Below, one piece after another: positions 1-64,000 of a DNA stretch of 64,000 nucleotides; the stretch's first letter is position 1, and each line of letters starts with the position of its first letter. Below the pieces are notes generated by a model, which saw only the letters and a program-made list of their open reading frames with translations, was not told the origin of the DNA and did no database searches. Made by a program: the position numbers and the translations under genes. Source of the stretch: Geobacillus thermoleovorans (lineage in GTDB: Bacteria > Bacillota > Bacilli > Bacillales > Anoxybacillaceae); the NCBI RefSeq assembly GCF_001610955.1, contig NZ_CP014335.1:3047001-3111000 (forward strand), in the 5' to 3' direction.

Positions 1-978
1 TTCCCCCATTCGTTGCCGCAGCCTCTCATCAAGCAGCAGCCGTTCGAACGCCTCCGCCAGCTTTTCCGGACTGTTTTTCGGCACGATCAACCCCGTTGTT
101 CCCTCACGGACGACTTCCGGCAGCCCGCCGACGTTGGAGACGACAACGGGAACGCCGCACGCCATCGCCTCGACGGCGGCAACGCCAAAACTTTCGCTGT
201 CTTCAGTCGAAGGCACGGCGAAAATATCCATTTGATTGATATACAGCGGCACTTGTTCGTTCGGAACTTTGCCGGCAAACGTCGTCACGGATTGGATGCC
301 GAGGCGGGCGCACAGCTCCTCATATTCACTCCGCTGCGGCCCGTCGCCGACGATCAACAGCTCCGTTTGCGGATGCCGCTCGTGCACAATGGCAAACGCC
401 CGAATCAAATCGGCGATCCCGTACTTGTCGGAAAGAGCTTTCACCGTGCCGATCGTCACGGTCCGTTTCGGCTGTTTCGGCAACGGTTTGAAGCGGGCGA
501 CATCAACACCAAACGGCGTCACTTCGATCGGTTTGTCCGTATACTTTCCGGTTTCTTTCGCCATCACACGGCTTGTCGAACAAATGACATCCGCACGCTG
601 GAATGTATATTCAAGCATCCGTCGGTTCCAACGATTGGCATTCGGAAACTGATACACGTCGCGCCCCCAGACGGAGACGTAAAACGGATGATACCCCGCA
701 AGCGCCCCGATCAACCCGTAGCTGGAGGCATAATGGGCGTGCAAAATATCTGGTCGAAACGAAGCGAGCAGCCGCTTTAATGAAAAGACAGTGGAAAAAT
801 ACGACAACTTCCCCGGCAGCCATTTCGGCAGCACGACTGTCTCGACTTCTTTCGCTTGCTCCGGCCCGTAATGGTCTTTAAACGTCACGACTTTCACATC
901 GATGCCTTGCGTTTGGTAAAAGCGGGCCCACTTATGCGTATGGATCGATTTGCTTGGAGCCAATAAGGCGACTTTCAT
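1..978 (-). CDS. GT4-family glycosyltransferase (3' end outside window)
   Basis: The reading frame opens at the ATG at 976..978 and runs without a stop off the left edge, giving 326 residues. The protein begins MKVALLAPSKSIHTHKWARF, typical of a GT-B glycosyltransferase. It has the GT4 donor-site pattern E-x7-E near residues 262-270 (ESFGVAAVEAMACGVP), so the family call is firm; donor and acceptor cannot be read from sequence. It is the most distal visible gene of the polysaccharide operon. Its start codon overlaps the stop of the upstream glycosyltransferase by 4 bases (975..978), so the two are probably translationally coupled. I infer that it adds one sugar of the cell wall polymer repeat on the cytoplasmic face of the membrane. 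Confidence 0.85.
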   Translation of the reverse strand, partial: MKVALLAPSKSIHTHKWARFYQTQGIDVKVVTFKDHYGPEQAKEVETVVLPKWLPGKLSYFSTVFSLKRLLASFRPDILHAHYASSYGLIGALAGYHPFYVSVWGRDVYQFPNANRWNRRMLEYTFQRADVICSTSRVMAKETGKYTDKPIEVTPFGVDVARFKPLPKQPKRTVTIGTVKALSDKYGIADLIRAFAIVHERHPQTELLIVGDGPQRSEYEELCARLGIQSVTTFAGKVPNEQVPLYINQMDIFAVPSTEDSESFGVAAVEAMACGVPVVVSNVGGLPEVVREGTTGLIVPKNSPEKLAEAFERLLLDERLRQRMGE

Positions 979-2090
979 CGGAGGCCCCCCACCAACGTTT
1001 CTTTCACCTTTTCCACTCTCGCTTCCCACGAATGTTTCGCCATAAACGTCTGCTCAATGCGCAAGCGGCACTCCTCGAGCATGTCCGCCATCTTGGCGAT
1101 CGCTTCTGCCATCGACGACGGGTTGTCGTCGCAAATGACGCCGTACCCATCCGCTTCAATCAACCGCTTTTGCGCTGAGCAAGCGGTGGCGACAATCGGC
1201 AGGCCGCTCGACAGATAGTCAACCAGCTTGACGGGAACGGAAAAATCATTGTACTCGCTCCGCCGCCGCGGGATGAAGGCGAAATCCATCTCCGCATACA
1301 AACGGTCGAGCGCTTCGCCGCTGACGTGCTCGACGCGCACTTGCAAGGCGGCAAGCTCTTCTTTCACCGCAAGCGGCTGCCGCTCGTACTCGTCTTTTCG
1401 GCAGACGACGGTGAGCGAAACAAGCGGCTTGCGGCGGTTTGCCAAGCGAATCGCCTCGAGCAGGAGCAAAAGCCCATAGTCGGCATTGTTGATGCCGCCA
1501 ACATAAATGGCATTCAGCGGCTGTTTCGCCGTCCCGAACCGCTGAAACGGCTTTTGCTTCCCACCCGGCGGCAAATCGACCATCGGGCGGCGGATCGCGA
1601 CATATGTTCCCATTTCGAGGCTCGGCAAAAAGATGACATCGCAGTACCGCTCGTAAAACCGTTCTTCCCAACGGTACATCATTTGCATGGCCGCTTTTTT
1701 CCAACCGCGGAGCGGATACAAATCAGGAAACTTCCAATAGACGTCGCGGTAAAAGACGCCGATCGGAACGTTGCGGGCTTTCAAGTAGCGGAGAACGTCC
1801 CGGTCGACGAACGGACGTTGCGGCCGGTGTCCTGGGTCAGTGAGCCAAAGCGGAATCGTCTGGTTTTCCATATAGCAAAACCAGACATCATCGAGCTTGC
1901 CTTGGCTGCGGAGCTCTTGAAATTGCTTCTCCCGCTCGGCTGACGTGCCGGCGATCAGAAGAACGTCCACTCCCTCTTTCGCTCCCCAGCGCAAAAACGC
2001 CTGATGCATTTCATACGGCCGCAGCTTTGACCCGCTGTTTCGTTCCGCGGCGAGTGAAAACGGGTAATAAATCAATACGGTTTTCATCAT
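975..2090 (-). CDS. glycosyltransferase, GT-B fold
   Basis: 371 residues. The N-terminus (MMKTVLIYYPFSLAAERNSG) and the C-terminal stretch around residues 280-300 (SVPVKLVDYLSSGLPIVAT) look like GT4-type enzymes, where this segment binds the nucleotide-sugar. The middle (YVGGINNADYGLLLLLEAI) fits the start of the C-terminal Rossmann domain. Two ATG codons are adjacent; GAGGGA lies 6 bases before the second (2085..2087), so that one may be the true start. The gene abuts the stop of the polymerase gene (2091) and overlaps the next glycosyltransferase by 4 bases, so it sits inside one operon. No signal peptide or membrane segment is seen. Likely role: adding a sugar to the undecaprenyl-linked repeat unit. 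Specificity is unknown. Confidence 0.8.
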   Translation of the reverse strand: MMKTVLIYYPFSLAAERNSGSKLRPYEMHQAFLRWGAKEGVDVLLIAGTSAEREKQFQELRSQGKLDDVWFCYMENQTIPLWLTDPGHRPQRPFVDRDVLRYLKARNVPIGVFYRDVYWKFPDLYPLRGWKKAAMQMMYRWEERFYERYCDVIFLPSLEMGTYVAIRRPMVDLPPGGKQKPFQRFGTAKQPLNAIYVGGINNADYGLLLLLEAIRLANRRKPLVSLTVVCRKDEYERQPLAVKEELAALQVRVEHVSGEALDRLYAEMDFAFIPRRRSEYNDFSVPVKLVDYLSSGLPIVATACSAQKRLIEADGYGVICDDNPSSMAEAIAKMADMLEECRLRIEQTFMAKHSWEARVEKVKETLVGGLR

Positions 2091-3479
2091 TCATCCCTCA
2101 TCAGTGATTCGCCTTTTCGTTGCAAACCATGCCCGTAAATCCCCCTGCACCCGCAGCCATAACGCCATTCCGCCAAACAACGCCACGAGCAGCACCCAGG
2201 TCGGATTGAACAAAAAATCGGTGAACCCACCGACGAGCGTGCGGGGGATGTTAATGGAAAAATAAACGAACAAACTTAAAAACAAAGGATTTTTTGGCAG
2301 CCGTAGAAACCCAATGTACAACAGCTGCGTCACGACACCGACATACAGCGTGCCGATGACGATTCCAACGTAGCCAAAGTTCGCATACGCCTCAGCGACA
2401 AAGAGCGTATTGAGCACCCCTCCCGTTCCATCCTCGATCCGCTCCGGGAACACGTGCGCCATCACGAGGCGGGCGGAGCGGACGTTCTCGACGTCAAACA
2501 ACCCTGTTAAAATCGAGGGCAAGCTTTTTCCATAAAGAAATGGCAGCGCTTCGCCGAACAAATTCAAATGAAGAAACGTCGGCGCGATTTGCGCCAAAAT
2601 CATGCGGCCGATCGGGCCCTTGTTGTAAGACAAAAAGGTCGTGGCATCTTGCACCCCTTGAATGACGATGTACATGCCGACGAGCACCGCCGCCCCCACT
2701 CCCCCATACAGCGCCAGTTTCACCGCCGACAGCCTTGTTTTTCCAATGTAAATGCGAATGAGGAAAAACATCATCACATAAAAGAAAATCGGCGATTTGG
2801 CCAAATCATACACATTGACGAACACCGCCCCGACAAACAGACAGATAAACAGCAGCTTCCACCGCCACTCGTGCGTCAGCTCGGCAAACAAATAAGCGAT
2901 AAACGACAAAAGCGGCGTGAGCGTAATGGCAAAAATATTGCGAACGAGCACGTTTCCGGCAAAATGGCGCGACGCCTCAATGCGCAACGCAGCCAAGCTC
3001 TCATCCGTCCCTGTCAAGAGCGCAAACACCGGAATCGTCGGCGTTTTCCAAATCATATACGCAATGGCGGCAAAACTGAGCAGCGACAGCGCCAAAAACG
3101 CATAAAACACTTGGCTGCCCGTCGCTCCGGCCAACGGGGAAAGCGGCTTTTGCAAATAGGCGCGAAACTCCTGCCTGGCTTCAAATCCGCACAGCCTTGA
3201 AACGACCACCATCGACAGCGGGAACACGATCATAACGAAGCTGACGACGAAAAACCCGATCTGCCGGTATTCCTCGGGCCGAAACAACTTGCGAATCATG
3301 TAGTAATCATCCATTCCCAATGCGATCAGCAGCGCGCCGATGAAGCTCGACAGAAGGAACGAGTAATAGTACACAATCGACACGAGATTCGGCGCCGTCC
3401 ATGAAAGCGTCCCCGCTGCATAGCGAAACATCAAGGTGGAGGCGACAAGAACAATCAACCAGATCAACACGTCCAACAT
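2091..3479 (-). CDS. Wzy-like O-antigen/polysaccharide polymerase (multi-spanning membrane protein)
   Basis: 462 residues with about eleven to twelve hydrophobic segments spread along the whole length and a longer polar loop in the second half (about residues 280-360). This layout is typical of oligosaccharide-repeat polymerases (Wzy), which join lipid-linked repeat units outside the membrane. Wzy proteins share little sequence, so the call rests on topology and on neighbours: flippase, chain-length protein and glycosyltransferases in the same operon. The ATG at 3477..3479 follows AAGGGTG by 7 bases. It ends directly at the start of the next glycosyltransferase. An alternative would be another membrane transferase, but no such motif stands out. 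Confidence 0.7.
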   Translation of the reverse strand: MLDVLIWLIVLVASTLMFRYAAGTLSWTAPNLVSIVYYYSFLLSSFIGALLIALGMDDYYMIRKLFRPEEYRQIGFFVVSFVMIVFPLSMVVVSRLCGFEARQEFRAYLQKPLSPLAGATGSQVFYAFLALSLLSFAAIAYMIWKTPTIPVFALLTGTDESLAALRIEASRHFAGNVLVRNIFAITLTPLLSFIAYLFAELTHEWRWKLLFICLFVGAVFVNVYDLAKSPIFFYVMMFFLIRIYIGKTRLSAVKLALYGGVGAAVLVGMYIVIQGVQDATTFLSYNKGPIGRMILAQIAPTFLHLNLFGEALPFLYGKSLPSILTGLFDVENVRSARLVMAHVFPERIEDGTGGVLNTLFVAEAYANFGYVGIVIGTLYVGVVTQLLYIGFLRLPKNPLFLSLFVYFSINIPRTLVGGFTDFLFNPTWVLLVALFGGMALWLRVQGDLRAWFATKRRITDEG

Positions 3480-3491
3480 GCCGACGCACCC

Positions 3492-4550
3492 TTATCGCTG
3501 TCCGATCGCCGCCACGATTTTCTCCGCCGCATGCCCATCGCCAAAGACGTCCGCATAAACAGGGGCGACTTCCTTGTGGACCGCCGCGACGATCTTCTCG
3601 CGGTCCGTGCCGGTTAAGATGTTCGCCCCGCCTTTGAGCGTTTCCACCCATTCGGTTTGTTCGCGCACCGTCACGCAAGGCACGCGCAAGAAATACGCCT
3701 CCTTTTGCACGCCGCCTGAATCGGTGATGATTTTTTTCGCGCCGCTCTCTAGCCGAAGCATGTCCAAATAACCGACCGGATCGATCAGCCGAAGCCCTGG
3801 AATCGCCGAAGCGTCCAAGCCGTACTCTTCAAGCTTATGCCGCGTCCGCGGATGAATCGGCCACACTTTCGTCCCGTCGATGTCCGCAAAAGCAGCCAAA
3901 ATGGCTTTCAATTTGTCGGGGTCATCGGTATTTTCCGCTCGGTGAATGGTAATCAAGTAGTAGGATTGTTCCGCCAGCGACAAATCAGCCAAAATCGTCG
4001 ATTGGCGCTGTGCGAGCTCCTTGTTGTACAAAATGGCGTCATACATGACGTCGCCGACATTCCAGACGTTTCGCGTAATATTTTCTTTTCGTAAATTTTC
4101 CACGGCCGTCTCCGTTGGACAAAATAAGAGCTCGGAGACATGATCGGTCATGATGCGGTTGATTTCTTCCGGCATCTGCTTGTTGAAGCTGCGCAGCCCG
4201 GCTTCGACGTGGATGACCGGAATGTGCAACTTCGAAGCGACCAACGCGCCGGCGAGCGTCGAGTTCGTATCGCCATAGACGAGCACATAATCCGGTTTTT
4301 CTTGCATGACAATTTCTTCAATTTTCATCAGCATTTCGCCCGTTTGCTTTCCATGGCTGCCTGAACCCACCCCAAGATAGTAGTCAGGCGTCGGAATATT
4401 CAACTCCTCAAAAAAAATGGCCGACATATTCGGGTCATAGTGCTGCCCGGTATGGATCAGCACTTCGGTATATTGTTTTCGCAAGACGCGCGAGACGGGG
4501 GCAGCCTTGATAAACTGCGGTCTGGCGCCTAACACGGTGGCGATTTTCAT
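3492..4550 (-). CDS. non-hydrolysing UDP-N-acetylglucosamine-type 2-epimerase (WecB/WbpI family)
   Basis: 352 residues from the ATG at 4548..4550. AGGAGG lies 8 bases upstream and overlaps the GTG three codons earlier, so the longer reading is unlikely. Visible family motifs are GARPQFIK at the N-terminus, HTGQHYD near residue 35, VEAGLRS near 115 and TDSGGVQ near 273. The family epimerises C2 of UDP-GlcNAc-type sugars. The neighbours supply 6-oxidation, 3-oxidation, 3-amination and 3-N-acetylation, so I infer a WbpI-like role: converting UDP-GlcNAc(3NAc)A to UDP-ManNAc(3NAc)A. Plain UDP-GlcNAc epimerisation to UDP-ManNAc (WecB/MnaA) is the alternative. Cytoplasmic. Confidence 0.88.
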   Translation of the reverse strand: MKIATVLGARPQFIKAAPVSRVLRKQYTEVLIHTGQHYDPNMSAIFFEELNIPTPDYYLGVGSGSHGKQTGEMLMKIEEIVMQEKPDYVLVYGDTNSTLAGALVASKLHIPVIHVEAGLRSFNKQMPEEINRIMTDHVSELLFCPTETAVENLRKENITRNVWNVGDVMYDAILYNKELAQRQSTILADLSLAEQSYYLITIHRAENTDDPDKLKAILAAFADIDGTKVWPIHPRTRHKLEEYGLDASAIPGLRLIDPVGYLDMLRLESGAKKIITDSGGVQKEAYFLRVPCVTVREQTEWVETLKGGANILTGTDREKIVAAVHKEVAPVYADVFGDGHAAEKIVAAIGQR

Positions 4551-4582
4551 CCGAAACACCTCCTAGATCAGATGAGCGGTTA

Positions 4583-6031
4583 TCAAGTATTTTGCGCATT
4601 TTCATCCTCGATCGTGCGCACCGGACGGCGCAAATCACGATCAACCCGGCTGGCAAAGAGCGTGGCGGCAAACAAGCCCCAACCAGCGAGCACCCAGCCG
4701 TCAGCAAGCGGCGCCTGCTGAACGTAGACGATGACGATGAGGGCGAGCAATGTGCCGACCAAAACCAAAGCCATCTTTTTCCATGACACTGGCACAGGAT
4801 ACACTTGCTGGCTTTTGCGAAAAATGAAAGCCACAGCGACAATATACGTAATGAGGCTGGCCGCGACCGCCCCCCAGCTGAGCCAAAGCGGCACCAAAAC
4901 GGCGTTCAACGCAAGATGAAGAAGCGCCGCTAGCGTGAACACCCGTGAAATATAGCCGGTTTCCTTTGTCAAAAACAAGCCGGTGGAAACAATCAGATAA
5001 TAAAAGTTCAAAAACGTGACGGCCGATAAAAACGGGATATAGGACGCTGCATCGCGATATTCCGGTTTGAAAAAGGTTTCCACAAGCCACGGGCTCGCCG
5101 TGGCGATCAAAAGCAGCCCAAACGCTCCAATGAGCAAAAGCGCCATATACACTTTCGCAAACAGCGCACGGCTTTCCGGCCGGTCTTTCATCGACATCGA
5201 ATACGGACGCCACGCCATCTGCACGCCGCTCGTGATGAGCGTGATCACGGTCGCGAGACGCAAGGCAACCCCAAACACCCCGACTTCCTCCAACGACGCA
5301 AACCGTTGGATGAAAAACGTGCTGACGTTGGCGATCACCCAAAAGGCGAGCGAAGTCGGCACGAGCGGGGCGGCGTAGGCAAGCAGCTCCTTTAACACGT
5401 CAAAGCGCACGCGCCACACCATATACTTTACGGTCAAATGCAGCATCAACAAAAACACGAGCGCGCTGCTCACGAGCCGGCCGATGAGCAGCCCTTCCGG
5501 CGTCGCCGCGAACCACCGGAGCGCCGCATACGACAGCACAGAGACAAGCAGCATTTTCACGAGCGTCCAAATCACGACTTTTTTCGTCTGAAATTCAAAC
5601 CGCAGCACCGTCGTCGCCATGACGAAAATCGTATCGAGCAGCAACGTCGCGATACTGATGTACAGCAAATCGACATAGCGAGGTTCTTGAAACAGCGCGC
5701 CTGCGATCCACGGACCGGCCAAAACGACAGCCAAAAATAAGATGGCGACGACAAACAGCCGGAAGTACATGACGTTGCGCACATACAAAAGGCGCTTCTC
5801 TTTGTCGTCCGTGTCGTAATAGTAAAAAGAGAGCGCCGAATCCGTACCGAAAATGACGAGAAATGTCAGCATCGACGTCCATTGGTCGATCAAGTAGACC
5901 GCCCCGTACTGCGCCTTTGACAAATAGCTTGTATAAATCGGCAGCATCAAAAAGGCAATCAGCTTCGTGCCGACGTTCATAAACGCGTAAAGGAGCGAAT
6001 CCGCTCCTAAACGCTTGAATGCCGAGAACAA
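4583..6031 (-). CDS. Wzx-type polysaccharide flippase (MOP superfamily)
   Basis: 482 residues with 12-14 membrane segments. The N-terminus (LGADSLLYAFMNVGTKLIAF) and the repeated paired helices match oligosaccharide flippases of the MOP superfamily, which move undecaprenyl-linked repeats across the membrane. The start appears to be TTG at 6029..6031, two bases after the stop of the acetyltransferase gene, with GGGAG about 10 bases upstream. No ATG gives a better fit. It ends about 30 bases before the epimerase start. With the Wzy-like and Wzz-like genes it completes a Wzx/Wzy-dependent assembly line. Confidence 0.85.
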   Translation of the reverse strand: MFSAFKRLGADSLLYAFMNVGTKLIAFLMLPIYTSYLSKAQYGAVYLIDQWTSMLTFLVIFGTDSALSFYYYDTDDKEKRLLYVRNVMYFRLFVVAILFLAVVLAGPWIAGALFQEPRYVDLLYISIATLLLDTIFVMATTVLRFEFQTKKVVIWTLVKMLLVSVLSYAALRWFAATPEGLLIGRLVSSALVFLLMLHLTVKYMVWRVRFDVLKELLAYAAPLVPTSLAFWVIANVSTFFIQRFASLEEVGVFGVALRLATVITLITSGVQMAWRPYSMSMKDRPESRALFAKVYMALLLIGAFGLLLIATASPWLVETFFKPEYRDAASYIPFLSAVTFLNFYYLIVSTGLFLTKETGYISRVFTLAALLHLALNAVLVPLWLSWGAVAASLITYIVAVAFIFRKSQQVYPVPVSWKKMALVLVGTLLALIVIVYVQQAPLADGWVLAGWGLFAATLFASRVDRDLRRPVRTIEDENAQNT

Positions 6032-6032
6032 T

Positions 6033-6764
6033 TTATAACAACTCCCGCTCGTCGACCATTTTGCTGAAGCGCGCCGGGAATCCTTTCACGACCGTCCTCG
6101 GTTCCGTATCTTTTGTGACGAGCGCCCCAGCGGCGACAAACGTCTCTTCCGCCACCGTCACGCCCGGCAGCAAAATCGCTCCGCCTCCGACGCGCGCCCC
6201 GCGCTTGACGGTCGCCCCTTTGATTTTGGCGAACCGTTCTTCCGTCCGCCCCATGTAGTTGTCATTGGTCGTCGTGACGCACGGGGCGATGAACACATGG
6301 TCTTCGAGCGTCGTGTAGGCCGTGATGTAGGAGTTTGACTGGATTTTCGTCCGATCGCCGATTTGGACGTGGTTTTCGACGCACACCCCGCGCCCGACGA
6401 TCACATATTGGCCGATGTGCACGTTTTCGCGCACGCTCGCCAAATCAGCGATCAATGTGTAGGCGCCGATCGTCGCGCCTCGATAGATGACGGCGTTGGC
6501 GCCGATCGTGCAATGGTCGCCGATGACAAGCGGCGGCAGCTCGCCCGACAGCTTGACGGTGCTCGTTTTCGCCGGCTTCGGCGGTTTGCCGAGCACCGCT
6601 CCGTCGGCGATCGTCACGCCGTCGCCGATGACGGTTCCTTCGTGAATCGTGACGCGATGTCCGATTTTAACGTCGTTTCCGATTTTTACATTCGCCTCGA
6701 TGACAGTGAAATGGCCCATTTCGACACGTTCACCGCAAACAACAGAGGGATCGACAACGTTCAT
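6033..6764 (-). CDS. UDP-3-amino-sugar N-acetyltransferase (WbpD/WlbB-like, hexapeptide repeat)
   Basis: 243 residues, built almost wholly of left-handed beta-helix hexapeptide repeats (for example IGNDVKIGHRVTIHEGTVIG near residues 30-50), the signature of trimeric acyltransferases. The segment TTNDNYMGRTEERFAKIKGA followed by GARVGGGAILLPGV and VVKGFPA resembles the WbpD/WlbB enzymes that acetylate the 3-amino group of UDP-GlcNAc3NA. The ATG follows GAAGGAG by 8 bases. It sits 17 bases after the dehydrogenase gene and directly before the flippase. In the inferred pathway it makes the 2,3-diacetamido sugar from the aminotransferase product. Cytoplasmic. Confidence 0.85.
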   Translation of the reverse strand: MNVVDPSVVCGERVEMGHFTVIEANVKIGNDVKIGHRVTIHEGTVIGDGVTIADGAVLGKPPKPAKTSTVKLSGELPPLVIGDHCTIGANAVIYRGATIGAYTLIADLASVRENVHIGQYVIVGRGVCVENHVQIGDRTKIQSNSYITAYTTLEDHVFIAPCVTTTNDNYMGRTEERFAKIKGATVKRGARVGGGAILLPGVTVAEETFVAAGALVTKDTEPRTVVKGFPARFSKMVDERELL

Positions 6765-6781
6765 GGTTTCGTCTCCTTCGC

Positions 6782-8095
6782 TTACAATTTGACGTATTTT
6801 GCCGGTTTCGACACATCTTTCATAGCATTGCGTGTGTCAAACACGACCCGGCTGTGACGAGCGACCATTTCATAGTCGATGTTGGAATGATCCGTCGTAA
6901 TCAAGACAAGATCTGACTGTGCAAGCAGTTCCGGCGTCAGCTCGACCGTCTCAATCACCCGGTTGCACGCCCGGAACGACGGAACATACGGGTCGACGAC
7001 CGCAAATTCCGCTCCGTATTGCTCGAGCAGCTCGACGATTTTCAACACTGGCGATTCGCGCACATCATCAATGTCTTTTTTGTAGGCGACGCCGAGCACC
7101 GTCACTTTCGAACCGCGCAGCGCCTTCCCTTCTTCGTTCAAAATGAGCATCGCGCGGTTGACGACATATTCCGGCATTGCGTTGTTGATTTCTCCGGCCA
7201 GCTCGATCAAGCGCGTATGGTAGTTGTATTCGCGCGCCTTCCATGTCAAATAAAACGGGTCGATTGGAATGCAATGGCCGCCAAGCCCCGGCCCCGGATA
7301 AAACGCCATAAATCCGTACGGCTTCGTTTTCGCTGCATCGATGACTTCCCAGACATCAATGCCCATCCGTTCGCACAAAATGGCCATTTCGTTCGCTAAC
7401 GCAATGTTGATATGGCGAAACGTGTTTTCAAAAATTTTCTCCATTTCCGCCACCGCCGGACTCGACACTTCGTGCACATCGCCTTCAAGCACAGCTCGAT
7501 ACATGGCCGCTGCCACTTTCGTGCACGTCTTTGTCACGCCGCCGACGACTTTCGGCGTATTTTTCGTCTTAAACTGCTTGTTGCCCGGGTCAACCCGCTC
7601 CGGCGAATAGGCAACGAACACCGTTTCCCCGACGACGAGCCCCTTTTTCTCCAGCGCCGGTTTCACGATTTCTTCCGTCGTGCCTGGATAGGTGGTCGAT
7701 TCCAAAACGACAAGCATCCCTTCATGGGCGTATTTGGCGACTTCGTTTGCCGAGTTTTCAACGTAGGACGTATCCGGCTGGTGATGCGCATCGAGCGGGG
7801 TCGGCACCGCGATCGCCACGGCATCGACTTCCGCGATCCGGGCGTAATCGGTCGTCGCCACAAGCCGCTCTTGTTTGACCATCTCATGCAAATCTTCATC
7901 GACGACATCGCCGATGTAGTTGATCCCATTGTTCACTTGATCGACGCGGCTTTGTTGGATGTCAAAGCCAATGACATGAAACCCTGCTTTTGCTTTTTCG
8001 ACTGCCAGCGGCAGCCCGACGTAGCCAAGCCCGACCACGCCGATGACCGCGTCGCGTTTCTCAAACTTTTGCAACAGCCGTTCCGCGTAGTTCAT
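6782..8095 (-). CDS. UDP-N-acetylglucosamine 6-dehydrogenase (WbpA-like)
   Basis: An NAD-dependent nucleotide-sugar 6-dehydrogenase that oxidises C6 to a carboxylate. Rossmann motif GVVGLGYVG near residue 20, ESTTYPGTTEE near 130 and the catalytic-cysteine motif PGLGGHCIPIDP near 275 are all seen. ATG at 8095 is preferred over the ATG three codons upstream, because AAAGGA would otherwise touch the start codon. The HCIPIDP variant and the neighbours point to UDP-GlcNAc oxidation (WbpA) rather than UDP-glucose. The WecC-type activity on UDP-ManNAc is the main alternative. It begins the chemistry leading to the uronic acid residues of the polymer. The oxidoreductase gene ends 15 bases upstream, so the genes are co-transcribed. 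Confidence 0.88.
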   Translation of the reverse strand: MNYAERLLQKFEKRDAVIGVVGLGYVGLPLAVEKAKAGFHVIGFDIQQSRVDQVNNGINYIGDVVDEDLHEMVKQERLVATTDYARIAEVDAVAIAVPTPLDAHHQPDTSYVENSANEVAKYAHEGMLVVLESTTYPGTTEEIVKPALEKKGLVVGETVFVAYSPERVDPGNKQFKTKNTPKVVGGVTKTCTKVAAAMYRAVLEGDVHEVSSPAVAEMEKIFENTFRHINIALANEMAILCERMGIDVWEVIDAAKTKPYGFMAFYPGPGLGGHCIPIDPFYLTWKAREYNYHTRLIELAGEINNAMPEYVVNRAMLILNEEGKALRGSKVTVLGVAYKKDIDDVRESPVLKIVELLEQYGAEFAVVDPYVPSFRACNRVIETVELTPELLAQSDLVLITTDHSNIDYEMVARHSRVVFDTRNAMKDVSKPAKYVKL

Positions 8096-8110
8096 TCCTC
8101 TCATTCCTTT

Positions 8111-9124
8111 CTACTCAGATAGTTGCACTCTTGTCCCCGTTTCCGCCGAACGCAAAATCGCTTCGATCAGCCGAACAGGAGCCAATCCGTCCCAACCAGT
8201 GACGATCGGCTCGCGGTTTTCGCGAATCGCTTGCACCATATCTTCAATGATCCATTGGTGCCCCGGCTTGCCAAACGGGTCGGCGTTGATCTCATCGATG
8301 AGCTTTGCCCGTTCTTCCTCGCTGACGCCTTCCGCTTCCCACGTTTCGATAAAGTTGGCCGTCCGGCCGCCGATTTTCACTGATGCCGTTTCGCCGAAAA
8401 TGGCGATCGATTCCTCCAAGTTTTGCGGATAAATCGTCGTCGCTGCCTCAATGACGCCAAGCGCCCCGCTTTCAAACTCGACGACCGCCGCCGCGACATC
8501 TTCCGTCTCAATCTTGCGCAGACGGGTCGCCGCCATCGCTTGCACCGCCTTGACCGGCCCCATCAGCCAAAGCAGCAAATCCAAATTGTGAATGGCTTGA
8601 TTCATCAGGACGCCGCCGTCAAACTCTTTCGTCCCCCGCCACGCCGCCTGGTCATAATAGGCTTGATTTCGATTCCAGCGCACCGTGGCGTTCGCATGGC
8701 TCAGTTTTCCGAACATCCCGCGCTCCATCGCCTCTTTCAGCTTCCGAATAGCCGGACGAAAGCGGTTCGGATGAACGACCGCGAGCTTCACGTCGTATTC
8801 TTTCGCCGCGCGGATCATCTCTTCGGCGTCGCTCACACGGAGCGCCATCGGCTTTTCCACAATGATATGACGGCGATAGCGGGCCGCCAGCTTGGCCAGC
8901 CGCGCGTGCAATCCAGACGGAACACAAATGTTGACGACATCGATCTGTTCGTTCTCCTTCAACATCGTCTCCATATCAGTGTAAACAGGAACGTCCGACA
9001 CGTCGCGCAAACGTTCCGGATTCGTGTCGCACACTGCCGCCAGCTCGGCGCCGTCCGCCTTTTCAATGGCATCGATATGTTTTTTGGCGATATGCCCCAT
9101 GCCGACAATGGCAAAACGGATCAT
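8111..9124 (-). CDS. Gfo/Idh/MocA oxidoreductase, WbpB/WlbA-like 3-dehydrogenase
   Basis: 337 residues from the ATG at 9122..9124, which has GAGGAGGT about 10 bases upstream; the longer frame from 9175 has no such site. N-terminal Rossmann motif FAIVGMGHIAKKH (GxGxxxxxH) and the EKPMAL motif near residue 92 define the Gfo/Idh/MocA family. In WbpB/WlbA enzymes this fold oxidises C3 of UDP-GlcNAcA so that a PLP enzyme can aminate it, and both partner genes are here. The start overlaps the stop of the Wzz-like gene (ATGA, 9121..9124), indicating translational coupling. Substrate assignment is inferred from context; the fold assignment is secure. Confidence 0.85.
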   Translation of the reverse strand: MIRFAIVGMGHIAKKHIDAIEKADGAELAAVCDTNPERLRDVSDVPVYTDMETMLKENEQIDVVNICVPSGLHARLAKLAARYRRHIIVEKPMALRVSDAEEMIRAAKEYDVKLAVVHPNRFRPAIRKLKEAMERGMFGKLSHANATVRWNRNQAYYDQAAWRGTKEFDGGVLMNQAIHNLDLLLWLMGPVKAVQAMAATRLRKIETEDVAAAVVEFESGALGVIEAATTIYPQNLEESIAIFGETASVKIGGRTANFIETWEAEGVSEEERAKLIDEINADPFGKPGHQWIIEDMVQAIRENREPIVTGWDGLAPVRLIEAILRSAETGTRVQLSE

Positions 9125-9870
9125 GAAGAATAGTACCTCCTCGCGTCCAATATATACTTCCAAAGCACGAGCCAAACGACCGTCAAAAACAGGCCGAGGA
9201 CAAGGCCGACGGCCATCAGCTGCCCCGTATACGTTTTCGATTTCGCCACCGTTTCCGACAACACGGCCGGTTTTTCGTAAAAGACAAGATTGCCGCGGAT
9301 GCGATTGACGCGCTCCATCACTTCGGTCAAGTTGTTTTCCGACTCGACCAACAAGTCACTGATGTCATTGAGCTGTTCTGGATTCAAGCGGCCCGACTGT
9401 ATTTGTTCGCTATAATAATCGACTTTTTGCTGCAATGCGCGCTCCCGTTCTTCCAGCGCATGCAAGTATTTCGTGGTGACATCAATCCGCTCTTGCGAAT
9501 GGCGCTTGAGCTCCTGACTGTATTCCGACACAACAAGCTTCAATTCTCGACTCACGTCTTGTTCATCGTCGCCTTTGACAGTGATTTGCACGTACTGTTC
9601 CTCAGGAACGACGACATCCAAGTTTTTCACCTCAGGAAACTTCGCTTCTATATTTTTCGGATCCGTCAACTCTTTTACGTCAATCGATCCGGTAAACACG
9701 ACAGCTTTCCCCGTATACTTCTCCCCCTGCAGCAAAAACCGCCCTGCGATGACGGTCAAAACGATCGTTGCAAGCGGAACGAGAAGAAACCACCATTTTC
9801 GCTGCCAAAAAAAGCGCAAATATTCGTATAGCACAAACGGTCGTTTTTCCGCCGTCAATCCGGCCACCAT
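9121..9870 (-). CDS. Wzz-like chain-length determinant / co-polymerase
   Basis: 249 residues with the polysaccharide co-polymerase layout: a short cytoplasmic N-terminus, one membrane segment (about residues 27-47, WWFLLVPLATIVLTVIAG), a long extracytoplasmic region with heptad-rich helices (about 100-190), and a second membrane segment (about 218-240). There is no Wzc-type kinase domain. Such proteins set polymer chain length together with Wzy. The start is uncertain: AAGGG directly touches the ATG at 9868..9870, and GTG at codon 2 or TTG at codon 5 are possible. Its 3' end overlaps the oxidoreductase start. Confidence 0.72.
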   Translation of the reverse strand: MVAGLTAEKRPFVLYEYLRFFWQRKWWFLLVPLATIVLTVIAGRFLLQGEKYTGKAVVFTGSIDVKELTDPKNIEAKFPEVKNLDVVVPEEQYVQITVKGDDEQDVSRELKLVVSEYSQELKRHSQERIDVTTKYLHALEERERALQQKVDYYSEQIQSGRLNPEQLNDISDLLVESENNLTEVMERVNRIRGNLVFYEKPAVLSETVAKSKTYTGQLMAVGLVLGLFLTVVWLVLWKYILDARRYYSS

Positions 9871-9976
9871 CCCTTATCATAAAATAACAAAGTGTTGTGA
9901 ACAAAACAAATGATCCAACGCCAAAGAAAACGCCATTGCTGTGCGCAAGTGACGTCTCCTTTGGCCGGTTGGACGA

Positions 9977-11095
9977 TCAAGCGGAATGACGGTAAAATTC
10001 CGCAATTTTCTCCACGACGTACTGTTGCTGCTCCTCTTTCAGCTCTGGGAACATCGGCAGCGACAGCGCTTCTTTCGCCGCTTTTTCCGCCTCCGGCAAC
10101 TGCCCTTCCTTATACCCGAGCGAAGCAAACACCGGTTGCAAATGCAGCGGCAGCGGATAGTACACCATCGTCGCGATCCCTTGTTCTTTCAAAAACGCTT
10201 GCAGCTCGTCTCGCTTCGGCGCTCGAATCGTGTATTGATGGAACACATGATAGCGCCCATCGACTTCTTTCGGCGTCACAACAAGGTCGCCGACCGCCTC
10301 CTCGAGCAGGCGCGTATACGTCGCCGCATGCTTGCGCCGCTGTTCCGTCCACCGATCCAGATGCGGGAATTTGACGCTTAAAATCGCCGCTTGCATCTCA
10401 TCGAGGCGGCTGTTGTAGCCAAGTACATGATGGTAATATTTCGGCTTGCTGCCATGAACGCGGATGACCCGGCATTTTTCCGCCAGTTCGTCATCGTTCG
10501 TAATGATCATGCCGCCATCCCCGTAGGCGCCCAAGTTTTTCGTCGGGAAGAAACTGTACGTCGCCGCCGTCCCAAGCTCGCCGACGCATTTCCCGTTGTA
10601 TTTCGCGCCGATCGCCTGGGCGGCGTCCTCGATGACAACCAATCCATGCCGCTTGGCAATCGCGGCGATCGCCTCCATATCCGCCATTTGCCCGTACAAA
10701 TGCACCGGGATGATGGCTTTCGTTTTCTCCGTCACCGCCGCTTCAATTTGCGCCGGATCGATGTTGAACGTCACCGGATCGATATCGACAAACACCGGTT
10801 TGGCGCCGGCCCGCGCAATCGATCCTGCCGTCGCGAAAAAGGTGAACGCCGTTGTGATGACTTCATCGCCCGGCCCGACGCCGGCCGCTTGCAAAGCAAT
10901 ATGTATCGCATCGCTTCCGTTGCCGCAGCCGATTCCGTGTTTCGCCCGGCTGTAGGCAGCAATATCTGCTTCTAGCTTTTTGACATAATCTCCTAAAATA
11001 AAGCGAGAGGAGCGCATCACTTCATCCAATACGCGCATGATCTCCGGCTTCAATTGTTCATACTGTTCGCTTAAATCCAACATTGGCACGTTCAT
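9977..11095 (-). CDS. DegT/DnrJ/EryC1-family sugar aminotransferase (WbpE/WlbC-like)
   Basis: 372 residues from the ATG at 11093..11095, which has GGAGG 8 bases upstream; that site lies inside the longer TTG-started frame, so the longer form is rejected. Family motifs: GCGNGSDAI near residue 65, VIEDAAQA near 160, and the PLP-lysine segment FFPTKNLGAYGDGG near residue 186. This class transfers an amino group from glutamate to a keto-sugar. With the WbpA- and WbpB-like enzymes it should make UDP-GlcNAc(3NH2)A. It is the first gene of the operon on the minus strand; about 200 noncoding bases precede it, and the promoter should lie there. Confidence 0.88.
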   Translation of the reverse strand: MNVPMLDLSEQYEQLKPEIMRVLDEVMRSSRFILGDYVKKLEADIAAYSRAKHGIGCGNGSDAIHIALQAAGVGPGDEVITTAFTFFATAGSIARAGAKPVFVDIDPVTFNIDPAQIEAAVTEKTKAIIPVHLYGQMADMEAIAAIAKRHGLVVIEDAAQAIGAKYNGKCVGELGTAATYSFFPTKNLGAYGDGGMIITNDDELAEKCRVIRVHGSKPKYYHHVLGYNSRLDEMQAAILSVKFPHLDRWTEQRRKHAATYTRLLEEAVGDLVVTPKEVDGRYHVFHQYTIRAPKRDELQAFLKEQGIATMVYYPLPLHLQPVFASLGYKEGQLPEAEKAAKEALSLPMFPELKEEQQQYVVEKIAEFYRHSA

Positions 11096-11129
11096 CGCAA
11101 GTTCCTCCAAATCCAAAAAATATATAGAA

Positions 11130-11161
11130 TAAACATGTTTAGTTTATCACATTTGCGTCAA
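11130..11161 (-). promoter_or_regulatory. possible control region of the polysaccharide operon, with palindrome
   Basis: Just upstream of the aminotransferase gene a perfect 12-bp palindrome TAAACATGTTTA lies at 11130..11141, next to a TTGACG (-35-like, 11156..11161 on the minus strand). No clear -10 stands at the usual distance, so the promoter is not proven. The palindrome would overlap the expected core promoter and could bind a dimeric regulator. Confidence 0.35.
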
Positions 11162-11289
11162 TATATAATGACAGTTTTGTGGCAATCTTGGCCTTGCCGC
11201 AAAAAAAATCAGCGAAGGAACGGCAGAAGCTGCATAAACAACGAAAAAGAAGGGTATAATTTTCCAAAGAAGGGTAATTCCTGAAAAAA

Positions 11290-11319
11290 GCCGTTTGTCC
11301 CTTTCATGACACAAACGGC
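11290..11319 (-). terminator. Rho-independent terminator of tagO
   Basis: Nine-bp perfect stem (GCCGTTTGT with ACAAACGGC, 11290..11298 and 11311..11319) followed on the minus strand by a run of six T. It lies directly after the tagO stop, so tagO is a separate transcription unit from the polysaccharide operon downstream. Confidence 0.85.
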
Positions 11320-11330
11320 CCATTTGCTAT

Positions 11331-12413
11331 TTATCGGTCATTTCCGTATACTTTTCGGCTTCCCCGAAGCAGCTTGCGAATAAAGGTCATAAACGGCTTG
11401 TACTGATCATTGACCAAGCCGATCAGTTCAGCAAGCAGTTCCCCGAAGACGATCAAGGCAAAGACGATGAGAATGGACTGCCATAACGTCGAGGCGGAGA
11501 ACAAAATCGCGCTGATGGCAAACATCAGGCCAAACGCATAAATGAGCAAGACCGTGTTGCGATGCGAAAAGCCGAGAGCCAGCAGTCGATGATGAAGATG
11601 CGACTTATCCGGCGCCGAGATCGGCCTTTTATTCACAATGCGGCGAATAATGGCAAATGTCGTATCGAAAATCGGCACGCCCAAAATGATCACCGGAACG
11701 ACGAAGCTGAAGAGCGTCACGCTTTTGTAAAGCCCTAGCACCGACAGGACGGAAATGGCATAACCTAAAAACAACGCGCCGGTATCCCCCATGAAAATTT
11801 TCGCCGGGTGGAAGTTGTAAAACAAGAAAGCGATGACGCTGCCCAAGATGATCAAGCAGAGCGTGAAAATGAGCATTTTGCCCGCCATGCCCGCCATGAC
11901 GGCAATGGCCGCAATTCCAATGGCGGAAATGCCTGCGGACAATCCGTCCAACCCGTCGATCAAGTTGATGGCGTTCGTAATCGCGATAATCCAAAATATG
12001 GTGATCGGGTAGCTCCACAGCCCCAACTCAAACGTGCCGACAAACGGGACAGTCAAAAGATCGACCTTCAGCCCGGAAGCGACAACGACGAACGCCGCCA
12101 GCAGCTGGCCGGCCAGCTTCACTTTTGGCGACAGCTCGTACAAATCGTCGAGCATCCCGACGAGCACGATGATGATGGCGCCGACCGTCATCCCCGTCAC
12201 TTGCTCTTTATACACCCCGCCGACAAAATAGCCGACGGCGACACCGATAAAAATGGCCAATCCGCCAAGCCTTGGCATGACTTTTGTATGCACTTTTCTC
12301 CCGTTCGGCCGATCGACCGCCCCAATTTTGATGGCGAGCTTGATCACGAATGGGGTGATGACCAATACTGTAATAAACGAAGCCAAACATGCGGCAAATG
12401 CTTCCATATTCAT
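11331..12413 (-). CDS. tagO: undecaprenyl-phosphate GlcNAc-1-phosphate transferase (TagO/WecA family)
   Basis: 361 residues from the ATG at 12411..12413, with AAGGTGA 6 bases upstream. About eleven membrane helices. Family motifs are seen: FRPNGRKVHT-like start (VDRPNGRKVHTKVMPRLGG), LVGMLDDLYEL near residue 100 and NAINLIDGLDGLSAG near 165, the Asp-rich catalytic loops, and the KSHLHHRLL motif near 285. The enzyme moves GlcNAc-1-phosphate from UDP-GlcNAc to undecaprenyl phosphate, the first membrane step for teichoic acids and secondary cell wall polymers. It has its own promoter and terminator, fitting a shared role for several wall polymers. Confidence 0.92.
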   Translation of the reverse strand: MNMEAFAACLASFITVLVITPFVIKLAIKIGAVDRPNGRKVHTKVMPRLGGLAIFIGVAVGYFVGGVYKEQVTGMTVGAIIIVLVGMLDDLYELSPKVKLAGQLLAAFVVVASGLKVDLLTVPFVGTFELGLWSYPITIFWIIAITNAINLIDGLDGLSAGISAIGIAAIAVMAGMAGKMLIFTLCLIILGSVIAFLFYNFHPAKIFMGDTGALFLGYAISVLSVLGLYKSVTLFSFVVPVIILGVPIFDTTFAIIRRIVNKRPISAPDKSHLHHRLLALGFSHRNTVLLIYAFGLMFAISAILFSASTLWQSILIVFALIVFGELLAELIGLVNDQYKPFMTFIRKLLRGSRKVYGNDR

Positions 12414-12461
12414 GTGCAATCACCTTGGCCTTATAAAATCGCGGAAACACACATCATCTTT

Positions 12462-12489
12462 ATGTTACCATATACGATGAGTAAATCAA
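12462..12489 (-). promoter_or_regulatory. sigma-A promoter of tagO
   Basis: On the minus strand TTGATT, a 16-base spacer and TAACAT, the latter preceded by TGG (extended -10). It lies about 50 bases before the tagO start. Confidence 0.6.
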
Positions 12490-12617
12490 TCTTTTTTTAC
12501 ACCCCTTTTTTGTCCCCAAGGATGGAAAATTTCTTTTTCCCTTGCCTCGAGAAGCTCGAGCGCCAATCCGGCGAACGATTCCACATTTTACATCCTCCCT
12601 CCACAGGAAACATCTTG

Positions 12618-12626
12618 TGCTATAAT
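12618..12626 (+). promoter_or_regulatory. extended -10 promoter of secA2
   Basis: Consensus TATAAT at 12621..12626 preceded by TGC, an extended -10 element. No good -35 hexamer stands upstream. The start codon of secA2 follows about 55 bases later with GAGAGG 9 bases before it. Confidence 0.6.
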
Positions 12627-12680
12627 TAGGTTTTAGAGCACTTGGTGTGAATCATGCCTGTCTAGGAGAGGAATGGACAT

Positions 12681-15074
12681 ATGTTTGCAAAAGTAAAGCA
12701 ACTATTTGACGAAAGCGCGCGAGAAGTGCAGCGTCTTGCCAAGCTGGCGGCGCAAATCAATGAATGGGAACCAACCATTTCTTCGCTGAGCGATGAACAA
12801 CTGCGCCAAAAAACGGTTGTCTTCAAAGAACGGCTCGAACGCGGCGAGACGCTCGATGACATAAAAACCGAGGCGTTTGCCGTCGTCCGGGAGGCGGCGC
12901 GGCGCGTGCTCGGTCTGCGCCATTACGACGTGCAACTGATGGGCGGATTGGCGATGCATGAAGGAAACATCGCCGAAATGCAGACCGGGGAAGGAAAGAC
13001 GTTGGCGGCCACTTTGCCAAGCTACTTGCACGCCCTCCTTGGAAAAGGCGTCCACATTATTACGGCCAACGAATATTTGGCGCGCCGGGACTGCGAACAA
13101 ATGGGCCGTGTGTTCCGCTTTCTCGGCTTAACCGTCGGCCTGAATGTGTCGCAAATGACGGCCAGCGAGAAAAAAGAAGCGTACGCGGCCGACATCACGT
13201 ACGGCACCGGCACCGAGTTCGGCTTTGATTATTTGCGCGACAACATGGTGTACCGCCTCGAAGATAAAGTGCAGCGCCCGCTGTATTACGCCATCATCGA
13301 TGAAATCGACAGCATTTTAATCGACGAAGCGCGCACCCCGCTCATCATCGCCAATAAATCGGGAATCGGAGCCGAATTGTTCCCGATTATGGCACGCATC
13401 GTCCGCACCTTCGAAGAAGGAAAAGAGTATGAACGGTCTCCGGAGACGAAACAAATTTTCCTCACCGAAGAAGGGGCGCAAAAAATCGAGCGGGCGTTTG
13501 GCATCGATAACCTATACGACTGGGAGCATCACGTGCTGCTCCATCATGCGATGCAGTCGCTGCGCGCTTGGTTTATCATGCGGCGGGATGTCGATTACAT
13601 CGTCAAAAACGGCAAAGTGATGATCGTTGACCCGTTCACCGGCCGGGTGATGGAAGGACGCTCGTTCAGCGACGGCCTGCATCAAGCGATTGAAGCGAAA
13701 GAAGGTGTGGAAATCACCGAAGAAAACGACATCCAAGCAACGATTACGATCCAAAACTATTTTCGCATGTATGAGAAGCTGGCCGGGATGACCGGCAGCG
13801 CTACGCCGTCGAAAGAAGAATTTTGGCAAACGTACCGGCTGCGCGTTATTACGATTCCGACAAACCGGCCATCCCGACGCACCGACTGGGACGACCTCGT
13901 CTACCAGACGTACGAGGCGAAAGTACGGAAAATTATTGACGAAGTGAAAAAAATGAATGCCATCGGCCGCCCTGTTCTCATCGGCACGACATCGGTCGCT
14001 CAGTCGGAACGGTTGTCAGCAGCGTTTTCGAAAGCAGGCATCCCTCACCACCTGCTCAATGCCAAAACGGAGGAAGAAGAGGCGCGCATCATCGCGACCG
14101 CCGGGCAAAAAGGGCAAGTGATGATCGCCACCAATATGGCCGGGCGCGGGACCGATATTTTGCTTGGGGAAGGCGTCAAGGAACTGGGCGGGCTGCACAT
14201 CATTGGCACAGAGCGCCATGAAAGCCATCGCATTGATATGCAGCTGCGCGGCCGGGCAGGACGCCAAGGGGATCCGGGGTCTTCCCAGTTTATCATTTCG
14301 CTCGACGACGATTTATTCCGCTTGTATGATCAAGATGAATTGAAAAAATGGAAAAGCAAAGTCGAGACGGATGAAACCGGGCGCATCGTGTCGCCCGACC
14401 CGATCAAGTTCGTCCAAAAAGTGCAAACAACGATCGAAAACGCCCATTATTCGGCGCGATTGCATTTATTGAAATTGGACACCGTGATCGACCAACAAAG
14501 CAAAGTCATCTACCATATGCGCGATCGCGTCTTGGCGCTGAAGCAAGCAGAGGTGCTGTCCGAGCTCCTTCGGCACATCCATCGCCATATCACGCAAACA
14601 ATCGACCGTTATTGTCCGGAAAACGTCTTTTTTGAAGAGTGGAACATCGAAGGACTGCACAACGAGCTGCGCCGTGCCTTTTTCCGGTTTGCCTATCCGA
14701 TTGATGATCTTCGCCATAAGCAAAAAGAAGAAATCGCCCAGCTTGTTTGGGACGAATACAAATCGCTTGAAGCGGCGCTCGCCGATCTTCCGTGCGACGA
14801 AGAACAAACCATGCGGCTTAAACATTTGATGGTTGAAACAATCGACGCCCACTGGATTCGCCACTTAAATCAACTGAATTTATTAAAAGAGGGGATTCAT
14901 TTGCGCAGCTACGGCCAAGAGGATCCGTACCGCGCCTTTGAAATGGACGCCTACCGCGAATTCGTCGCGCTGCAGCAAGCGATCGACGCCGGCATTTGCA
15001 CGACAGCCATGAACTATTTGAAAAGCCAGTTTGTCATCGATGACGAAGCGGCCGCCGCCGCGAACAAACCATAA
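12681..15074 (+). CDS. secA2: accessory Sec ATPase SecA2
   Basis: 797 residues, a DEAD-like protein-export motor. Walker A MQTGEGKT at residues 100-107, Walker B DEID at 207-210 followed by [11 protein letters not shown], and helicase motif VI near 523 ([13 protein letters not shown]). The C-terminus ends AAAANKP and lacks the cysteine-rich zinc domain found in housekeeping SecA, and the length is typical of SecA2. It is followed by a SlaP-type gene, as in Bacillus anthracis, where SecA2 and SlaP export S-layer proteins (from memory of that work). I infer that here it exports the S-layer protein or other surface cargo encoded nearby. Clear RBS and extended -10 promoter upstream. Confidence 0.93.
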
Positions 15075-15112
15075 CCGCGGCGCAGCACGCCGCCTCGTAA
15101 AGGAGGTTCCCT

Positions 15113-16006
15113 ATGATTTTCCGACGAAAACAACGCACGCAACCGGAAGCCGAGCTGCCGGCGCAACATGTCAAACAGCCGGAGGTCGGAACGAAAACGA
15201 CGCTGTCGTTTCATCCGGACTGGCAGCTGTCTCCGGAAGAAACGTACGTCTATCGCTTTTACCACGAACAGCTGCCGCCGCTTCAGCCAAACCAAATTTC
15301 CATTTCCGGCGTCAAGCTGGTCGAATACAACGATGGGTTTGTCGCTGTCGCCATTTTGCGCAACACGCTGCCGAAGCCGGTTCGCTTTGAACGAATCCGC
15401 CTGTTGCTGCTTGACGAGGATGGCACGGCGATCGCCCGCAAAGAGTTTGATATGAGCCCTTTCGGCGAACTGCCGCCGATGACGGCCCGCCCGTGGCGGT
15501 TTTTGTTCGCCGCCGAGGACAAGCTCGTCGATCAGTTGCCCGCAGATGGATGGAAGATCGCCTTTGAACTGACACCGCGGCATCGGCTCGACCTAGAGGA
15601 AAGCTGGGAGCAGGCGCTGTCGGCCAAGCAGCGCCAACATCTGCAAGCCCTCGTTGACTCGGTTCCGCCTCCCGCTCCCGGAGAGGTGAACTTCATGGGC
15701 ATTGAAGCGAAACAGCTGCCTTCCGGTGAACTAGGCGTCACGTTGCTCATTCGCAACGGCAGCGACAAACATATCCATTTTGAACAAATCCCGCTTGAAG
15801 TGCGGGATCATGCTGGCGATATCGTCGCCCGCGGATTATTTCCCTGCCATCTGGAAGTGAAAGCTCACACCAGCAAACCATGGACGTTCCTCTTCCCACC
15901 GGAATTGCTGCACAAAGCAGAACCGGATTGGACGTCCTGGAAGGTGACAATCCCATCCTCCCCGGCACAGAGCGAAAAGCAAGAAACGCCGTCAAGCGAC
16001 GAGTAA
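15113..16006 (+). CDS. accessory Sec system S-layer assembly protein (SlaP-like)
   Basis: 297 residues, cytoplasmic by sequence (no signal peptide or membrane segment). It holds two copies of one beta-rich unit: about residues 34-146 (from LSFHPDWQLSPEETYVYRFY, through NGFVAVAILRNTLPKPVRFE-like text, to the RPWRFLF motif) and about 160-285 (from ESWEQALSAKQ to KPWTFLF). Duplicated SLAP domains next to secA2 are the mark of SlaP, the accessory factor for S-layer secretion. RBS AAAGGAGG is 6 bases before the ATG, and the gene starts 38 bases after secA2, so they form one operon closed by the terminator at 16014. Function follows from family and context; cargo is inferred. Confidence 0.85.
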   Translation: MIFRRKQRTQPEAELPAQHVKQPEVGTKTTLSFHPDWQLSPEETYVYRFYHEQLPPLQPNQISISGVKLVEYNDGFVAVAILRNTLPKPVRFERIRLLLLDEDGTAIARKEFDMSPFGELPPMTARPWRFLFAAEDKLVDQLPADGWKIAFELTPRHRLDLEESWEQALSAKQRQHLQALVDSVPPPAPGEVNFMGIEAKQLPSGELGVTLLIRNGSDKHIHFEQIPLEVRDHAGDIVARGLFPCHLEVKAHTSKPWTFLFPPELLHKAEPDWTSWKVTIPSSPAQSEKQETPSSDE

Positions 16007-16013
16007 CCTGCAA

Positions 16014-16064
16014 AAAGCTGGCCCCCATGGTCGCCAAACGACCGATGGAGGCCAGCTTTCTTTG
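16014..16064. terminator. bidirectional terminator between slaP-like gene and protease gene
   Basis: Stem AAAGCTGGC (16014..16022) with GCCAGCTTT (16051..16059). It is followed by a T-rich tract on the plus strand and preceded by A-rich sequence that gives T on the minus strand, so it can serve both convergent units. Confidence 0.75.
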
Positions 16065-16179
16065 CATCGTTCCGTTCAAAACGACCGCGCTCCCGCTGTC
16101 GGCCGCGCCTTAGTCGAAGCAGCCGAACTTTGCACCATCAAGAGCAGACGGCTATCCAACGCATCTCGATGGGAGAGCC

Positions 16180-17592
16180 TTATTTCGTAGAAGCAGCGGT
16201 TTGAATCTCCATGTAAGCGCCTTTTTTCATCGCTACGCCGTCTTTGCTTTTTAACACCGGCGGAATGACCAACAAATAGCTCTGCCCTTTGGCCAGCTTC
16301 GCTGCCGGTTTGATCAAAAGCTCCGTCCCCCGGCGGATTTGCGCCGTCACCGCTACTTCCTGTCCACCTAATTGATACAATTTTACTCCGCTTACCGCGG
16401 TATTGGCGAGCGGACGAGAGAAACGGACGACAAACGTCTTATCGACCGGCGCATTGCGCAGCTTGCCGAGCGACTGATACCCTTTCAGCTGCCCAATCAG
16501 CAAATCGCGGTGAGCGGCATACAGCTCTTTCCCAACGACCGTCGGCACATCCGGCTTCACCCCAACGTTATGAATCGGCGTCCCTTTTGGCGAGAAAAAG
16601 TGGGCGACGGTCAACTTCAACATGCTGCCGTCCGACAGCTCAAACATTTCCTGCATCGATCCTTTGCCAAACGTCCGTTGCCCATACAAAACGGCCGCCT
16701 TTTGCTCCTTCACCGCCGCCGCCAACATTTCCGACGCACTCGCGCTCGACGCGTTGACAAGCAGCCGGATCGGTCCCGTCATTTGCACCGGCTGTTTGAC
16801 AGCGGCATACACTTCTGGGTGATTCGAACGGTCGCGCAACTGAAACGCCTGTTTCACATTCGGGAAAAAGCCAGCGATTTTCTGCGCCGTTTCCACATAT
16901 CCCCCCGGATTGTCGCGGAGGTCAAAAATCCACCCTTTCACCCCGCTTAACGAGCGGATGGCGCGTTCGATCTCACCGGGCGCTGTCTCATCAAAACTAT
17001 ATAGCTGAATATAGCCGATATTCCCTGCCAGCCGTTTGAACTCAACGTTCGGCCAGTCGATTTTTTCCCGCTTGATGGTGACGCTGACGGTTTCCTCGGT
17101 CGACGGCCGCCAAACGGTTACGGCCACCGTCGTTCCTTCTTCTCCTGCGATCAAGCTCAATACTTTTTCCATTGTCTCATTCGTTACCGGCTGCCCGTCA
17201 ACAGCCTGAATCACATCGCCCGGCTGCAGTCCGGCGCGGGCGGCTGGCCCATTGTCCAAGACAGACATGATGTGGACGCCGTCCTCATCTTCCTCAACCA
17301 TCACGCCGATGCCGACAGACTCCATATCAATCCACTTCAAAAATTCCTCGTATTCTTCCTTTGCCATATAGGCAGAATACGGGTCAAGCTGTTTGACAAT
17401 ATCTTGCGGGGTGCTCGCCTTCAGCACTTGATCGCTCACCGGTTCCACATAATACTGGCGGACAATTTCCCGCACTTCTTCGAGCACCTTCGTTGACGCC
17501 GAAGCCGCCGCCGCCTCCGCCGGCGGACTCCAAACCGAAAATGAAGCCGCAAGCAACATAAGAGCCGCCGCCCATCGCTGAATCACATTCAT
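16180..17592 (-). CDS. C-terminal processing peptidase (S41 family) with C-terminal Ig-like domain
   Basis: 470 residues from the ATG at 17590..17592, with GGAGAG 6 bases upstream (the longer frame is rejected). Signal peptide about 1-29 (ending PPAEAAAA). PDZ domain about 85-165. The S41 catalytic serine lies in NASSASASEML near residue 284 and the general-base lysine in FGKGSMQ near 311. Residues about 385-465 (KTFVVRFSRPLAN to YLLVIPPVLKSKDG) look like an SbsA/SbsC-type Ig domain, also present in the S-layer protein at 47739. That extra domain is not part of ordinary CtpA. It follows the S-layer-type anchor protein by 31 bases in an operon, so I infer an exported protease acting at the wall. 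Confidence 0.85.
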   Translation of the reverse strand: MNVIQRWAAALMLLAASFSVWSPPAEAAAASASTKVLEEVREIVRQYYVEPVSDQVLKASTPQDIVKQLDPYSAYMAKEEYEEFLKWIDMESVGIGVMVEEDEDGVHIMSVLDNGPAARAGLQPGDVIQAVDGQPVTNETMEKVLSLIAGEEGTTVAVTVWRPSTEETVSVTIKREKIDWPNVEFKRLAGNIGYIQLYSFDETAPGEIERAIRSLSGVKGWIFDLRDNPGGYVETAQKIAGFFPNVKQAFQLRDRSNHPEVYAAVKQPVQMTGPIRLLVNASSASASEMLAAAVKEQKAAVLYGQRTFGKGSMQEMFELSDGSMLKLTVAHFFSPKGTPIHNVGVKPDVPTVVGKELYAAHRDLLIGQLKGYQSLGKLRNAPVDKTFVVRFSRPLANTAVSGVKLYQLGGQEVAVTAQIRRGTELLIKPAAKLAKGQSYLLVIPPVLKSKDGVAMKKGAYMEIQTAASTK

Positions 17593-17623
17593 ATCCGTCT
17601 CTCCTCTCCCGACATGCGCCGAT

Positions 17624-18364
17624 TTATTCGATATCGACATCTAAGACAACCGGCGCTTTAAAATCATCGATATACACCGCCAGCTGCTTGCGCGTCGCCG
17701 CATCCACCACGTTTGGCAGCCACCGGTCGCAAAGCGACAGCAACCGCTCCGCCCGCGCGATATCCCCTTCATCATACGCATCAAGCAGCTTGTCCATGGC
17801 TTGCATAATATTGATGGCATAATACGCGCGCTGCTTGACAGCCAAAGCCGGGCGTTGAAACCATCCTTCCATCTTTTCGCGAAGCGACACTCCCGGAACG
17901 CGGCCAATGAGAATCGCCGTTTTGCGAATTTGGTATTGCAACGGGGCATAGGAATCATACACGACATCCACATCCCCCATCCGCAGCGCCCGGTCGACGT
18001 TGGCCGTCAAGGCGCGCAATCGCTCCCCGCTTTCGACAGCGCTGATGTAGGCGGAAGCCTTTTTCATCGTCTGTTCTCCGGCCGCGATCCGTTTTTCCAA
18101 CTGCGCCCTTGCCGTTTGCGGACGCACGCGCGCCACTTCTTTTTTCGCCGCCTCATAATCGCGTTTGACTTGGTTCAAGAGACGGTACGGCTTGGACCAT
18201 TGATCCGCTTTCATCGCCCGCTCAAGCTGGGCGGCATGCTGTTCAAGCCTCTCCACATTCGGGAACGAGGCCGCTTCCGCCTGAACAGTCAACAGCGAAA
18301 ACGACAACCAAAACACCGCCAGCCATCCGATGATGGAAAATGCTTTTCTCCGTTTTCTCCTCAC
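17624..18364 (-). CDS. stand-alone SbsC-type cell-wall-polymer-binding helical domain protein
   Basis: 246 residues with a signal peptide (about 1-31, ending VQAEAA) and an otherwise all-helical body. Residues about 105-215 align by eye with the N-terminal domain of the S-layer protein at 47739..50381: both have YI-A near the start, then a VD-A-L-GD-like helix, QIRKTAILIGRVPG versus ELKTRTVILDRVYG, a YYAI-I-MQA versus YDITVAMKA helix, and EGDIARAE versus AGNLDKAK. In SbsC that domain binds the secondary cell wall polymer. No S-layer assembly part follows. I infer a wall-bound accessory protein or a competitor/regulator of S-layer attachment. The start is GTG after AGGTGA. It is the first gene of an operon with the S41 protease. 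Confidence 0.65.
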   Translation of the reverse strand: MRRKRRKAFSIIGWLAVFWLSFSLLTVQAEAASFPNVERLEQHAAQLERAMKADQWSKPYRLLNQVKRDYEAAKKEVARVRPQTARAQLEKRIAAGEQTMKKASAYISAVESGERLRALTANVDRALRMGDVDVVYDSYAPLQYQIRKTAILIGRVPGVSLREKMEGWFQRPALAVKQRAYYAINIMQAMDKLLDAYDEGDIARAERLLSLCDRWLPNVVDAATRKQLAVYIDDFKAPVVLDVDIE

Positions 18365-18480
18365 ACTTTCACCTGCTATCTATGAAAATAGTAAACATGT
18401 ATTTCAATTTTACTGGAAAAGACACAAAATGAAAATATGTTCTGAAAAAAATCGAACTTAAGCCCTTCAAAGCATAAAAT

Positions 18481-18525
18481 AAGGCCGACTCTTCAGCCAC
18501 CTTTTTGACTGTCAGAGCCAGCCTT
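18481..18525 (-). terminator. terminator-like hairpin after the 133-aa gene
   Basis: Imperfect stem AAGGC..GACTCT with AGAG..CAGCCTT (18481..18492 and 18514..18525), followed on the minus strand by ATTTTAT. It lies three bases from the stop of the upstream minus-strand gene. Confidence 0.6.
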
Positions 18526-18527
18526 GA

Positions 18528-18929
18528 TCAACTAAAGTCCGGCCAATGGGTTTGCTGTTTGTCGCCGTCGATTTTGCTCAGCGTCCGGTAGCGAAACGGA
18601 ATCACGTCCTGCTCGGGCTTGCCAAGAAACTCTTTCGCCCATTCGAACGGAATCAAATCGAACTGTTCCTTGTTTTCGGCGATGAAATAGACGCCGACGA
18701 CTCTTCCTTGTTGATGGAGGTCAATTGTCAAAAAAGCCGGGTAATACGTGCCGTCTTGCGCCCGCAGCACCGCTTTGGCCGTCACCCGACCGTCCCCTTC
18801 GTCTTCCACATCCGGATTGGCGATTCGCTCCAACACTTTGATCGCCCATCCTTGTTTTTTATATCCTCCGACCAGCTTCGGCGGATTTTTCCGCAACTGC
18901 TCCAACGACGTTTGCTCGTCCATCGTCAA
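18528..18929 (-). CDS. conserved-looking hypothetical protein, 133 aa
   Basis: Not recognised. The protein is soluble, acidic and without signal peptide: a helical start (TSLEQLRKNPPKLVGGYKKQ) followed by alternating beta strands (AKAVLRAQDGTYYPAFLTID, RVVGVYFIAENKEQF). The start is TTG at 18927..18929, 7 bases after GGGAGG; the ATG two codons later would be 13 bases away. It is a single-gene unit with its own terminator. The sequence reads as a genuine small globular protein rather than a shadow frame, but no function is offered. Confidence 0.65.
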   Translation of the reverse strand: MTMDEQTSLEQLRKNPPKLVGGYKKQGWAIKVLERIANPDVEDEGDGRVTAKAVLRAQDGTYYPAFLTIDLHQQGRVVGVYFIAENKEQFDLIPFEWAKEFLGKPEQDVIPFRYRTLSKIDGDKQQTHWPDFS

Positions 18930-19112
18930 ACTTTTGCCTCCCTTGTGGTTTGCCTATCCGCCCATTTTATAATATATACAATACTTTTCAGAGAAATGCA
19001 AATGCCTAGAAGAGCAGCATGCAAGGACTTTCTCGATTTCGGAACCCCTATCGATGAGCAACATCCCTTGTTCATTCACCATCCTTCTAGGCAAGCAGGG
19101 GAGGCGAGCGCA

Positions 19113-21071
19113 TCAGCGGAAGATGGCGCGAAGGCCGTCGATATAAATCGCTCCGGCGTTTTTCCGTCCCGCTTCCGTTTCCATATAACGCACCGGCATC
19201 TCCAGCATGAGCGGAAGCGCGACATCGCTAGGCACAGCGGCTTGCACATATTTCCAACCGGTCCAATCGACATGGCGGGCAAAATCGATCCAGATGCGGC
19301 GCCCGCTTCCATCCCGCAGCTGGGCGCGCAGCCAATGGCCGCTTCCGTCTCCATACACCCACATGCCAATCGCTTGCGGCCGTTTCGAAATCCAAATCGC
19401 TTCCTCCCGACTAGCATAGACGCCGGATGTCCCTGGCATCCCGCGAAAATCATATGAAATTTTCAGCGCCTGCTTTCCTTCTCTCACCTTTTCTGTCGTC
19501 CGCTCGACCGCAGCCCCCACATAGTTGACGCCCGATGCATTCCACTTCGACTCGGCCTCAAAATCATCAAGCACTTCTTCGCTTTCCCCGTTCTCTTGCG
19601 TCTCTTTGTACACAACAAGAAGCGCATTCGCCACCGGACGCGCAAATCCATCAGACGGTTTGTTTTCGACTTTGAGCTGCCCGTTTGGCTGGCGGACGAC
19701 AAATGTCGAAGAACCGCCGCCATCGAGCGTCATCGCATCGACGGCGCCAAGCTCATACATCAGCTTGGCCAGCTCATTCAATGTCATTCCTTGGCTATGG
19801 GCAGGCTGGCGGCCATCGACAACGACGAGCATGACATTTCCGTTCTTGTCAATGCCGACGGCTGTACGCGGATGGACTCCTTCAATCGAAAACGGCTGCA
19901 CTTTTCCATCCGCCACCAACCGGTATCGGCCGCCGAGCGCTTCTTTCACCCCACTCCATTCGGGCTGGTCATACTGAAGGGAAATTTCCACCGCATCCCC
20001 TTCTTTCGCCTGCCGCAAATAGTCGCTCGCCCGGCCATGGCCCGACAACACGAGCTCTCCAGGCTGGAGCGGTTCATCGCCTTGACCGACTACAACTTTC
20101 TTCACCGTTCCGGTGACCGTTCCATTCCCGTTCAACACCCCTTGTACATTCGTCAGCACGACTTCCGTCCCAAGAGCGTTCGTTTTCGTGGAAGCAGCGA
20201 AATACGGGGTGTACAAAATCAACTGATGAGCGCGCCGCGGCTTGTTGATGCCATCGACGGGATATGAGATTCCTTGTCCAATTCGAACGCCAATTTGAAC
20301 ATCTGGGTTTCCAATCATCGGCTTCCCATCAGCGCTGATGCCAAAAATCGTCCGTTCCGCCGCCGGCGTCGTATTTGTTATCACAATTTCCCCACGGTGC
20401 ACCATCAAATCGGTCGGCGAACCATCCTGTTTGAAATAATCGCCGTTCACCGCCGCCAGCACGGTTCCGTCGCGGCCATCGTACCGTTTTGCCTGCTCAA
20501 GCACCGGTTCAATGCCAAGCACTTGATCATTGGACAGCGCCGTCTCAATGACCAGCCTCTCATTCGACGTATCGATGTCAAGCTTGTACACGTGCTGCTT
20601 GCCGCGCGTTCCGACGACTTCCATTTCCTCTTTTTCCACCCCAGAGGCGATGCGCGTCGACACCTCCTTTACCACCGTGCCGACCGCCAACTGCCTCGCT
20701 CCATACCGCCCCGGATTGACAAGCTTCAGCTTCTCCCTCGACGGCGTTTTATACACAACATGTCCTTTGATATTGGTGACGTAATATCCACCGCCAACCC
20801 CGTATTGGCCGCCAAACGCCTCGTCATACGAATACACCCGGTACTGTTCTCCAGGCTGCAACACGCGGACAAACGTCAGCGCCCCGTTTTCCCGTTTCCA
20901 TAGGTTAATCGGTTTCACGATCTCCAATTTTCCAATTTGCCCCTGCACAAGGCGCATGCCTTCCCAGTAGACGACATTCGCTCCGGCATCCGCTTCTGGC
21001 GCTTGCAGCGCCGTCCATGCGGCCAACACCGCCCCGACCCCAATGCGGATGATGTTCTTCGCTTTTCCCAC
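19113..21071 (-). CDS. secreted phosphodiester glycosidase (NAGPA-like) with N-terminal anchor module
   Basis: 652 residues. Signal peptide about 1-29. Residues about 33-118 are the shared surface module (VYWEGMRLVQGQIGKLEIVK, GVGGGYYVTNIKG, YKTPSREKLK). Residues about 210-500 match the phosphodiester-glycosidase (NAGPA) domain: VNGDYF, TAVGIDKNGNVMLVVVDGRQ and the LDGGGSST motif. The C-terminal 140 residues (from VLDDFEAESKWN) look like a jelly-roll carbohydrate-binding domain. The start is GTG with AAGGGG upstream. I infer it cleaves or binds a phosphodiester-linked or exopolysaccharide glycan at the wall. Substrate unknown. It is transcribed alone. Confidence 0.8.
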   Translation of the reverse strand: MGKAKNIIRIGVGAVLAAWTALQAPEADAGANVVYWEGMRLVQGQIGKLEIVKPINLWKRENGALTFVRVLQPGEQYRVYSYDEAFGGQYGVGGGYYVTNIKGHVVYKTPSREKLKLVNPGRYGARQLAVGTVVKEVSTRIASGVEKEEMEVVGTRGKQHVYKLDIDTSNERLVIETALSNDQVLGIEPVLEQAKRYDGRDGTVLAAVNGDYFKQDGSPTDLMVHRGEIVITNTTPAAERTIFGISADGKPMIGNPDVQIGVRIGQGISYPVDGINKPRRAHQLILYTPYFAASTKTNALGTEVVLTNVQGVLNGNGTVTGTVKKVVVGQGDEPLQPGELVLSGHGRASDYLRQAKEGDAVEISLQYDQPEWSGVKEALGGRYRLVADGKVQPFSIEGVHPRTAVGIDKNGNVMLVVVDGRQPAHSQGMTLNELAKLMYELGAVDAMTLDGGGSSTFVVRQPNGQLKVENKPSDGFARPVANALLVVYKETQENGESEEVLDDFEAESKWNASGVNYVGAAVERTTEKVREGKQALKISYDFRGMPGTSGVYASREEAIWISKRPQAIGMWVYGDGSGHWLRAQLRDGSGRRIWIDFARHVDWTGWKYVQAAVPSDVALPLMLEMPVRYMETEAGRKNAGAIYIDGLRAIFR

Positions 21072-21170
21072 TGGTCCCCTTTTCCTCTCTTTCTATCATT
21101 TTGTTGCAATCGATTCTATTATACGACAAACTTCTACAAAAAGGGGGATCTTTTTCCATTTATCTGGTCA

Positions 21171-21199
21171 AAAAAAAAATGTCCCAGCACTGCTGGGAC
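21171..21199 (-). terminator. Rho-independent terminator of the CAP-domain gene
   Basis: Nine-bp perfect stem (GTCCCAGCA with TGCTGGGAC, one-base loop region) followed on the minus strand by nine T. It lies 30 bases after the stop at 21230. Confidence 0.85.
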
Positions 21200-21229
21200 G
21201 CTCTTGAGAAGCGAAAGGATCATCCGCGG

Positions 21230-22462
21230 TCACGGAGCATAAAACTCTTGAGAGTAGTAGGGTTGATGGAATGAATTGAACGCGACCCCGACGCCAAGGC
21301 GGGTAAAGTCCGGGTATAAAAGATTTTGCCGATGCCCGAGCGAGTGCATCCACGCTTCATGGACAAAAATCGCATCGTATTGTCCGTAGGCGATGTTCTC
21401 GCCCGCCACGCGATAAGCGATGCCATGGCGCTTCAGACGGTCAAACGGCGACAATCCTTGCAAGTTCGTATGAGAGAAGTAGTGATGGACCGCCATATCT
21501 TCGCTATGTTCACGGGCGGCCGCCGCCGCCTTCGCATCCCACGCGAGCGCCGGAAGCCCGTGCAAGCGGCGCGCCGCGTTTGCTAAATCAAAAATTTGAT
21601 ATTCATACGCTGTGCGCAGCTCCTCCGTCGTCGTTCCGTAAAACCCGGGCTTTTCATCCTCGAGCGCCCGATTGACGACAAGCACGCCATCCACCCGGTT
21701 GTTGTTGTACCGGTCATAAAAGAAGGTGACGTAGCGGCCGTTGACAAGATAGGTCCCGTATTCGTCATTTTGAATGTCGTAGACGGCATCCTTTTTTTGG
21801 ATGAAGGCGAGCGGCCGGCCGTAGCGCGCTTCCACCACCGTTTTCGCCGTTCCGATGCCCGTTCCTTTTTTCGTTTGGACGATCGGTTGGTTCGTGTACA
21901 TCGCCGCCACCCGATCACGGTCATAGCTCACCATCAAAAAGTTTTTGTAACCGCCTTGATCATACGCCTCCCAATATAGGCCGTAGGCGTTTTTCGTCTT
22001 GCGCTTCGCCGTGCCGTACATCGCTTCGACCTTGGCGCGCGAGTCGCCGATCGCCACCCCGTTCATCGTGACATCCGCCATGTTTGCCTTCGCCTGCTGC
22101 ACGCATAAAGCAGCGGCCAACTTCTCTCTTGACGGCGTTTCATAGCGGACGCGGGCATCGTTCTTGATCCCATATCCTCGGCCGACACCAAAATAGCCGC
22201 CGCCTAGCACGTACACACGATACACCGCACCGCTTGGCAGCGTCTTCACTGCTTTGTTCGACAACCATAGCTCTGTCGGCGCCATCACCGTCAACCGGCC
22301 GATTTGTCCGGGCTTCAGTTCAGCGCCGTCCCACCACACTTTTTCCGTTCCGACAAGCTCCTCGCAATCCTCCGCCTTGACCATTGATGAACTCGGCATC
22401 CAAAGCCATCCGGCCGCAGCCAACAGCATTCCGATTGCCACCGCCTGCACCCATTTCCTCAC
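21230..22462 (-). CDS. CAP-superfamily secreted protein with N-terminal anchor module
   Basis: 410 residues. Signal peptide about 1-30. The shared surface module spans about 41-125 (VWWDGAELKPGQIGRLTVMA, RGYGIKN, RYETPSREKL). A CAP-associated N-terminal domain follows (about 137-270, MNGVAIGDSRAKVEAMYGT; repeated as GIGTAKTVVEARYGRP). The CAP domain occupies about 283-405 with the expected HSEDMA, YFSHTNLQGLSPFDRL and GENIAYG motifs, as in YkwD-like proteins. CAP domains bind lipids or wall components; the exact activity is unknown. GTG start with AAGGAG 9 bases upstream. Single gene with its own terminator. Confidence 0.88.
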   Translation of the reverse strand: MRKWVQAVAIGMLLAAAGWLWMPSSSMVKAEDCEELVGTEKVWWDGAELKPGQIGRLTVMAPTELWLSNKAVKTLPSGAVYRVYVLGGGYFGVGRGYGIKNDARVRYETPSREKLAAALCVQQAKANMADVTMNGVAIGDSRAKVEAMYGTAKRKTKNAYGLYWEAYDQGGYKNFLMVSYDRDRVAAMYTNQPIVQTKKGTGIGTAKTVVEARYGRPLAFIQKKDAVYDIQNDEYGTYLVNGRYVTFFYDRYNNNRVDGVLVVNRALEDEKPGFYGTTTEELRTAYEYQIFDLANAARRLHGLPALAWDAKAAAAAREHSEDMAVHHYFSHTNLQGLSPFDRLKRHGIAYRVAGENIAYGQYDAIFVHEAWMHSLGHRQNLLYPDFTRLGVGVAFNSFHQPYYSQEFYAP

Positions 22463-22608
22463 TTCCGCCCGCTCCTTCCTTTCTCTTTTTCTTTCATCAT
22501 AGAGGTCTTTCCATCAAAAGAAAAGAGAAAAAAGAATGATTTCAACGAAAAAGAGGCCGCTTTGGCTGTGCAAATGTCGAAATTTCGTCAAACAAGCTTC
22601 GCACCCAC

Positions 22609-22638
22609 TTGGCTAAGGGGCGAAATATAGGTTAAAAT
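22609..22638 (+). promoter_or_regulatory. candidate sigma-A promoter of the small anchor protein
   Basis: TTGGCT, an 18-base spacer and TAAAAT, about 45 bases before the ATG at 22683. Confidence 0.5.
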
Positions 22639-22682
22639 GGATCATATTATTCTTCCATTTTCGTGAGAGAGGAGCATACTTT

Positions 22683-23426
22683 ATGAAGATCATGAAAAAA
22701 TTTCTAGCAGTCTCAGCGCTAAGCGCCGGAATCCTTCTGTCGCCATTTCACGCCCACGATGCGCAAGCAAAAGTTTGGTGGAATGGCATGGAATTGGTGC
22801 AGGGACAGATCGGCAAATTAACTGTTTTGAAAGATACCGAGCTTTATAAGTTACAAGGAGAGAAGAAAGTTTACATAAAAACGTTAAAAGCCGGCGGAGT
22901 CTATCGCATTTACACGTTTAAACCTGGCATGTTAGGTTTAGGCGGCGGATATTATGTCGATCGCGATGCCCGGGTAAAATACGAAACTCCTTCCAAAGCA
23001 AAACTCAATCAAGTTAAAATGGAACAGCTGTTCCGTGGAGTAAAACTCGGCATGTCCACTTCTCAAGTCAAGAAGTTGGAAACCGCAAAATTTATCCTAC
23101 AAGAAAATATAGACGGCGGCCAAGCCTGGGTCTATTCGACTTCTCTTTTCGGATATCATACGCTGCTCGTCTATGGATTTGAGAACGGAAAGCTTGCCTT
23201 CTACGGCTACTCGTTCGATGCCGGCCAGGAGTATACAAGCGATCAGCTCACAGCGATTTACAACAATCTGAAACAACAGCTCATCACGCTATTTGGAAAC
23301 CAGTATGAACAGTCCGATTCTGGCCAAGACTACCCGCCTGCACTCGCATTTCACAAAGACGGCCTTGTGATTGCCCTTTCCTATGATGCGGACGGGTTGG
23401 CGGTTACGGTCACGAGTGAACAATAA
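22683..23426 (+). CDS. small secreted protein with N-terminal anchor module
   Basis: 247 residues. Signal peptide about 1-28 (ending HDAQAK). The shared surface module spans about 30-115 (VWWNGMELVQGQIGKLTVLK, GLGGGYYVDRD, KYETPSKAKL). The C-terminal part (about 118-245) begins FRGVKLGMSTSQVKKLE, resembling the CAP-associated or DUF4309-like fold seen also in the CAP protein next door, but without a CAP domain. RBS GAGAGGAG 8 bases before the ATG. It is on the plus strand between two minus-strand relatives and is less GC-rich than they are. No enzyme motif is seen; I infer a surface-exposed binding protein. Confidence 0.75.
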   Translation: MKIMKKFLAVSALSAGILLSPFHAHDAQAKVWWNGMELVQGQIGKLTVLKDTELYKLQGEKKVYIKTLKAGGVYRIYTFKPGMLGLGGGYYVDRDARVKYETPSKAKLNQVKMEQLFRGVKLGMSTSQVKKLETAKFILQENIDGGQAWVYSTSLFGYHTLLVYGFENGKLAFYGYSFDAGQEYTSDQLTAIYNNLKQQLITLFGNQYEQSDSGQDYPPALAFHKDGLVIALSYDADGLAVTVTSEQ

Positions 23427-23436
23427 CGTGCAAAAA

Positions 23437-23469
23437 GCGAGGCTGCCCCATTCATTCGGACAGCCTTGC
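23437..23469. terminator. bidirectional terminator
   Basis: Nine-bp stem with one G-U pair (GCGAGGCTG, 23437..23445; CAGCCTTGC, 23461..23469), T-rich on the plus side and A-rich on the other. It separates the convergent small anchor gene and the amylopullulanase gene. Confidence 0.75.
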
Positions 23470-23477
23470 TTTCTTGC

Positions 23478-26400
23478 TTACTCCCCATTCACCAACTTCA
23501 ACTTCTCCTTTGACGGCGTTTCATAGCGGATGTGCGTGTCAATGTCTGTTACGTAATACCCGCCGCCGACCGCGTACTGCCCGCCGAAGCGCGCATCATA
23601 CCCGTAGACGCGGTACACTTCCCCAGGCTGTAAGATGCGGACGAACACAAGGCGCCCATCCTTCGTCCGTTTCCATAGATTGATCGGCTTTTGCACCGTC
23701 AAGCGGCCGATTTGCCCTTTTTTCAGCTCCACGCCATCCCAGTACACTTTTTTCACTTGGCCTGGAGGAGTGGTTGGCTTTCTCGGTTTCTCTTTTGGTT
23801 TCGATGGAGACGGTTTTTGCGGCGGTGCTGATGGAGGTGCTCCGTTTCCCGGCGGAGCTGTGCCGCCCGGCGGAACGCTCCCCCCAGGGGATGTGCCATC
23901 CGATGGACCACCGTTGCCCGGAGAGGTGCCGTTGCCTGGTGTTGTCCCTCCGTCATGGGACGGCGTTTCGCTGCCCGGCCAACCGCTTCCTGGAGAATCG
24001 CCGTTGCTTGGCGGCGTTGTCAACTTCCCTTCGCGCAATTGCTTCGTTTCTAAATTCAGCACGTAATCTTTTGTGTTTTTCGCAATCGCTCCGCCGTCGT
24101 TGTTGAAAATGGCTGTTTTGCTTTCGGCCGATGGTTCGATATGGATCAACACTTCTTTTTGATGGCTGGCCGGCGCAAACGTGTACGAGAATGCCATCCG
24201 GCCATCAATCGGCACCCGCTCGCCATTGATCGTCAAAACACCGTTTTTAATGGCATTGCCCTTGATCGTCACTTGACTTCCTTGTTTTTGCACCTCTTCG
24301 ATGACGACCGGCATATCGATCCAGCGCAAAATGCGGTCTTGCACAATCATCGTATTGTTTCCTTCATTGTGGACCGTCACTTTCAAGTCGGTGCCAATCG
24401 TCCCATAGCCGTAGTAGCTCACGTCATCATCGTTGTCGTCCTCACGCGTATGGTCGGCCAACCCCTCTTGATCCCACGATCCGCCTTTCACATACTTATA
24501 GGTGATCGTTTCCCCTTCCTGCACCTCGACGGTAAATTGCCAATCGGGCGTCACCGCACCGTTGCGCGACATCTCCCAGGCCCCTGTGTTCCAGCCGTTC
24601 AAGCTGTTCGGAATCGTAATTCGGGCATCCAACGGTGTGTAATCCGGCGCTCTCACTTTAAAAATCACTTTCACCATCACAATGTCCGGCGTCACCTTGA
24701 CCGTGTTTGACGCCACAACATTGCCGGCGCGGTCATACAACTTGACAACATACGTGTACTCGGTGCCGTTTTCGACATCGTAGTCTGTAAATGAATCGCC
24801 GATCGAAGTGGTTGTATGCACGATATCACCGTTGCGCTCGATGGCTAACAAATAAGCATCCCCATCTTTTTTCCCAACAAACGTCCATGATAAATTCACT
24901 TGTCCCGATTCAACCGCAGGCTGCCGCAGCTCGATGGCGTCTGCTGGCGCTATTTGGTCGCTGTTGTCTGCCGCAAACGTCACTTGCTTCTCTTCTGTAT
25001 ACATCCACTCCTCGCCAAGGTTGGTCGTCAGCGCATAACGATACGTATACGTCCCTGCGGCGAGCGGAGTGAAGGCAGCTCGGAACACGTTGGCGTCGCC
25101 GTCTTGTCCTTGGTAAGCCGCTCTGTATTCTTTCCATGTTTCGTCATGCGGGCCTTTCACTTGCAACACCGCTTGCAACCCATCAGCTGCTCCTTTGCTT
25201 GTCACATTGTCGATGTTGACATGGACATCCACTTGCTGCGGCTTTGACAAATCCAGTGTGGCATCGCTTAACGTTGTCACGAACTGGACATTGTCGCTCG
25301 TCAGCGGGTAATGAGGAACGACGCGATTCGTTTCGACCTTCGGTGATTCATTCCCGTTTTCATCGACCGCCGCAACGGCAAAGTAATAGGCTGTTCCGTT
25401 CGTCAACGAACCGATCGTGGCCGAAGTTGTTTCCGTCTCTTGCACCATCGTATAACCGGCACCTTTTAACGTGGACTCGTAAATTCGGTATCTCGATGCA
25501 TTTCCTTCCCACGTTAACGTCACGCAGCCATCCGAAGCGCTCGCCTGCAAATTGCTGACTGCTGCCGGCATTTCCGCCGTCACCGTCCCAAACATCATCC
25601 GTCCATCCAGGGCCGGAATCGTGACCGTCAACGTTCCGCCAGCGACCGTAGCTTCCCCGCCATCATGCAACTCATCCGTAAGCACGGTGCCGTTCGGAAG
25701 CAACGAAGCGACGTCAAGCGCCACCGTCTTGTCCTCATTGCCGCGGTTGATGGCAATGAGCGCCGCTTCACGCCCGTATTGGCGGGCAAATACGTATACA
25801 TCCCCTTGCGCATACACCGTCTTGATGTCGCCATGGGCCAACAACGATTGATGGTGCTGGCGAATGTGCCCCACTTTCTGATAATGGGACAACAGATTTT
25901 GATCTTCTTTGCCCCACGGATACGTGCGGCGGTTGTCTGGGTCTTTTGAGCCTGTTACTCCCGCTTCATCGCCGTAATAAATCGTCGGCGCTCCCGGGTA
26001 TCCCATCTGCAAAATCACCGCCAGCTTGAGCCGCTTTTTCCCAAGTTCCTCATTATAATTCGGATCAAGCTCCGCCCGCTCGGATGAATCCGTTCCGTTC
26101 CCAAGCAGAAAGACCGCCCGCGCCGTGTCATGCGAACCGATTAAGTTCATCAGCGCATAAAACGCTTCACTTGGGTAGTCTTCCCTTATGGCCGTCAGCC
26201 GCTTGTCCGCCTCTTCTGCATTTCCGTTTTTCAAAAAGTCAAGCACCGCCCCGCGGAACCGGTAGTTCATCACGGAATCGTACTGGTCGCCTAGAAAATA
26301 TTTCGATGCGTCATCCCAAATTTCCCCTAAAATGAGCGGCTGCTCCCCCTCTTTTAACGTCGGACCGCGGCCGTACGACCCTTGAAGCAATTCTTGGCGA

Positions 26401-28445
26401 AACTCGCGCCAAAACGCCGGATCCACCTCATTGGCCACATCCAACCGCCAGCCGGAGGCGCCGAGGGCAATCCAGCTTTTCGCCACCGAATCCGATTCAC
26501 GGAAAATGTAATTCGCGAGCGCATCGTTGTTCAATTCACTCGGATGCGGCACTTTTTCCCCCGTCACCGACTTAAACTCCGGCAGACTGTCATAGCCCCA
26601 CCATGATTGGTATTGATAATGGCCATTGACTTTTTTGTTTTCAATATTGAACCAAAGATGAAACCCATACGGGCTGAACGTCTGTCCCTCTTGTTTGAAC
26701 TTCTCTTCCACTTGTTTCCGCGCTTCTTCCTCGCTCAATCCTTTTTCATTCATCAAATCGTAAACCGCTTCCCAATATTCATACGCACCGACGGTCGGAT
26801 AGCGGTGGTAGCGGTCAAAGTAAATCGAATCGTCGGATACGTGGTTGAACACCCCGTCTAAGATGAGATGCATCCCCCGGTTCGCAAGCGCCTGCACAAA
26901 CGATTGGAATTCTTCCGGGGAACCGAACATCGGATCCAATTCTTTGTAATTGCTCGCATCATATTTATGGTTCGATGGCGCATTGGCGATCGGATTTAAG
27001 TAAATCGTGTTCACTCCAAGCGACTGCAAATAATCCAACTTTTGTTCAATTCCGGCGATGTCTCCGCCGAAAAAGTCATTCGACCATTCACCGTCGCCAT
27101 CGTAGCCGCTCGTCCCTTTCAGGCGCGGATTATCGGGCAAATCCGACCAATCGCGATGCTCAATCGGCTGCGCCCCGCGTGCCTGCTGCTTGCTGTTATC
27201 ATTTGAAGGGTTGCCATTAAAGAACCGATCCGGGAAAATTTGATACACAACCGCTTCTTTCATCCAATCTGGTGTTTTGTAATTCGGATCATAGACGGTC
27301 AGCTGAAACAGCTCCGCATTTTTGTCGACCGCCCTCCCCCATTGTCCTTCTTTCGTATCTTCACCATATTCCGCCTTCATCCCGGCATCGACAGCGATAA
27401 ATTTATAACCGTATACCCCCGGCGCAGAAGGGGTAAACGCAGCCTCCCAATATTCATCATCCCCGAGCACGCCGACTTTTTCCATCGTGTAGACTTTGGC
27501 GGTTCCGGTCGTCGCATTTTTCACATACACATCCGCCTTCGTCAAATCGCCTTTTTTCGCCGCCAGACGAAGCGTCACCTTCGTTCCCGCTTTCACCGCA
27601 CCAAACGGCTGGCGGTACAGCGTATCCCATGTATTGTGTTTTAATCGGTCTTTCTGAACAACACCGTCAGAGCCATTGGGGTTGTAGTCGGTGTACACCT
27701 CTTTTGTTTTCGCATTGAAGAAGAATGTAATGATCGTCGTTTCCAAAACATTTAAGCGTGCATTCTCTTGTGGGTAGCTCTCATTCCAATTGTTTCCGAG
27801 GACAATTTTATATTCATACGATCCTTTCGGCACCTGCGCCGTAAACGTGTACACCGAGTCAAAATCATCATCGGTCAACAGCGCCGTCGATGTCCCCGGA
27901 GTCCATCCGTTGCTCTCCCCCTCATAGCCGATGGCCGGCAGCACCGTCCCGACAAGACGCGGCTGTTTCTCCTTCGCAATCGCCGTATACCATGTCGAAT
28001 CAGCGATCGCATGCGTCCGGTCATTGTAATAAAACGTCACCTCGGTTTGCCGATCCAGCTTCAACACCAGATTTGCGCCATTGCGGCCGCCGGCGCCGTA
28101 ATTTTCATCCCAGCTGCCGTTGACCGCAATTTTGTACTCATAGGTCCCGGCTGGCAGCGTCCCGGTGAATGTATAAAGCCCATTCCCTTCATCATGCATC
28201 CTCGTCGCCAATGCCCCCGGATCCCATTCCGCCGTATGGCCCAACTCATCTTGCAAATTGCCGACTAGCGTGATCGTCCGTGGTTGCGAGGCCGTGGATT
28301 CGGCCGTCCACCGATGCGCTCCATTCCCTAGAGCGCTAGAACTTCCTGCCTCGTTCGCAGCGGCAACCGCCTGGAAAGGAGTCAATGCCAGCAACAACAC
28401 CGATGCCAAAACCAATGATAGCATTCTCCTTGCCCTCTTGATCAT
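23478..28445 (-). CDS. surface-anchored amylopullulanase (GH13, about 1655 aa)
   Basis: Giant extracellular starch enzyme; the ATG at 28443..28445 has GGGAG 6 bases upstream. Using numbering from the longer TTG frame at 28475: signal peptide about 11-40; two starch-binding X25-like modules about 47-265 (each with TYEYKI or SYEYKI); an N-terminal beta domain; the GH13 barrel from about 405 with FNHV near 543, nucleophile Asp in GWRLDVANE near 677, acid/base Glu in GEIWDD near 718 and SHDTAR near 782; fibronectin III-like domains; a CBM20-like region about 1265-1370; a Pro/Gly/Ser linker; and the shared anchor module about 1578-1660. Order and motifs match amylopullulanases that cut alpha-1,4 and alpha-1,6 bonds. 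Size (about 184 kDa) recalls the S-layer-associated high-molecular-mass amylase reported for this species. Confidence 0.88.
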   Translation of the reverse strand: MIKRARRMLSLVLASVLLLALTPFQAVAAANEAGSSSALGNGAHRWTAESTASQPRTITLVGNLQDELGHTAEWDPGALATRMHDEGNGLYTFTGTLPAGTYEYKIAVNGSWDENYGAGGRNGANLVLKLDRQTEVTFYYNDRTHAIADSTWYTAIAKEKQPRLVGTVLPAIGYEGESNGWTPGTSTALLTDDDFDSVYTFTAQVPKGSYEYKIVLGNNWNESYPQENARLNVLETTIITFFFNAKTKEVYTDYNPNGSDGVVQKDRLKHNTWDTLYRQPFGAVKAGTKVTLRLAAKKGDLTKADVYVKNATTGTAKVYTMEKVGVLGDDEYWEAAFTPSAPGVYGYKFIAVDAGMKAEYGEDTKEGQWGRAVDKNAELFQLTVYDPNYKTPDWMKEAVVYQIFPDRFFNGNPSNDNSKQQARGAQPIEHRDWSDLPDNPRLKGTSGYDGDGEWSNDFFGGDIAGIEQKLDYLQSLGVNTIYLNPIANAPSNHKYDASNYKELDPMFGSPEEFQSFVQALANRGMHLILDGVFNHVSDDSIYFDRYHRYPTVGAYEYWEAVYDLMNEKGLSEEEARKQVEEKFKQEGQTFSPYGFHLWFNIENKKVNGHYQYQSWWGYDSLPEFKSVTGEKVPHPSELNNDALANYIFRESDSVAKSWIALGASGWRLDVANEVDPAFWREFRQELLQGSYGRGPTLKEGEQPLILGEIWDDASKYFLGDQYDSVMNYRFRGAVLDFLKNGNAEEADKRLTAIREDYPSEAFYALMNLIGSHDTARAVFLLGNGTDSSERAELDPNYNEELGKKRLKLAVILQMGYPGAPTIYYGDEAGVTGSKDPDNRRTYPWGKEDQNLLSHYQKVGHIRQHHQSLLAHGDIKTVYAQGDVYVFARQYGREAALIAINRGNEDKTVALDVASLLPNGTVLTDELHDGGEATVAGGTLTVTIPALDGRMMFGTVTAEMPAAVSNLQASASDGCVTLTWEGNASRYRIYESTLKGAGYTMVQETETTSATIGSLTNGTAYYFAVAAVDENGNESPKVETNRVVPHYPLTSDNVQFVTTLSDATLDLSKPQQVDVHVNIDNVTSKGAADGLQAVLQVKGPHDETWKEYRAAYQGQDGDANVFRAAFTPLAAGTYTYRYALTTNLGEEWMYTEEKQVTFAADNSDQIAPADAIELRQPAVESGQVNLSWTFVGKKDGDAYLLAIERNGDIVHTTTSIGDSFTDYDVENGTEYTYVVKLYDRAGNVVASNTVKVTPDIVMVKVIFKVRAPDYTPLDARITIPNSLNGWNTGAWEMSRNGAVTPDWQFTVEVQEGETITYKYVKGGSWDQEGLADHTREDDNDDDVSYYGYGTIGTDLKVTVHNEGNNTMIVQDRILRWIDMPVVIEEVQKQGSQVTIKGNAIKNGVLTINGERVPIDGRMAFSYTFAPASHQKEVLIHIEPSAESKTAIFNNDGGAIAKNTKDYVLNLETKQLREGKLTTPPSNGDSPGSGWPGSETPSHDGGTTPGNGTSPGNGGPSDGTSPGGSVPPGGTAPPGNGAPPSAPPQKPSPSKPKEKPRKPTTPPGQVKKVYWDGVELKKGQIGRLTVQKPINLWKRTKDGRLVFVRILQPGEVYRVYGYDARFGGQYAVGGGYYVTDIDTHIRYETPSKEKLKLVNGE
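23496..23780 (-). repeat. 285-bp near-identical repeat encoding the anchor module (copy 1)
   Basis: Matches 30582..30866 at 282 of 285 positions by direct reading; the three differences cluster within 12 bases (the codons around VTDIDTH). It covers the C-terminal module of the amylopullulanase and the TTPPG linker before it. Outside this block the two genes differ completely. Confidence 0.92.
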
Positions 28446-28504
28446 CCCCCGCTCCCTTCTCCTTTGTTTGGCCAACTTCCTTCTCTCCTTTCCTTTTTAT
28501 ATTC

Positions 28505-28550
28505 TTTGTGCAATCGTTTGCACAAAATGGTTGATGCAAACGATTTCATC
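28505..28550. promoter_or_regulatory. two LacI-family-type palindromic operators before the amylopullulanase gene
   Basis: A 22-bp palindrome (9-bp arms TTTGTGCAA and TTGCACAAA around TCGT) at 28505..28526 and an 18-bp imperfect one (GATGCAAACGATTTCATC) at 28533..28550. Both hold the GCAA-WCGW-TT core used by CcpA/MalR-like regulators. They sit 60-105 bases before the amylopullulanase start. The whole 28446..28816 stretch is the divergent control region and has no gene. Confidence 0.65.
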
Positions 28551-28672
28551 AATCTTTATCTTATACGAATAAACAGAATATTTCAACTATATTTTCCCCA
28601 TGTTGAAAAACGAATCGTTCCGTTGTTCTATTTTCCATTCGTGTCAAACTCAAAATTGTTTAAATTCGATAT

Positions 28673-28686
28673 TGAAAACGATTACA
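28673..28686. promoter_or_regulatory. catabolite-responsive element (cre)
   Basis: TGAAAACGATTACA agrees at every position with the cre consensus TGWAANCGNTNWCA bound by CcpA. It lies between the two divergent amylase genes, about 130 bases before amyS. Confidence 0.75.
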
Positions 28687-28744
28687 AATAAAAATTATAA
28701 TAGACGTAAACGTTCGAGGGTTTGCTCCCTTTTTACTCTTTTTA

Positions 28745-28758
28745 TGCAATCGTTTCCC
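28745..28758. promoter_or_regulatory. third cre/MalR-like half-palindrome before amyS
   Basis: TGCAATCGTTTCCC repeats the left arm and centre of the operators at 28505, 59 bases before the amyS start, where a bound regulator could block or activate transcription. Confidence 0.45.
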
Positions 28759-28798
28759 TTAATTTTTTGGAAGCTAAACCGTCGAATGTAACATTTGA

Positions 28799-30466
<1,668 letters not shown>

Positions 30467-30514
30467 TGCCTGCGATCGCGTTGTAAAGATATTCCGCTCT
30501 ATCATTGAGACAAA

Positions 30515-30559
30515 AAACACGGCCTTGCCCGCCATGAATGGCGGCACAAGGCCGTGTTT
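30515..30559. terminator. strong bidirectional terminator after amyS and the nucleotidase gene
   Basis: Thirteen-bp perfect stem (30515..30527 with 30547..30559, core ACGGCCTTG) with an inner stem CCGCCAT/ATGGCGG, flanked by A-rich and T-rich tracts. It serves two convergent genes. Confidence 0.9.
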
Positions 30560-30563
30560 GATG

Positions 30564-32891
30564 TTACCATCCATTTGCTTGCTTCAACTTCTCCTTTGAC
30601 GGCGTTTCATAGCGGATGTGCGTGTCGATGTCGGTCACGTAATACCCGCCGCCGACCGCGTACTGCCCGCCGAAGCGCGCATCATACCCGTAGACGCGGT
30701 ACACTTCCCCAGGCTGTAAGATGCGGACGAACACAAGGCGCCCATCCTTCGTCCGTTTCCATAGATTGATCGGCTTTTGCACCGTCAAGCGGCCGATTTG
30801 CCCTTTTTTCAGCTCCACGCCATCCCAGTACACTTTTTTCACTTGGCCTGGAGGAGTGGTTGGCTTCTCCGGCTGCTTTGGCGGGTTGGGCTTTTCTTCC
30901 TTCCAAAGCGGCAAGGCAAATTCATATTGGGCAAATCCGCTCGGCAAGGCGGTGACATAGCGGATGCTGCCGTCGTGCGGCAAGTATTTTTGCGCTTCCG
31001 GCGACGATTCAAACGTGACGGTCACCGGCGCTTTCCCTTTCACTGGCGCAAACCGCCAGTTGCCATCCGCTGACGGGTTGATCGTTCCGTTTTCCCGAAT
31101 GTAATCGATGATCACTTGCCGGTTTTCATCCGGCGCAGCCAAAATCGTGTTTTTCCCGCCCGGATTGATGATCCGGTTTGTCGTCGCCCGATAGTTGTTC
31201 GTTGCGACGATAAATTCCATGTTCGGCGTCACTGGCTTGCCTTCGAATTTCAAGTTTTTAATCCGGTTCGCATTCGGATTGATCACATTTTGGTTTTTGT
31301 CGTATTTCGCCGGCTCGGTCACATCGATCTCGTACGTCACTCCATCAATAATGTCGAAGTTGTACGTCGGGAAGTCGTTGTTCACAAGCGGCTGAACGTC
31401 TGTCTTGTTCGGGTCGATTTGGTTGAATTGCCCCGCCGACCACTCAAGCCATTCTTTCAACTCGGCTCCCGTAATTTTCAACGCATACACCGTGTTCGGA
31501 TACAAGTACAAATCGGCGACGTTTTTAATGGCGATTTCCCCTGCCGGGATGTCGGTATAATAGCTCGCCCCGCCGCGTCCGCCGGCTTTGAACGGAGCGC
31601 CGGCCGACAGCACCGGAAGGCCTTCATATTTCGTCCCTTTCAACATCTTTTCGACATACCATTTTTGCGCATTCGTGACGATTTGCACGGACGGATCGTC
31701 TTTGATAAGCGCAAAATAGCTGTTGATCGGGCTCGTTGTTTTTCCAACCGGGCTGCGGACGTACTGAATCGTCGCTTCATGTTCCGCTTGGATCGCCTGC
31801 TCCACGTCCAGGTCGCTGTCGACAAGCGGCGTTTTCGTCGCCTTGTCATACACTGGACGGAGTTGGGCTTTCGCTTGCGTCACTTTCCATTTTCCGTCGA
31901 TTTGCTCGACCGTCAAGTCGATCACGCCGAGCGTATCGCCCCATGAACCCGGCATCGTCACTGGAACACCGTTGATCGTGCCGGTTTCATTGTTGATTCC
32001 GTTTCCGTCTGGAAAATCTGGTGTCGTGCCTGGAAGGGCCGGGAATTTTTTATGCTGGTGGCCGGCCAACACGGCGTCGACCCCCGGAATTTGCGTCAAA
32101 TAATACGATGCGTTTTCCATATTCGGGCTGTTTCCGCCGGTCTCAATGCCCGAGTGCGATAGCACAACGATCAAATCGGCCCCTTCCGCTTTCATTTTTG
32201 GAATATACTTTTGCGCCGACTGCACAATGTCTTTCGCAATCACTTTCCCTTGCAAATTCGCTTTGTCCCAATCCATAATTTGCGGCGGCACAAAGCCGAT
32301 GACGCCGATCTTCAGCGTATGCTTCTCCCCGTCTTCATCAACGACTTCTTTCGCTAAAATTTGATACGGCGTGAAATAGTTGACATCGTTATCCGGATTT
32401 TGGTCATGATCGTCACGGTACACGTTCGCATTCACGATCGGCAGCTTGGCATCGTCATACACTTCATTGAGGAAATCCAAGCCATAGTTGAACTCATGGT
32501 TCCCAACCGTCGCCGCATCGTACTTCAACAAATGCAACAGTTTCACCGCTGGATGCACTTCGCCGTCTTGCAGCGGCTTCACTTTCGCCACATAGTCGCC
32601 AAGCGGCGTTCCTTGAATCAAATCCCCGTTGTCAAACAGAAGCGTATTCGGCTGCTCAGCGCGCGCCTGCTCGATCAAACGCGCCGTCTTCGACAACCCA
32701 AACTCATTCGTCGGACTATCTTTGAAATAATCGTAGTTGACGAGATTCATATGTACGTCCGTCGTCTCTAAAATGCGCAGCTTGACGACATCTCGGTCTT
32801 CCGCGCCCGCTGCGGTCGGCAACACAGCCGGAGCAAGCAGCCCCAACGCCAACACCACGCTCGCCGCCGCGTATTTCTTCCGTTTTTTCAA
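30564..32891 (-). CDS. secreted 2',3'-cyclic-nucleotide phosphodiesterase / 5'-nucleotidase family protein with C-terminal anchor module
   Basis: 775 residues. Signal peptide about 1-29. The calcineurin-like metallophosphoesterase domain shows the metal-binding motifs TTDVHMN near residue 45, FDNGDLIQG near 86, GNHEFNYG near 131, LSHSG near 243 and AGHQHK near 280. The 5'-nucleotidase C-terminal domain follows (about 360-640). A linker of Pro/Lys then leads to the shared anchor module (about 690-772), almost identical in DNA to that of the amylopullulanase. The TTG start has GGGGG 7 bases upstream. Family members free phosphate and nucleosides from extracellular nucleotides. The anchor suggests it stays on the cell surface. 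Confidence 0.9.
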   Translation of the reverse strand: MKKRKKYAAASVVLALGLLAPAVLPTAAGAEDRDVVKLRILETTDVHMNLVNYDYFKDSPTNEFGLSKTARLIEQARAEQPNTLLFDNGDLIQGTPLGDYVAKVKPLQDGEVHPAVKLLHLLKYDAATVGNHEFNYGLDFLNEVYDDAKLPIVNANVYRDDHDQNPDNDVNYFTPYQILAKEVVDEDGEKHTLKIGVIGFVPPQIMDWDKANLQGKVIAKDIVQSAQKYIPKMKAEGADLIVVLSHSGIETGGNSPNMENASYYLTQIPGVDAVLAGHQHKKFPALPGTTPDFPDGNGINNETGTINGVPVTMPGSWGDTLGVIDLTVEQIDGKWKVTQAKAQLRPVYDKATKTPLVDSDLDVEQAIQAEHEATIQYVRSPVGKTTSPINSYFALIKDDPSVQIVTNAQKWYVEKMLKGTKYEGLPVLSAGAPFKAGGRGGASYYTDIPAGEIAIKNVADLYLYPNTVYALKITGAELKEWLEWSAGQFNQIDPNKTDVQPLVNNDFPTYNFDIIDGVTYEIDVTEPAKYDKNQNVINPNANRIKNLKFEGKPVTPNMEFIVATNNYRATTNRIINPGGKNTILAAPDENRQVIIDYIRENGTINPSADGNWRFAPVKGKAPVTVTFESSPEAQKYLPHDGSIRYVTALPSGFAQYEFALPLWKEEKPNPPKQPEKPTTPPGQVKKVYWDGVELKKGQIGRLTVQKPINLWKRTKDGRLVFVRILQPGEVYRVYGYDARFGGQYAVGGGYYVTDIDTHIRYETPSKEKLKQANGW
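30582..30866 (-). repeat. 285-bp near-identical repeat encoding the anchor module (copy 2)
   Basis: Partner of 23496..23780, same orientation, 7086 bases away. Recombination between the two direct copies would delete amyS, the amylase promoter region and most of both flanking genes, while leaving one fused gene in frame. Confidence 0.92.
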
Positions 32892-33031
32892 TGTCCATCC
32901 CCCTCACTCAGATCAAATCATTGTCATCTCTATACATATTACCATAAAAGCAACAAAATTTTGATAGAAAAAACAAACAAAAAAATAGAGGAAATAAACA
33001 GACAATATCGAAAGAGATAGAGGAAAGCACA

Positions 33032-33199
33032 ATGTCCTATTCTTGGGGATGGTTGATCTTTTCAATCTTCTTTTTTACATTCATGCTGTATATTATCATT
33101 GAAACCGCCGTCCGACGAGCGATTGACAGCTCAACATTAGCAGAACACATCAAAAAACCGTTGGAAGATAGAAAAAGAAGGAATGACAGCCGACATTAA
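33032..33199 (+). CDS. small single-pass membrane protein, 55 aa
   Basis: Short frame from ATG (33032) to TAA (33197..33199), with AGAGG 8 bases upstream. It starts MSYSWGWLIFSIFFFTFMLY, one clear membrane helix, followed by a charged cytoplasmic tail rich in Arg and Lys ending KRRNDSRH. AT-rich like the NUDIX gene that starts 76 bases downstream on the same strand, so the two may form a unit. Not recognised. The membrane helix plus basic tail and a proper RBS support a real gene, though short frames can arise by chance. Confidence 0.55.
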   Translation: MSYSWGWLIFSIFFFTFMLYIIIETAVRRAIDSSTLAEHIKKPLEDRKRRNDSRH

Positions 33200-33275
33200 A
33201 GGAGTGACACGCATCGTTCATCAATGTTATGATTAAATAAAAACTTGGAGCTTTTATTTGCAAGGGGAGTATGCA

Positions 33276-34337
33276 ATGTTGCGGGACATCATCAATGCTG
33301 TTCTCGGTGTGATCATCGGGGTCATTTTAGGAGACCCTCTAAAGGAGGCTTGGGGGAAATTTGTCAAATACATGAAGCGCCTCCTTGCAAAGCCAAAAAC
33401 TATTAAAGATCCCTCATATTTTACCATTGGGAATGAAACTACTTCGTTTATTGTTTGTGACGGAGATGGCGTTATGACCTACTCTCCTGAAAATATTGAA
33501 ACAAGAGTAAACAACCATGCAGTTGAGCTTCCCAGTGATTTAAAAATTTTGAGGAGAGAAATAGAAAAAGCGGAAGATGCAAAGAAACAACGGGGGGAAA
33601 GCTACAGTTGGAATGGACCTTTGCTCTCTCTCGAAAAATATTCAATTCTACGAACAAAAGTGAATGAGGATATGAAAGTCATTTTTTCGTTCGTTCCTTC
33701 AGATTATTATACATTTAAAGCGTTAAATATGAATCTAGATAAACAACTTCCTTCCGGTTATACAATCCGAGAGAAATACTTGGCCGGAAACACAGTTAGG
33801 CAACCAATCCCAGCGCTAGCAAACGGCGTTGGCGTAGCCATCACTGTCATTACTTCAGACAATTACGTCATTTTAACCAAACGATCGCCTGAAAGCGGGG
33901 TGCGGCCAAACGAGTTGGATATTAGCGTTGTCGAAGCAATCCATCCTTCCCACGACCGTAAAGCGGTAGGACAAGGGCCGGACCTATTTAATACTGCTGT
34001 ACGTGGCGCAGAAGAGGAGCTAGGCGTTGTCATCCCTAGGGAAAATATAAAATTTCTTGGGTTCGGTGTAGATGAACAATACTATCAATGGAATATCATC
34101 GGCATTGCGCACTGTAAAGAAAAAGCCGAAGAAATTATGAAACAACGCAGCAGAGGAATCCCAGGGAAATGGGAAATGGAACAAATACTCTTCATTCCGT
34201 TTAAAATTAGGGACGTATTATATACTATCAAAAATGAAAAAATGTGGTCCACAGCAAAAGTTGCTCTATACTGGTCACTCGTCTTTGAATATACAAAAAG
34301 AGGAGTAGATAAGGAAGCAGAAAAGCTGTTCAAATAA
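33276..34337 (+). CDS. membrane-anchored NUDIX-domain protein
   Basis: 353 residues from the ATG at 33276, which has AAGGGGAG 6 bases upstream (the TTG-started longer frame contains that site). The N-terminus MLRDIINAVLGVIIGVILGD is a short hydrophobic helix that probably inserts in the membrane. Residues about 55-180 are unrecognised. The C-terminal part (about 185-340) has a NUDIX-like strand order and a degenerate NUDIX box, with AVRGAEEELGVVIP in place of the usual REUxEExGU. The gene is AT-rich against its neighbours, a sign of transfer. Similar TM-NUDIX proteins serve as effectors beside CD-NTases in CBASS-type defence, but no nucleotide cyclase is seen here. A short GC hairpin (34447..34463) may end the transcript. 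Confidence 0.65.
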   Translation: MLRDIINAVLGVIIGVILGDPLKEAWGKFVKYMKRLLAKPKTIKDPSYFTIGNETTSFIVCDGDGVMTYSPENIETRVNNHAVELPSDLKILRREIEKAEDAKKQRGESYSWNGPLLSLEKYSILRTKVNEDMKVIFSFVPSDYYTFKALNMNLDKQLPSGYTIREKYLAGNTVRQPIPALANGVGVAITVITSDNYVILTKRSPESGVRPNELDISVVEAIHPSHDRKAVGQGPDLFNTAVRGAEEELGVVIPRENIKFLGFGVDEQYYQWNIIGIAHCKEKAEEIMKQRSRGIPGKWEMEQILFIPFKIRDVLYTIKNEKMWSTAKVALYWSLVFEYTKRGVDKEAEKLFK

Positions 34338-34475
34338 TCCATTATTCGCAGAGAGAATATGCCTTGAAGGAATGTCTTTTCTAAAAGAGCAGGAAAAGAA
34401 GCAACCCAAGCAAAAATAGAAGGTCACCATTGCAACACAACGAAGAGCGCCCTCCACTGGCGCCCTTCCTCATTT

Positions 34476-35195
34476 CTATAGCAAATTGAGCAACGCCTTT
34501 TTGTTCGCTTGCACTTGGTCGTTCAACGCCTTGACTTTTTCTTTTAACTTCTGAATGTCTGCGTTGTTGGCGCCGACTTTCTTTTCAAGGGCGCGAATTT
34601 CATTCGTCACCGCCCGCAGCTGGTTGGACAGCGCGATGAGCTGGCCGATGAGGCCATCAATTTGCTCTTGTTTTTCTTCATCGAGTTCCTCTTGGTCTTC
34701 ACCAACAGGTTGTGGAGAATTCGGAGACGGCGCCTCCGTTACCGTTTGCCCACTGGAAGCTGGAGCGGCAGCGTCATTGGCCGCTATGGCTTGTCCACTC
34801 GGAGCGTCAGTTGCCGCTGTGACTTCTGTCGGTTGAGAAGCAGACGGCTCGCCCGTTGGCAACGAATCAGCAGGCGTCGTTTGCGTGTCCGTTGCCGATT
34901 CCGCTTCGCTCAATGCTTGAATGCGAACGGTCACTTTGTCTAGCCGCTCTTCAATTTGGCCTACTTTTTTATGTAACTGCGCCAACTTTTGCGCAAGCCA
35001 TTTTTGTTGCTTGGACGATTCCTGTTTTTTCTTCGCCTCTGTTTCCTTTTGTTCCGTCTTCTTCTTGACGACGACTTCCACTTTCTTCACCATCGTTTCG
35101 CGCTCATGCGCTTTGCCCGCAGGTTTGGCAGCCGCCCACGCCGGAGAGGCGACGAGCATCGACGCCACCAAAATCGGCCATCCTTTCTTCAACAT
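34476..35195 (-). CDS. secreted coiled-coil protein under riboswitch control
   Basis: 239 residues from the ATG at 35193..35195 (GGAGG 8 bases upstream). Signal peptide about 1-22 (MLKKGWPILVASMLVASPAW). Then a Lys/Glu-rich coiled coil (about 35-95), a low-complexity Ala/Thr/Pro/Ser linker (about 100-165), an acidic patch (EDQEELDEEKQEQ), and a second coiled coil (about 175-239) with LSNQLRAVTNEIRALEKKVG heptads. No enzyme motif. The layout suggests an extended wall or matrix protein. The leader holds a c-di-GMP-I-like aptamer, so expression probably follows the sessile/motile decision. Function is not known; the family was not recognised. Confidence 0.75.
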   Translation of the reverse strand: MLKKGWPILVASMLVASPAWAAAKPAGKAHERETMVKKVEVVVKKKTEQKETEAKKKQESSKQQKWLAQKLAQLHKKVGQIEERLDKVTVRIQALSEAESATDTQTTPADSLPTGEPSASQPTEVTAATDAPSGQAIAANDAAAPASSGQTVTEAPSPNSPQPVGEDQEELDEEKQEQIDGLIGQLIALSNQLRAVTNEIRALEKKVGANNADIQKLKEKVKALNDQVQANKKALLNLL

Positions 35196-35218
35196 TACCA
35201 ATTCCTCCTTTATTTTTT

Positions 35219-35294
35219 GGTAATGGCAGCTGGCTGGCATAGGTTTCCCCTTAGCCCCTGTAGCTTTGTGACGCTAAGTTTCCTTAGCTGTACC
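35219..35294 (-). ncRNA. c-di-GMP-I (GEMM)-like riboswitch
   Basis: On the minus strand the leader shows P1 (GG-ta-CAGC with GCTGCC), a P2 hairpin CTAAG-GAAA-CTTAG with the GNRA loop used for docking, the conserved CAAAGCTACAGGG joining strand, CTAA opposite TATG in P3, and CCAGCCAGCTGCC closing the fold. These match the order of conserved blocks in GEMM-I aptamers, though the usual GACGCAAAGC reads GTCACAAAGC here. It ends about 24 bases before the start codon of the coiled-coil protein gene. Call by eye; a covariance-model scan would settle it. Confidence 0.7.
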
Positions 35295-35304
35295 TTTCAT
35301 CATC

Positions 35305-35332
35305 ATTGTACCATGATTTTCTTCGCGAGGAA
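35305..35332 (-). promoter_or_regulatory. extended -10 promoter before the riboswitch
   Basis: TACAAT (35305..35310) preceded by TGG on the minus strand, with a poor -35 (TTCCTC) 16 bases away. Transcription would start right at the aptamer. Confidence 0.55.
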
Positions 35333-35401
35333 GTGAGACGAAATGACTATTTTCGACCTCTGAACCATTTCATATATATCTCAAACATTCCTGCTTCACC
35401 G

Positions 35402-35866
35402 TTAAATCCCTAGTTGAAGTTCGTGCACAGTATATTTGCTTTTTGTCACAACTCCCCGGTGCCGCAATGTTTCATGCACTTTCTCATTATACAAGCGAAC
35501 GTTTTCATTCATGACCTTCCACTCAACCGACCGTTGATGGCAAAACCCATCGATATCATTGTCGAGATGTTTCACATAGCGATAGGGGCCAATGATCCCG
35601 ATGCTGAGCCATGCTCCATTGCGAACCAACACGATATCCCCTTGTTCCATCGTATGGACAAACGCCCAGATTGCGCCAAGAGCGTTGCCAAGCTTCGCCC
35701 CCGAATAATGGTACACGTTGCGCAATCGCTCTTTCCGTTCATCTTTGCTTATGCCGTCCAAATTGCCGATCAGCGGCCAGCCAATCCCTATGACTTGATC
35801 GCGAATGAATTCGTCGTACCGCTGAAACCCATGCGGTTTCGTTTTCATTTGAAATACATGCGCCAT
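35402..35866 (-). CDS. PUA/EVE-like domain protein, 154 aa
   Basis: Start at ATG 35864..35866 after CGGGGG. The sequence begins MAHVFQMKTKPHGFQR and has the pattern IGIGWPLIGNLDG, then AIWAFVHTMEQGDIVLVRNG and SIGIIGPYRY, like PUA-superfamily (EVE-like) domains found at the N-terminus of modification-dependent restriction proteins. Such domains recognise modified bases. There is no nuclease part here, so it is either a stand-alone reader or the left-over of a restriction gene cut by the transposons to the right. It shares orientation with the 140-aa gene 81 bases upstream. Family call from memory, moderate. Confidence 0.55.
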   Translation of the reverse strand: MAHVFQMKTKPHGFQRYDEFIRDQVIGIGWPLIGNLDGISKDERKERLRNVYHYSGAKLGNALGAIWAFVHTMEQGDIVLVRNGAWLSIGIIGPYRYVKHLDNDIDGFCHQRSVEWKVMNENVRLYNEKVHETLRHRGVVTKSKYTVHELQLGI

Positions 35867-35947
35867 TTCCAATCCCCCGTTTCCCTTTCAACCTCCGCCT
35901 TAGCCACACCGTCCCATCCATCAAAAAGCGACAGGCGCGTAACCACT

Positions 35948-36370
35948 TCAACTTCTTGCATGCTTCTTAAGAACGGCGGTAATCGCCTCAATCGTTTCTT
36001 TGGCGCCATCCGTCAACGCTTCAAATTTAAAGGCAATCGACTGGGCGTTTGGATTGATGGCCGTCCCTTCGTTTTGATCTCTGCGAAACGCCGTGATGGC
36101 CTCCAAATCTTGTTTGAGGCCATCGGGAAGCAACGCTCGTTCGAACCTCCAACTGACAATGCAGGGCTCTTTCGCTGTGTAATCGTTGGATCCTTCATAT
36201 TGTATAGCCCCGATGCGCTTCTTCCCTTTCTCAGAAGCGGCATCATTCATAAACAACTGCACGGTTTGCTTTGCATGGCCATCACATAAATGCAAGCCTG
36301 CTTCCATCGATTTGTTTGCGATGAAATGAAAAATGGGTGCAATGGCAAAGCGGTACTCGAGCACCTTCAT
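35948..36370 (-). CDS. hypothetical protein, 140 aa, next to a transposase remnant
   Basis: An ATG at 36368..36370 with GAGGGGGAG just upstream begins MKVLEYRFAIAPIFHFIANK and runs 140 residues. The same frame extends upstream into transposase sequence, but that part belongs to the ISLre2 remnant and is not a real N-terminus. The protein has no signal peptide or membrane segment; it includes CDGHAKQTVQLFMNDAASEK and a C-terminal helix (LTDGAKETIEAITAVLKKH). Not recognised. It may form a unit with the PUA-like gene downstream, perhaps a leftover of a restriction-type locus. Confidence 0.55.
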   Translation of the reverse strand: MKVLEYRFAIAPIFHFIANKSMEAGLHLCDGHAKQTVQLFMNDAASEKGKKRIGAIQYEGSNDYTAKEPCIVSWRFERALLPDGLKQDLEAITAFRRDQNEGTAINPNAQSIAFKFEALTDGAKETIEAITAVLKKHARS

Positions 36371-36383
36371 CTTTTCTCCCCCT

Positions 36384-37110
36384 CGCTTCCCAAAATACTC
36401 CCGGCAGGCTGTGATCCACAACGCCGCGTCGCCGTTGATGATCAACAGGTCTCGGCACGGGTCATAGGCATATTCCTTCATCAGCCACTCTTCAAACCGT
36501 TCCCACACGTCTCCCTCCCCTTCATGGAGGCAGCAGCGCCGGTTCACGAGCTCGAGCTGCGAACCGCTTCGTTTCCATCCCTCGTGAATCGCCAGGATTT
36601 TCTCTTCTTTCGCCCGTTTCCCTTTCCCCTGGCGGGAAACAGAGTCCTTCCGCCTCCACAAACAGCACCCGGCCGTGCCGTTGGGAAACAGGGCGGTGCA
36701 GCGAGACAGGGGCCTCGAGCACCAACTGGCGAATCGCCTCATGGCTCATGACCGCATACCCCACGATCGACTCGAGTGTGCGAGCTGCTTTGCGGTAGGA
36801 AGAGCACTCCACGACCAACTCGACCGCCGTTTCCTCGAGGCACGGACTGATCGACTGCGCTCCATCAAAGCCCAGTTCGGCATCCAGCAAGAAGGTATAG
36901 TCACCCGTTTGTCGATCATAGTAGTCGTTCCGACGGAACGTCACTTCTCCAAACAGCGTTTGGAGAAGTGGTCGGCCGTTTATCTTTCAGCTGATACCGC
37001 CGCTTGTCCCGCGCTTCCGCCAGTTGTTGATCGATCTCCTCCAAAAGGGCGGCCAACAAGACAGCGAACACCTTTTGAAGAGTTCTTACTAATTGTTCCT
37101 CCAGTTATTT
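36384..37110 (-). pseudogene. ISLre2-family (UPF0236) transposase remnant, frameshifted and truncated
   Basis: Three minus-strand reading frames together give the start of an ISLre2 transposase. Frame one (about 37071 to 36970) reads EEIDQQLAEARDKRRYQLKD. An extra base near 36965 shifts to FGEVTFRRNDYYDRQTGDY and ELGFDGAQSISPC. A second shift near 36640 leads to GKGKRAKEEKILAIHEGW and ends at CREYFGKR near 36384. The last 200 or so residues of the family are absent. It is dead as a transposase. The remnant abuts the start region of the 140-aa gene. Confidence 0.8.
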
Positions 37111-37248
37111 TCATAAAAGTCATTCTGTGGTAAGATGTTTAATGGACTCCCTCCCTCCTGTTTTATGGATGTTGGTCATCACCATCATAGCAGGGAGAGA
37201 GTCCTTTTGCATGAGATCAGCTTTTTCCTACCGCGCTTCGCTTGGTAC

Positions 37249-37292
37249 CCCCGACGAGCGTCGCGAACAAAAGTTCGCAATCCTCGTCGGGG
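37249..37292. repeat. strong inverted repeat
   Basis: CCCCGACGAG (37249..37258) with CTCGTCGGGG (37283..37292), and inside it GCGAAC with GTTCGC. It lies between the ISLre2 remnant and the left end of the truncated IS21 element. No T-run follows on either strand. It may be the end of an older element. Confidence 0.6.
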
Positions 37293-37986
37293 ATCATTTC
37301 GGAATGTCACCCACAAATATTTTACTCACACGGTTACGTCCAAAACTTTATCTATTGTTTTCTGCAACTAAAAAGTTAAGCGAAACGCAAGATTTTTTTT
37401 CAGCACCCCAAGCCTTTTTATAAGTTCATATAAGAATACCCGTGGTGCTAGATAAACTTGATCAAGCATAAAAATAGCCCTTGCTGGCGGATCTCCAGTA
37501 GAATGAAAGTGTCACCCAACATTCGAAAGGAGAGATCCCCCATGCAAGAGCACTTTCATTTTACTACAGATCCAGCCAAACTTCAAAAACAATATGCCGC
37601 TATTTTCTGTTTTGTTTCTGCCCAACTGTCGTTGATTCAAATGTATCTTCATCGCCGCAACCGTCACTTGGTCAAGCAAGAAGACGAAGTGGTCATGGCG
37701 GTTCACCTTTTGGGGAAGCTGCTGGGCTTTTCTTCCGAACGAGCCTGGCATCGTTTTGTCACGGGAAATTTGTTCACAAACGGCTCGTTTCTTGAACGCT
37801 CCCGATACAACCGCCGCTGCCGGGCGCTTGGTTTCGCCATCAAATGGATCCGTCATGAGCTGGCGAAACGTGGCCAACACCATGCTTATGCGGTCGTCGA
37901 CAGCTTGCCTCTTCCGTTGTTGTTTTTTGCAAGCAAAAAATGCAGAGAAGTGCAAGAAAAAATACATAGGCTTGCCAGCTCAAGAC

Positions 37987-38739
37987 TTAAGGTTCCAGAC
38001 CGGAGGCAGAGGACGGCTGGATCGCGGAGAGAGCGTTCCGCAGTCGATAGCTCTCTCCCGTAAAGGCCAAGATGTGGGCGTGGTGAACCAAGCGATCCAC
38101 CAACGCTGCCGTCAAACGGTTGTCCCCAAACACCCGATTCCACTGTCCAAATTCTAGATTCGATGTCACCATGACGCTTTTTCGCTCGTAACAGTCGGCG
38201 ATAATATGAAACAACAGTTCCGATCCTTGCTTTTGAAACGGCACATAGCCGAGTTCATCCAAAATCAACAGTTCGCATGGGTCGAGGCTTCGTTTCAGCC
38301 GTCCGAGCGTGCCGTTTTTCAACGCCTCTTCCAGCTGGGCGACAAGATCCGCGACGCGGAAAAACCGAACCTCATGGCCTTGTTGGCACGCCTGAATGCC
38401 AAGTGCTGTGGCGAGATGGGTTTTCCCCGTTCCAGGTGAACCTAAAAGCAGAACGTTTTGCTTTCGCTCCAAAAAGCGAAGGTCACACAGTTCCTCCCTC
38501 GATGTCGTGGCTGGCCAATGGATATGACCCGACCATTCGTAATCCTTCAGCCATTTCAACTCCCGAAACTTGGCTTTCTTGATCAGCCGAGCCTGTTTCG
38601 CTTCTTGGCGGCACGACAGTTCCAGCGCCAATACATCCCGCAAAAACTGTTCTTTCGTTTCGAATCTCACCTCCTCGAATCGATCTGCGATATAGGCCAA
38701 ATGCAGCGCTTTACAAATCTCTTTCACCTCTGCTCTCAT
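37987..38739 (-). CDS. istB: IS21 helper ATPase IstB
   Basis: 250 residues. AAA+ ATPase of the DnaC/IstB type: Walker A GSPGTGKTH near residue 100 and Walker B LLILDELGY near 165. It starts MRAEVKEICKALHLAYIADR and overlaps the istA stop by 4 bases (38736..38739, ATGA). It assists the transposase by regulating target capture. The protein is intact. It shares clear but far from identical sequence with the older IstB at 40911..41624, so the two IS21 copies are different elements. Confidence 0.92.
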   Translation of the reverse strand: MRAEVKEICKALHLAYIADRFEEVRFETKEQFLRDVLALELSCRQEAKQARLIKKAKFRELKWLKDYEWSGHIHWPATTSREELCDLRFLERKQNVLLLGSPGTGKTHLATALGIQACQQGHEVRFFRVADLVAQLEEALKNGTLGRLKRSLDPCELLILDELGYVPFQKQGSELLFHIIADCYERKSVMVTSNLEFGQWNRVFGDNRLTAALVDRLVHHAHILAFTGESYRLRNALSAIQPSSASGLEP

Positions 38740-40241
38740 CTCTGGACACCCCCTTCCCGAGCGGGATGAAGACGTTGATCATACACCGTTAAATCCGTTT
38801 CATAGTCGATTAGAACGGAAGGGGTGTATGATTCTTCCCACTTGTCCGGGTAATAGGAGTGCTTCGCTTCCATCAACACGCCGATTTCATGAGGAGCCAA
38901 GTCCCATCGCTGACTCTCCTCGAGCCACTGGGCGATTTCGTAAAGCGTGTGCCGATCCAACAGCGCTCGCAGTCCTTTCAAACGGGCCACCACCTGGGGC
39001 GGGGGGCCAGCCAGATACGTTCGGATCGCCTCCGGCAAGTACGTCCGGTAGCGGGAATGTCCGACAACCCGGGGTTTGGTCTCCCACTCAGCGAAAATCT
39101 CTTTCCAAGGGATTTCGCGTTTCACGTTCGTATACGGCCTGGGCGCTTCAAGATGGACGTCTCCATCGGAAGAGAACACAACGAAACGATTCCATTCTTT
39201 CTTCACCAACACCCGGTTGGGGACGGACAGGCCATGGACGACGAACGCCTTCCCATCCACCATCACTTCTCCGTACTTATTCACGTAAGCGTGATCGAGG
39301 GAGAAGATCGGAAGATCTTGTTCCGGCAACGCCAACAGCTCCGGTTGCTCTTCCTGCCATAGTTCCTCGATCCACCGCCCCTTTTCATAATGAGGACGGT
39401 TTCGGTCCTCGACCATCTTGCGATGCAGCCACTCCACCAGCTCCGGATCCGACTCCATCAATGGAGCGGGGATGAAACAAAGGTTGCGAGTGTAATAGAC
39501 TTTTCGCTCCGCATTTCCTTTCTCATGTCCACTGTATGGATTGCACACTTGTACATCAAACCGATAGTAGAGTTGAAATTTCTCAAAAGCCTCGGTGAAT
39601 CGGCGTTCTCCCCCTTTTCGAATCGACACAATGGCCGCGGACAAATTGTCAATGCGCAATGCCTTTGGCACTCCCCCAGCCTGACGAAACAGCTGCGTCA
39701 ACCCATGGAGGAAGCATTCACTGTTTTCCGCCGGCAGCGGATAAGCAAACGCAGCGTTGCTATAGGGAAAGCTCATGATCAAAACCGATCGCTCTTCTTC
39801 CTTCCCCTCCTTCGTCACAACCGTCATCTTCCCGAAATCCACCTGCGCCTCGCCTGGCGGGTGCTCCAGTCGTTCATAGCGCTGTTCTTTCTCGAGCTTG
39901 AGCTGCGGTCTTCGTTTTTGCACGTACGCGCAAACGGTGCGATACGAGCCTTGAAATCCATGGTCACGACAAAGCGCTTCAAACATCGTCTTGTTCGTTC
40001 GCCGTTGTTTTCTCGGCAGTTTGGCATCCTCCTCCAACCAGTCATCAATGATTTGCCCGTACCCTTCTTCCTCCATCATCCCCTTTTTGCGTTTGATGGT
40101 TGGTTGGACAGAAATGTCTCCATCTGCGTATTTCTTGACCGTTCTCCAGTTATATCCCGTTTCACGGGAAATTTCCGCAATCGATAACCCTTTCTTTTCA
40201 CGCAGTTTTCTGATACGATTAATTTCGGGCATTGCCAGCAT
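38736..40241 (-). CDS. istA: IS21 transposase IstA
   Basis: 501 residues, full length for the family. N-terminal helix-turn-helix (EKKGLSIAEISRETGYNWRT), DDE integrase core with QVDFGKM near residue 134, RIDNLSAAIV near 197 and the Glu in GHEKGNAERKVYY near 240, and a C-terminal beta domain. ATG with GGAGG 9 bases upstream. It cuts and joins the element ends together with IstB. No frame damage is seen. Confidence 0.93.
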   Translation of the reverse strand: MLAMPEINRIRKLREKKGLSIAEISRETGYNWRTVKKYADGDISVQPTIKRKKGMMEEEGYGQIIDDWLEEDAKLPRKQRRTNKTMFEALCRDHGFQGSYRTVCAYVQKRRPQLKLEKEQRYERLEHPPGEAQVDFGKMTVVTKEGKEEERSVLIMSFPYSNAAFAYPLPAENSECFLHGLTQLFRQAGGVPKALRIDNLSAAIVSIRKGGERRFTEAFEKFQLYYRFDVQVCNPYSGHEKGNAERKVYYTRNLCFIPAPLMESDPELVEWLHRKMVEDRNRPHYEKGRWIEELWQEEQPELLALPEQDLPIFSLDHAYVNKYGEVMVDGKAFVVHGLSVPNRVLVKKEWNRFVVFSSDGDVHLEAPRPYTNVKREIPWKEIFAEWETKPRVVGHSRYRTYLPEAIRTYLAGPPPQVVARLKGLRALLDRHTLYEIAQWLEESQRWDLAPHEIGVLMEAKHSYYPDKWEESYTPSVLIDYETDLTVYDQRLHPAREGGVQR

Positions 40242-40910
40242 CCTTTCGCTCCTCCACTGTTTGGTTATGTGTTCACAACTTCCACAGTAGAGGAAATGTT
40301 AGAGGCTGGCAAGCCTTTTTTCTTTGCCTTCAGCTCTGCACTTTTCGTTGCAGAACTCTGTATTTTTATTTTGCAATAAACACCGTTGTGCCATCCCGCA
40401 AGAATGCAGCGCGTCAAGCGGTTTCGAGGGATCGCGGATATGGGGTATTGTGCTTCCAAAAAGCAATGGTACTACGGTTTCAAGCTGCATCTTCAAGTGA
40501 CCAATCAAGGGCTGGCCATGGGCTATGTCGTGACGGAAGCGTCCTGCCACGACGTCAAAGCCGCTGAAACGGTGATGACTCAAATCCCTCATCCCTACAA
40601 CTTTGGGGACAAAGGGTACATCAGCCACGCTCTTCGAGAAAAGCTGTACGAAGAACACCAAGCCGCGTTCTGGACACCGTCTCGACACAATCAAAAGCAC
40701 GGCCCATCCAAGGCATGGGAAGAATGGATCAGGAAAAAACGCAAAGTCATCGAGACGGTGTTTTCGATTCTCGTAGACCAATACCGGATCACCGACATTC
40801 GAGCGAATTCCATGGCCGGGTTTGAAGTGGCACTCGATGGCATCTTGTTGGCTTATTCCTTGGTCACACTAGGGCTGGTTGAGCGCTGACACTCAACTAG
40901 CACCACGGGT

Positions 40911-41624
40911 ATAAGAATGTTTCAGACGATAACTAGTTCCTGTAAATGTTAAGAGATAGCTGTGATGAACAAGGCGGTCAATGATAGCCGTAGTCAATCG
41001 TTCATCATGGAATACGCTATTCCATTTACTGAATTCCAAGTTGGTGGTAATAATGACACTTCTCTTTTCGTAACATCCTGCAATGACTTGGAAAAGGAGC
41101 TGCGCTCCTTCTTTGCTTACAGGGATGTAGCCCCATTCATCACAGATCAGTAAATCGATTTTTTCGAGCTGATTCATCATCTTGTGGAGATTTCCTGTAG
41201 TATTCTTTGCTTCAATCAGCTCATTGACCAACGCGGCTGTTCGATAAAATTTCACGCTTTTCCCTTGGTTACAGGCTTCTACACCAATCGCTGTCGCTAA
41301 ATGCGTCTTGCCTGTGCCTACACCTCCATATAAAACTAGATTCTCTCTTCGCTCGATAAACTTCGTTGATTTGAGCTCTTCGACGGATAACTGCTTTGGA
41401 AACTCGATATGATCAAACGTGTATCCTTGAAATGTTTTCACCACATCAAAATTGGCTTGTTTGAGTAAGCGATTTTTCCGTGTCACCCGTCGATGTTCTA
41501 CTTCCAGTGCTAATAGTTGTACGAGAAATTCTTCATGGGTATTTGCTTCAATTATGGAATAGTACTCGGCAATGCGACTCCCTAACTTTAATTCTTTACA
41601 ATAGGCTTCAATCACCTGTTTCAT
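40911..41624 (-). pseudogene. IstB of the older IS21, 3' end split by IS982
   Basis: About 238 residues of IstB (MKQVIEAYCKELKLGSRIAE start, GGVGTGKTH Walker A, LLICDEWGY Walker B). IS982 entered after RLKHSY; the original last codons MNL and stop lie on the far side near 37420..37430. The present frame ends five codons into IS982, so the protein is nearly complete and could still fold. Its partner istA is truncated. Confidence 0.8.
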
Positions 41625-42341
41625 CGTGAAATGCCTCCTAACAGCTTATCGTATCGCTCCAAGTTGACTTCAAATACCACTTTTTGACTCAGTTCCGATG
41701 GAACTGAAATCTCAACTGGTTCCGGGATTTGTCCCGTTAGACGATACCAAGTCGTAAGAATGCTGTCAGGATCATGGCACCCATTTTGTAACGTTTGCGT
41801 TAAAGCTTCTGTCGCAGTACTCAGGTCTTCTTCTTGTTTTAACATCTGTGCTAATAAACGTATGGCCTTCTTTTTCTCTGTCGTATACGCCAAATACTCC
41901 TTCCATGGATCTGGCAGTTCTTTATAAAACGCTAAGTTTTGTAACGATCTTGGCCATCTGGCCATTAATTCTAAATACGGAATCCACTTCATGGATTCTA
42001 AACCTTCTCCATACAAGCGAGGATGTTCAATGACGATGTCATATTCATCATTCAAAACGATGACACGATTATAAGTAATCTTTAACCATACTTCTTTTTG
42101 CGCAAATTCCGGAGATGTCGAGTAGAGATTTTTCGCATAACGAACTTTGCCATACTTATCCGCTTTCGCTCTCTCTAAACGGTAGACATCAAACGATGTC
42201 TTCGGTAACCGTCCGAATGCTTTCTTGTCCTCCTCAAACCATTCTTGAATCGATTTTCCTTTCCGATAATGCGTTCGGTCCATGTCTTGATCACAACGGT
42301 AAAGTAAAGTTCGATTATATTCTTCGATATCCGGAATAAGG
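41621..42341 (-). pseudogene. IstA of the older IS21, N-terminus missing
   Basis: The frame is open from the junction at 42341 (DNLHLIPDIEEYNRTLLYRC) through MDRTHYRKGKSIQEWFEEDK to the stop at 41621. It represents only the C-terminal part; the helix-turn-helix and DDE core are gone. The cut coincides with the left terminal repeat of the neighbouring element. Confidence 0.85.
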
Positions 42342-42470
42342 TGTAAATTATCACTTTATTTCCGCACAAAAAAGACTCTTTTTTGCACATTCCTTCGGAA
42401 TATCCCTCTCCCCCTTTCCGAAAGAATGTGCTAAATTTTTTGTGAATTATTTCGGAATGGGACATGGGTG
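42342..42470. repeat. left end repeats of the Tn7/Mu-like element
   Basis: Three or four copies of a TTATTTCGGAAT / GCACATTCTTTCGG-type motif in alternating orientation between the terminal TGTAAATTA and the first gene. They match the motifs at 46741..46879. Confidence 0.65.
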
Positions 42471-42493
42471 ATTTCCAGAGGGGGGACGAGGAC

Positions 42494-43057
42494 GTGATTC
42501 GGTTTCATGACTTTCAGGTCGATGTCCAGACATATGCCCAGCGGGGAAAACAAAACGACTTTCCCCTTCTTAAGCGGTGCCCTCATTGCCAGGCAAAACG
42601 CCCTCTTTATCGCCATGGGTACTACGAACGAAATGCCGTGACGTCGCATCAGTCTTATCGCATTTGGATCGCTCGGTATCGCTGCCCGGAGTGCAGGAGG
42701 ACGGTGGCCGTGTTGCCTTCATTTCTTCTCCCTTATTTTCAGTATACGTTGCCCACCATATGGAGAGTGGTGAAAGAACGGTTGGGCCTGACTCCGAAAC
42801 GGGGGATGGAGGAGGCTCCACTCCTTCCTACGGATGAAGGGGTTTTATTTTATGTCCGACGTTTATTCCGAAATTTGAACCACCTTCATTGGTTTTTTGC
42901 GGAGCGCTGGAGAAAAATTGGTCCTGCCATCGCCCAAGCGAGAGAACGAGCCCTATGGTGGATCCAGACGATGGAGGAGATCGGCCTCTTTTTCGTCATC
43001 CAAGAGATATGGGAGCACCGATCGACGCATCTTTTTGCACGTACATTCAGTTCCTGA
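42494..43057 (+). CDS. zinc-ribbon protein of the transposon (DUF6431-like)
   Basis: 187 residues from GTG at 42494, which has GGGG 8 bases upstream; earlier in-frame codons lie within the element end. Two CxxC knuckles: C29-P-H-C32 and C64-P-E-C67, in a zinc-ribbon with intervening basic and aromatic residues (YRHGYYERNAVTSHQSYRIW). The rest is helical (PTIWRVVKERLGLTPKRG, HWFFAERWRKIG). Similar zinc-ribbon proteins occur next to DDE transposases. Its place as the third gene beside a TnsB-like and a TniB-like protein makes it a candidate for a target-selection or end-binding role, like TniQ by position but not by visible homology. Family name is from memory. Confidence 0.65.
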   Translation: MIRFHDFQVDVQTYAQRGKQNDFPLLKRCPHCQAKRPLYRHGYYERNAVTSHQSYRIWIARYRCPECRRTVAVLPSFLLPYFQYTLPTIWRVVKERLGLTPKRGMEEAPLLPTDEGVLFYVRRLFRNLNHLHWFFAERWRKIGPAIAQARERALWWIQTMEEIGLFFVIQEIWEHRSTHLFARTFSS

Positions 43058-43579
43058 TTTTACTTATATCCCCTTATATGGAATCATTTATAGATTCCAC
43101 AAACCTTTCCTCTCGACGGTCGGGGGAATGATCCGATAGGATAGAGACAGGATGGACCGATAAGGTCCTAGAATGGGATGAACGAAGGAGGAGATCGAAA
43201 TGAATGAGTCGATGAGACAGGAGATCGCTTTATTTCGGTATGGATTGATCGCTCCATTGGTGAATGGACAAGTCGATCCAAAAACGTACTTGAAGGAAGT
43301 AGCGGAACGGATCCATCAAGTTCCCCACCATGGAGAGAAACGCATCGCCGCCAAAACGATCCTCGACTGGTGCACGCAGTACAAAAAAGGGGGCTTTGAG
43401 GCGCTGAAGCCGAAACGACGGTCGGACCGTGGCCATTCCCGGAGGCTGTCACCTGAAGAAGAGGATCACATTTTAGCCCTGAGAAAAAAACACCCCCACA
43501 TGCCCTGATATTATCCCTCTAGTGTAGACAGTTGGGAAAATGCCCATACTGTCAGTAAAAACACTGGAGGGATTTGTTT

Positions 43580-43906
43580 ATGTTCGAGACCAAGCAAACA
43601 CCGAAAGGGAAGACCACTTATTCCGTGGAGTTTAAATGGAGGGCTGTCCAGATGTACATCGAAGAAGGATGGGGATATAAGCGGATATGCCAAGAGTTAG
43701 GGATTCCCTGCACGAAAACGATCAGACTTTGGGTAAAACGTTACCATGAACATGGTCTAAAAGGGCTCGAAGAACGGCGCGGGACATCCAAGTCTCCATT
43801 CAAGGGAAGGCCTCGAAAAAAAGAGTGCAGTTTAGAGGAAGAGAATCGAAGACTGAAAGCAGAGAATGATTATTTAAAAAAGTTACGAGAGCTGGCAAGG
43901 AGGTGA
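43580..43906 (+). CDS. IS3-family OrfA
   Basis: 108 residues from the ATG at 43580 (GGAGGG 8 bases upstream). N-terminal helix-turn-helix (YSVEFKWRAVQMYIEEGWGY) and C-terminal leucine-zipper-like helix (EEENRRLKAENDYLKKLREL). It binds the element ends. The stop overlaps the OrfB GTG (43903..43906). Confidence 0.93.
   Translation: MFETKQTPKGKTTYSVEFKWRAVQMYIEEGWGYKRICQELGIPCTKTIRLWVKRYHEHGLKGLEERRGTSKSPFKGRPRKKECSLEEENRRLKAENDYLKKLRELARR
43876..43882 (+). other. programmed -1 frameshift site
   Basis: A AAA AAG in the OrfA zero frame, 22 bases before the OrfA stop. Slipping by -1 enters the OrfB frame, which is open across the junction, giving the OrfAB transposase as known for IS3-family elements. 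Confidence 0.8.
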
Positions 43907-44766
43907 AACCGAAAGAGCGGTTCTCGATCATTCAGGAGTTATCCAACACCTATCCGATTGCCTGGCTATGCCAACTGGCCGGTGTGTCAAGAAGTGGATA
44001 CTATCGATGGATGAACCAGCAGGGAATCGTCACAGAGAAGCAAAAGGAAAATGAACAAATCAAACAAATGATCCTCGAATGCCATCAAAAGGTCAATGGG
44101 ATCTATGGATACTACCGCGTGAAAGCATGGATAAAACGAAATTATGGGAAGACCGTGAATCATAAGCGAGTGTACCGACTGATGAAAGAGTTGGGGGTTC
44201 AGGCCAAAATCCGTCGAAAAAAGCCGAAGTATAAAGCGGGAAAGGAGAATATCGTAGCGTCGAACGTGTTAAACCGTGATTTTGTGGCCACTGCAGCCAA
44301 CCAAAAATGGGTGACGGATATTACCTATGTGCCATTTCAAGGAACCTATTTGTATCTGTCTGCTATTAAAGATCTGTACAACAATGAAATCATTGCGTAT
44401 CGCATCAGTCGTTCGAATGACTTAAAATTGGTGATCGAAACTGTCAAGGATGCCATCAAAAAACGGGATGCGCGAGGAGTCCTTCTCCATAGCGATCAAG
44501 GCTCCCAGTACACATCCCGCCAGTACCATCAACTGCTGAAGGCTCATCATATCATTCCTAGTATGTCCAGAAGAGGAAACTGTTTAGACAATGCCTGCAT
44601 GGAAAATTTTTTCGGGCATTTGAAATCGGAAATGGTGGACCTTCCCACCTTTGAAACGGAAGAGGAAATGATCGAGGCGATCGATCAGTACATGTATTTT
44701 TATAATTATGAACGGTGCCAGAAAAAACTAGACTACCTCAGCCCAGTGGAATACCGAATTGCCTAA
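43903..44766 (+). CDS. IS3-family OrfB, DDE transposase domain
   Basis: 287 residues. DDE integrase core: Asp in KWVTDITYV near residue 145, Asp in LLHSDQGSQY near 205, Glu in NCLDNACMENFFGHLKSE near 240. An HTH_21-type segment (YGYYRVKAWIKRNYG) precedes it. The start drawn is GTG, but the active product is more likely the OrfAB fusion made by frameshifting. The frame is undamaged, so the element may be mobile. Confidence 0.93.
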   Translation: MKPKERFSIIQELSNTYPIAWLCQLAGVSRSGYYRWMNQQGIVTEKQKENEQIKQMILECHQKVNGIYGYYRVKAWIKRNYGKTVNHKRVYRLMKELGVQAKIRRKKPKYKAGKENIVASNVLNRDFVATAANQKWVTDITYVPFQGTYLYLSAIKDLYNNEIIAYRISRSNDLKLVIETVKDAIKKRDARGVLLHSDQGSQYTSRQYHQLLKAHHIIPSMSRRGNCLDNACMENFFGHLKSEMVDLPTFETEEEMIEAIDQYMYFYNYERCQKKLDYLSPVEYRIA

Positions 44767-45882
44767 GCAGCCTAGCAGACGAACGGCTGAGAATGTCTCC
44801 TTCTTCAGCTTGCCAACGATGAAGTGGAATGAAGGAGACGTTGTCAAGTGCTTTCCTTGACAACGTTTCCTCATTCCACTATCCTAACAAGCAGCTGAAG
44901 AAGGTGGGTATTTTTCACACTGTCTACTTGACAGGGATATGTTCACCCGTGACGGTGTTTTACCAACACCTTATCGAGCAGGGGGAAATCCAATCCATCT
45001 CTTATTTCACTATATACCGACTTTTAAAAAAATACAACCTCGTGGGGAAAGAAATTTTACCGATTCCTGAACGAAAACGATTCGCGTACGATCAGGTCAA
45101 TGAGCTCTGGCAAGGTGATTTGTCCCATGGCCCGTTGATTCGCGTGAATGGCAAAACGCAAAAAACGTTTTTGATTGCCTATATCGATGACTGCTCGCGG
45201 GTCGTGCCGTACGCTCAGTTTTTCTCTTCCGAGAAATTTGACGGGTTGCGGATCGTAACCAAGGAAGCGCTGCTTCGATACGGAAAGCCGAAGCGAATTT
45301 ACTCGGATAACGGCAAGATTTATCGGGCGGAACCCTTGCAGTACGCCTGCGCGGAGTTAGGGATCACCTTGATCCATACCCAGCCGTACGATCCGCAAAG
45401 CAAAGGGAAAATCGAACGATTTTTCCGCACCGTACAGACGCGGTTTTACCCGTTGCTCGAAATGAATTCACCGAAGTCGCTCGAAGAGCTAAACGAGCGA
45501 TTTTGGAAGTGGTTGGAGGAAGATTACCATCGAAAACCGCATGCCTCGTTGAACGGGAAGACGCCACATGAAGTGTTTCAATCGCAAGTCCATTTGGTGT
45601 CGTTCGTCGACGATTCGGATTGGCTCGACTCGATCTTTTTGAAACGCGAATACCGTAAAGTGAAGGCCGATGGTACGGTCACGTTGAACAAGCAGCTGTA
45701 TGAAGTTCCGCCCCGGTTCATCGGACAATCGATCGAACTCCGTTATGATGAACAAGGCGTGTATGTGTACGAAGACGGTCAACGGGTCGCCGAAGCGGTC
45801 CTTGTTCGCTTCGAGGACAATGCCTATGTGAAACGCCATCGGTCACCGTTTGCGGCGGTTCCGGTAGAGGGAGGCGAAAACG

Positions 45883-46683
45883 ATGTATAAAACGTTTTAT
45901 TCCCTTTCCCGAGAGCCGTTTTCGAAGGAGACGAATCCACCAGAGGCTTATCAAGGGGCCTCGTATCAAGAGGCCCTCGCCGCTTTGGACTACGTGAAAC
46001 GAACAAGAGGGATCGGGCTATTGATCGGTGAACCAGGGGCCGGCAAGACATTCGCCCTTCGGGCGTTTAAGGAATCCCTGAATCCGTCACTGTATCACGT
46101 CGTTTATTTTCCATTGTCAACGGGAAGCGTGATGGACTTTTATCGCGGCCTTGCCTTCGGGCTCGGGGAAGAGCCGAAATACCGCAAGGTCGACTTGTTT
46201 TATCAAATCCAACAAGGGATCGAGCGCTTGTATCATGAACAACGGGTAACGTCAGTGTTCATCCTCGATGAAATGCATTTAGCGAAGGATGCCTTTCTGC
46301 AGGATATCGCGATCCTGTTCAACTTTCACATGGACTCAACAAATCCGTTTGTCTTGATTTTGGCGGGGCTGCCCCATTTACAGGCAAAACTACGGTTGAA
46401 TCAACACCGTCCGCTTCACCAACGAATCATCATGCGATACCAGATGGGGCCTCTTGATAAGGAAGAAGTGGTAGGATATATCGAACACCGCCTGAAACAG
46501 GCGGGGGCGAAACACCCGATTTTTACCCCAGCTGCCTTAGAAGCGATCGCCCTGCAGTCGCAGGGGTGGCCGCGGATCATCAACAACCTCGCCACCACTT
46601 GCCTGTTATACGGCGCTCAATTAAAAAAACATATGATTGACGAAGACATTGTGCGTATGGCAGCCGAAGAAATGGGGTACTGA
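45883..46683 (+). CDS. TniB/TnsC-like AAA+ ATPase (ExeA-type)
   Basis: 266 residues. It begins MYKTFYSLSREPFSKETNPP, the typical start of ExeA/TniB ATPases. Walker A GEPGAGKT at residues 49-56, Walker B FILDEMH with Asp129-Glu130, a sensor region (ILAGLPHLQAKLRLNQ) and C-terminal winged part (WPRIINNLATTCLLYG). Such proteins act as the transposition regulator that links the transposase to target DNA. The gene starts 8 bases before the end of the transposase gene. Intact. Confidence 0.88.
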   Translation: MYKTFYSLSREPFSKETNPPEAYQGASYQEALAALDYVKRTRGIGLLIGEPGAGKTFALRAFKESLNPSLYHVVYFPLSTGSVMDFYRGLAFGLGEEPKYRKVDLFYQIQQGIERLYHEQRVTSVFILDEMHLAKDAFLQDIAILFNFHMDSTNPFVLILAGLPHLQAKLRLNQHRPLHQRIIMRYQMGPLDKEEVVGYIEHRLKQAGAKHPIFTPAALEAIALQSQGWPRIINNLATTCLLYGAQLKKHMIDEDIVRMAAEEMGY

Positions 46684-46740
46684 CACAGCAGGGGCTGATC
46701 GGCCCCTGTTATGTTTCATCCCGATCCATCCTCATTCTAG

Positions 46741-46879
46741 TTAATCATCCGAAATAATGTGCAAATGTTCGGAAATAATCTGCAAAACCTGGAATAATTC
46801 GCAAAGATTTTGCACATTATTTCCGAATCCGTCCGAAATAATTTGAAAAAGGGATTCTGAAATAATGTGCTAATTTACA
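46741..46879. repeat. right end repeats of the Tn7/Mu-like element
   Basis: Five copies of a motif close to CCGAAATAATGTGCAAA in both orientations, spaced about 20-35 bases, ending at the terminal inverted repeat. The array is denser than at the left end, as in Tn7-type elements, where the two ends are asymmetric. Confidence 0.75.
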
Positions 46880-46925
46880 ATTGTCCTTACAAACCAATCC
46901 ATGTGTAACATCTTCTCGTCTCCTC

Positions 46926-47435
46926 TCAAATATATCCTTTTTCTTTCAGCGACAAATACCGGTCAGGGCAAACAATCAAATGGTCCAGCACATCGATGCC
47001 AACGATTCTTCCAGCCTCTACTAACCGTTTCGTTACCTCAATGTCTTCCCTTGATGGCTCACAATGACCGCTGGGATGATTATGGGCTACGATGATGGAA
47101 GCCGAGTTGGAGAGAATGGCAGCCTTCATCACCTCCCTCGGATGCACGATGCTAGCGTTCAGACTTCCAACATGGCAAACGTTGATGGCAGTCGGCTGGT
47201 TTTTCGTGTCAAGGCAGACAACGACAAACTTCTCACGGTCGGCTTCCACAAGAAACGGCTTCAGTAGCTTGTACGCGTCTTCCGGCGACTTGATTTGTCG
47301 CTCCTTGTACAGCACGCTAGACTCCCGAACGAGCTTCAGGCTTACGATGTTGACGCGCTTCGCTGGCTGCTTGGCAGATACCTCTCTTTCTAGCAACTCT
47401 AGCTGATGGTGGTTGATGGTTTGATACTTGCTCAT
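46926..47435 (-). CDS. RadC-like JAB-domain protein
   Basis: 169 residues. C-terminal JAB/MPN-type metal motif: E in the GSLNASIVHPREV region, HNHPSGHCEPSREDIE (HxHPSGxxxxSxxD) near residue 115-130. It lacks the N-terminal helix-hairpin-helix domain of full-length RadC. Such short RadC proteins are common on mobile elements; the role is unproven despite the name. RBS AGGAGAG precedes the ATG. It sits at the right border of the transposon cluster. Confidence 0.85.
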   Translation of the reverse strand: MSKYQTINHHQLELLEREVSAKQPAKRVNIVSLKLVRESSVLYKERQIKSPEDAYKLLKPFLVEADREKFVVVCLDTKNQPTAINVCHVGSLNASIVHPREVMKAAILSNSASIIVAHNHPSGHCEPSREDIEVTKRLVEAGRIVGIDVLDHLIVCPDRYLSLKEKGYI

Positions 47436-47549
47436 CCTTTTCTCTCCTAAAACGAAATAACCTCTATTCCTTTCGGAGAATGGAGACTTACTGTAGATTC
47501 AAGAGAATAATTTATTTAAATTCCATTTGATGCGGATGCAGAAAAAAAC

Positions 47550-47574
47550 CAGAGAGCTAAACTACGACTCTCTG
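47550..47574 (-). terminator. second terminator-like hairpin downstream of the S-layer gene
   Basis: CAGAGAG with CTCTCTG, followed on the minus strand by G and seven T. It lies 110 bases past the main S-layer terminator. The rest of 47436..47686 shows no gene. Confidence 0.6.
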
Positions 47575-47686
47575 TCTCTATAAACCTTCGACAAAATGCG
47601 GGTGATGACAGGCACCAAGCCCCAATTTGCCGACGAGCAGTGCTGACAACGGAATTACTAACACTGACTTTCTATTTTTCTCTTGC

Positions 47687-47722
47687 AAAAAAAAACCCTA
47701 TCACATTTAAGTGATAGGGTTT
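47687..47722 (-). terminator. terminator of the S-layer gene
   Basis: Twelve-bp perfect stem (AAACCCTATCAC, 47693..47704; GTGATAGGGTTT, 47711..47722), followed on the minus strand by a run of T extending past the stem. It begins 16 bases after the stop codon. Confidence 0.92.
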
Positions 47723-47738
47723 CAAAATTAGCTGGTAA

Positions 47739-50381
47739 TTATTTAGAAACAACGCCATCTTTAACTTTGTTGCCGTTAGCATCAACTAGGTTAGCTGATT
47801 TAAATTCAACAGTAATGCTATCAGATAAATTGAAGTCAGCAGAAGTTGTAACAGTCAGCTTACCATTTGCAGCTGAAACTGAAGCAGCTTTGTCTTCAAC
47901 GCCGTTAATCTTAACTGTTACACCAGTAACGCTTCCAGCTGCTGCATCTTTAATCGCTTCTGAGAAGTCAACTGTGAAAGTATTGCTATCAACTAAAGTT
48001 ATTTTAGTAGCAACAGGAGCTACACTTTCTTTTAATGGTACAAGAACAGTGGCTTTACCATCTTTTAAAGTATTTCCATTTGTATCAACTACATTTTTAA
48101 TTTCAAGCATATAGCTTCCGTTTGCTACGATAGAGCCTGCTGGTAAAGTAATTCTAACCTTCTTAGTTCCATCTACAAATTGAAGTTGAGTTCCTGCAGG
48201 TAGTGCTGCTCCACCTAGTTTATAGTTAGCTGCATTTAAAGCAGATGATGTGACATCAGTTGCATATTCTACTGTGAATACATTATTGTTATTAGGATCG
48301 ACAACAACTGGATTTGCAGCCAATACTAATGTAGCAGATGGCTGTTGTGCAGGAGCTTGATAATCAGCTGTATTGAAGTTAATAGTTAAATCATCAGCGA
48401 TTTTGTTTCCTGATAAATCAGCAACAGAATTTCCTGCTAGTTTAAATGAATAGCTAGAATTTTTGTCTAAATCTACAGAAATAGCAATAGTATTTGACTC
48501 AGTTCCTTCGATTTTGCCATTTCCATCTACATCTACACCAGAAGCAACATTAGTTAATTTTATAGGAGTTGCAGAAGTATAAAGGATACCGTTTTTAGAA
48601 GTAAGAGTGAAATCACCGTTAACTACTACTGGCTCATTGAATGTTAAGTAAACAACATCAGTATCATCTGTCTTAGCTGTGTCATCTGCTACAAGAAGTT
48701 TAGAAGAAACAGATACTAAAGATGGAGCAGTTTTGTCAGCAACTAAAGTAGCTCCAACAGAATAAGCTTCTCCAGCATTACCAGCTAAATCTTTATAAGA
48801 TTCTACTTTGACAGTAGTATTAACAAAAGCTTTTGTTCCAAGGACAGACTTTGCATCAAAAGTAAACTTAGTTTTATCATTAGCATCTTTTTCAGCATCT
48901 GTTAATAAGAACTCAGTAGTGCCAACAGTAACTTTTGCATACGCATCTAGAGTTCCGTCATTGTTAAAGTCTTGTTTGCTTAACTCTTCAGAGAAGTCAA
49001 CAGTTACCTTTGTTCCATTAACTGAAACAGCAACAGTTGGTTTTGTATTATCAACAACTGGCTTTTCAACAGTAAAGTTTAGAACAATAGGATTTGCAGT
49101 GTTTCCAGCAAAGTCTTTCGCTCCAACAATATCAACTCTGTAGGATTTCTCAGCTTCTAATCCTGTGATTGTTAAAGTATTACCGTTTAGAGTGTAGCTT
49201 CCACTCGTTAATTCAACACCATTTAAGCTGACAGTTCCTTCACTTTGTAGAGGTTCTGCAAAAGTAATAACTGCTGTTGTCCCTTTTGCTTGTACGGAAG
49301 TAACAGCCGGTGCTTCTGTATCAGCAAAAGTTAACAATTGATTGAACTCAGCAGTTTTAACGTTAGCATCTGCTTTAGTTGGGATAGGGAAAACAGTTAA
49401 TTTCGCATTGGAAACTTTAAGTTCATCAGCAGTTGTCAAAGTAACTGTTTTTCCATCTTCAGAAAGAACAGCGCTAGTAAAAGTTTCACCTTCTAATTTA
49501 TAGTTTGAAGTCTTTTCAGCTTCAGTTTTATCAACAGCTTTGTTGAACTTAACGACTAATTCTCTAGCGTTAATCGCACTTACACTCTCAACCTTCGGCG
49601 TCAATGCCGCTTCATACGCCGCATTGGCGTCTTGTGCTGCTTTTTGCAGTTCAGCTTTGAACGCATCGGTTACTTTCGATACGTATTGGTTGACTTGGTC
49701 AAGCGCAGCTTTCGCTTTGTCCAAGTTGCCGGCTTTGACGGCGTCTTGCGCTTCACGAGCTTTCATGGCAACGGTGATGTCGTAGATCAAGCTGTCGCGC
49801 AATGCTTGAGCATCGGCTTTGAACGTCGAACGGAGGAGTTCGCGCGTCGTTTGGCCGTATACGCGATCAAGGATGACCGTGCGCGTTTTGAGCTCGTACG
49901 AAATTTTGTGGTAGAGCTCTTCTGCTTTTTTCAGATCTTTCGCATCGACGGCTGCTTTGAGTTCTTGACGCATCGCGTCTAATTTTGTCGCATAGTTGTA
50001 AGCGTCGATGTACGTAGCCACGCGCGCTTCGCCCGATTTCGGGTTGGCTTTGAATACATACGTTTCGTATGTAGCTTGCAAGTCAGCCAAATACGCGTCT
50101 TTTTTCGCACCGCCGGCTTTGTTCACAACAGCGACAGCGTTCGCATACGCTTGTTTTGCTTTGTTGTAGGCTGCGTATACATCGTTAATGTCCGGGAATT
50201 GGCCCGTTTCCGTTACCGTGTGGCTGTACGTATAGTACGCTTGCTTCATTTGCGCTTTCGCTTGGCTGACGACCGTCGCAACGTCCGTGGCTGCTTGGGA
50301 AGCATGCGGGTTGGCTGCGACGAAAGCGCTCGCTGCTACAGCGCTGGCTGTGGCGAGTTTGACTGCTTTCTTTTTGTCCAT
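47739..50381 (-). CDS. S-layer protein (SbsC/SgsE/SbsD type)
   Basis: 880 residues from the ATG at 50379..50381; MDKKKAVKLATASAVAASAF is the signal peptide start typical of this family. After cleavage at about residue 30 an all-helical domain (about 31-257) corresponds to the SbsC domain that binds the secondary cell wall polymer: TYSHTVTETGQFPDINDVY, ARVATYIDAYNYATKLD, KTRTVILDRVYG. The rest (about 262-880) is a series of Ig-like domains (ELVVKFNKAVDKTEAEKTSN; repeated TVDFSE motifs) forming the lattice. The DNA changes from GC-rich to AT-rich near the domain border at about 49575. Very strong terminator and long structured leader fit an abundant mRNA. Export may use SecA2. Confidence 0.95.
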   Translation of the reverse strand: MDKKKAVKLATASAVAASAFVAANPHASQAATDVATVVSQAKAQMKQAYYTYSHTVTETGQFPDINDVYAAYNKAKQAYANAVAVVNKAGGAKKDAYLADLQATYETYVFKANPKSGEARVATYIDAYNYATKLDAMRQELKAAVDAKDLKKAEELYHKISYELKTRTVILDRVYGQTTRELLRSTFKADAQALRDSLIYDITVAMKAREAQDAVKAGNLDKAKAALDQVNQYVSKVTDAFKAELQKAAQDANAAYEAALTPKVESVSAINARELVVKFNKAVDKTEAEKTSNYKLEGETFTSAVLSEDGKTVTLTTADELKVSNAKLTVFPIPTKADANVKTAEFNQLLTFADTEAPAVTSVQAKGTTAVITFAEPLQSEGTVSLNGVELTSGSYTLNGNTLTITGLEAEKSYRVDIVGAKDFAGNTANPIVLNFTVEKPVVDNTKPTVAVSVNGTKVTVDFSEELSKQDFNNDGTLDAYAKVTVGTTEFLLTDAEKDANDKTKFTFDAKSVLGTKAFVNTTVKVESYKDLAGNAGEAYSVGATLVADKTAPSLVSVSSKLLVADDTAKTDDTDVVYLTFNEPVVVNGDFTLTSKNGILYTSATPIKLTNVASGVDVDGNGKIEGTESNTIAISVDLDKNSSYSFKLAGNSVADLSGNKIADDLTINFNTADYQAPAQQPSATLVLAANPVVVDPNNNNVFTVEYATDVTSSALNAANYKLGGAALPAGTQLQFVDGTKKVRITLPAGSIVANGSYMLEIKNVVDTNGNTLKDGKATVLVPLKESVAPVATKITLVDSNTFTVDFSEAIKDAAAGSVTGVTVKINGVEDKAASVSAANGKLTVTTSADFNLSDSITVEFKSANLVDANGNKVKDGVVSK

Positions 50382-50420
50382 AAAGCCCAAAATCCCCCTT
50401 CGTTTTTATGAAACTTTAGA

Positions 50421-50460
50421 GCAATGGGTACTAAACGTTTCCGTTTAGTAGATTCATTGC
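50421..50460 (-). promoter_or_regulatory. stable hairpin in the long S-layer mRNA leader
   Basis: On the minus strand GCAATG pairs with CATTGC and ACTAAACG pairs with CGTTTAGT around a GAAA tetraloop, 40 bases before the start codon. A TATTAT -10-like sequence lies near 50575..50583, giving a leader near 190 bases; the stretch 50382..50753 holds no gene. The fold may protect the message or tune translation. Confidence 0.6.
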
Positions 50461-50753
50461 CTAAAAGGTGCTAACATCAACCAATATCATCCTTGACGGC
50501 TAGATGCTGGGCTGATTAGAAAGCCTAGCATCTGTTGCTAGCACTTGAGCATAATTCCTCAATGCTCCACGTCTCCTATAATAATACATTTTTCTTCTAA
50601 ATTCTAGTCCTAAATACAAATTTTTTAGAGAATATGCCTTTGAAATTATTGCCATCGATGGCGACATTGATATGAATATGCCTGTAACAGAAATTTAGAA
50701 CGATATTTTGGCAGTTTGATGGTTTTGGTTGGCAAACATTTTGTGCAAAAACA

Positions 50754-51533
50754 TCAATCGTTTTTCTTCACCGTGACGTCCATCGGTTGGCCAAGCGTCA
50801 TTTTGACGACGTCATAGCGGTCATTCAAGTACAAATCGAGAAAGCGGAACTGTCCTGCGAATTGTTCCGGGCTGTTCGTGATGGAAAATTGCAGCTGCAT
50901 TGCGTAATCGCCGCTGTTGGCGAGCTGTTCGGCGATTTTTTCGATCTCTTCCTTCGGCACGTTGTACGCTTTTAAGTAAGAGATCGAGTCGGCGATCGCT
51001 TCGGCGTTGTCGTTGAAGAAAATGGAGAGCGTCACCGTTGCGCCGTCGATGCGGCCTTCAAGCGGCAATGACATATTTTGGCCGTATAAGTACCAGCCGA
51101 ACAGACGATTTCCTTTTTGCCGCTCAATGACGAACGGAACGGATTCATTTCCTGCCTGAAGAATGTATTGCCCTTTCAATGAGCGGGCGACAAGGGCGAG
51201 AAGTTCGTCTTTTGTGAACGGCACGTATTGGATGGCGTCCCCTTGTTTGGCATACAGTCCACCGCCGAGGCTGTAATAGACGGCGCCGCCTGCCCGTTTT
51301 TGGCTGTAGACGCGATACTCGCGCCCTTGTTTCACCGTCATGGCGGTCTGCCATGCCGCTCCGTTCAGGCGGTATAGAGGCGTGTCGCGCAAAATGGCGA
51401 CTTTGCCGATCATGCCTTGTTTCCATTGGACTTGCCCCCATTGGACGGCGGCGTCAACTGTTTGTCCATTTCCTCCGAGGGCGATGGCGGCGGCGAGGCA
51501 GATGGCGGCTGCCATTTGGGATGCATGTTTCAT
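50754..51533 (-). CDS. secreted protein with N-terminal anchor-like module
   Basis: 259 residues from the ATG at 51531..51533 (GAGGAGG 9 bases upstream). Signal peptide about 1-27. Residues about 30-120 are a diverged copy of the shared module (VQWGQVQWKQGMIGKVAIL, QGREYRVYSQK, YSLGGGLYAKQGDAIQY). The C-terminal half (about 125-259) is a mixed alpha/beta region beginning ARSLKGQYILQAGNESVPFV; it is not recognised. It is upstream of the S-layer gene in the same orientation, about 370 bases away, and probably separate. Inferred to be a lattice- or wall-associated protein. Confidence 0.7.
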   Translation of the reverse strand: MKHASQMAAAICLAAAIALGGNGQTVDAAVQWGQVQWKQGMIGKVAILRDTPLYRLNGAAWQTAMTVKQGREYRVYSQKRAGGAVYYSLGGGLYAKQGDAIQYVPFTKDELLALVARSLKGQYILQAGNESVPFVIERQKGNRLFGWYLYGQNMSLPLEGRIDGATVTLSIFFNDNAEAIADSISYLKAYNVPKEEIEKIAEQLANSGDYAMQLQFSITNSPEQFAGQFRFLDLYLNDRYDVVKMTLGQPMDVTVKKND

Positions 51534-51578
51534 CTTCGTTTTCCTCCTCATTTTGGTCATCGTTGTCGTTCCAGCATG

Positions 51579-52934
51579 CTAAAAGAACCGCTTCGCCCCC
51601 AAGTACCGCTGTTTCCAATACGATTGGTCGAGGCGGCTGATCGTCACGCCGGTCGAAGCGCCGCTATGGATGAACTGGCCGTTGCCGATATAGATGCCGG
51701 CGTGCGATGGGCCGTTGGTGGTCGTGGCGAAAAAGACGATGTCGCCGACTTCCGGGGCGGAAACCGATACGCCTGCATTCCACATCAAGGCGACGGTGCG
51801 CGGGATGGGGACGCCTTGTTGCTGGAACAGGTAGAAAATGAAGCCGCTGCAGTCAAATCCCTCTTCCGGCGCATCGCCGCCCCAAACGTATGGGGTTCCG
51901 AGCAGCTCAGCCGCATCGGCGACGAGTTCGATGACGTCCAGCTTCGCCGCAGGGGCTTGTCCGATCAGGCGCTCGTATGTTTCGCCGTCAACAATGCCGG
52001 TCGCTGGGAGTTTGGCCGCTTGTTGGAAACGGCGGACGGCATCGGCGGTGGCAGTGCCGTAGTAGCCGGTGATGGCCGTGTAGAAGTAGCCGAGCTCTTT
52101 CAGCTTTGTCTGAATGCGCTTGACGTCTTCGCCGAGCGCGCCGATTGAGAGGCGAACCGCCAGGCGCTCGCGCTCGATCGGTGCAGGCGGGGGTGTTTTC
52201 GCTTTTACTGCGCTCGCAAGGAGGGCAGCGGTTTGGTTGTCGACCGCGCCGGTCACTGGCAGGCCGTTGTCGCGTTGAAAGCGGCGGATGGCGTCGGCCG
52301 TCAGCACCCCATAGTAGCCGGTGATGTCCGAATACGTAAAGTAGCCGAGTTGTTTGAGCTGTTGCTGCAGCTCGCGGACTTCGTCGCCGCGCGCCCCAAC
52401 GGTCAGCGCCGCAGACGGTGAGGGCGAGGAACCTTCTTCTTTTTGCTTCAGCCGCTCAAGCGTCGCCCGGTCCGCCCGCCCGGTGGCGGGAAGCCCGTTC
52501 GCCCGTTGAAACTGCTTCACGGCATCGGCCGTCACCGCGCCATAGTAGCCGGTGATTTGCGGATAGCGAAAATAGCCGAGCTGTTTCAGCCGGCGTTGCA
52601 AATCACTGACGGCCGCGCCGCGGGAACCGATGGCGAGCGTGTCGTTTGACGCAGGCGCGCTTTTGAGCTTCGCGTAGGTGGCGTCATCGACGATGCCGGT
52701 GGCTGGCAAGTTCATCGCCCGTTGGAACGCTTTGACCGCTTCTTCGGTAATGGCGCCAAAGTAGCCGGTCGCTTGCGGATACGTGAAAAAGCCTTTTTCT
52801 TTCAAGCGCTGCTGGAGCTGTTTGATTTCAGGAGAACTCATGCCTTTCTTCCATTCCGCCGCTTGGCTCTCGTCCGGCGCGAGAAAAAAGGCAGAAGCCA
52901 TGGCAGCGGCGAAAACAACGTGATTCGGTTTCAC
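51579..52934 (-). CDS. NlpC/P60 cell-wall endopeptidase with four peptidoglycan-binding domains
   Basis: 451 residues. Signal peptide about 1-26. Four PG_binding_1 domains (about 32-90, 97-165, 175-242, 262-328), each with a variant of GYFGAITEEAVKAFQR and LPATGIVD. The C-terminal NlpC/P60 domain (about 335-450) has the catalytic Cys in GFDCSGFIF near residue 361 and His in SHAGIYIG near 411. Family enzymes cut D-Glu-diaminopimelate bonds in stem peptides. GTG start with GAGAGGG 7 bases upstream. It uses classical peptidoglycan-binding units rather than the shared anchor module. Likely role in wall turnover or cell separation. Confidence 0.93.
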   Translation of the reverse strand: MKPNHVVFAAAMASAFFLAPDESQAAEWKKGMSSPEIKQLQQRLKEKGFFTYPQATGYFGAITEEAVKAFQRAMNLPATGIVDDATYAKLKSAPASNDTLAIGSRGAAVSDLQRRLKQLGYFRYPQITGYYGAVTADAVKQFQRANGLPATGRADRATLERLKQKEEGSSPSPSAALTVGARGDEVRELQQQLKQLGYFTYSDITGYYGVLTADAIRRFQRDNGLPVTGAVDNQTAALLASAVKAKTPPPAPIERERLAVRLSIGALGEDVKRIQTKLKELGYFYTAITGYYGTATADAVRRFQQAAKLPATGIVDGETYERLIGQAPAAKLDVIELVADAAELLGTPYVWGGDAPEEGFDCSGFIFYLFQQQGVPIPRTVALMWNAGVSVSAPEVGDIVFFATTTNGPSHAGIYIGNGQFIHSGASTGVTISRLDQSYWKQRYLGAKRFF

Positions 52935-53116
52935 GGATGCGCCCTCTCCCTTCGCCGTCTGTTTCGTTTTTCATCTTTCATCGAGGCCTCATGCGGGATA
53001 GTTCCTCAGGCCGGCTTGACATCCCGCAGCCAAAAATAGTAATGTTCTATATTTTCAGTATAACGGACGAAAGCCATGAAAGGAAACGATTTTTTTTATT
53101 GGAAGAAGGAAGAAGT

Positions 53117-53626
53117 TTATGCGCCGGAACGGGGCATGCTTCGCTTCGGAGGCGACGGATACGTGAACAAATACGACACGCATCGATCGTCGACAAGGTA
53201 AATCGACTGCAGCACTTCATAAATGAGCTGTTTTTCCATCGCCAGCCATTCATCTGCGCGGATCGGGATGTATTTTTGCCTCGGTTCGTTCCACTCATAA
53301 AGGGCGACGGTAAACTTTTTTTGGCGAAGATCGAGCTTGACGATAAACATGTAAAGCTGGCTCGTGCATTTAAATACAAAATAGAGCTGGGCTTCCTTTG
53401 AGCAGGTGATCGTGCGGAACAGCGCCTCGCCTTCCGATGCAAAACGCATCCGTCCACCTTCGTTTTTCAGCGAGCGCAGCGAATCGGTGAAACTGGCCGG
53501 GGCGATCGTTTTCAGCCGCACGGAAAACGGATTTTTCATTTCCTTAATATAGATGTGGTACATTTTTTGGGCGTGTTTCTCCCCGTTTCGTTCACAAATG
53601 ACAAAATCGGCAAGATAGATGTTCAC
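53117..53626 (-). CDS. hypothetical protein, 169 aa
   Basis: Not recognised. Soluble, no signal peptide. GTG start with GGGGG 5 bases upstream. It has alternating strands and helices (LYFVFKCTSQLYMFIVKLDL; ADEWLAMEKQLIYEVLQSIY) and a C-terminal tail ending PKRSMPRSGA. A single gene on the minus strand between the NlpC/P60 gene and an XRE regulator. The gap 52935..53116 shows no gene. Codon use fits the genome, so it is probably real. Confidence 0.6.
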   Translation of the reverse strand: MNIYLADFVICERNGEKHAQKMYHIYIKEMKNPFSVRLKTIAPASFTDSLRSLKNEGGRMRFASEGEALFRTITCSKEAQLYFVFKCTSQLYMFIVKLDLRQKKFTVALYEWNEPRQKYIPIRADEWLAMEKQLIYEVLQSIYLVDDRCVSYLFTYPSPPKRSMPRSGA

Positions 53627-53834
53627 CTTGACCCCCTCTTTTTGGTTCGTAATTTCCTATTTTTAACTAATTGTACTATGTCCTTCCTGGACAAAAAAGA
53701 TGCCGAACGACGAAATCACGGACAAATCTGTTCTGATTTAGAAACAAAGATAGAAACGAGCGAAAAAGGAACAACCATTGACTCCATGCTTTTCTATCTT
53801 TAAAGAGTAATGATGAAAAGCGTGGTGACGAACG

Positions 53835-54242
53835 ATGACAAACTTGGGGGAGACGCTCAAACAACTGCGAAAACAACGGCGCTGGACACAGGAACAGCTG
53901 GCCGAGCAGCTGAACGTGTCGCGTTCGCAAATCAGCAAATGGGAAAACGGCAGCTTGCTTCCAGATGTGCAGTCGCTTGAGAAGCTATGCCAGCTGTTTG
54001 ATGTCAGCGCCGATTTTTTGCTTGGCGGCGAAACGCGCCAACGCGAGCTGTTGCGCGAAGTGACAGACATATACGGAACGGCGGACGTGCACGAAACGGT
54101 GCTCGCGGCGTTGGACTACTTGCTTCATAACCAAGAGATGAGCGAAGCGGTGTACACGCTCGCGAAGCTGCCGGATAAAAAGCGAAAACATGTCGAAACG
54201 ATGATCGTGACGATCGTGAAAGAGTGCTCCGAGCTCATTTAG
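53835..54242 (+). CDS. XRE-family transcriptional regulator
   Basis: 135 residues. N-terminal helix-turn-helix (about 5-60: LGETLKQLRKQRRWTQEQLA, VSRSQISKWENG, SLEKLCQLFDVSADFLLGG), followed by a helical C-terminal part (DVHETVLAALDYLLHNQEMS) that may dimerise or sense a signal. It resembles SinR/ImmR-type repressors in the DNA-binding half. RBS is weak (GGTGA). No operon partner is visible; targets are unknown. Confidence 0.9.
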   Translation: MTNLGETLKQLRKQRRWTQEQLAEQLNVSRSQISKWENGSLLPDVQSLEKLCQLFDVSADFLLGGETRQRELLREVTDIYGTADVHETVLAALDYLLHNQEMSEAVYTLAKLPDKKRKHVETMIVTIVKECSELI

Positions 54243-54262
54243 CTCCCCCATGCTGAAAAAAA

Positions 54263-54286
54263 GCGCTAACAACGACGTGCTAGCGC
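54263..54286 (-). terminator. terminator of ssbB
   Basis: GCGCTA with TAGCGC plus flanking pairs around a 12-base loop, followed on the minus strand by seven T. It lies about 75 bases after the ssbB stop. Confidence 0.7.
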
Positions 54287-54362
54287 CATCCGTTGGGGGA
54301 GTGTTTGGGGACACGTTCTTTCTCTTGGGGATTCGCTTTGAAAGGCATGTATGGGGAAACGA

Positions 54363-54710
54363 CTATACGTGCTCCGGCCATTCTGGTTTCTTTCCGGAGT
54401 GGAGAAATTGGACGGACTCCGCGACGACTTCGGTGACATAGACGCGTTGACCGTCTTTTTTATCGTAGCGGCGCGTTTGGATTCTCCCCGTCACCGCCAC
54501 CATCGATCCTTTTCGGCAATAATTGGCGGTATGTTCCGCTGTTTTCCGCCATAAAACGCATGGAACGAAATCGGCGTCAATCCCCCCTTCCGCGTTGCGG
54601 AAATTTCTCGCCACCGCCAGCGTGACAGTCGCGACGGCAGCCCCTTCGGCCGTGTAGCGAAGCTCGGGATCTTTCGTCAACCGGCCGACCAACACGACTT
54701 GGTTGATCAT
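54363..54710 (-). CDS. ssbB: single-stranded DNA-binding protein SsbB
   Basis: 115 residues from the ATG at 54708..54710 ([20 protein letters not shown]). A single OB fold with the expected [18 protein letters not shown] and [20 protein letters not shown] motifs. It lacks the acidic DDDIPF-type tail of the essential SSB, and the length matches SsbB (YwpH) of Bacillus, which protects incoming DNA during competence. It neighbours ywpF as in Bacillus. Residues upstream of this ATG in the longer frame include the RBS and are rejected. Confidence 0.9.
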
Positions 54711-54991
54711 GTGTTGGCGCATCCCCCCTTTCCTCCACCGCACCTTTATGATAACGAATCTCGTTTTGGGTCGTAAAATCGCGATTTTTGCATTTTTTTG
54801 CGCACTCTATGGATACAATTCAGCGAAAAAGGCGAAATCTTCGTCGACAATGGCGGGGCAAAATGGCGTTTTTGCCATCCGACGGAAAATATGCAGATCG
54901 TTTTTCAGCAGGAGGGGCGGCATCCCGTTTTTCTTCCCTCGTCCGCCTGTGCTATAATCTTGGATAAGACAACGGTAACGAGGTGGACGAG

Positions 54992-55432
54992 ATGAAAACG
55001 TTCAAGCTTGTCGGGCTCTCGGTCATCGACGACGACATGCACCGCCAAGACATCCCGTTTATTGACGGGTTGATCATCAACAAAGAAGACGGGCAAAACC
55101 GCTGGCTCGTGGAGGCGTATTTGGATGACGACTATGAGCCAATGTTTGTGAGCTTGCAGCGGCGTCCAGAGTTTCAACTGCAAGTGACGATCACCCACAC
55201 GAGCAACGACCCGGCCAACATGCTCGTCGCCGTCCGTTCGATCACGAAAATGAACGGCCACATTAGCGTCTTGATGGAAGGGCTGATGATCCCGCGGCGC
55301 ACCCATTTGGCGGAAGTCGTGCTGGCCGGCCTTGTCAAGAAAGGGCTGCAAGGCGAGGCGCTGCTTCAAGAGTTTCGCCAGCAAATGCATGAGCGAATCG
55401 ATGCCAAGGCGCCGCAGGAACGGAAAAGGTAA
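54992..55432 (+). CDS. ywpF: YwpF-family protein
   Basis: 146 residues from the ATG at 54992, with GAGGTG 6 bases upstream. MKTFKLVGLSVIDDD and the following DGLIINKEDGQNRWLVEAYL resemble the YwpF family of Bacillus, whose function is unknown. Cytoplasmic, no motif for an enzyme. The neighbourhood ssbB - ywpF - sortase recalls the Bacillus subtilis ywp region (from memory). The gene is divergent from ssbB and closes with its own terminator. Confidence 0.8.
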   Translation: MKTFKLVGLSVIDDDMHRQDIPFIDGLIINKEDGQNRWLVEAYLDDDYEPMFVSLQRRPEFQLQVTITHTSNDPANMLVAVRSITKMNGHISVLMEGLMIPRRTHLAEVVLAGLVKKGLQGEALLQEFRQQMHERIDAKAPQERKR

Positions 55433-55465
55433 AAGGCTGGAGAGCGCACTTTCCAGCCTTTTTGT
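55432..55465 (+). terminator. terminator of ywpF
   Basis: AAAGGCTGGA with TCCAGCCTTT, ten-bp perfect stem, followed by TTGTTT on the plus strand; it starts at the stop codon. Confidence 0.85.
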
Positions 55466-55488
55466 TTGCCTTCCTGCAGGCAAGTGGA

Positions 55489-56118
55489 TCATCCTCTTGG
55501 AAACGCCAGGGCATCAACCCGAACCGGGCGGGCGGTGACGATGCAGCGCTTCGGAGCGCGGCCGATGAGGCGAAACGGGTAGCACGTTGTCACCGTCAGC
55601 GTTGGGCGCGCTTTCTCGACCAAAACGGTCCGGTCGTCGTCATCGACGATGCGGATGTTGACGATGCGGTAATGGATGGCGGCGCGATCCGTCCGAATGA
55701 TAAGCGCATCGCCGATCTCAAGCTCGCCAAAGCGGCGGAACACAGTATCGCGGTGCCCGGATAGCACGACATGCCCTCGTCCCCCCGGCCAATCGCTCGC
55801 TGGATAATGGCCGACACCTCGGCGCAATTCTTGTTCGCGGACGCCTTCATACACGGGAATCGCCGCCCCGAGCTTTGGGATGGCGAGTTCACCAAGGTAG
55901 ACGCCAAGCGGTGCGTCTTTTTGCGCCGAACGTTCCGCTGGAAGGCTTGCGGCCGGCGGTGAGGAAGGCGCAGGAGCATCCCGCTTGACCGCCATCCAGC
56001 CGACGGTGTACCAATAGCCGTTCCAACCGGCCATCGCCGCTCCGATGACGATCGCCGCCAGCGCCGCCCATTGGGCGGCCCGGCGCCCCCACGAAACCCG
56101 CGCGGGCTTGCCGTTCAC
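55489..56118 (-). CDS. class D sortase
   Basis: 209 residues. One N-terminal membrane helix (about 13-35), then the sortase domain (about 65-205): GVYLGELAIPKLG start, His in LSGHRDTVF near 121, catalytic Cys in TVTTCYPF near 179, Arg in APKRCIVT near 190. GTG start with AAAGGGTG inside the end of the upstream gene. It is placed 6 bases after a gene for an LPETA-bearing surface protein, so it probably cleaves and attaches that substrate to the wall. Confidence 0.9.
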   Translation of the reverse strand: MNGKPARVSWGRRAAQWAALAAIVIGAAMAGWNGYWYTVGWMAVKRDAPAPSSPPAASLPAERSAQKDAPLGVYLGELAIPKLGAAIPVYEGVREQELRRGVGHYPASDWPGGRGHVVLSGHRDTVFRRFGELEIGDALIIRTDRAAIHYRIVNIRIVDDDDRTVLVEKARPTLTVTTCYPFRLIGRAPKRCIVTARPVRVDALAFPRG

Positions 56119-56124
56119 GTTCCT

Positions 56125-57024
56125 TCACCCTTTCAGCCGCCTGACCCGCCGGTAAAGAAGGAACCCGGCGGAAGCGAGCATCAGTCCGGCCAACGTATAG
56201 GTCAAATACGGTGACGCCGTCTCCGGCAGTTTTTCCCCATACATCTTTCCTTTCATCTCTACAGCGAGCAGCCCCGCGTCAATGCCTTTCTCCCCCGCGC
56301 GGACGATGTAGCCCGATGTCAACATCTCCCGCGTTATGGCGATATCGGCGACCTCCTCGCCTTGGCGGTTGTACAATCGAATGCGGATCGGCTCCGCTCC
56401 GGCCGCCTTTATGTCCGGCTCGTCCGCCTCAAGTTTAAGCAAGCGAAGCCCCTCTTCCCACATCGCCCGCAGTTTGCGGCGCTCTGTTTCCGTCCACGGC
56501 CCTTCCATCTCCGCAAACGGACGCAGCCGTTCACGAAGCGCCGCCAGCCGCCCAGCTAACTGCGGGTCGTCAAGCGAGGCAATATGGCGGGTGAGGGCGC
56601 GCACTTCTTGTTCCGTCATCCCGAGCGCCCCAAGCAAGTCGTTGATTTGCTGCATGGCGGCGTTGTGCTGCGAGTAAAAACGGATGGCCCGGTCTAAGTC
56701 TTCGACAAATGTGTAGTCTTGCACCGTTTCGCCAAACTGGCCAAGCAGCGCCTCGAGCTCCTCAACCGTCAGCCCGTGCCGGCGCAGAACGGCATGAAGC
56801 CGCTCGTCAGTGATGGGTGTGCCGAGCCATTGTTTCATCTCATCCATGGTGCGAAAATCGGCGGCTGTCAAGCCGTATTGATCCAAATAAGCCAACAGGT
56901 CGCTCACTGTCCAGCCGATGCTCTCAGCGTACTGCTCAAGCTCGCTTCGGCTGATGGCCGCCGCCCCAGCCGGAAACGAAGCGAAAACGGCGACAAGCAC
57001 AGCCATTCCTAGCCATTGCCGCAT
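56125..57024 (-). CDS. processed acidic surface protein with LPxTA sorting signal
   Basis: 299 residues from the ATG at 57022..57024 (GGAGG 8 bases upstream). Signal peptide about 1-22. The mature region is acidic and helical, with repeated short units (EQYAESIGWTVSDLLAYLDQ; RRHGLTVEELEALLGQFGE; DLLGALGMTEQEVRALTRHI). The C-terminal sorting signal is LPETA, then a membrane helix (SPYLTYTLAGLMLASAGFLL) and RRVRR. The usual LPxTG is replaced by LPxTA, the form paired with class D sortases; the sortase gene follows directly. Function at the surface is unknown. Confidence 0.88.
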   Translation of the reverse strand: MRQWLGMAVLVAVFASFPAGAAAISRSELEQYAESIGWTVSDLLAYLDQYGLTAADFRTMDEMKQWLGTPITDERLHAVLRRHGLTVEELEALLGQFGETVQDYTFVEDLDRAIRFYSQHNAAMQQINDLLGALGMTEQEVRALTRHIASLDDPQLAGRLAALRERLRPFAEMEGPWTETERRKLRAMWEEGLRLLKLEADEPDIKAAGAEPIRIRLYNRQGEEVADIAITREMLTSGYIVRAGEKGIDAGLLAVEMKGKMYGEKLPETASPYLTYTLAGLMLASAGFLLYRRVRRLKG

Positions 57025-57128
57025 TCGTTCTTCCTCCCTTCCGCTTTCTTTGACGTACATTGGTAGTATTTTCCGAACATGCCGCTCTTATGTACGCCAA
57101 CCAGCGAAAAAAGAAGAAAGCTCGGCTT

Positions 57129-57370
57129 AGAGCGCTTGAACGTTCTCCCACCTACGCAAACGCTTAGAGATGGGAGATTCTCGGGGACACCTGCCATAAG
57201 GCAGACTGCCAGCCAGACCATTCCCGTCTGTCCCTGTGACTTGGCTGTTCCAACGAAGTCCTTCTTTCAAGATATTTTGAGCGGCGTTGGGGGACATCCA
57301 TGATGGAAGACGCTGATTCATTCCCCCCTTCGGCTGATCGCGTGAAAGCGGGGGCTTCTCGGTACATAAG
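57129..57370 (-). mobile_element. internally deleted IS605-type relic keeping the tnpB 3' end
   Basis: On the minus strand a left-end-like hairpin (GCCCCCGC...GGGGG, 57323..57354) is followed within about 40 bases by the end of a TnpB frame: NAAQNILKEGL is the third RuvC motif region, then GLAGSLPYGRCP and ending RRWENVQAL. The first 300 or so codons of tnpB are missing. What remains, the tnpB tail plus right end, is the part that encodes the omega-RNA scaffold in related elements. The right boundary is near 57130..57140. Confidence 0.7.
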
Positions 57371-57399
57371 AACAGGCGCCCGAGTTTCGGACGCCTGTT
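57371..57399 (-). terminator. hairpin after the aspartokinase gene
   Basis: AACAGGCG with CGCCTGTT plus CCGA/TCGG inside. The T-run on the minus strand is weak, but the position five bases after the stop supports a terminator. Confidence 0.6.
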
Positions 57400-57404
57400 T
57401 CGCG

Positions 57405-58781
57405 TTAGGAAAGGGGGCTTACGGTTGCCTGTTGGAAGTAGGCGTTGTACAAGGCGCGAACCGCCTCGTTGACGACTTCTTCTTTGACGCCGAACATCAT
57501 GCTCACTTCGGACGAACCTTGGTTGATCATCTCCAAGTTGATGTTGGCGTTGGCGAGCGCAGTCGTGGCTTTCGCCGCCATCCCGATCGTTTTTTCCATC
57601 CCTTCGCCGACGACCATAATGAGCGCCAAGCCGTACTCAATCGTCACCTCATCGACGGCAAGCTCCTCGCGGATGCGGGCGAGGATGCGCTCATCTTTTC
57701 CATCCACGAGTTGATCTGCCCGCAAAATGATCGACATGTTGTCGATGCCGGACGGCGTATGTTCGTAGGAGATGCCTTCGTCTTCTAAAATTTGCAGCAC
57801 ACGCCGGCCAAAGCCAATCTCACGGTTCATTAAGTATTTGCTGATGTTGATGCTGCAAAAGCCAGTGTCGCTTGCAATGCCGGCGACTGGTTCGTCGATA
57901 TGATTGCGCTTGGCGACGATCCACGTGCCTGGAGCGGCCGGGTTGTTTGTGTTTTTTACGCAAACGGGGATGCCGGCGCGATAGACCGGCTCAAGCGCCT
58001 CGTCATGAAAGACGGAAAATCCGGAATACGACAGCTCACGCATCTCGCGGTACGTGATTTCTTTCAACTTGCGGGCATCAGCGACGATCGACGGATTGAC
58101 GCAATAAATCGAATCGACGTCGGTAAAGTTTTCGTACACGTCCGCTTTGACGCCCGCGGCGACGATCGAGCCCGTAATATCCGACCCGCCGCGCGGGAAC
58201 GTGACGATATGGCCCGATCGGGAATAGCCGAAAAATCCTGGGATGACCAAAACGCCGCGCCGTTCGCGCAGCTGCTTCAGTTTGTCGTACGACTCCGGCA
58301 GCACTTGGGCGTTGCCCGGCTCATCGGTGACGATGATGCCGGCTTCAAGCGGGCTGACGTAGCTCGCCTCAAGCCCGCAATCTTGCAAATAGAGCGCCAT
58401 GAGCCTTGCGTTATGGTCTTCGCCGCTCGCTTTAATGGCGTCAAACAACCGAGGCGGCTCGCTTCGATAGGCGCTGATTTTCGACTGCAAGTCATCGACA
58501 AGCTCGGCCAAAAAGCCGTCGGCTTCCAGCCCCAGCTCATTGGCAATATCAGCATACCGCTTCACGATCGCTTCCATTGTTTCCTCATGCGGCTCGCCAG
58601 CCACAACTTGTTCGGCCAGCTGGATGAGCATATCGGTCACTTTCACATCGTCCTTGTACCGTTTCCCCGGCGCCGACACGACGACGATGCGGCGCTCGAT
58701 ATCCGAGCTGACGATGTCGGCCACTTTACGGAATTGTGCAGCGCTCGCCACCGAACTTCCACCGAATTTGGCTACTTTCAT
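57405..58781 (-). CDS. aspartate kinase (monofunctional, class III, YclM/ThrD-like)
   Basis: 458 residues. Kinase domain motifs KFGGSSVA at the N-terminus, SAPGKRYKDD near residue 38 and FPRGGSDITGS near 205. Two C-terminal ACT domains (about 310-450: GFCSINISKYLMNREIG; INLEMINQGSSEVSMMFGV). It phosphorylates aspartate, the first step to lysine, threonine and methionine. The length and ACT layout resemble the third aspartokinase of Bacillus, sensitive to threonine plus lysine. Single gene; no leader riboswitch is seen upstream. Confidence 0.92.
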   Translation of the reverse strand: MKVAKFGGSSVASAAQFRKVADIVSSDIERRIVVVSAPGKRYKDDVKVTDMLIQLAEQVVAGEPHEETMEAIVKRYADIANELGLEADGFLAELVDDLQSKISAYRSEPPRLFDAIKASGEDHNARLMALYLQDCGLEASYVSPLEAGIIVTDEPGNAQVLPESYDKLKQLRERRGVLVIPGFFGYSRSGHIVTFPRGGSDITGSIVAAGVKADVYENFTDVDSIYCVNPSIVADARKLKEITYREMRELSYSGFSVFHDEALEPVYRAGIPVCVKNTNNPAAPGTWIVAKRNHIDEPVAGIASDTGFCSINISKYLMNREIGFGRRVLQILEDEGISYEHTPSGIDNMSIILRADQLVDGKDERILARIREELAVDEVTIEYGLALIMVVGEGMEKTIGMAAKATTALANANINLEMINQGSSEVSMMFGVKEEVVNEAVRALYNAYFQQATVSPLS

Positions 58782-58853
58782 CGTTCATGACCCTTTCTGT
58801 CGAAAGTCTCTATAATTGTTTATCATATCACATTTTTCCGCCCATGGAACTAT

Positions 58854-59075
58854 TCATTTTTTAGAAATTTCCGCGAACGTCCCAAAACGCCGCCATCGCC
58901 GGCCATGACTCTCTTCAAAACAGATGACGCCGTGCTTCGTCAATGGAAAGACGGTGCTGCAACAGCCCCCCCCCGCCTTGACAAACGGATGATGGTTCAG
59001 CACAGCGCCGTTTTTCCATCGTTCCTCCTCGATTTTTTCCGAAAACGGCCGCTCTGCCTCACGTTTGTGCCACAT
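58854..59075 (-). CDS. possible small protein, 73 aa
   Basis: Frame from ATG 59073..59075 (MWHKREAERPFSEKIEEERW) to the stop at 58854, overlapping the end of the DUF1284 gene by 17 bases. It ends GRRWRRFGTFAEISKK. There is no good RBS, and a run of nine C (58968..58977 area) crosses it, so it may be chance. Reported at low confidence. Confidence 0.3.
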   Translation of the reverse strand: MWHKREAERPFSEKIEEERWKNGAVLNHHPFVKAGGGCCSTVFPLTKHGVICFEESHGRRWRRFGTFAEISKK

Positions 59076-59493
59076 TGCCGCGGCGGACGTTGGCGATCCC
59101 TTCTTTGCAGACGCCGTACGGCAGCCACGAGCAGTTGCGGCATAACTCGTCCAAATCATCCGGCTTGACCCGTTCCGCCGTCCGCCGGATCAGTTCAGAC
59201 TTCCAATACACATTGCCCGGCTCCAAGCCTAAATGGCGAATGACGTTTCCGTCAAGCGAACGGACGTGGGCATCGGAATTCGGGCCGGCTTCACACGTTG
59301 TCTCCCCATGATGCGGGCAGGCGAGGCACGCCTCATCGAGCGCCGCGACGACTTCAATCGGGAAATCGTCGTGTTCATCGCGAATGCGGGCTACGATCTC
59401 CCACATTTTTTCCACGAACGACGGGCTGTAGCCCATGCCGCGAAACCCGTGTACACAAAGCAAATGATGACCGCGCAAACGAACCGGTTTCAT
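59059..59493 (-). CDS. DUF1284 protein with cysteine clusters
   Basis: 144 residues. LRGHHLLCVHGFRGMGYS near the start and the conserved cysteines ACLACPHHGETTC (about 66-78) and CRNCSWLPYGVC (about 119-130) define DUF1284, which may bind an iron-sulphur cluster. The function of the family is not known. RBS AGGGGAG precedes the ATG. Soluble, single gene. Confidence 0.85.
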   Translation of the reverse strand: MKPVRLRGHHLLCVHGFRGMGYSPSFVEKMWEIVARIRDEHDDFPIEVVAALDEACLACPHHGETTCEAGPNSDAHVRSLDGNVIRHLGLEPGNVYWKSELIRRTAERVKPDDLDELCRNCSWLPYGVCKEGIANVRRGNVAQT

Positions 59494-59913
59494 CTTCTCT
59501 CCCCTCCCTTTCTTTCCTTTGGCGGGTATTGGTCAAGGGCGAATCTGGCTCTGAGAATGCCCTACGATTCCCAACGGGATGGCTCGTGTGGAGTTTTCAT
59601 AGAACTTTTGACGCTGCCTTCTTTCCTCTCTTCAGACATATGCCGCCCGGCCCAATCGTTTCTATCGTTTTTGACTCCATCATACGTCAACTCTTTTCAT
59701 TGAGCAACTGGCACCTCGATAACCAGCAGCGGACAGCTAAGCGACATCCCTTTCAGACCTATGCATCGTCTATGAAACGGTGGGCTCCCGGCCTTCGCCC
59801 AAACCGCCGTTTTCCTCGGTCAATTCGGAAAAATAACGGATCTGCTTTATACAGACAGCCGTCATGATACAATGAGAAAGGGAACGATGTTGCTGGGAAA
59901 GGACTGGCTGATC
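59494..59913 (+). promoter_or_regulatory. gene-free stretch with a promoter for the 186-aa gene
   Basis: No convincing gene or RNA is seen here. Near its right end TACAAT (59868..59873) preceded by TGA is an extended -10 with TTTATA about 16 bases upstream. This -10 overlaps the ATG at 59872, so translation of the next gene must start further downstream. Confidence 0.5.
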
Positions 59914-60474
59914 ATGACGAAAGAAGAATTGGCACGCTCGCTTTCCGTCTTGCTTCATGAGCTGACGAAATCATGGCGGAAAGAAAAAATTCATTCCGAT
60001 GTGCTCGAAATCATTATGAAACTGCGCATTCAAACCGATGACGACGACCAATACGTTGCCGATCTGCTCGGCAACATCGCGTTTGCGAGCGAATCGGCTC
60101 ATGCGCTCAAGCAAATTTGGGGCTATATGCTGCGCGAGCAAACCTTTCTATCGCCACAGACGATCGAGGCGATGCTCACTGACGCCCAGCGCAAGATCCA
60201 GCGCCGACTGTCAGAGATGACGGCCCGCTATGAGCGTCCGTTTTTGTCCATCGATGACCCGCTCGAGCGGAAACGCCAGCTTGAGCGCTCCTACGGTGCG
60301 CTTCTTTTGTTCAACCGGATCGCCACCGACTTTTTGCTTGAGTTCGTCCGCGAAGAAAACGAAACGGCAGCGAGCGTCTTTTTCGCCGCCGACCCGAACG
60401 AGGCGATCGAAGTGTTCCATCATCTTTGCAGCGTCTACGCGAGCCGCTGGCTGGAAGGCCTGGAAGTCGATTGA
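59914..60474 (+). CDS. hypothetical protein, 186 aa, helical
   Basis: Start chosen at ATG 59914 (AAAGGA 10 bases upstream), because the candidate promoter -10 overlaps the first ATG of the longer frame; ATG 59887 is an alternative. The protein is soluble and almost wholly helical (TKEELARSLSVLLHELTKSW; YVADLLGNIAFASESAHALK; SYGALLLFNRIATDFLLEFV). Not recognised. The clean coding pattern and the terminator after it support a real gene. Confidence 0.65.
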   Translation: MTKEELARSLSVLLHELTKSWRKEKIHSDVLEIIMKLRIQTDDDDQYVADLLGNIAFASESAHALKQIWGYMLREQTFLSPQTIEAMLTDAQRKIQRRLSEMTARYERPFLSIDDPLERKRQLERSYGALLLFNRIATDFLLEFVREENETAASVFFAADPNEAIEVFHHLCSVYASRWLEGLEVD

Positions 60475-60513
60475 TGGACAAACCGTCGATTCAAGTCCTT
60501 GAAGCGAACCAAA

Positions 60514-60538
60514 GGTGCCCCAAAAGCGGCGGGGCGCC
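60514..60538 (+). terminator. terminator of the 186-aa gene
   Basis: GGTGCCCC with GGGGCGCC (one G-U pair), followed by TTTTCTC on the plus strand. Confidence 0.8.
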
Positions 60539-60580
60539 TTTTCTCATCACCATCTATACTGCCGCATTGGCATTTTCGAC

Positions 60581-60609
60581 TTGACAGTATTGTCCAGCCA
60601 TGATATTGT
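60581..60609 (+). promoter_or_regulatory. sigma-A promoter of the aldehyde dehydrogenase gene
   Basis: Perfect TTGACA (60581..60586), 17-base spacer, TATTGT (60604..60609), about 80 bases before the ATG. Confidence 0.8.
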
Positions 60610-60617
60610 ATTCATTG

Positions 60618-60642
60618 GAAAGAATTTTTATAATATTCTTTC
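60618..60642. promoter_or_regulatory. palindromic operator candidate at the transcription start
   Basis: GAAAGAAT and ATTCTTTC, 8-bp arms around nine AT bases, placed about +1 to +25 of the promoter at 60581. A repressor bound here would block the aldehyde dehydrogenase gene. Confidence 0.5.
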
Positions 60643-60687
60643 GTTTGTAAGCGAATACAAAAAACTCAAATGAAGGAGGAATCGGGG

Positions 60688-62208
60688 ATGATCTACGCAC
60701 AACCAGGCCAGCCAGGCGCGCTTGTCACATTTAAAAAGCGCTACGAAAACTTCATTGGCGGCAAATGGGTGCCGCCGGTCGACGGCGAGTATTTCGAAAA
60801 TATCACGCCAATCACCGGACAGCCGTATTGCGAAGTGCCGCGCTCAAAAGCGGCGGACATCGAACTGGCGCTTGACGCCGCCCATGCGGCAAAAGACGCA
60901 TGGGGACGCACGTCTCCAGCGGAGCGCGCCCGTTTGTTGAACAAAATCGCCGACCGGATGGAAGAAAACTTGGAAATGCTCGCCGTTGCGGAAACATGGG
61001 AAAACGGCAAGCCGATCCGCGAAACGTTGGCGGCTGACATCCCGCTTGCCATCGACCATTTCCGCTACTTCGCCAGCTGCATTCGCGCGCAAGAAGGCAC
61101 GATTTCGGAAATCGATCACGACACGGTCGCCTATCATTTCAAAGAACCGCTCGGCGTCGTCGGGCAAATCATCCCGTGGAACTTCCCGATTTTAATGGCG
61201 GCCTGGAAACTCGCGCCAGCGCTCGCGGCCGGCAACTGCGTCGTGTTGAAACCGGCGGAGCAAACGCCGACGTCGATCCTCGTTCTCATCGAACTCATCG
61301 AAGATTTGCTTCCGCCTGGCGTCGTCAACGTTGTGAACGGCTTTGGCTTAGAAGCCGGCAAGCCGCTCGCCTCGAATCCACGCGTGGCGAAAGTGGCGTT
61401 CACCGGTGAAACGACGACCGGACGGCTCATCATGCAGTACGCCTCGCAAAACATCGTGCCGGTCACGCTTGAGCTTGGCGGCAAGTCCCCGAACATTTTC
61501 TTCGCTGATGTGATGGACAAAGATGACGAGTTTCTCGATAAAGCCCTCGAAGGGTTTACGATGTTCGCTCTAAACCAAGGCGAAGTGTGCACATGCCCGT
61601 CGCGCGCCCTCATCCACGAGTCGATTTACGATGCCTTTATGGAACGGGCGCTTGAACGCGTCAAGCAAATCAAGCAAGGCAATCCGCTCGATACGGAAAC
61701 AATGATCGGCGCCCAAGCCTCGTCCGAGCAGCTCGAGAAAATTTTGTCATACATCGACATCGGCAAACAGGAAGGCGCCGAACTTTTGATCGGCGGCGAA
61801 CGGAACATGCTGGAAGGGGAACTCTCCGGCGGATACTATGTCAAGCCGACGATTTTCAAAGGACATAACAAAATGCGCATCTTCCAAGAAGAAATTTTCG
61901 GCCCGGTGCTCGCGGTCACGACGTTTAAAGATCACGACGAAGCGCTTTCGATCGCCAATGAGACGCTGTACGGCCTTGGCGCCGGCGTCTGGACGCGCGA
62001 CATCAACACCGCGTACCGGTTCGGCCGCGGCATCCAGGCCGGCCGCGTGTGGACGAACTGCTATCACATTTATCCGGCCCATGCGGCATTTGGCGGCTAC
62101 AAGATGTCCGGCATCGGCCGCGAAACGCACAAAATGATGCTCGACCATTACCAACAAACGAAAAACTTGCTCGTCAGCTATTCGCCGAAAAAACTTGGCT
62201 TGTTCTGA
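60688..62208 (+). CDS. aldehyde dehydrogenase (acetaldehyde dehydrogenase-like)
   Basis: 506 residues from the ATG at 60688 (GGAGG 8 bases upstream), the usual length of the AldA/ExaC group. NAD-binding [20 protein letters not shown], general-base Glu262 in LELGGKSPN, catalytic Cys301 in [11 protein letters not shown], and a C-terminal [13 protein letters not shown] segment. It oxidises acetaldehyde or a similar aldehyde to the acid with NAD. The DUF779 gene downstream is a common partner of this group. Strong promoter and likely operator upstream. Confidence 0.92.
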
Positions 62209-62232
62209 CATTGGTCCACCTGCTCTTCCACA

Positions 62233-62264
62233 GCAAAAGGCAGCGCGTCGGCGCTGCCTTTTGC
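62233..62264. terminator. strong hairpin between aldehyde dehydrogenase and DUF779 genes
   Basis: Fourteen-bp perfect stem (62233..62246 with 62251..62264, core GGCAGCGC) around GTCG. There is no long T-run after it, so it may act as a partial terminator or processing signal that lowers DUF779 expression. Confidence 0.6.
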
Positions 62265-62416
62265 CCACTGTTGCATCCATTGCCGCCAAAACCACGCAAA
62301 CGCCTTTTGATGATGGAATGGAAAACAACGCAGCAACCGTTCCATTCGACGAATTCAGCGCAGCTGCGCCAGGCCGGCGCCTGTCTTTGACCGTGATGCG
62401 AAAGGAGGTGCATCCG

Positions 62417-62776
62417 ATGCCTAATGAACCGAAAGTCATCGCCACCGAAGCGGCGTTAAAATTGATTGAAAAATTAAAGGCGAAATACGGGCCGCTCATG
62501 TTCCATCAATCCGGCGGCTGCTGCGACGGCAGCTCGCCGATGTGCTACCCGCTCGGTGAGTTGATCGTCGGCGATTCCGACGTTTTGCTTGGCGAAATCG
62601 GCGGCTGCCCGTTTTACATCGCCAAGGCGCAATACGAATATTGGAAGCATACACAGCTCATCATCGATGTCGTTCCGGGGCGCGGCGGCATGTTTTCACT
62701 GGAAGGCCCGGAAGGCGTCCGCTTTCTCACCCGCTCGCGCGTCTTCGGCCAAAGCGAGGATGCAGGTGCGCCGTAA
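62417..62776 (+). CDS. DUF779 protein
   Basis: 119 residues from the ATG at 62417 (AAAGGAGGTG 6 bases upstream). Conserved cysteines in HQSGGCCDGSSPMCYP and GGCPFYI. DUF779 genes commonly follow acetaldehyde dehydrogenase genes; the function is not established. The frame upstream of this ATG covers the hairpin and is not coding. Confidence 0.88.
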   Translation: MPNEPKVIATEAALKLIEKLKAKYGPLMFHQSGGCCDGSSPMCYPLGELIVGDSDVLLGEIGGCPFYIAKAQYEYWKHTQLIIDVVPGRGGMFSLEGPEGVRFLTRSRVFGQSEDAGAP

Positions 62777-62937
62777 GCCGCCCATTGCGGAACGCCGCTG
62801 TGAACCCGCCATGTGCGATGCATGAATCGCTTGTCCAATGAAAAGCACGGAGCTCGACCGCTCCCCTTCGCCCCCGTTCCCAGATGCTTTATCCCCTTCG
62901 GAGCGGTTTGTTCGTCGCAACAAAAAAATGGCGGTCC

Positions 62938-62969
62938 GCCACCTGACCAAATGAGGCGCGGTCCGCCAT
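62938..62969 (+). terminator. terminator after DUF779 region
   Basis: ATGGCGG with CCGCCAT plus GGTCCGC pairs inside, followed by TCCTTTTCTTT. The rest of 62777..63100 has no gene besides the IS605 left end. Confidence 0.65.
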
Positions 62970-62989
62970 GTCCTTTTCTTTACAGACCT

Positions 62990-64000
62990 GCGAGCGAGAA
63001 AGCCCACTCCTTGAGGAGTGGGATGAAAGCGAGCCGTTTTCTTATATTGAATGATGATGAAAAAAACGGTATCATGTAATCGTCGCAAGGAGGTGAATCC
63101 ATGCCGACCATCACACTAAGGCTGGAACTGCACAACCCAACGAAAGTCAAACAGGAAATGTATGAACGGATGACAGAAGTGAATACCGCGTTTGCGAATT
63201 GGCTGTTGGATCATCCCGAGCTGAATCAAGCGACGAGCAAAATTTTTAAAGCGTTTTCGTCGCAGCGGTTTCCTTCCGCCGTCGTGAATCAAACGATTCG
63301 AGAAGTGAAGTCCCAAAAGAAAAACCAGAAAACAAAGAAGTTTCGAACATTCTGGTGTTGCTTTAACAACCAAAACGTAAAGGTGGAAAAGAAAGGAGCG
63401 TTCTACACGGTTTCCTTCCCCACACTGGAGAAGCGAATTGGCGTGCCGGTCGTCACGCGCCCCTATCAAGAAGCATGGCTGAATCGGCTGCTTAACGGAA
63501 CTGCTAAACAAGGGGCAGCCAAGCTCTACAAAAAGAGAAAGAAATGGTACTTGGCGATCGCGATCACCTTTGAAGTCAAGCCGCGGCACGAAACAAAGGT
63601 GATGGGCGTTGACGTTGGGCTTCGCTATATCGCTGTGGCCAGCGTGGGAACGAAATCACTGTTTTTCAAAGGGAACCAATGCGCCTTTGTACGCCGACGA
63701 TATGCGGCTTTGCGGCGAAGGTTGGGCAAAGCGAAGAAGCTCCATATGATTCGCAAAATCGGCCGCAAAGAGTCCCGCTGGATGAAGGATCAAAATCACA
63801 AAATCAGCCGTCAAATCGTGAATTTTGCGCTCGCCAACGGTGTTGGCGTGATTCGAATGGAAGCGTTGACGGGGATTCGCAAGCGGGCAACATCGGCCAA
63901 AGAAGCGGGGCGAAGCCTTCATGCTTGGGCGTTTCATCAACTGCAAACGATGATTGCCTATAAGGCGGAAATGGCGGGCATTCGCGTTGAGTGGGTGAAT
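62990..64000 (+). mobile_element. IS605-type element, left end and tnpB (right end outside window)
   Basis: A subterminal hairpin CCCACTCC-TTGA-GGAGTGGG (63003..63022) bordered by GAAAGC and GATGAAAGC is a typical left end recognised by TnpA. No tnpA precedes tnpB, so this is a tnpB-only copy. The exact left boundary cannot be fixed by eye. Confidence 0.8.
63101..64000 (+). CDS. tnpB: TnpB RNA-guided nuclease (partial, runs off the window)
   Basis: 300 residues are visible from the ATG at 63101 (AAGGAGG 7 bases upstream). N-terminal part MPTITLRLELHNPTKVKQEM is the usual TnpB start. RuvC-I Asp171 lies in MGVDVGLRYIAV and RuvC-II Glu254 in VIRMEALTGIRKRA. The zinc finger and third RuvC motif would lie beyond the window. 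TnpB proteins cut DNA guided by an omega-RNA made from the element's right end, which keeps the element at its site. It is different from the relic at 57129 in its end sequences. Confidence 0.93.
   Translation, partial: MPTITLRLELHNPTKVKQEMYERMTEVNTAFANWLLDHPELNQATSKIFKAFSSQRFPSAVVNQTIREVKSQKKNQKTKKFRTFWCCFNNQNVKVEKKGAFYTVSFPTLEKRIGVPVVTRPYQEAWLNRLLNGTAKQGAAKLYKKRKKWYLAIAITFEVKPRHETKVMGVDVGLRYIAVASVGTKSLFFKGNQCAFVRRRYAALRRRLGKAKKLHMIRKIGRKESRWMKDQNHKISRQIVNFALANGVGVIRMEALTGIRKRATSAKEAGRSLHAWAFHQLQTMIAYKAEMAGIRVEWVN

Follow-up and report, generated by a model that had tools for sequence, protein, structure and literature searches.

Geobacillus strains of the non-SLH type are classic models for the study of S-layers. 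Judging from a limited literature search, the retention of exoenzymes in such strains has been studied mainly for one amylase. According to an excerpt of PMC8559796, the S-layer protein SbsC binds an acidic polymer composed of GlcNAc, Glc and diacetamido-mannosamine uronic acid, and an excerpt of PMC1262761 describes a negatively charged polymer bound by a positively charged S-layer domain. In SlpA, the motif YxY..KxxN is given as the phosphate-binding motif in part of PMC11181022. Here we describe a small module found at the ends of exported proteins in a 64,000-nucleotide stretch of Geobacillus thermoleovorans DNA (the window, to which all coordinates refer).

Six proteins share a terminal module

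Six copies of the module, with 84 to 94 residues each, are encoded in the window. As stated in the first-pass annotation, it is shared by six secreted proteins and found at either end, near the N terminus in four and at the extreme C terminus in two:

20712..20981, minus strand: N-terminal module in the phosphodiester glycosidase (NAGPA, by Pfam) protein 19113-21071; profile E value, 6.9e-42
22103..22348, minus strand: N-terminal module in the CAP protein 21230-22462 (Pfam CAP_assoc_N and CAP); 7.4e-35
22764..23021, plus strand: N-terminal module in the 247-aa protein 22683-23426; 7.1e-40
23484..23756, minus strand: C-terminal module in the amylopullulanase 23478-28475; 2.3e-43; model pLDDT, 94.7
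30570..30842, minus strand: C-terminal module in the 2',3'-cyclic nucleotide phosphodiesterase/nucleotidase 30564-32891 (NCBIfam NF006938); 3.5e-43
51186..51455, minus strand: diverged N-terminal module in the 268-aa protein 50754-51560; 4.3e-36; own model pLDDT, 89.9

Five of the proteins are thus encoded on the minus strand and one (22683-23426) on the plus strand. Judged by eye, the N-terminal copies lie directly behind an apparent signal peptide. When a profile built from the six copies was searched against the 3.5-Mb genome, exactly these six gave strong matches (E values of 2e-43 to 7e-35), all in the window, and the next-best match had an E value of 0.9. A single-sequence search returned the same six alone at E ≤ 1, with the diverged copy at 6.5e-5. 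A chance repeat was therefore ruled out by both searches. AmyS, which the annotation had described as devoid of the module, was matched by neither.

Identity to the amylopullulanase copy ranged from 27 to 97% across the aligned modules, and 15 alignment columns were invariant (V4, W6, G14, I16, G17, L27, G45, Y48, R49, Y51, G59, G64, G66, Y78 and L86). The signature is a conserved W ... GQIG start and a YETPSxxKL end. The two C-terminal copies were 98.6% identical in DNA over 289 bp, linker included, a near-identity that suggests gene conversion or a recent copying event. The amylopullulanase was assigned from its alpha-amylase and X25 pullulanase domains and from the names of its relatives. 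Of the partners proposed earlier, the glycosidase, the CAP protein, the starch enzyme and the nucleotidase were confirmed; the "binding protein" at 22683-23426 had no Pfam support, and the partner parts of this protein and of 50754-51560 matched no Pfam or NCBIfam family above the cut-off.

Predicted fold and charge of the module

No Pfam or NCBIfam model above its cut-off covers the module in the six proteins. The six proteins also had no match to SLH or to the SbsC helical domain, consistent with the earlier statement that the module is unlike either. SLH was likewise not matched in the genome at E ≤ 0.001, and the two PF18058 (SbsC_C) matches of the genome, 47739-50390 and 17624-18364, are not module proteins. 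A structure prediction, which had been proposed as a check, gave a confident small beta-barrel for the amylopullulanase module. The closest structures aligned to it by VIA-align were mostly wall-binding SH3b-like domains, including the teichoic-acid-binding motif of Lactobacillus SlpA. The predicted barrel superposed on the SlpA motifs 7qeh and 8alu at 1.8 to 2.7 Å over 59 residues, and the model of the diverged copy did so at 1.8 to 1.9 Å over 59 residues. Foldseek gave no match at E ≤ 0.001; the cell wall-binding domain (CBD) of LysPBC5 (0.048) and 7qeh (0.089) led, with CRP/PrfA chains close behind. A single-sequence search of the PDB found nothing better than an E value of 0.14, with matches to unrelated proteins, and the best match of a profile search, the SlpA domain 7qeh, had an E value of 0.13, which is suggestive only.

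At the level of families, the window copies stayed below the cut-off of SlpA PF03217 (23 bits), the only match being that of P0006 (14.5 bits; 16.9 bits with the module alone). At E ≤ 1, PF03217 matched 3 of 41 modules and SH3_3 (PF08239) none of them, and YxY..KxxN, with a spacing of 2 to 14 residues allowed, was present in one. The relative P0048 provided an intermediate: it has two modules, the second overlapped by Pfam SlpA, with a whole-protein score of 48.5 bits against the cut-off of 23. A remote relative in genome G002 matched SH3_3 at 4e-9. The module thus looks like a distant relative of the SlpA/SH3b-like domains, as judged from models and sequence comparison. The 41 modules were strongly basic, with a median pI of 9.8 and a median charge of +7.8, and 39 were positively charged; the corresponding value for 133 partner parts was +0.3 per 90 aa.

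Terminal position, partners and use in lysins

Among 120 distinct complete ORFs of at least 180 aa, measured from stop to stop, in the module loci examined, the module was N-terminal in 80, C-terminal in 38 (at least 5 of which are 3' remnants of longer genes), at both ends in 2 and internal in none. The 109 database relatives gave a similar picture, with 80 N-terminal, 18 C-terminal, 8 at both ends and 3 internal. The partners included CAP, NAGPA, PdaC, NlpC/P60, GDSL lipase, glucosaminidase, M23, L,D-transpeptidase, trypsin, transglutaminase and nucleotidase domains, among others. Two or more copies per protein were found in 7 of the 109 relatives and in 6 of the 119 relatives of an endolysin copy.

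This endolysin is an Amidase_2 protein in an apparent prophage, and the module forms its C-terminal domain. The same apparent prophage encodes a second protein that carries the module, a tape-measure protein that contains a tail-lysozyme domain. In the 119 relatives of the endolysin copy, the module was C-terminal in 117, at both ends in 1 and N-terminal in 1, and a peptidoglycan-hydrolase Pfam domain was present in 109 of the best 120 of 130 such relatives. A module-bearing amidase adjoins the holin in Psychrobacillus phage PVJ1. Of the 50,697 records in a phage collection, 2 contained the module, and both are Psychrobacillus phages. Each of two queries retrieved one locus from viral contigs: by eye, the first encodes an N-terminal module on a protein of no recognised kind and the second an amidase-like lysin.

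Genomic distribution, polymer genes and anchor swap

The window also encodes the following features:

975..12419, minus strand: SCWP-type wall-polymer gene cluster (Pfam)
8111..9175, minus strand: MocA-family oxidoreductase (Pfam), here called WbpB-like and used as a marker of polymer type, with its distribution followed in 65 genomes
47739..50390, minus strand: S-layer protein of SbsC type; SbsC_C and spectrin-like domains at the N terminus (Pfam)

The cluster encodes a glycosyltransferase, a UDP-GlcNAc 2-epimerase family protein, a flippase, a hexapeptide acyltransferase, a UDP-sugar dehydrogenase, the MocA oxidoreductase, a Wzz-like protein (below the Pfam cut-off), a DegT aminotransferase and a GT4 protein. 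From this enzyme set and general knowledge, we infer a UDP-diacetamido-mannuronate pathway.

At least two module copies were found in 16 of 41 genomes of the family. SbsC-type anchors were present in 16/16 of these versus 0/25 of the others, and the WbpB-like gene in 16/16 versus 3/25; conversely, 0/16 versus 21/25 were SLH-rich and 0/16 versus 22/25 had CsaB, all figures being counts of genomes. In a single genus, the presence of multi-copy modules follows that of SbsC and runs opposite to SLH/CsaB. The polymer-cluster marker gene occurred in 24 of 25 genomes with strong modules, and two of the 24 were without SbsC; PF18058 was not matched in G295 and G392, which have strong modules and the WbpB-like gene. 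Module and WbpB-like gene share a contig of at least 1.7 Mb in 8 of the 16 family genomes, and in these, 47 of 49 module matches lay within 90 kb of the WbpB-like gene, and the remaining two were prophage copies. Within 6 kb of the modules in the named loci, the only polymer genes were SecA2 (four loci) and one for a 32%-identical aminotransferase.

In the SLH-type Geobacillus G004, a 92%-identical amylopullulanase ends in SLH repeats instead of the module, and SLH-ended amylopullulanases were also found in G007 and G018. The enzyme was present in these 3 of 8 SLH-type genomes sampled and absent from the stretches of G009, G024, G030, G031 and G034. Visual inspection of a NAGPA relative in G034 (34-39%) revealed no SLH. 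The 20 genome stretches examined contained neither an orthologue of the CAP protein nor one of 22683-23426 or 50754-51560.

Discussion

The module is probably a non-covalent anchor to the acidic secondary wall polymer of the neighbouring cluster, by which exported proteins are retained. A basic SH3b/SlpA-like beta-barrel would form a detachable anchor at one terminus of the exported protein and bind, presumably electrostatically, the polymer made by the adjoining cluster, which would contain 2,3-diacetamido-mannuronic acid. The six proteins would then remain attached to the wall, either underneath the S-layer or inside it, and the module would serve ancillary proteins as SLH repeats do where the polymer is pyruvylated. 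The terminal position with unrelated partners, the use as a C-terminal lysin domain, the wall-binding-like predicted fold, the strong positive charge, the lack of multi-copy modules in SLH-rich/CsaB genomes and the anchor swap on the amylopullulanase are independent lines of support for wall attachment. The first-pass annotation had proposed attachment to either the wall polymer or the S-layer; the S-layer is the poorer candidate, because G295 and G392 have modules without a PF18058 match and because lysins need a wall-bound target.

Multi-copy modules and SbsC always occur together in the family, and in the window all six module genes lie no more than 30 kb from the S-layer gene. Both would fit a module that binds the SbsC-type S-layer protein, with the enzymes riding on the lattice, but the two genomes just named, the lysins and the tail-lysozyme protein make this quite improbable. 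The 184 kDa amylase of ATCC 12980, reportedly still cell-bound in an S-layer-deficient variant in Egelseer's work of 1996, also counts against it. Binding to peptidoglycan itself, in the manner of the lysostaphin SH3b domain, would agree with the similarity of the predicted fold to peptidoglycan-binding SH3b domains and with the fusion to many peptidoglycan hydrolases. We consider it unlikely, however, given the covariation of multi-copy modules with SbsC and against SLH/CsaB within one genus, the linkage to polymer genes and the basic charge. A catalytic accessory or folding subdomain without an anchoring role, as the short length of the module and its usual presence on larger proteins might suggest, is extremely improbable, since the partner enzymes are unrelated, the module is found at either protein end and SLH repeats take its place in orthologous amylopullulanases.

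The HMMA study by Ferner-Ortner-Bleckmann (in Molecular Microbiology, 2009) is said to have reported three binding regions. An excerpt of PMC4428132 states that HMMA is lacking in six Geobacillus strains, of which four have the amylopullulanase; as far as the excerpt goes, this conflicts with equating amylopullulanase and HMMA.

Beyond polymer anchoring by the module, we tentatively put forward, at a little below even chances, that Bacillales use two exchangeable anchor codes, CsaB and a pyruvylated polymer with SLH versus diacetamido-mannuronate with SbsC and the module, between which proteins and phages swap domains. In the second code, SbsC helical domains would anchor the lattice and the SlpA/SH3b-like module everything else. 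When the polymer changes in a lineage, surface proteins would be re-anchored by a swap of terminal domains, and phages would follow by swapping the wall-binding domain of the endolysin. Small numbers of SLH proteins coexist with modules, which lowers the odds of two such codes. If they exist, the module would be a polymer-specific lectin of SH3b fold. With the module defined, wall-bound proteins of many Bacillales would become predictable from sequence, and joint evolution of anchors and wall polymers could be tested. The module could also give heat-stable surface-display tags and binding domains for thermophile lysins.

Compared with known systems, the module would resemble SLH (PF00395) as a reusable, non-covalent terminal anchor, and SLH replaces it on the amylopullulanase; unlike it, SLH belongs to SLH-rich family genomes without multi-copy modules and is absent from the six proteins. 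The helical SCWP-binding domain of SbsC (PF18058/PF22360) occurs in the same genomes, and its reported ligand is the kind of acidic polymer proposed here for the module, but it anchors the S-layer protein itself, and PF18058 does not match any of the six proteins. SH3b domains (LysPBC5, lysostaphin, ALE-1 and PlyPy) differ in that no SH3_3 match was found in the 41 modules, many module partners are non-lysins and the distribution of the module tracks polymer and S-layer type. SlpA/SLAP (PF03217) is, like the module, basic; the barrel predicted for the module can be superposed on SlpA motifs, and an intermediate sequence (P0048) passes the Pfam cut-off. SlpA binds teichoic acid, whereas the polymer genes neighbouring the module point to a uronic-acid polymer; the module is also mostly single-copy, is without YxY..KxxN in 40 of 41 cases and has its own W ... 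GQIG and YETPSxxKL ends. The first-pass annotation named no family for the module, and no Pfam or NCBIfam model covers it above the cut-off, but its predicted fold resembles SlpA/SH3b-like domains, and it is best read as a new subfamily of an already known kind of wall-binding domain.

Module copies in the window

The first-pass annotation had proposed that six secreted proteins carry a common module, and this was borne out by the translations and by matches to a profile built from the six copies (A1). When A1 was searched against the 3.5-Mb genome, six strong matches were obtained (E values of 2e-43 to 7e-35), all within the window, and the match ranked after them had an E value of 0.9. Pfam and NCBIfam scans of the six proteins named the partner parts and left the module itself unnamed; the sole related Pfam signal was SlpA on the diverged copy (14.5 bits, with a cut-off of 23). 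The accessible parts of the open-licence literature searched held no description of the module.

The amylopullulanase and the nucleotidase carry C-terminal copies that were 98.6% identical over 289 bp of DNA including the linker, a similarity that points to recent copying of one onto the other or to gene conversion. Short ORFs with a near-identical terminal module were also found. Those at L009, L019, and L020 (loci of genomes G008, G013, and G003, respectively) were 3' remnants matching the amylopullulanase end, and those at L007 and L008 (G001 and G006) were 3' remnants of the nucleotidase. The short ORFs at L012 and L013 resembled such remnants but yielded no match.

Position and partners

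The module had also been said to sit at either protein end, next to unrelated partners. We classified 120 distinct ORFs from module loci, each complete from stop to stop and at least 180 aa long; ORFs truncated at a locus boundary, long enzymes among them, did not enter the sample. The module was scored as N-terminal if it started within 90 residues and as C-terminal if it lay within 12 residues of the end. It was N-terminal in 80 ORFs, C-terminal in 38 (at least five of these being 3' remnants of genes for the amylopullulanase or the nucleotidase), at both ends in 2, and internal in none. Among 109 database relatives, the counts were 80, 18, 8, and 3, respectively. Tape-measure proteins are among the clear cases of an internal module. 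In 20 representatives scanned, the Pfam partners included CAP, NAGPA, PdaC, NlpC/P60, GDSL lipase, glucosaminidase, M23, YkuD, trypsin, transglutaminase, 5'-nucleotidase, and bacterial Ig domains; Excalibur, lamin-tail, SLT, and Ltp proteins were also present among the database relatives. These counts and partners agree with the proposal.

Distribution among genomes and phages

The profile search across genomes that the annotation had called for gave matches beyond the source genome, in the genus, the family (Anoxybacillaceae), and the order (Bacillales). In the genus, 10 of 14 genomes matched at an E value of ≤0.01, nine of them with 5 to 8 matches (fragments counted); G002 had one weak match only, read by Pfam as SH3_3. 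Matches were found in 18/41 family genomes (3/9 genera) and, in an even draw of the order, in 44/397 genomes at an E value of ≤1e-4 (24/135 genera). A phylum draw gave 2 matching genomes out of 398 (E ≤ 1e-5), both belonging to Bacillales. Among the named relatives are Cytobacillus, Neobacillus, Mesobacillus, Bacillus methanolicus, Rossellomorea, Robertmurraya, and Psychrobacillus.

Genome G011 had two additional modules about 0.8 Mb distant, within a stretch reading as a prophage, one at the C terminus of an Amidase_2 endolysin and the other in a protein that resembles tape-measure proteins and has a Phage_lysozyme2 domain. Similarly, the module terminates an amidase whose gene adjoins a holin gene in Psychrobacillus phage PVJ1, and it is located in the tape-measure protein of phage Perkons. 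Among relatives of the endolysin copy (n = 119), the module was C-terminal in 117, at both ends in 1, and N-terminal in 1. A peptidoglycan-hydrolase Pfam domain was present in 109 of the 120 relatives listed out of 130 found, with lengths restricted by the search (55 Amidase_2, 27 Amidase_3, 11 M15, 9 M23, and 7 others). The wall-binding part of endolysins is typically the C-terminal domain (PMC8868475).

Charge and co-occurrence with polymer and anchor markers

Other features of the window were as follows.
975-12419, polymer gene cluster: UDP-sugar dehydrogenase, MocA oxidoreductase, DegT aminotransferase, hexapeptide acyltransferase, 2-epimerase, flippase, and glycosyltransferases
12681-15074, second-type SecA (797 aa, SecA2-like), with the polymer cluster on one side and the module genes on the other; SecA2 matches were likewise present near module genes in loci L080, L082, L083, and L084
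16180-18364, S41 protease with PDZ, adjoining a 246-aa SbsC_C protein, a second SbsC-type protein
34476-47435, IS-rich stretch (two IS21 IstB genes, rve transposases, UPF0236, and RadC) between the nucleotidase and the S-layer gene
55489-56118, sortase gene near the surface-protein region

The enzyme set at 975-12419 presumably serves the synthesis of UDP-2,3-diacetamido-mannuronate, the sugar of the SbsC-binding polymer. Across 41 modules, the median pI was 9.8 and the median charge +7.8, with 39 of them positively charged; the partner parts (n = 133) had a charge of +0.3 per 90 residues. Three reports (PMC1262761, PMC8559796, and PMC2571106) describe an acidic polymer in wild-type G. stearothermophilus and, as the SbsC-type anchor, a domain of positive charge that binds this polymer.

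At least two modules were found in 16 of the 41 family genomes. Compared with the other 25, in tables inflated by kinship among genomes, these 16 differed in SbsC_C (PF18058; E < 1e-15; 16/16 versus 0/25), in at least 10 SLH matches (0/16 versus 21/25), in CsaB (E < 1e-45; 0/16 versus 22/25, five of the 22 falling under the curated cut-off), and in the WbpB-like gene, the MocA-family marker of polymer type (≥63% identity; 16/16 versus 3/25). Weak SbsC_C matches (E values of 1e-5 to 1e-7) occurred in five of the 25, and 2 to 5 SLH matches occurred in 6 of the 16. The SbsC table for the genus alone read 9, 0, 0, 5. G002, G005, and G037 had the WbpB-like gene without two modules. Modules and this gene shared a contig of at least 1.7 Mb in eight family genomes, and there 47/49 module matches lay within 90 kb of the gene.

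Outside the family, 24 of 36 matching genomes were tested, 12 with weak matches being omitted. Where the best module had an E value of <1e-25 (n = 8), the WbpB-like gene was present in 8/8 and SbsC_C in 6/8; G295 and G392 had strong modules without SbsC_C. Some modules lay farther from the WbpB-like gene, as in G086 and G188 (about 108 and 137 kb, respectively). Among all genomes tested for it, this gene was present in 24/25 with strong modules, the one without it being G024, an SLH-rich genome whose only module copy belongs to an M23 peptidase. A strong module was missing from 5/29 genomes with the WbpB-like gene; G370 and G371 had this gene and SbsC_C, yet weak modules. Because modules also occur with neither marker (G201, G226, G273, G314, and G372) and, in weaker form, in SLH-rich genomes (G051, G177, G294, G353, G388, and G409), the wider module family is not tied to one polymer.

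Proposed anchors of the amylopullulanase

The module of P0120, a protein of G. stearothermophilus ATCC 12980 labelled amylopullulanase, was 99% identical. The computed mass of P0120 is 183.9 kDa, or 179.5 kDa minus the first 39 residues, and the cell-associated amylase of this strain is reportedly of 184 kDa. P0120, as a module-bearing amylopullulanase, is a likely candidate for HMMA, the high-molecular-mass amylase. Against this link, the strains of PMC4428132 are stated to be without HMMA.

The amylopullulanase of G004, an SLH-type genome, was 92% identical to the window enzyme over residues 62 to 1513, with terminal SLH repeats (E = 5e-32) in place of the linker and module. SLH was also found at the end of the enzymes of G007 (83 to 84% identity; split at L123:8440-15930 into one ORF of 843 aa and another of 1097 aa) and G018 (74% identity). 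The description of the Anoxybacillus SK3-4 enzyme places SLH domains close to the terminus and activity in the cell-bound fraction, with more outside (PMC3709733). With SLH near its end, this published enzyme is like the amylopullulanases of G004, G007, and G018.
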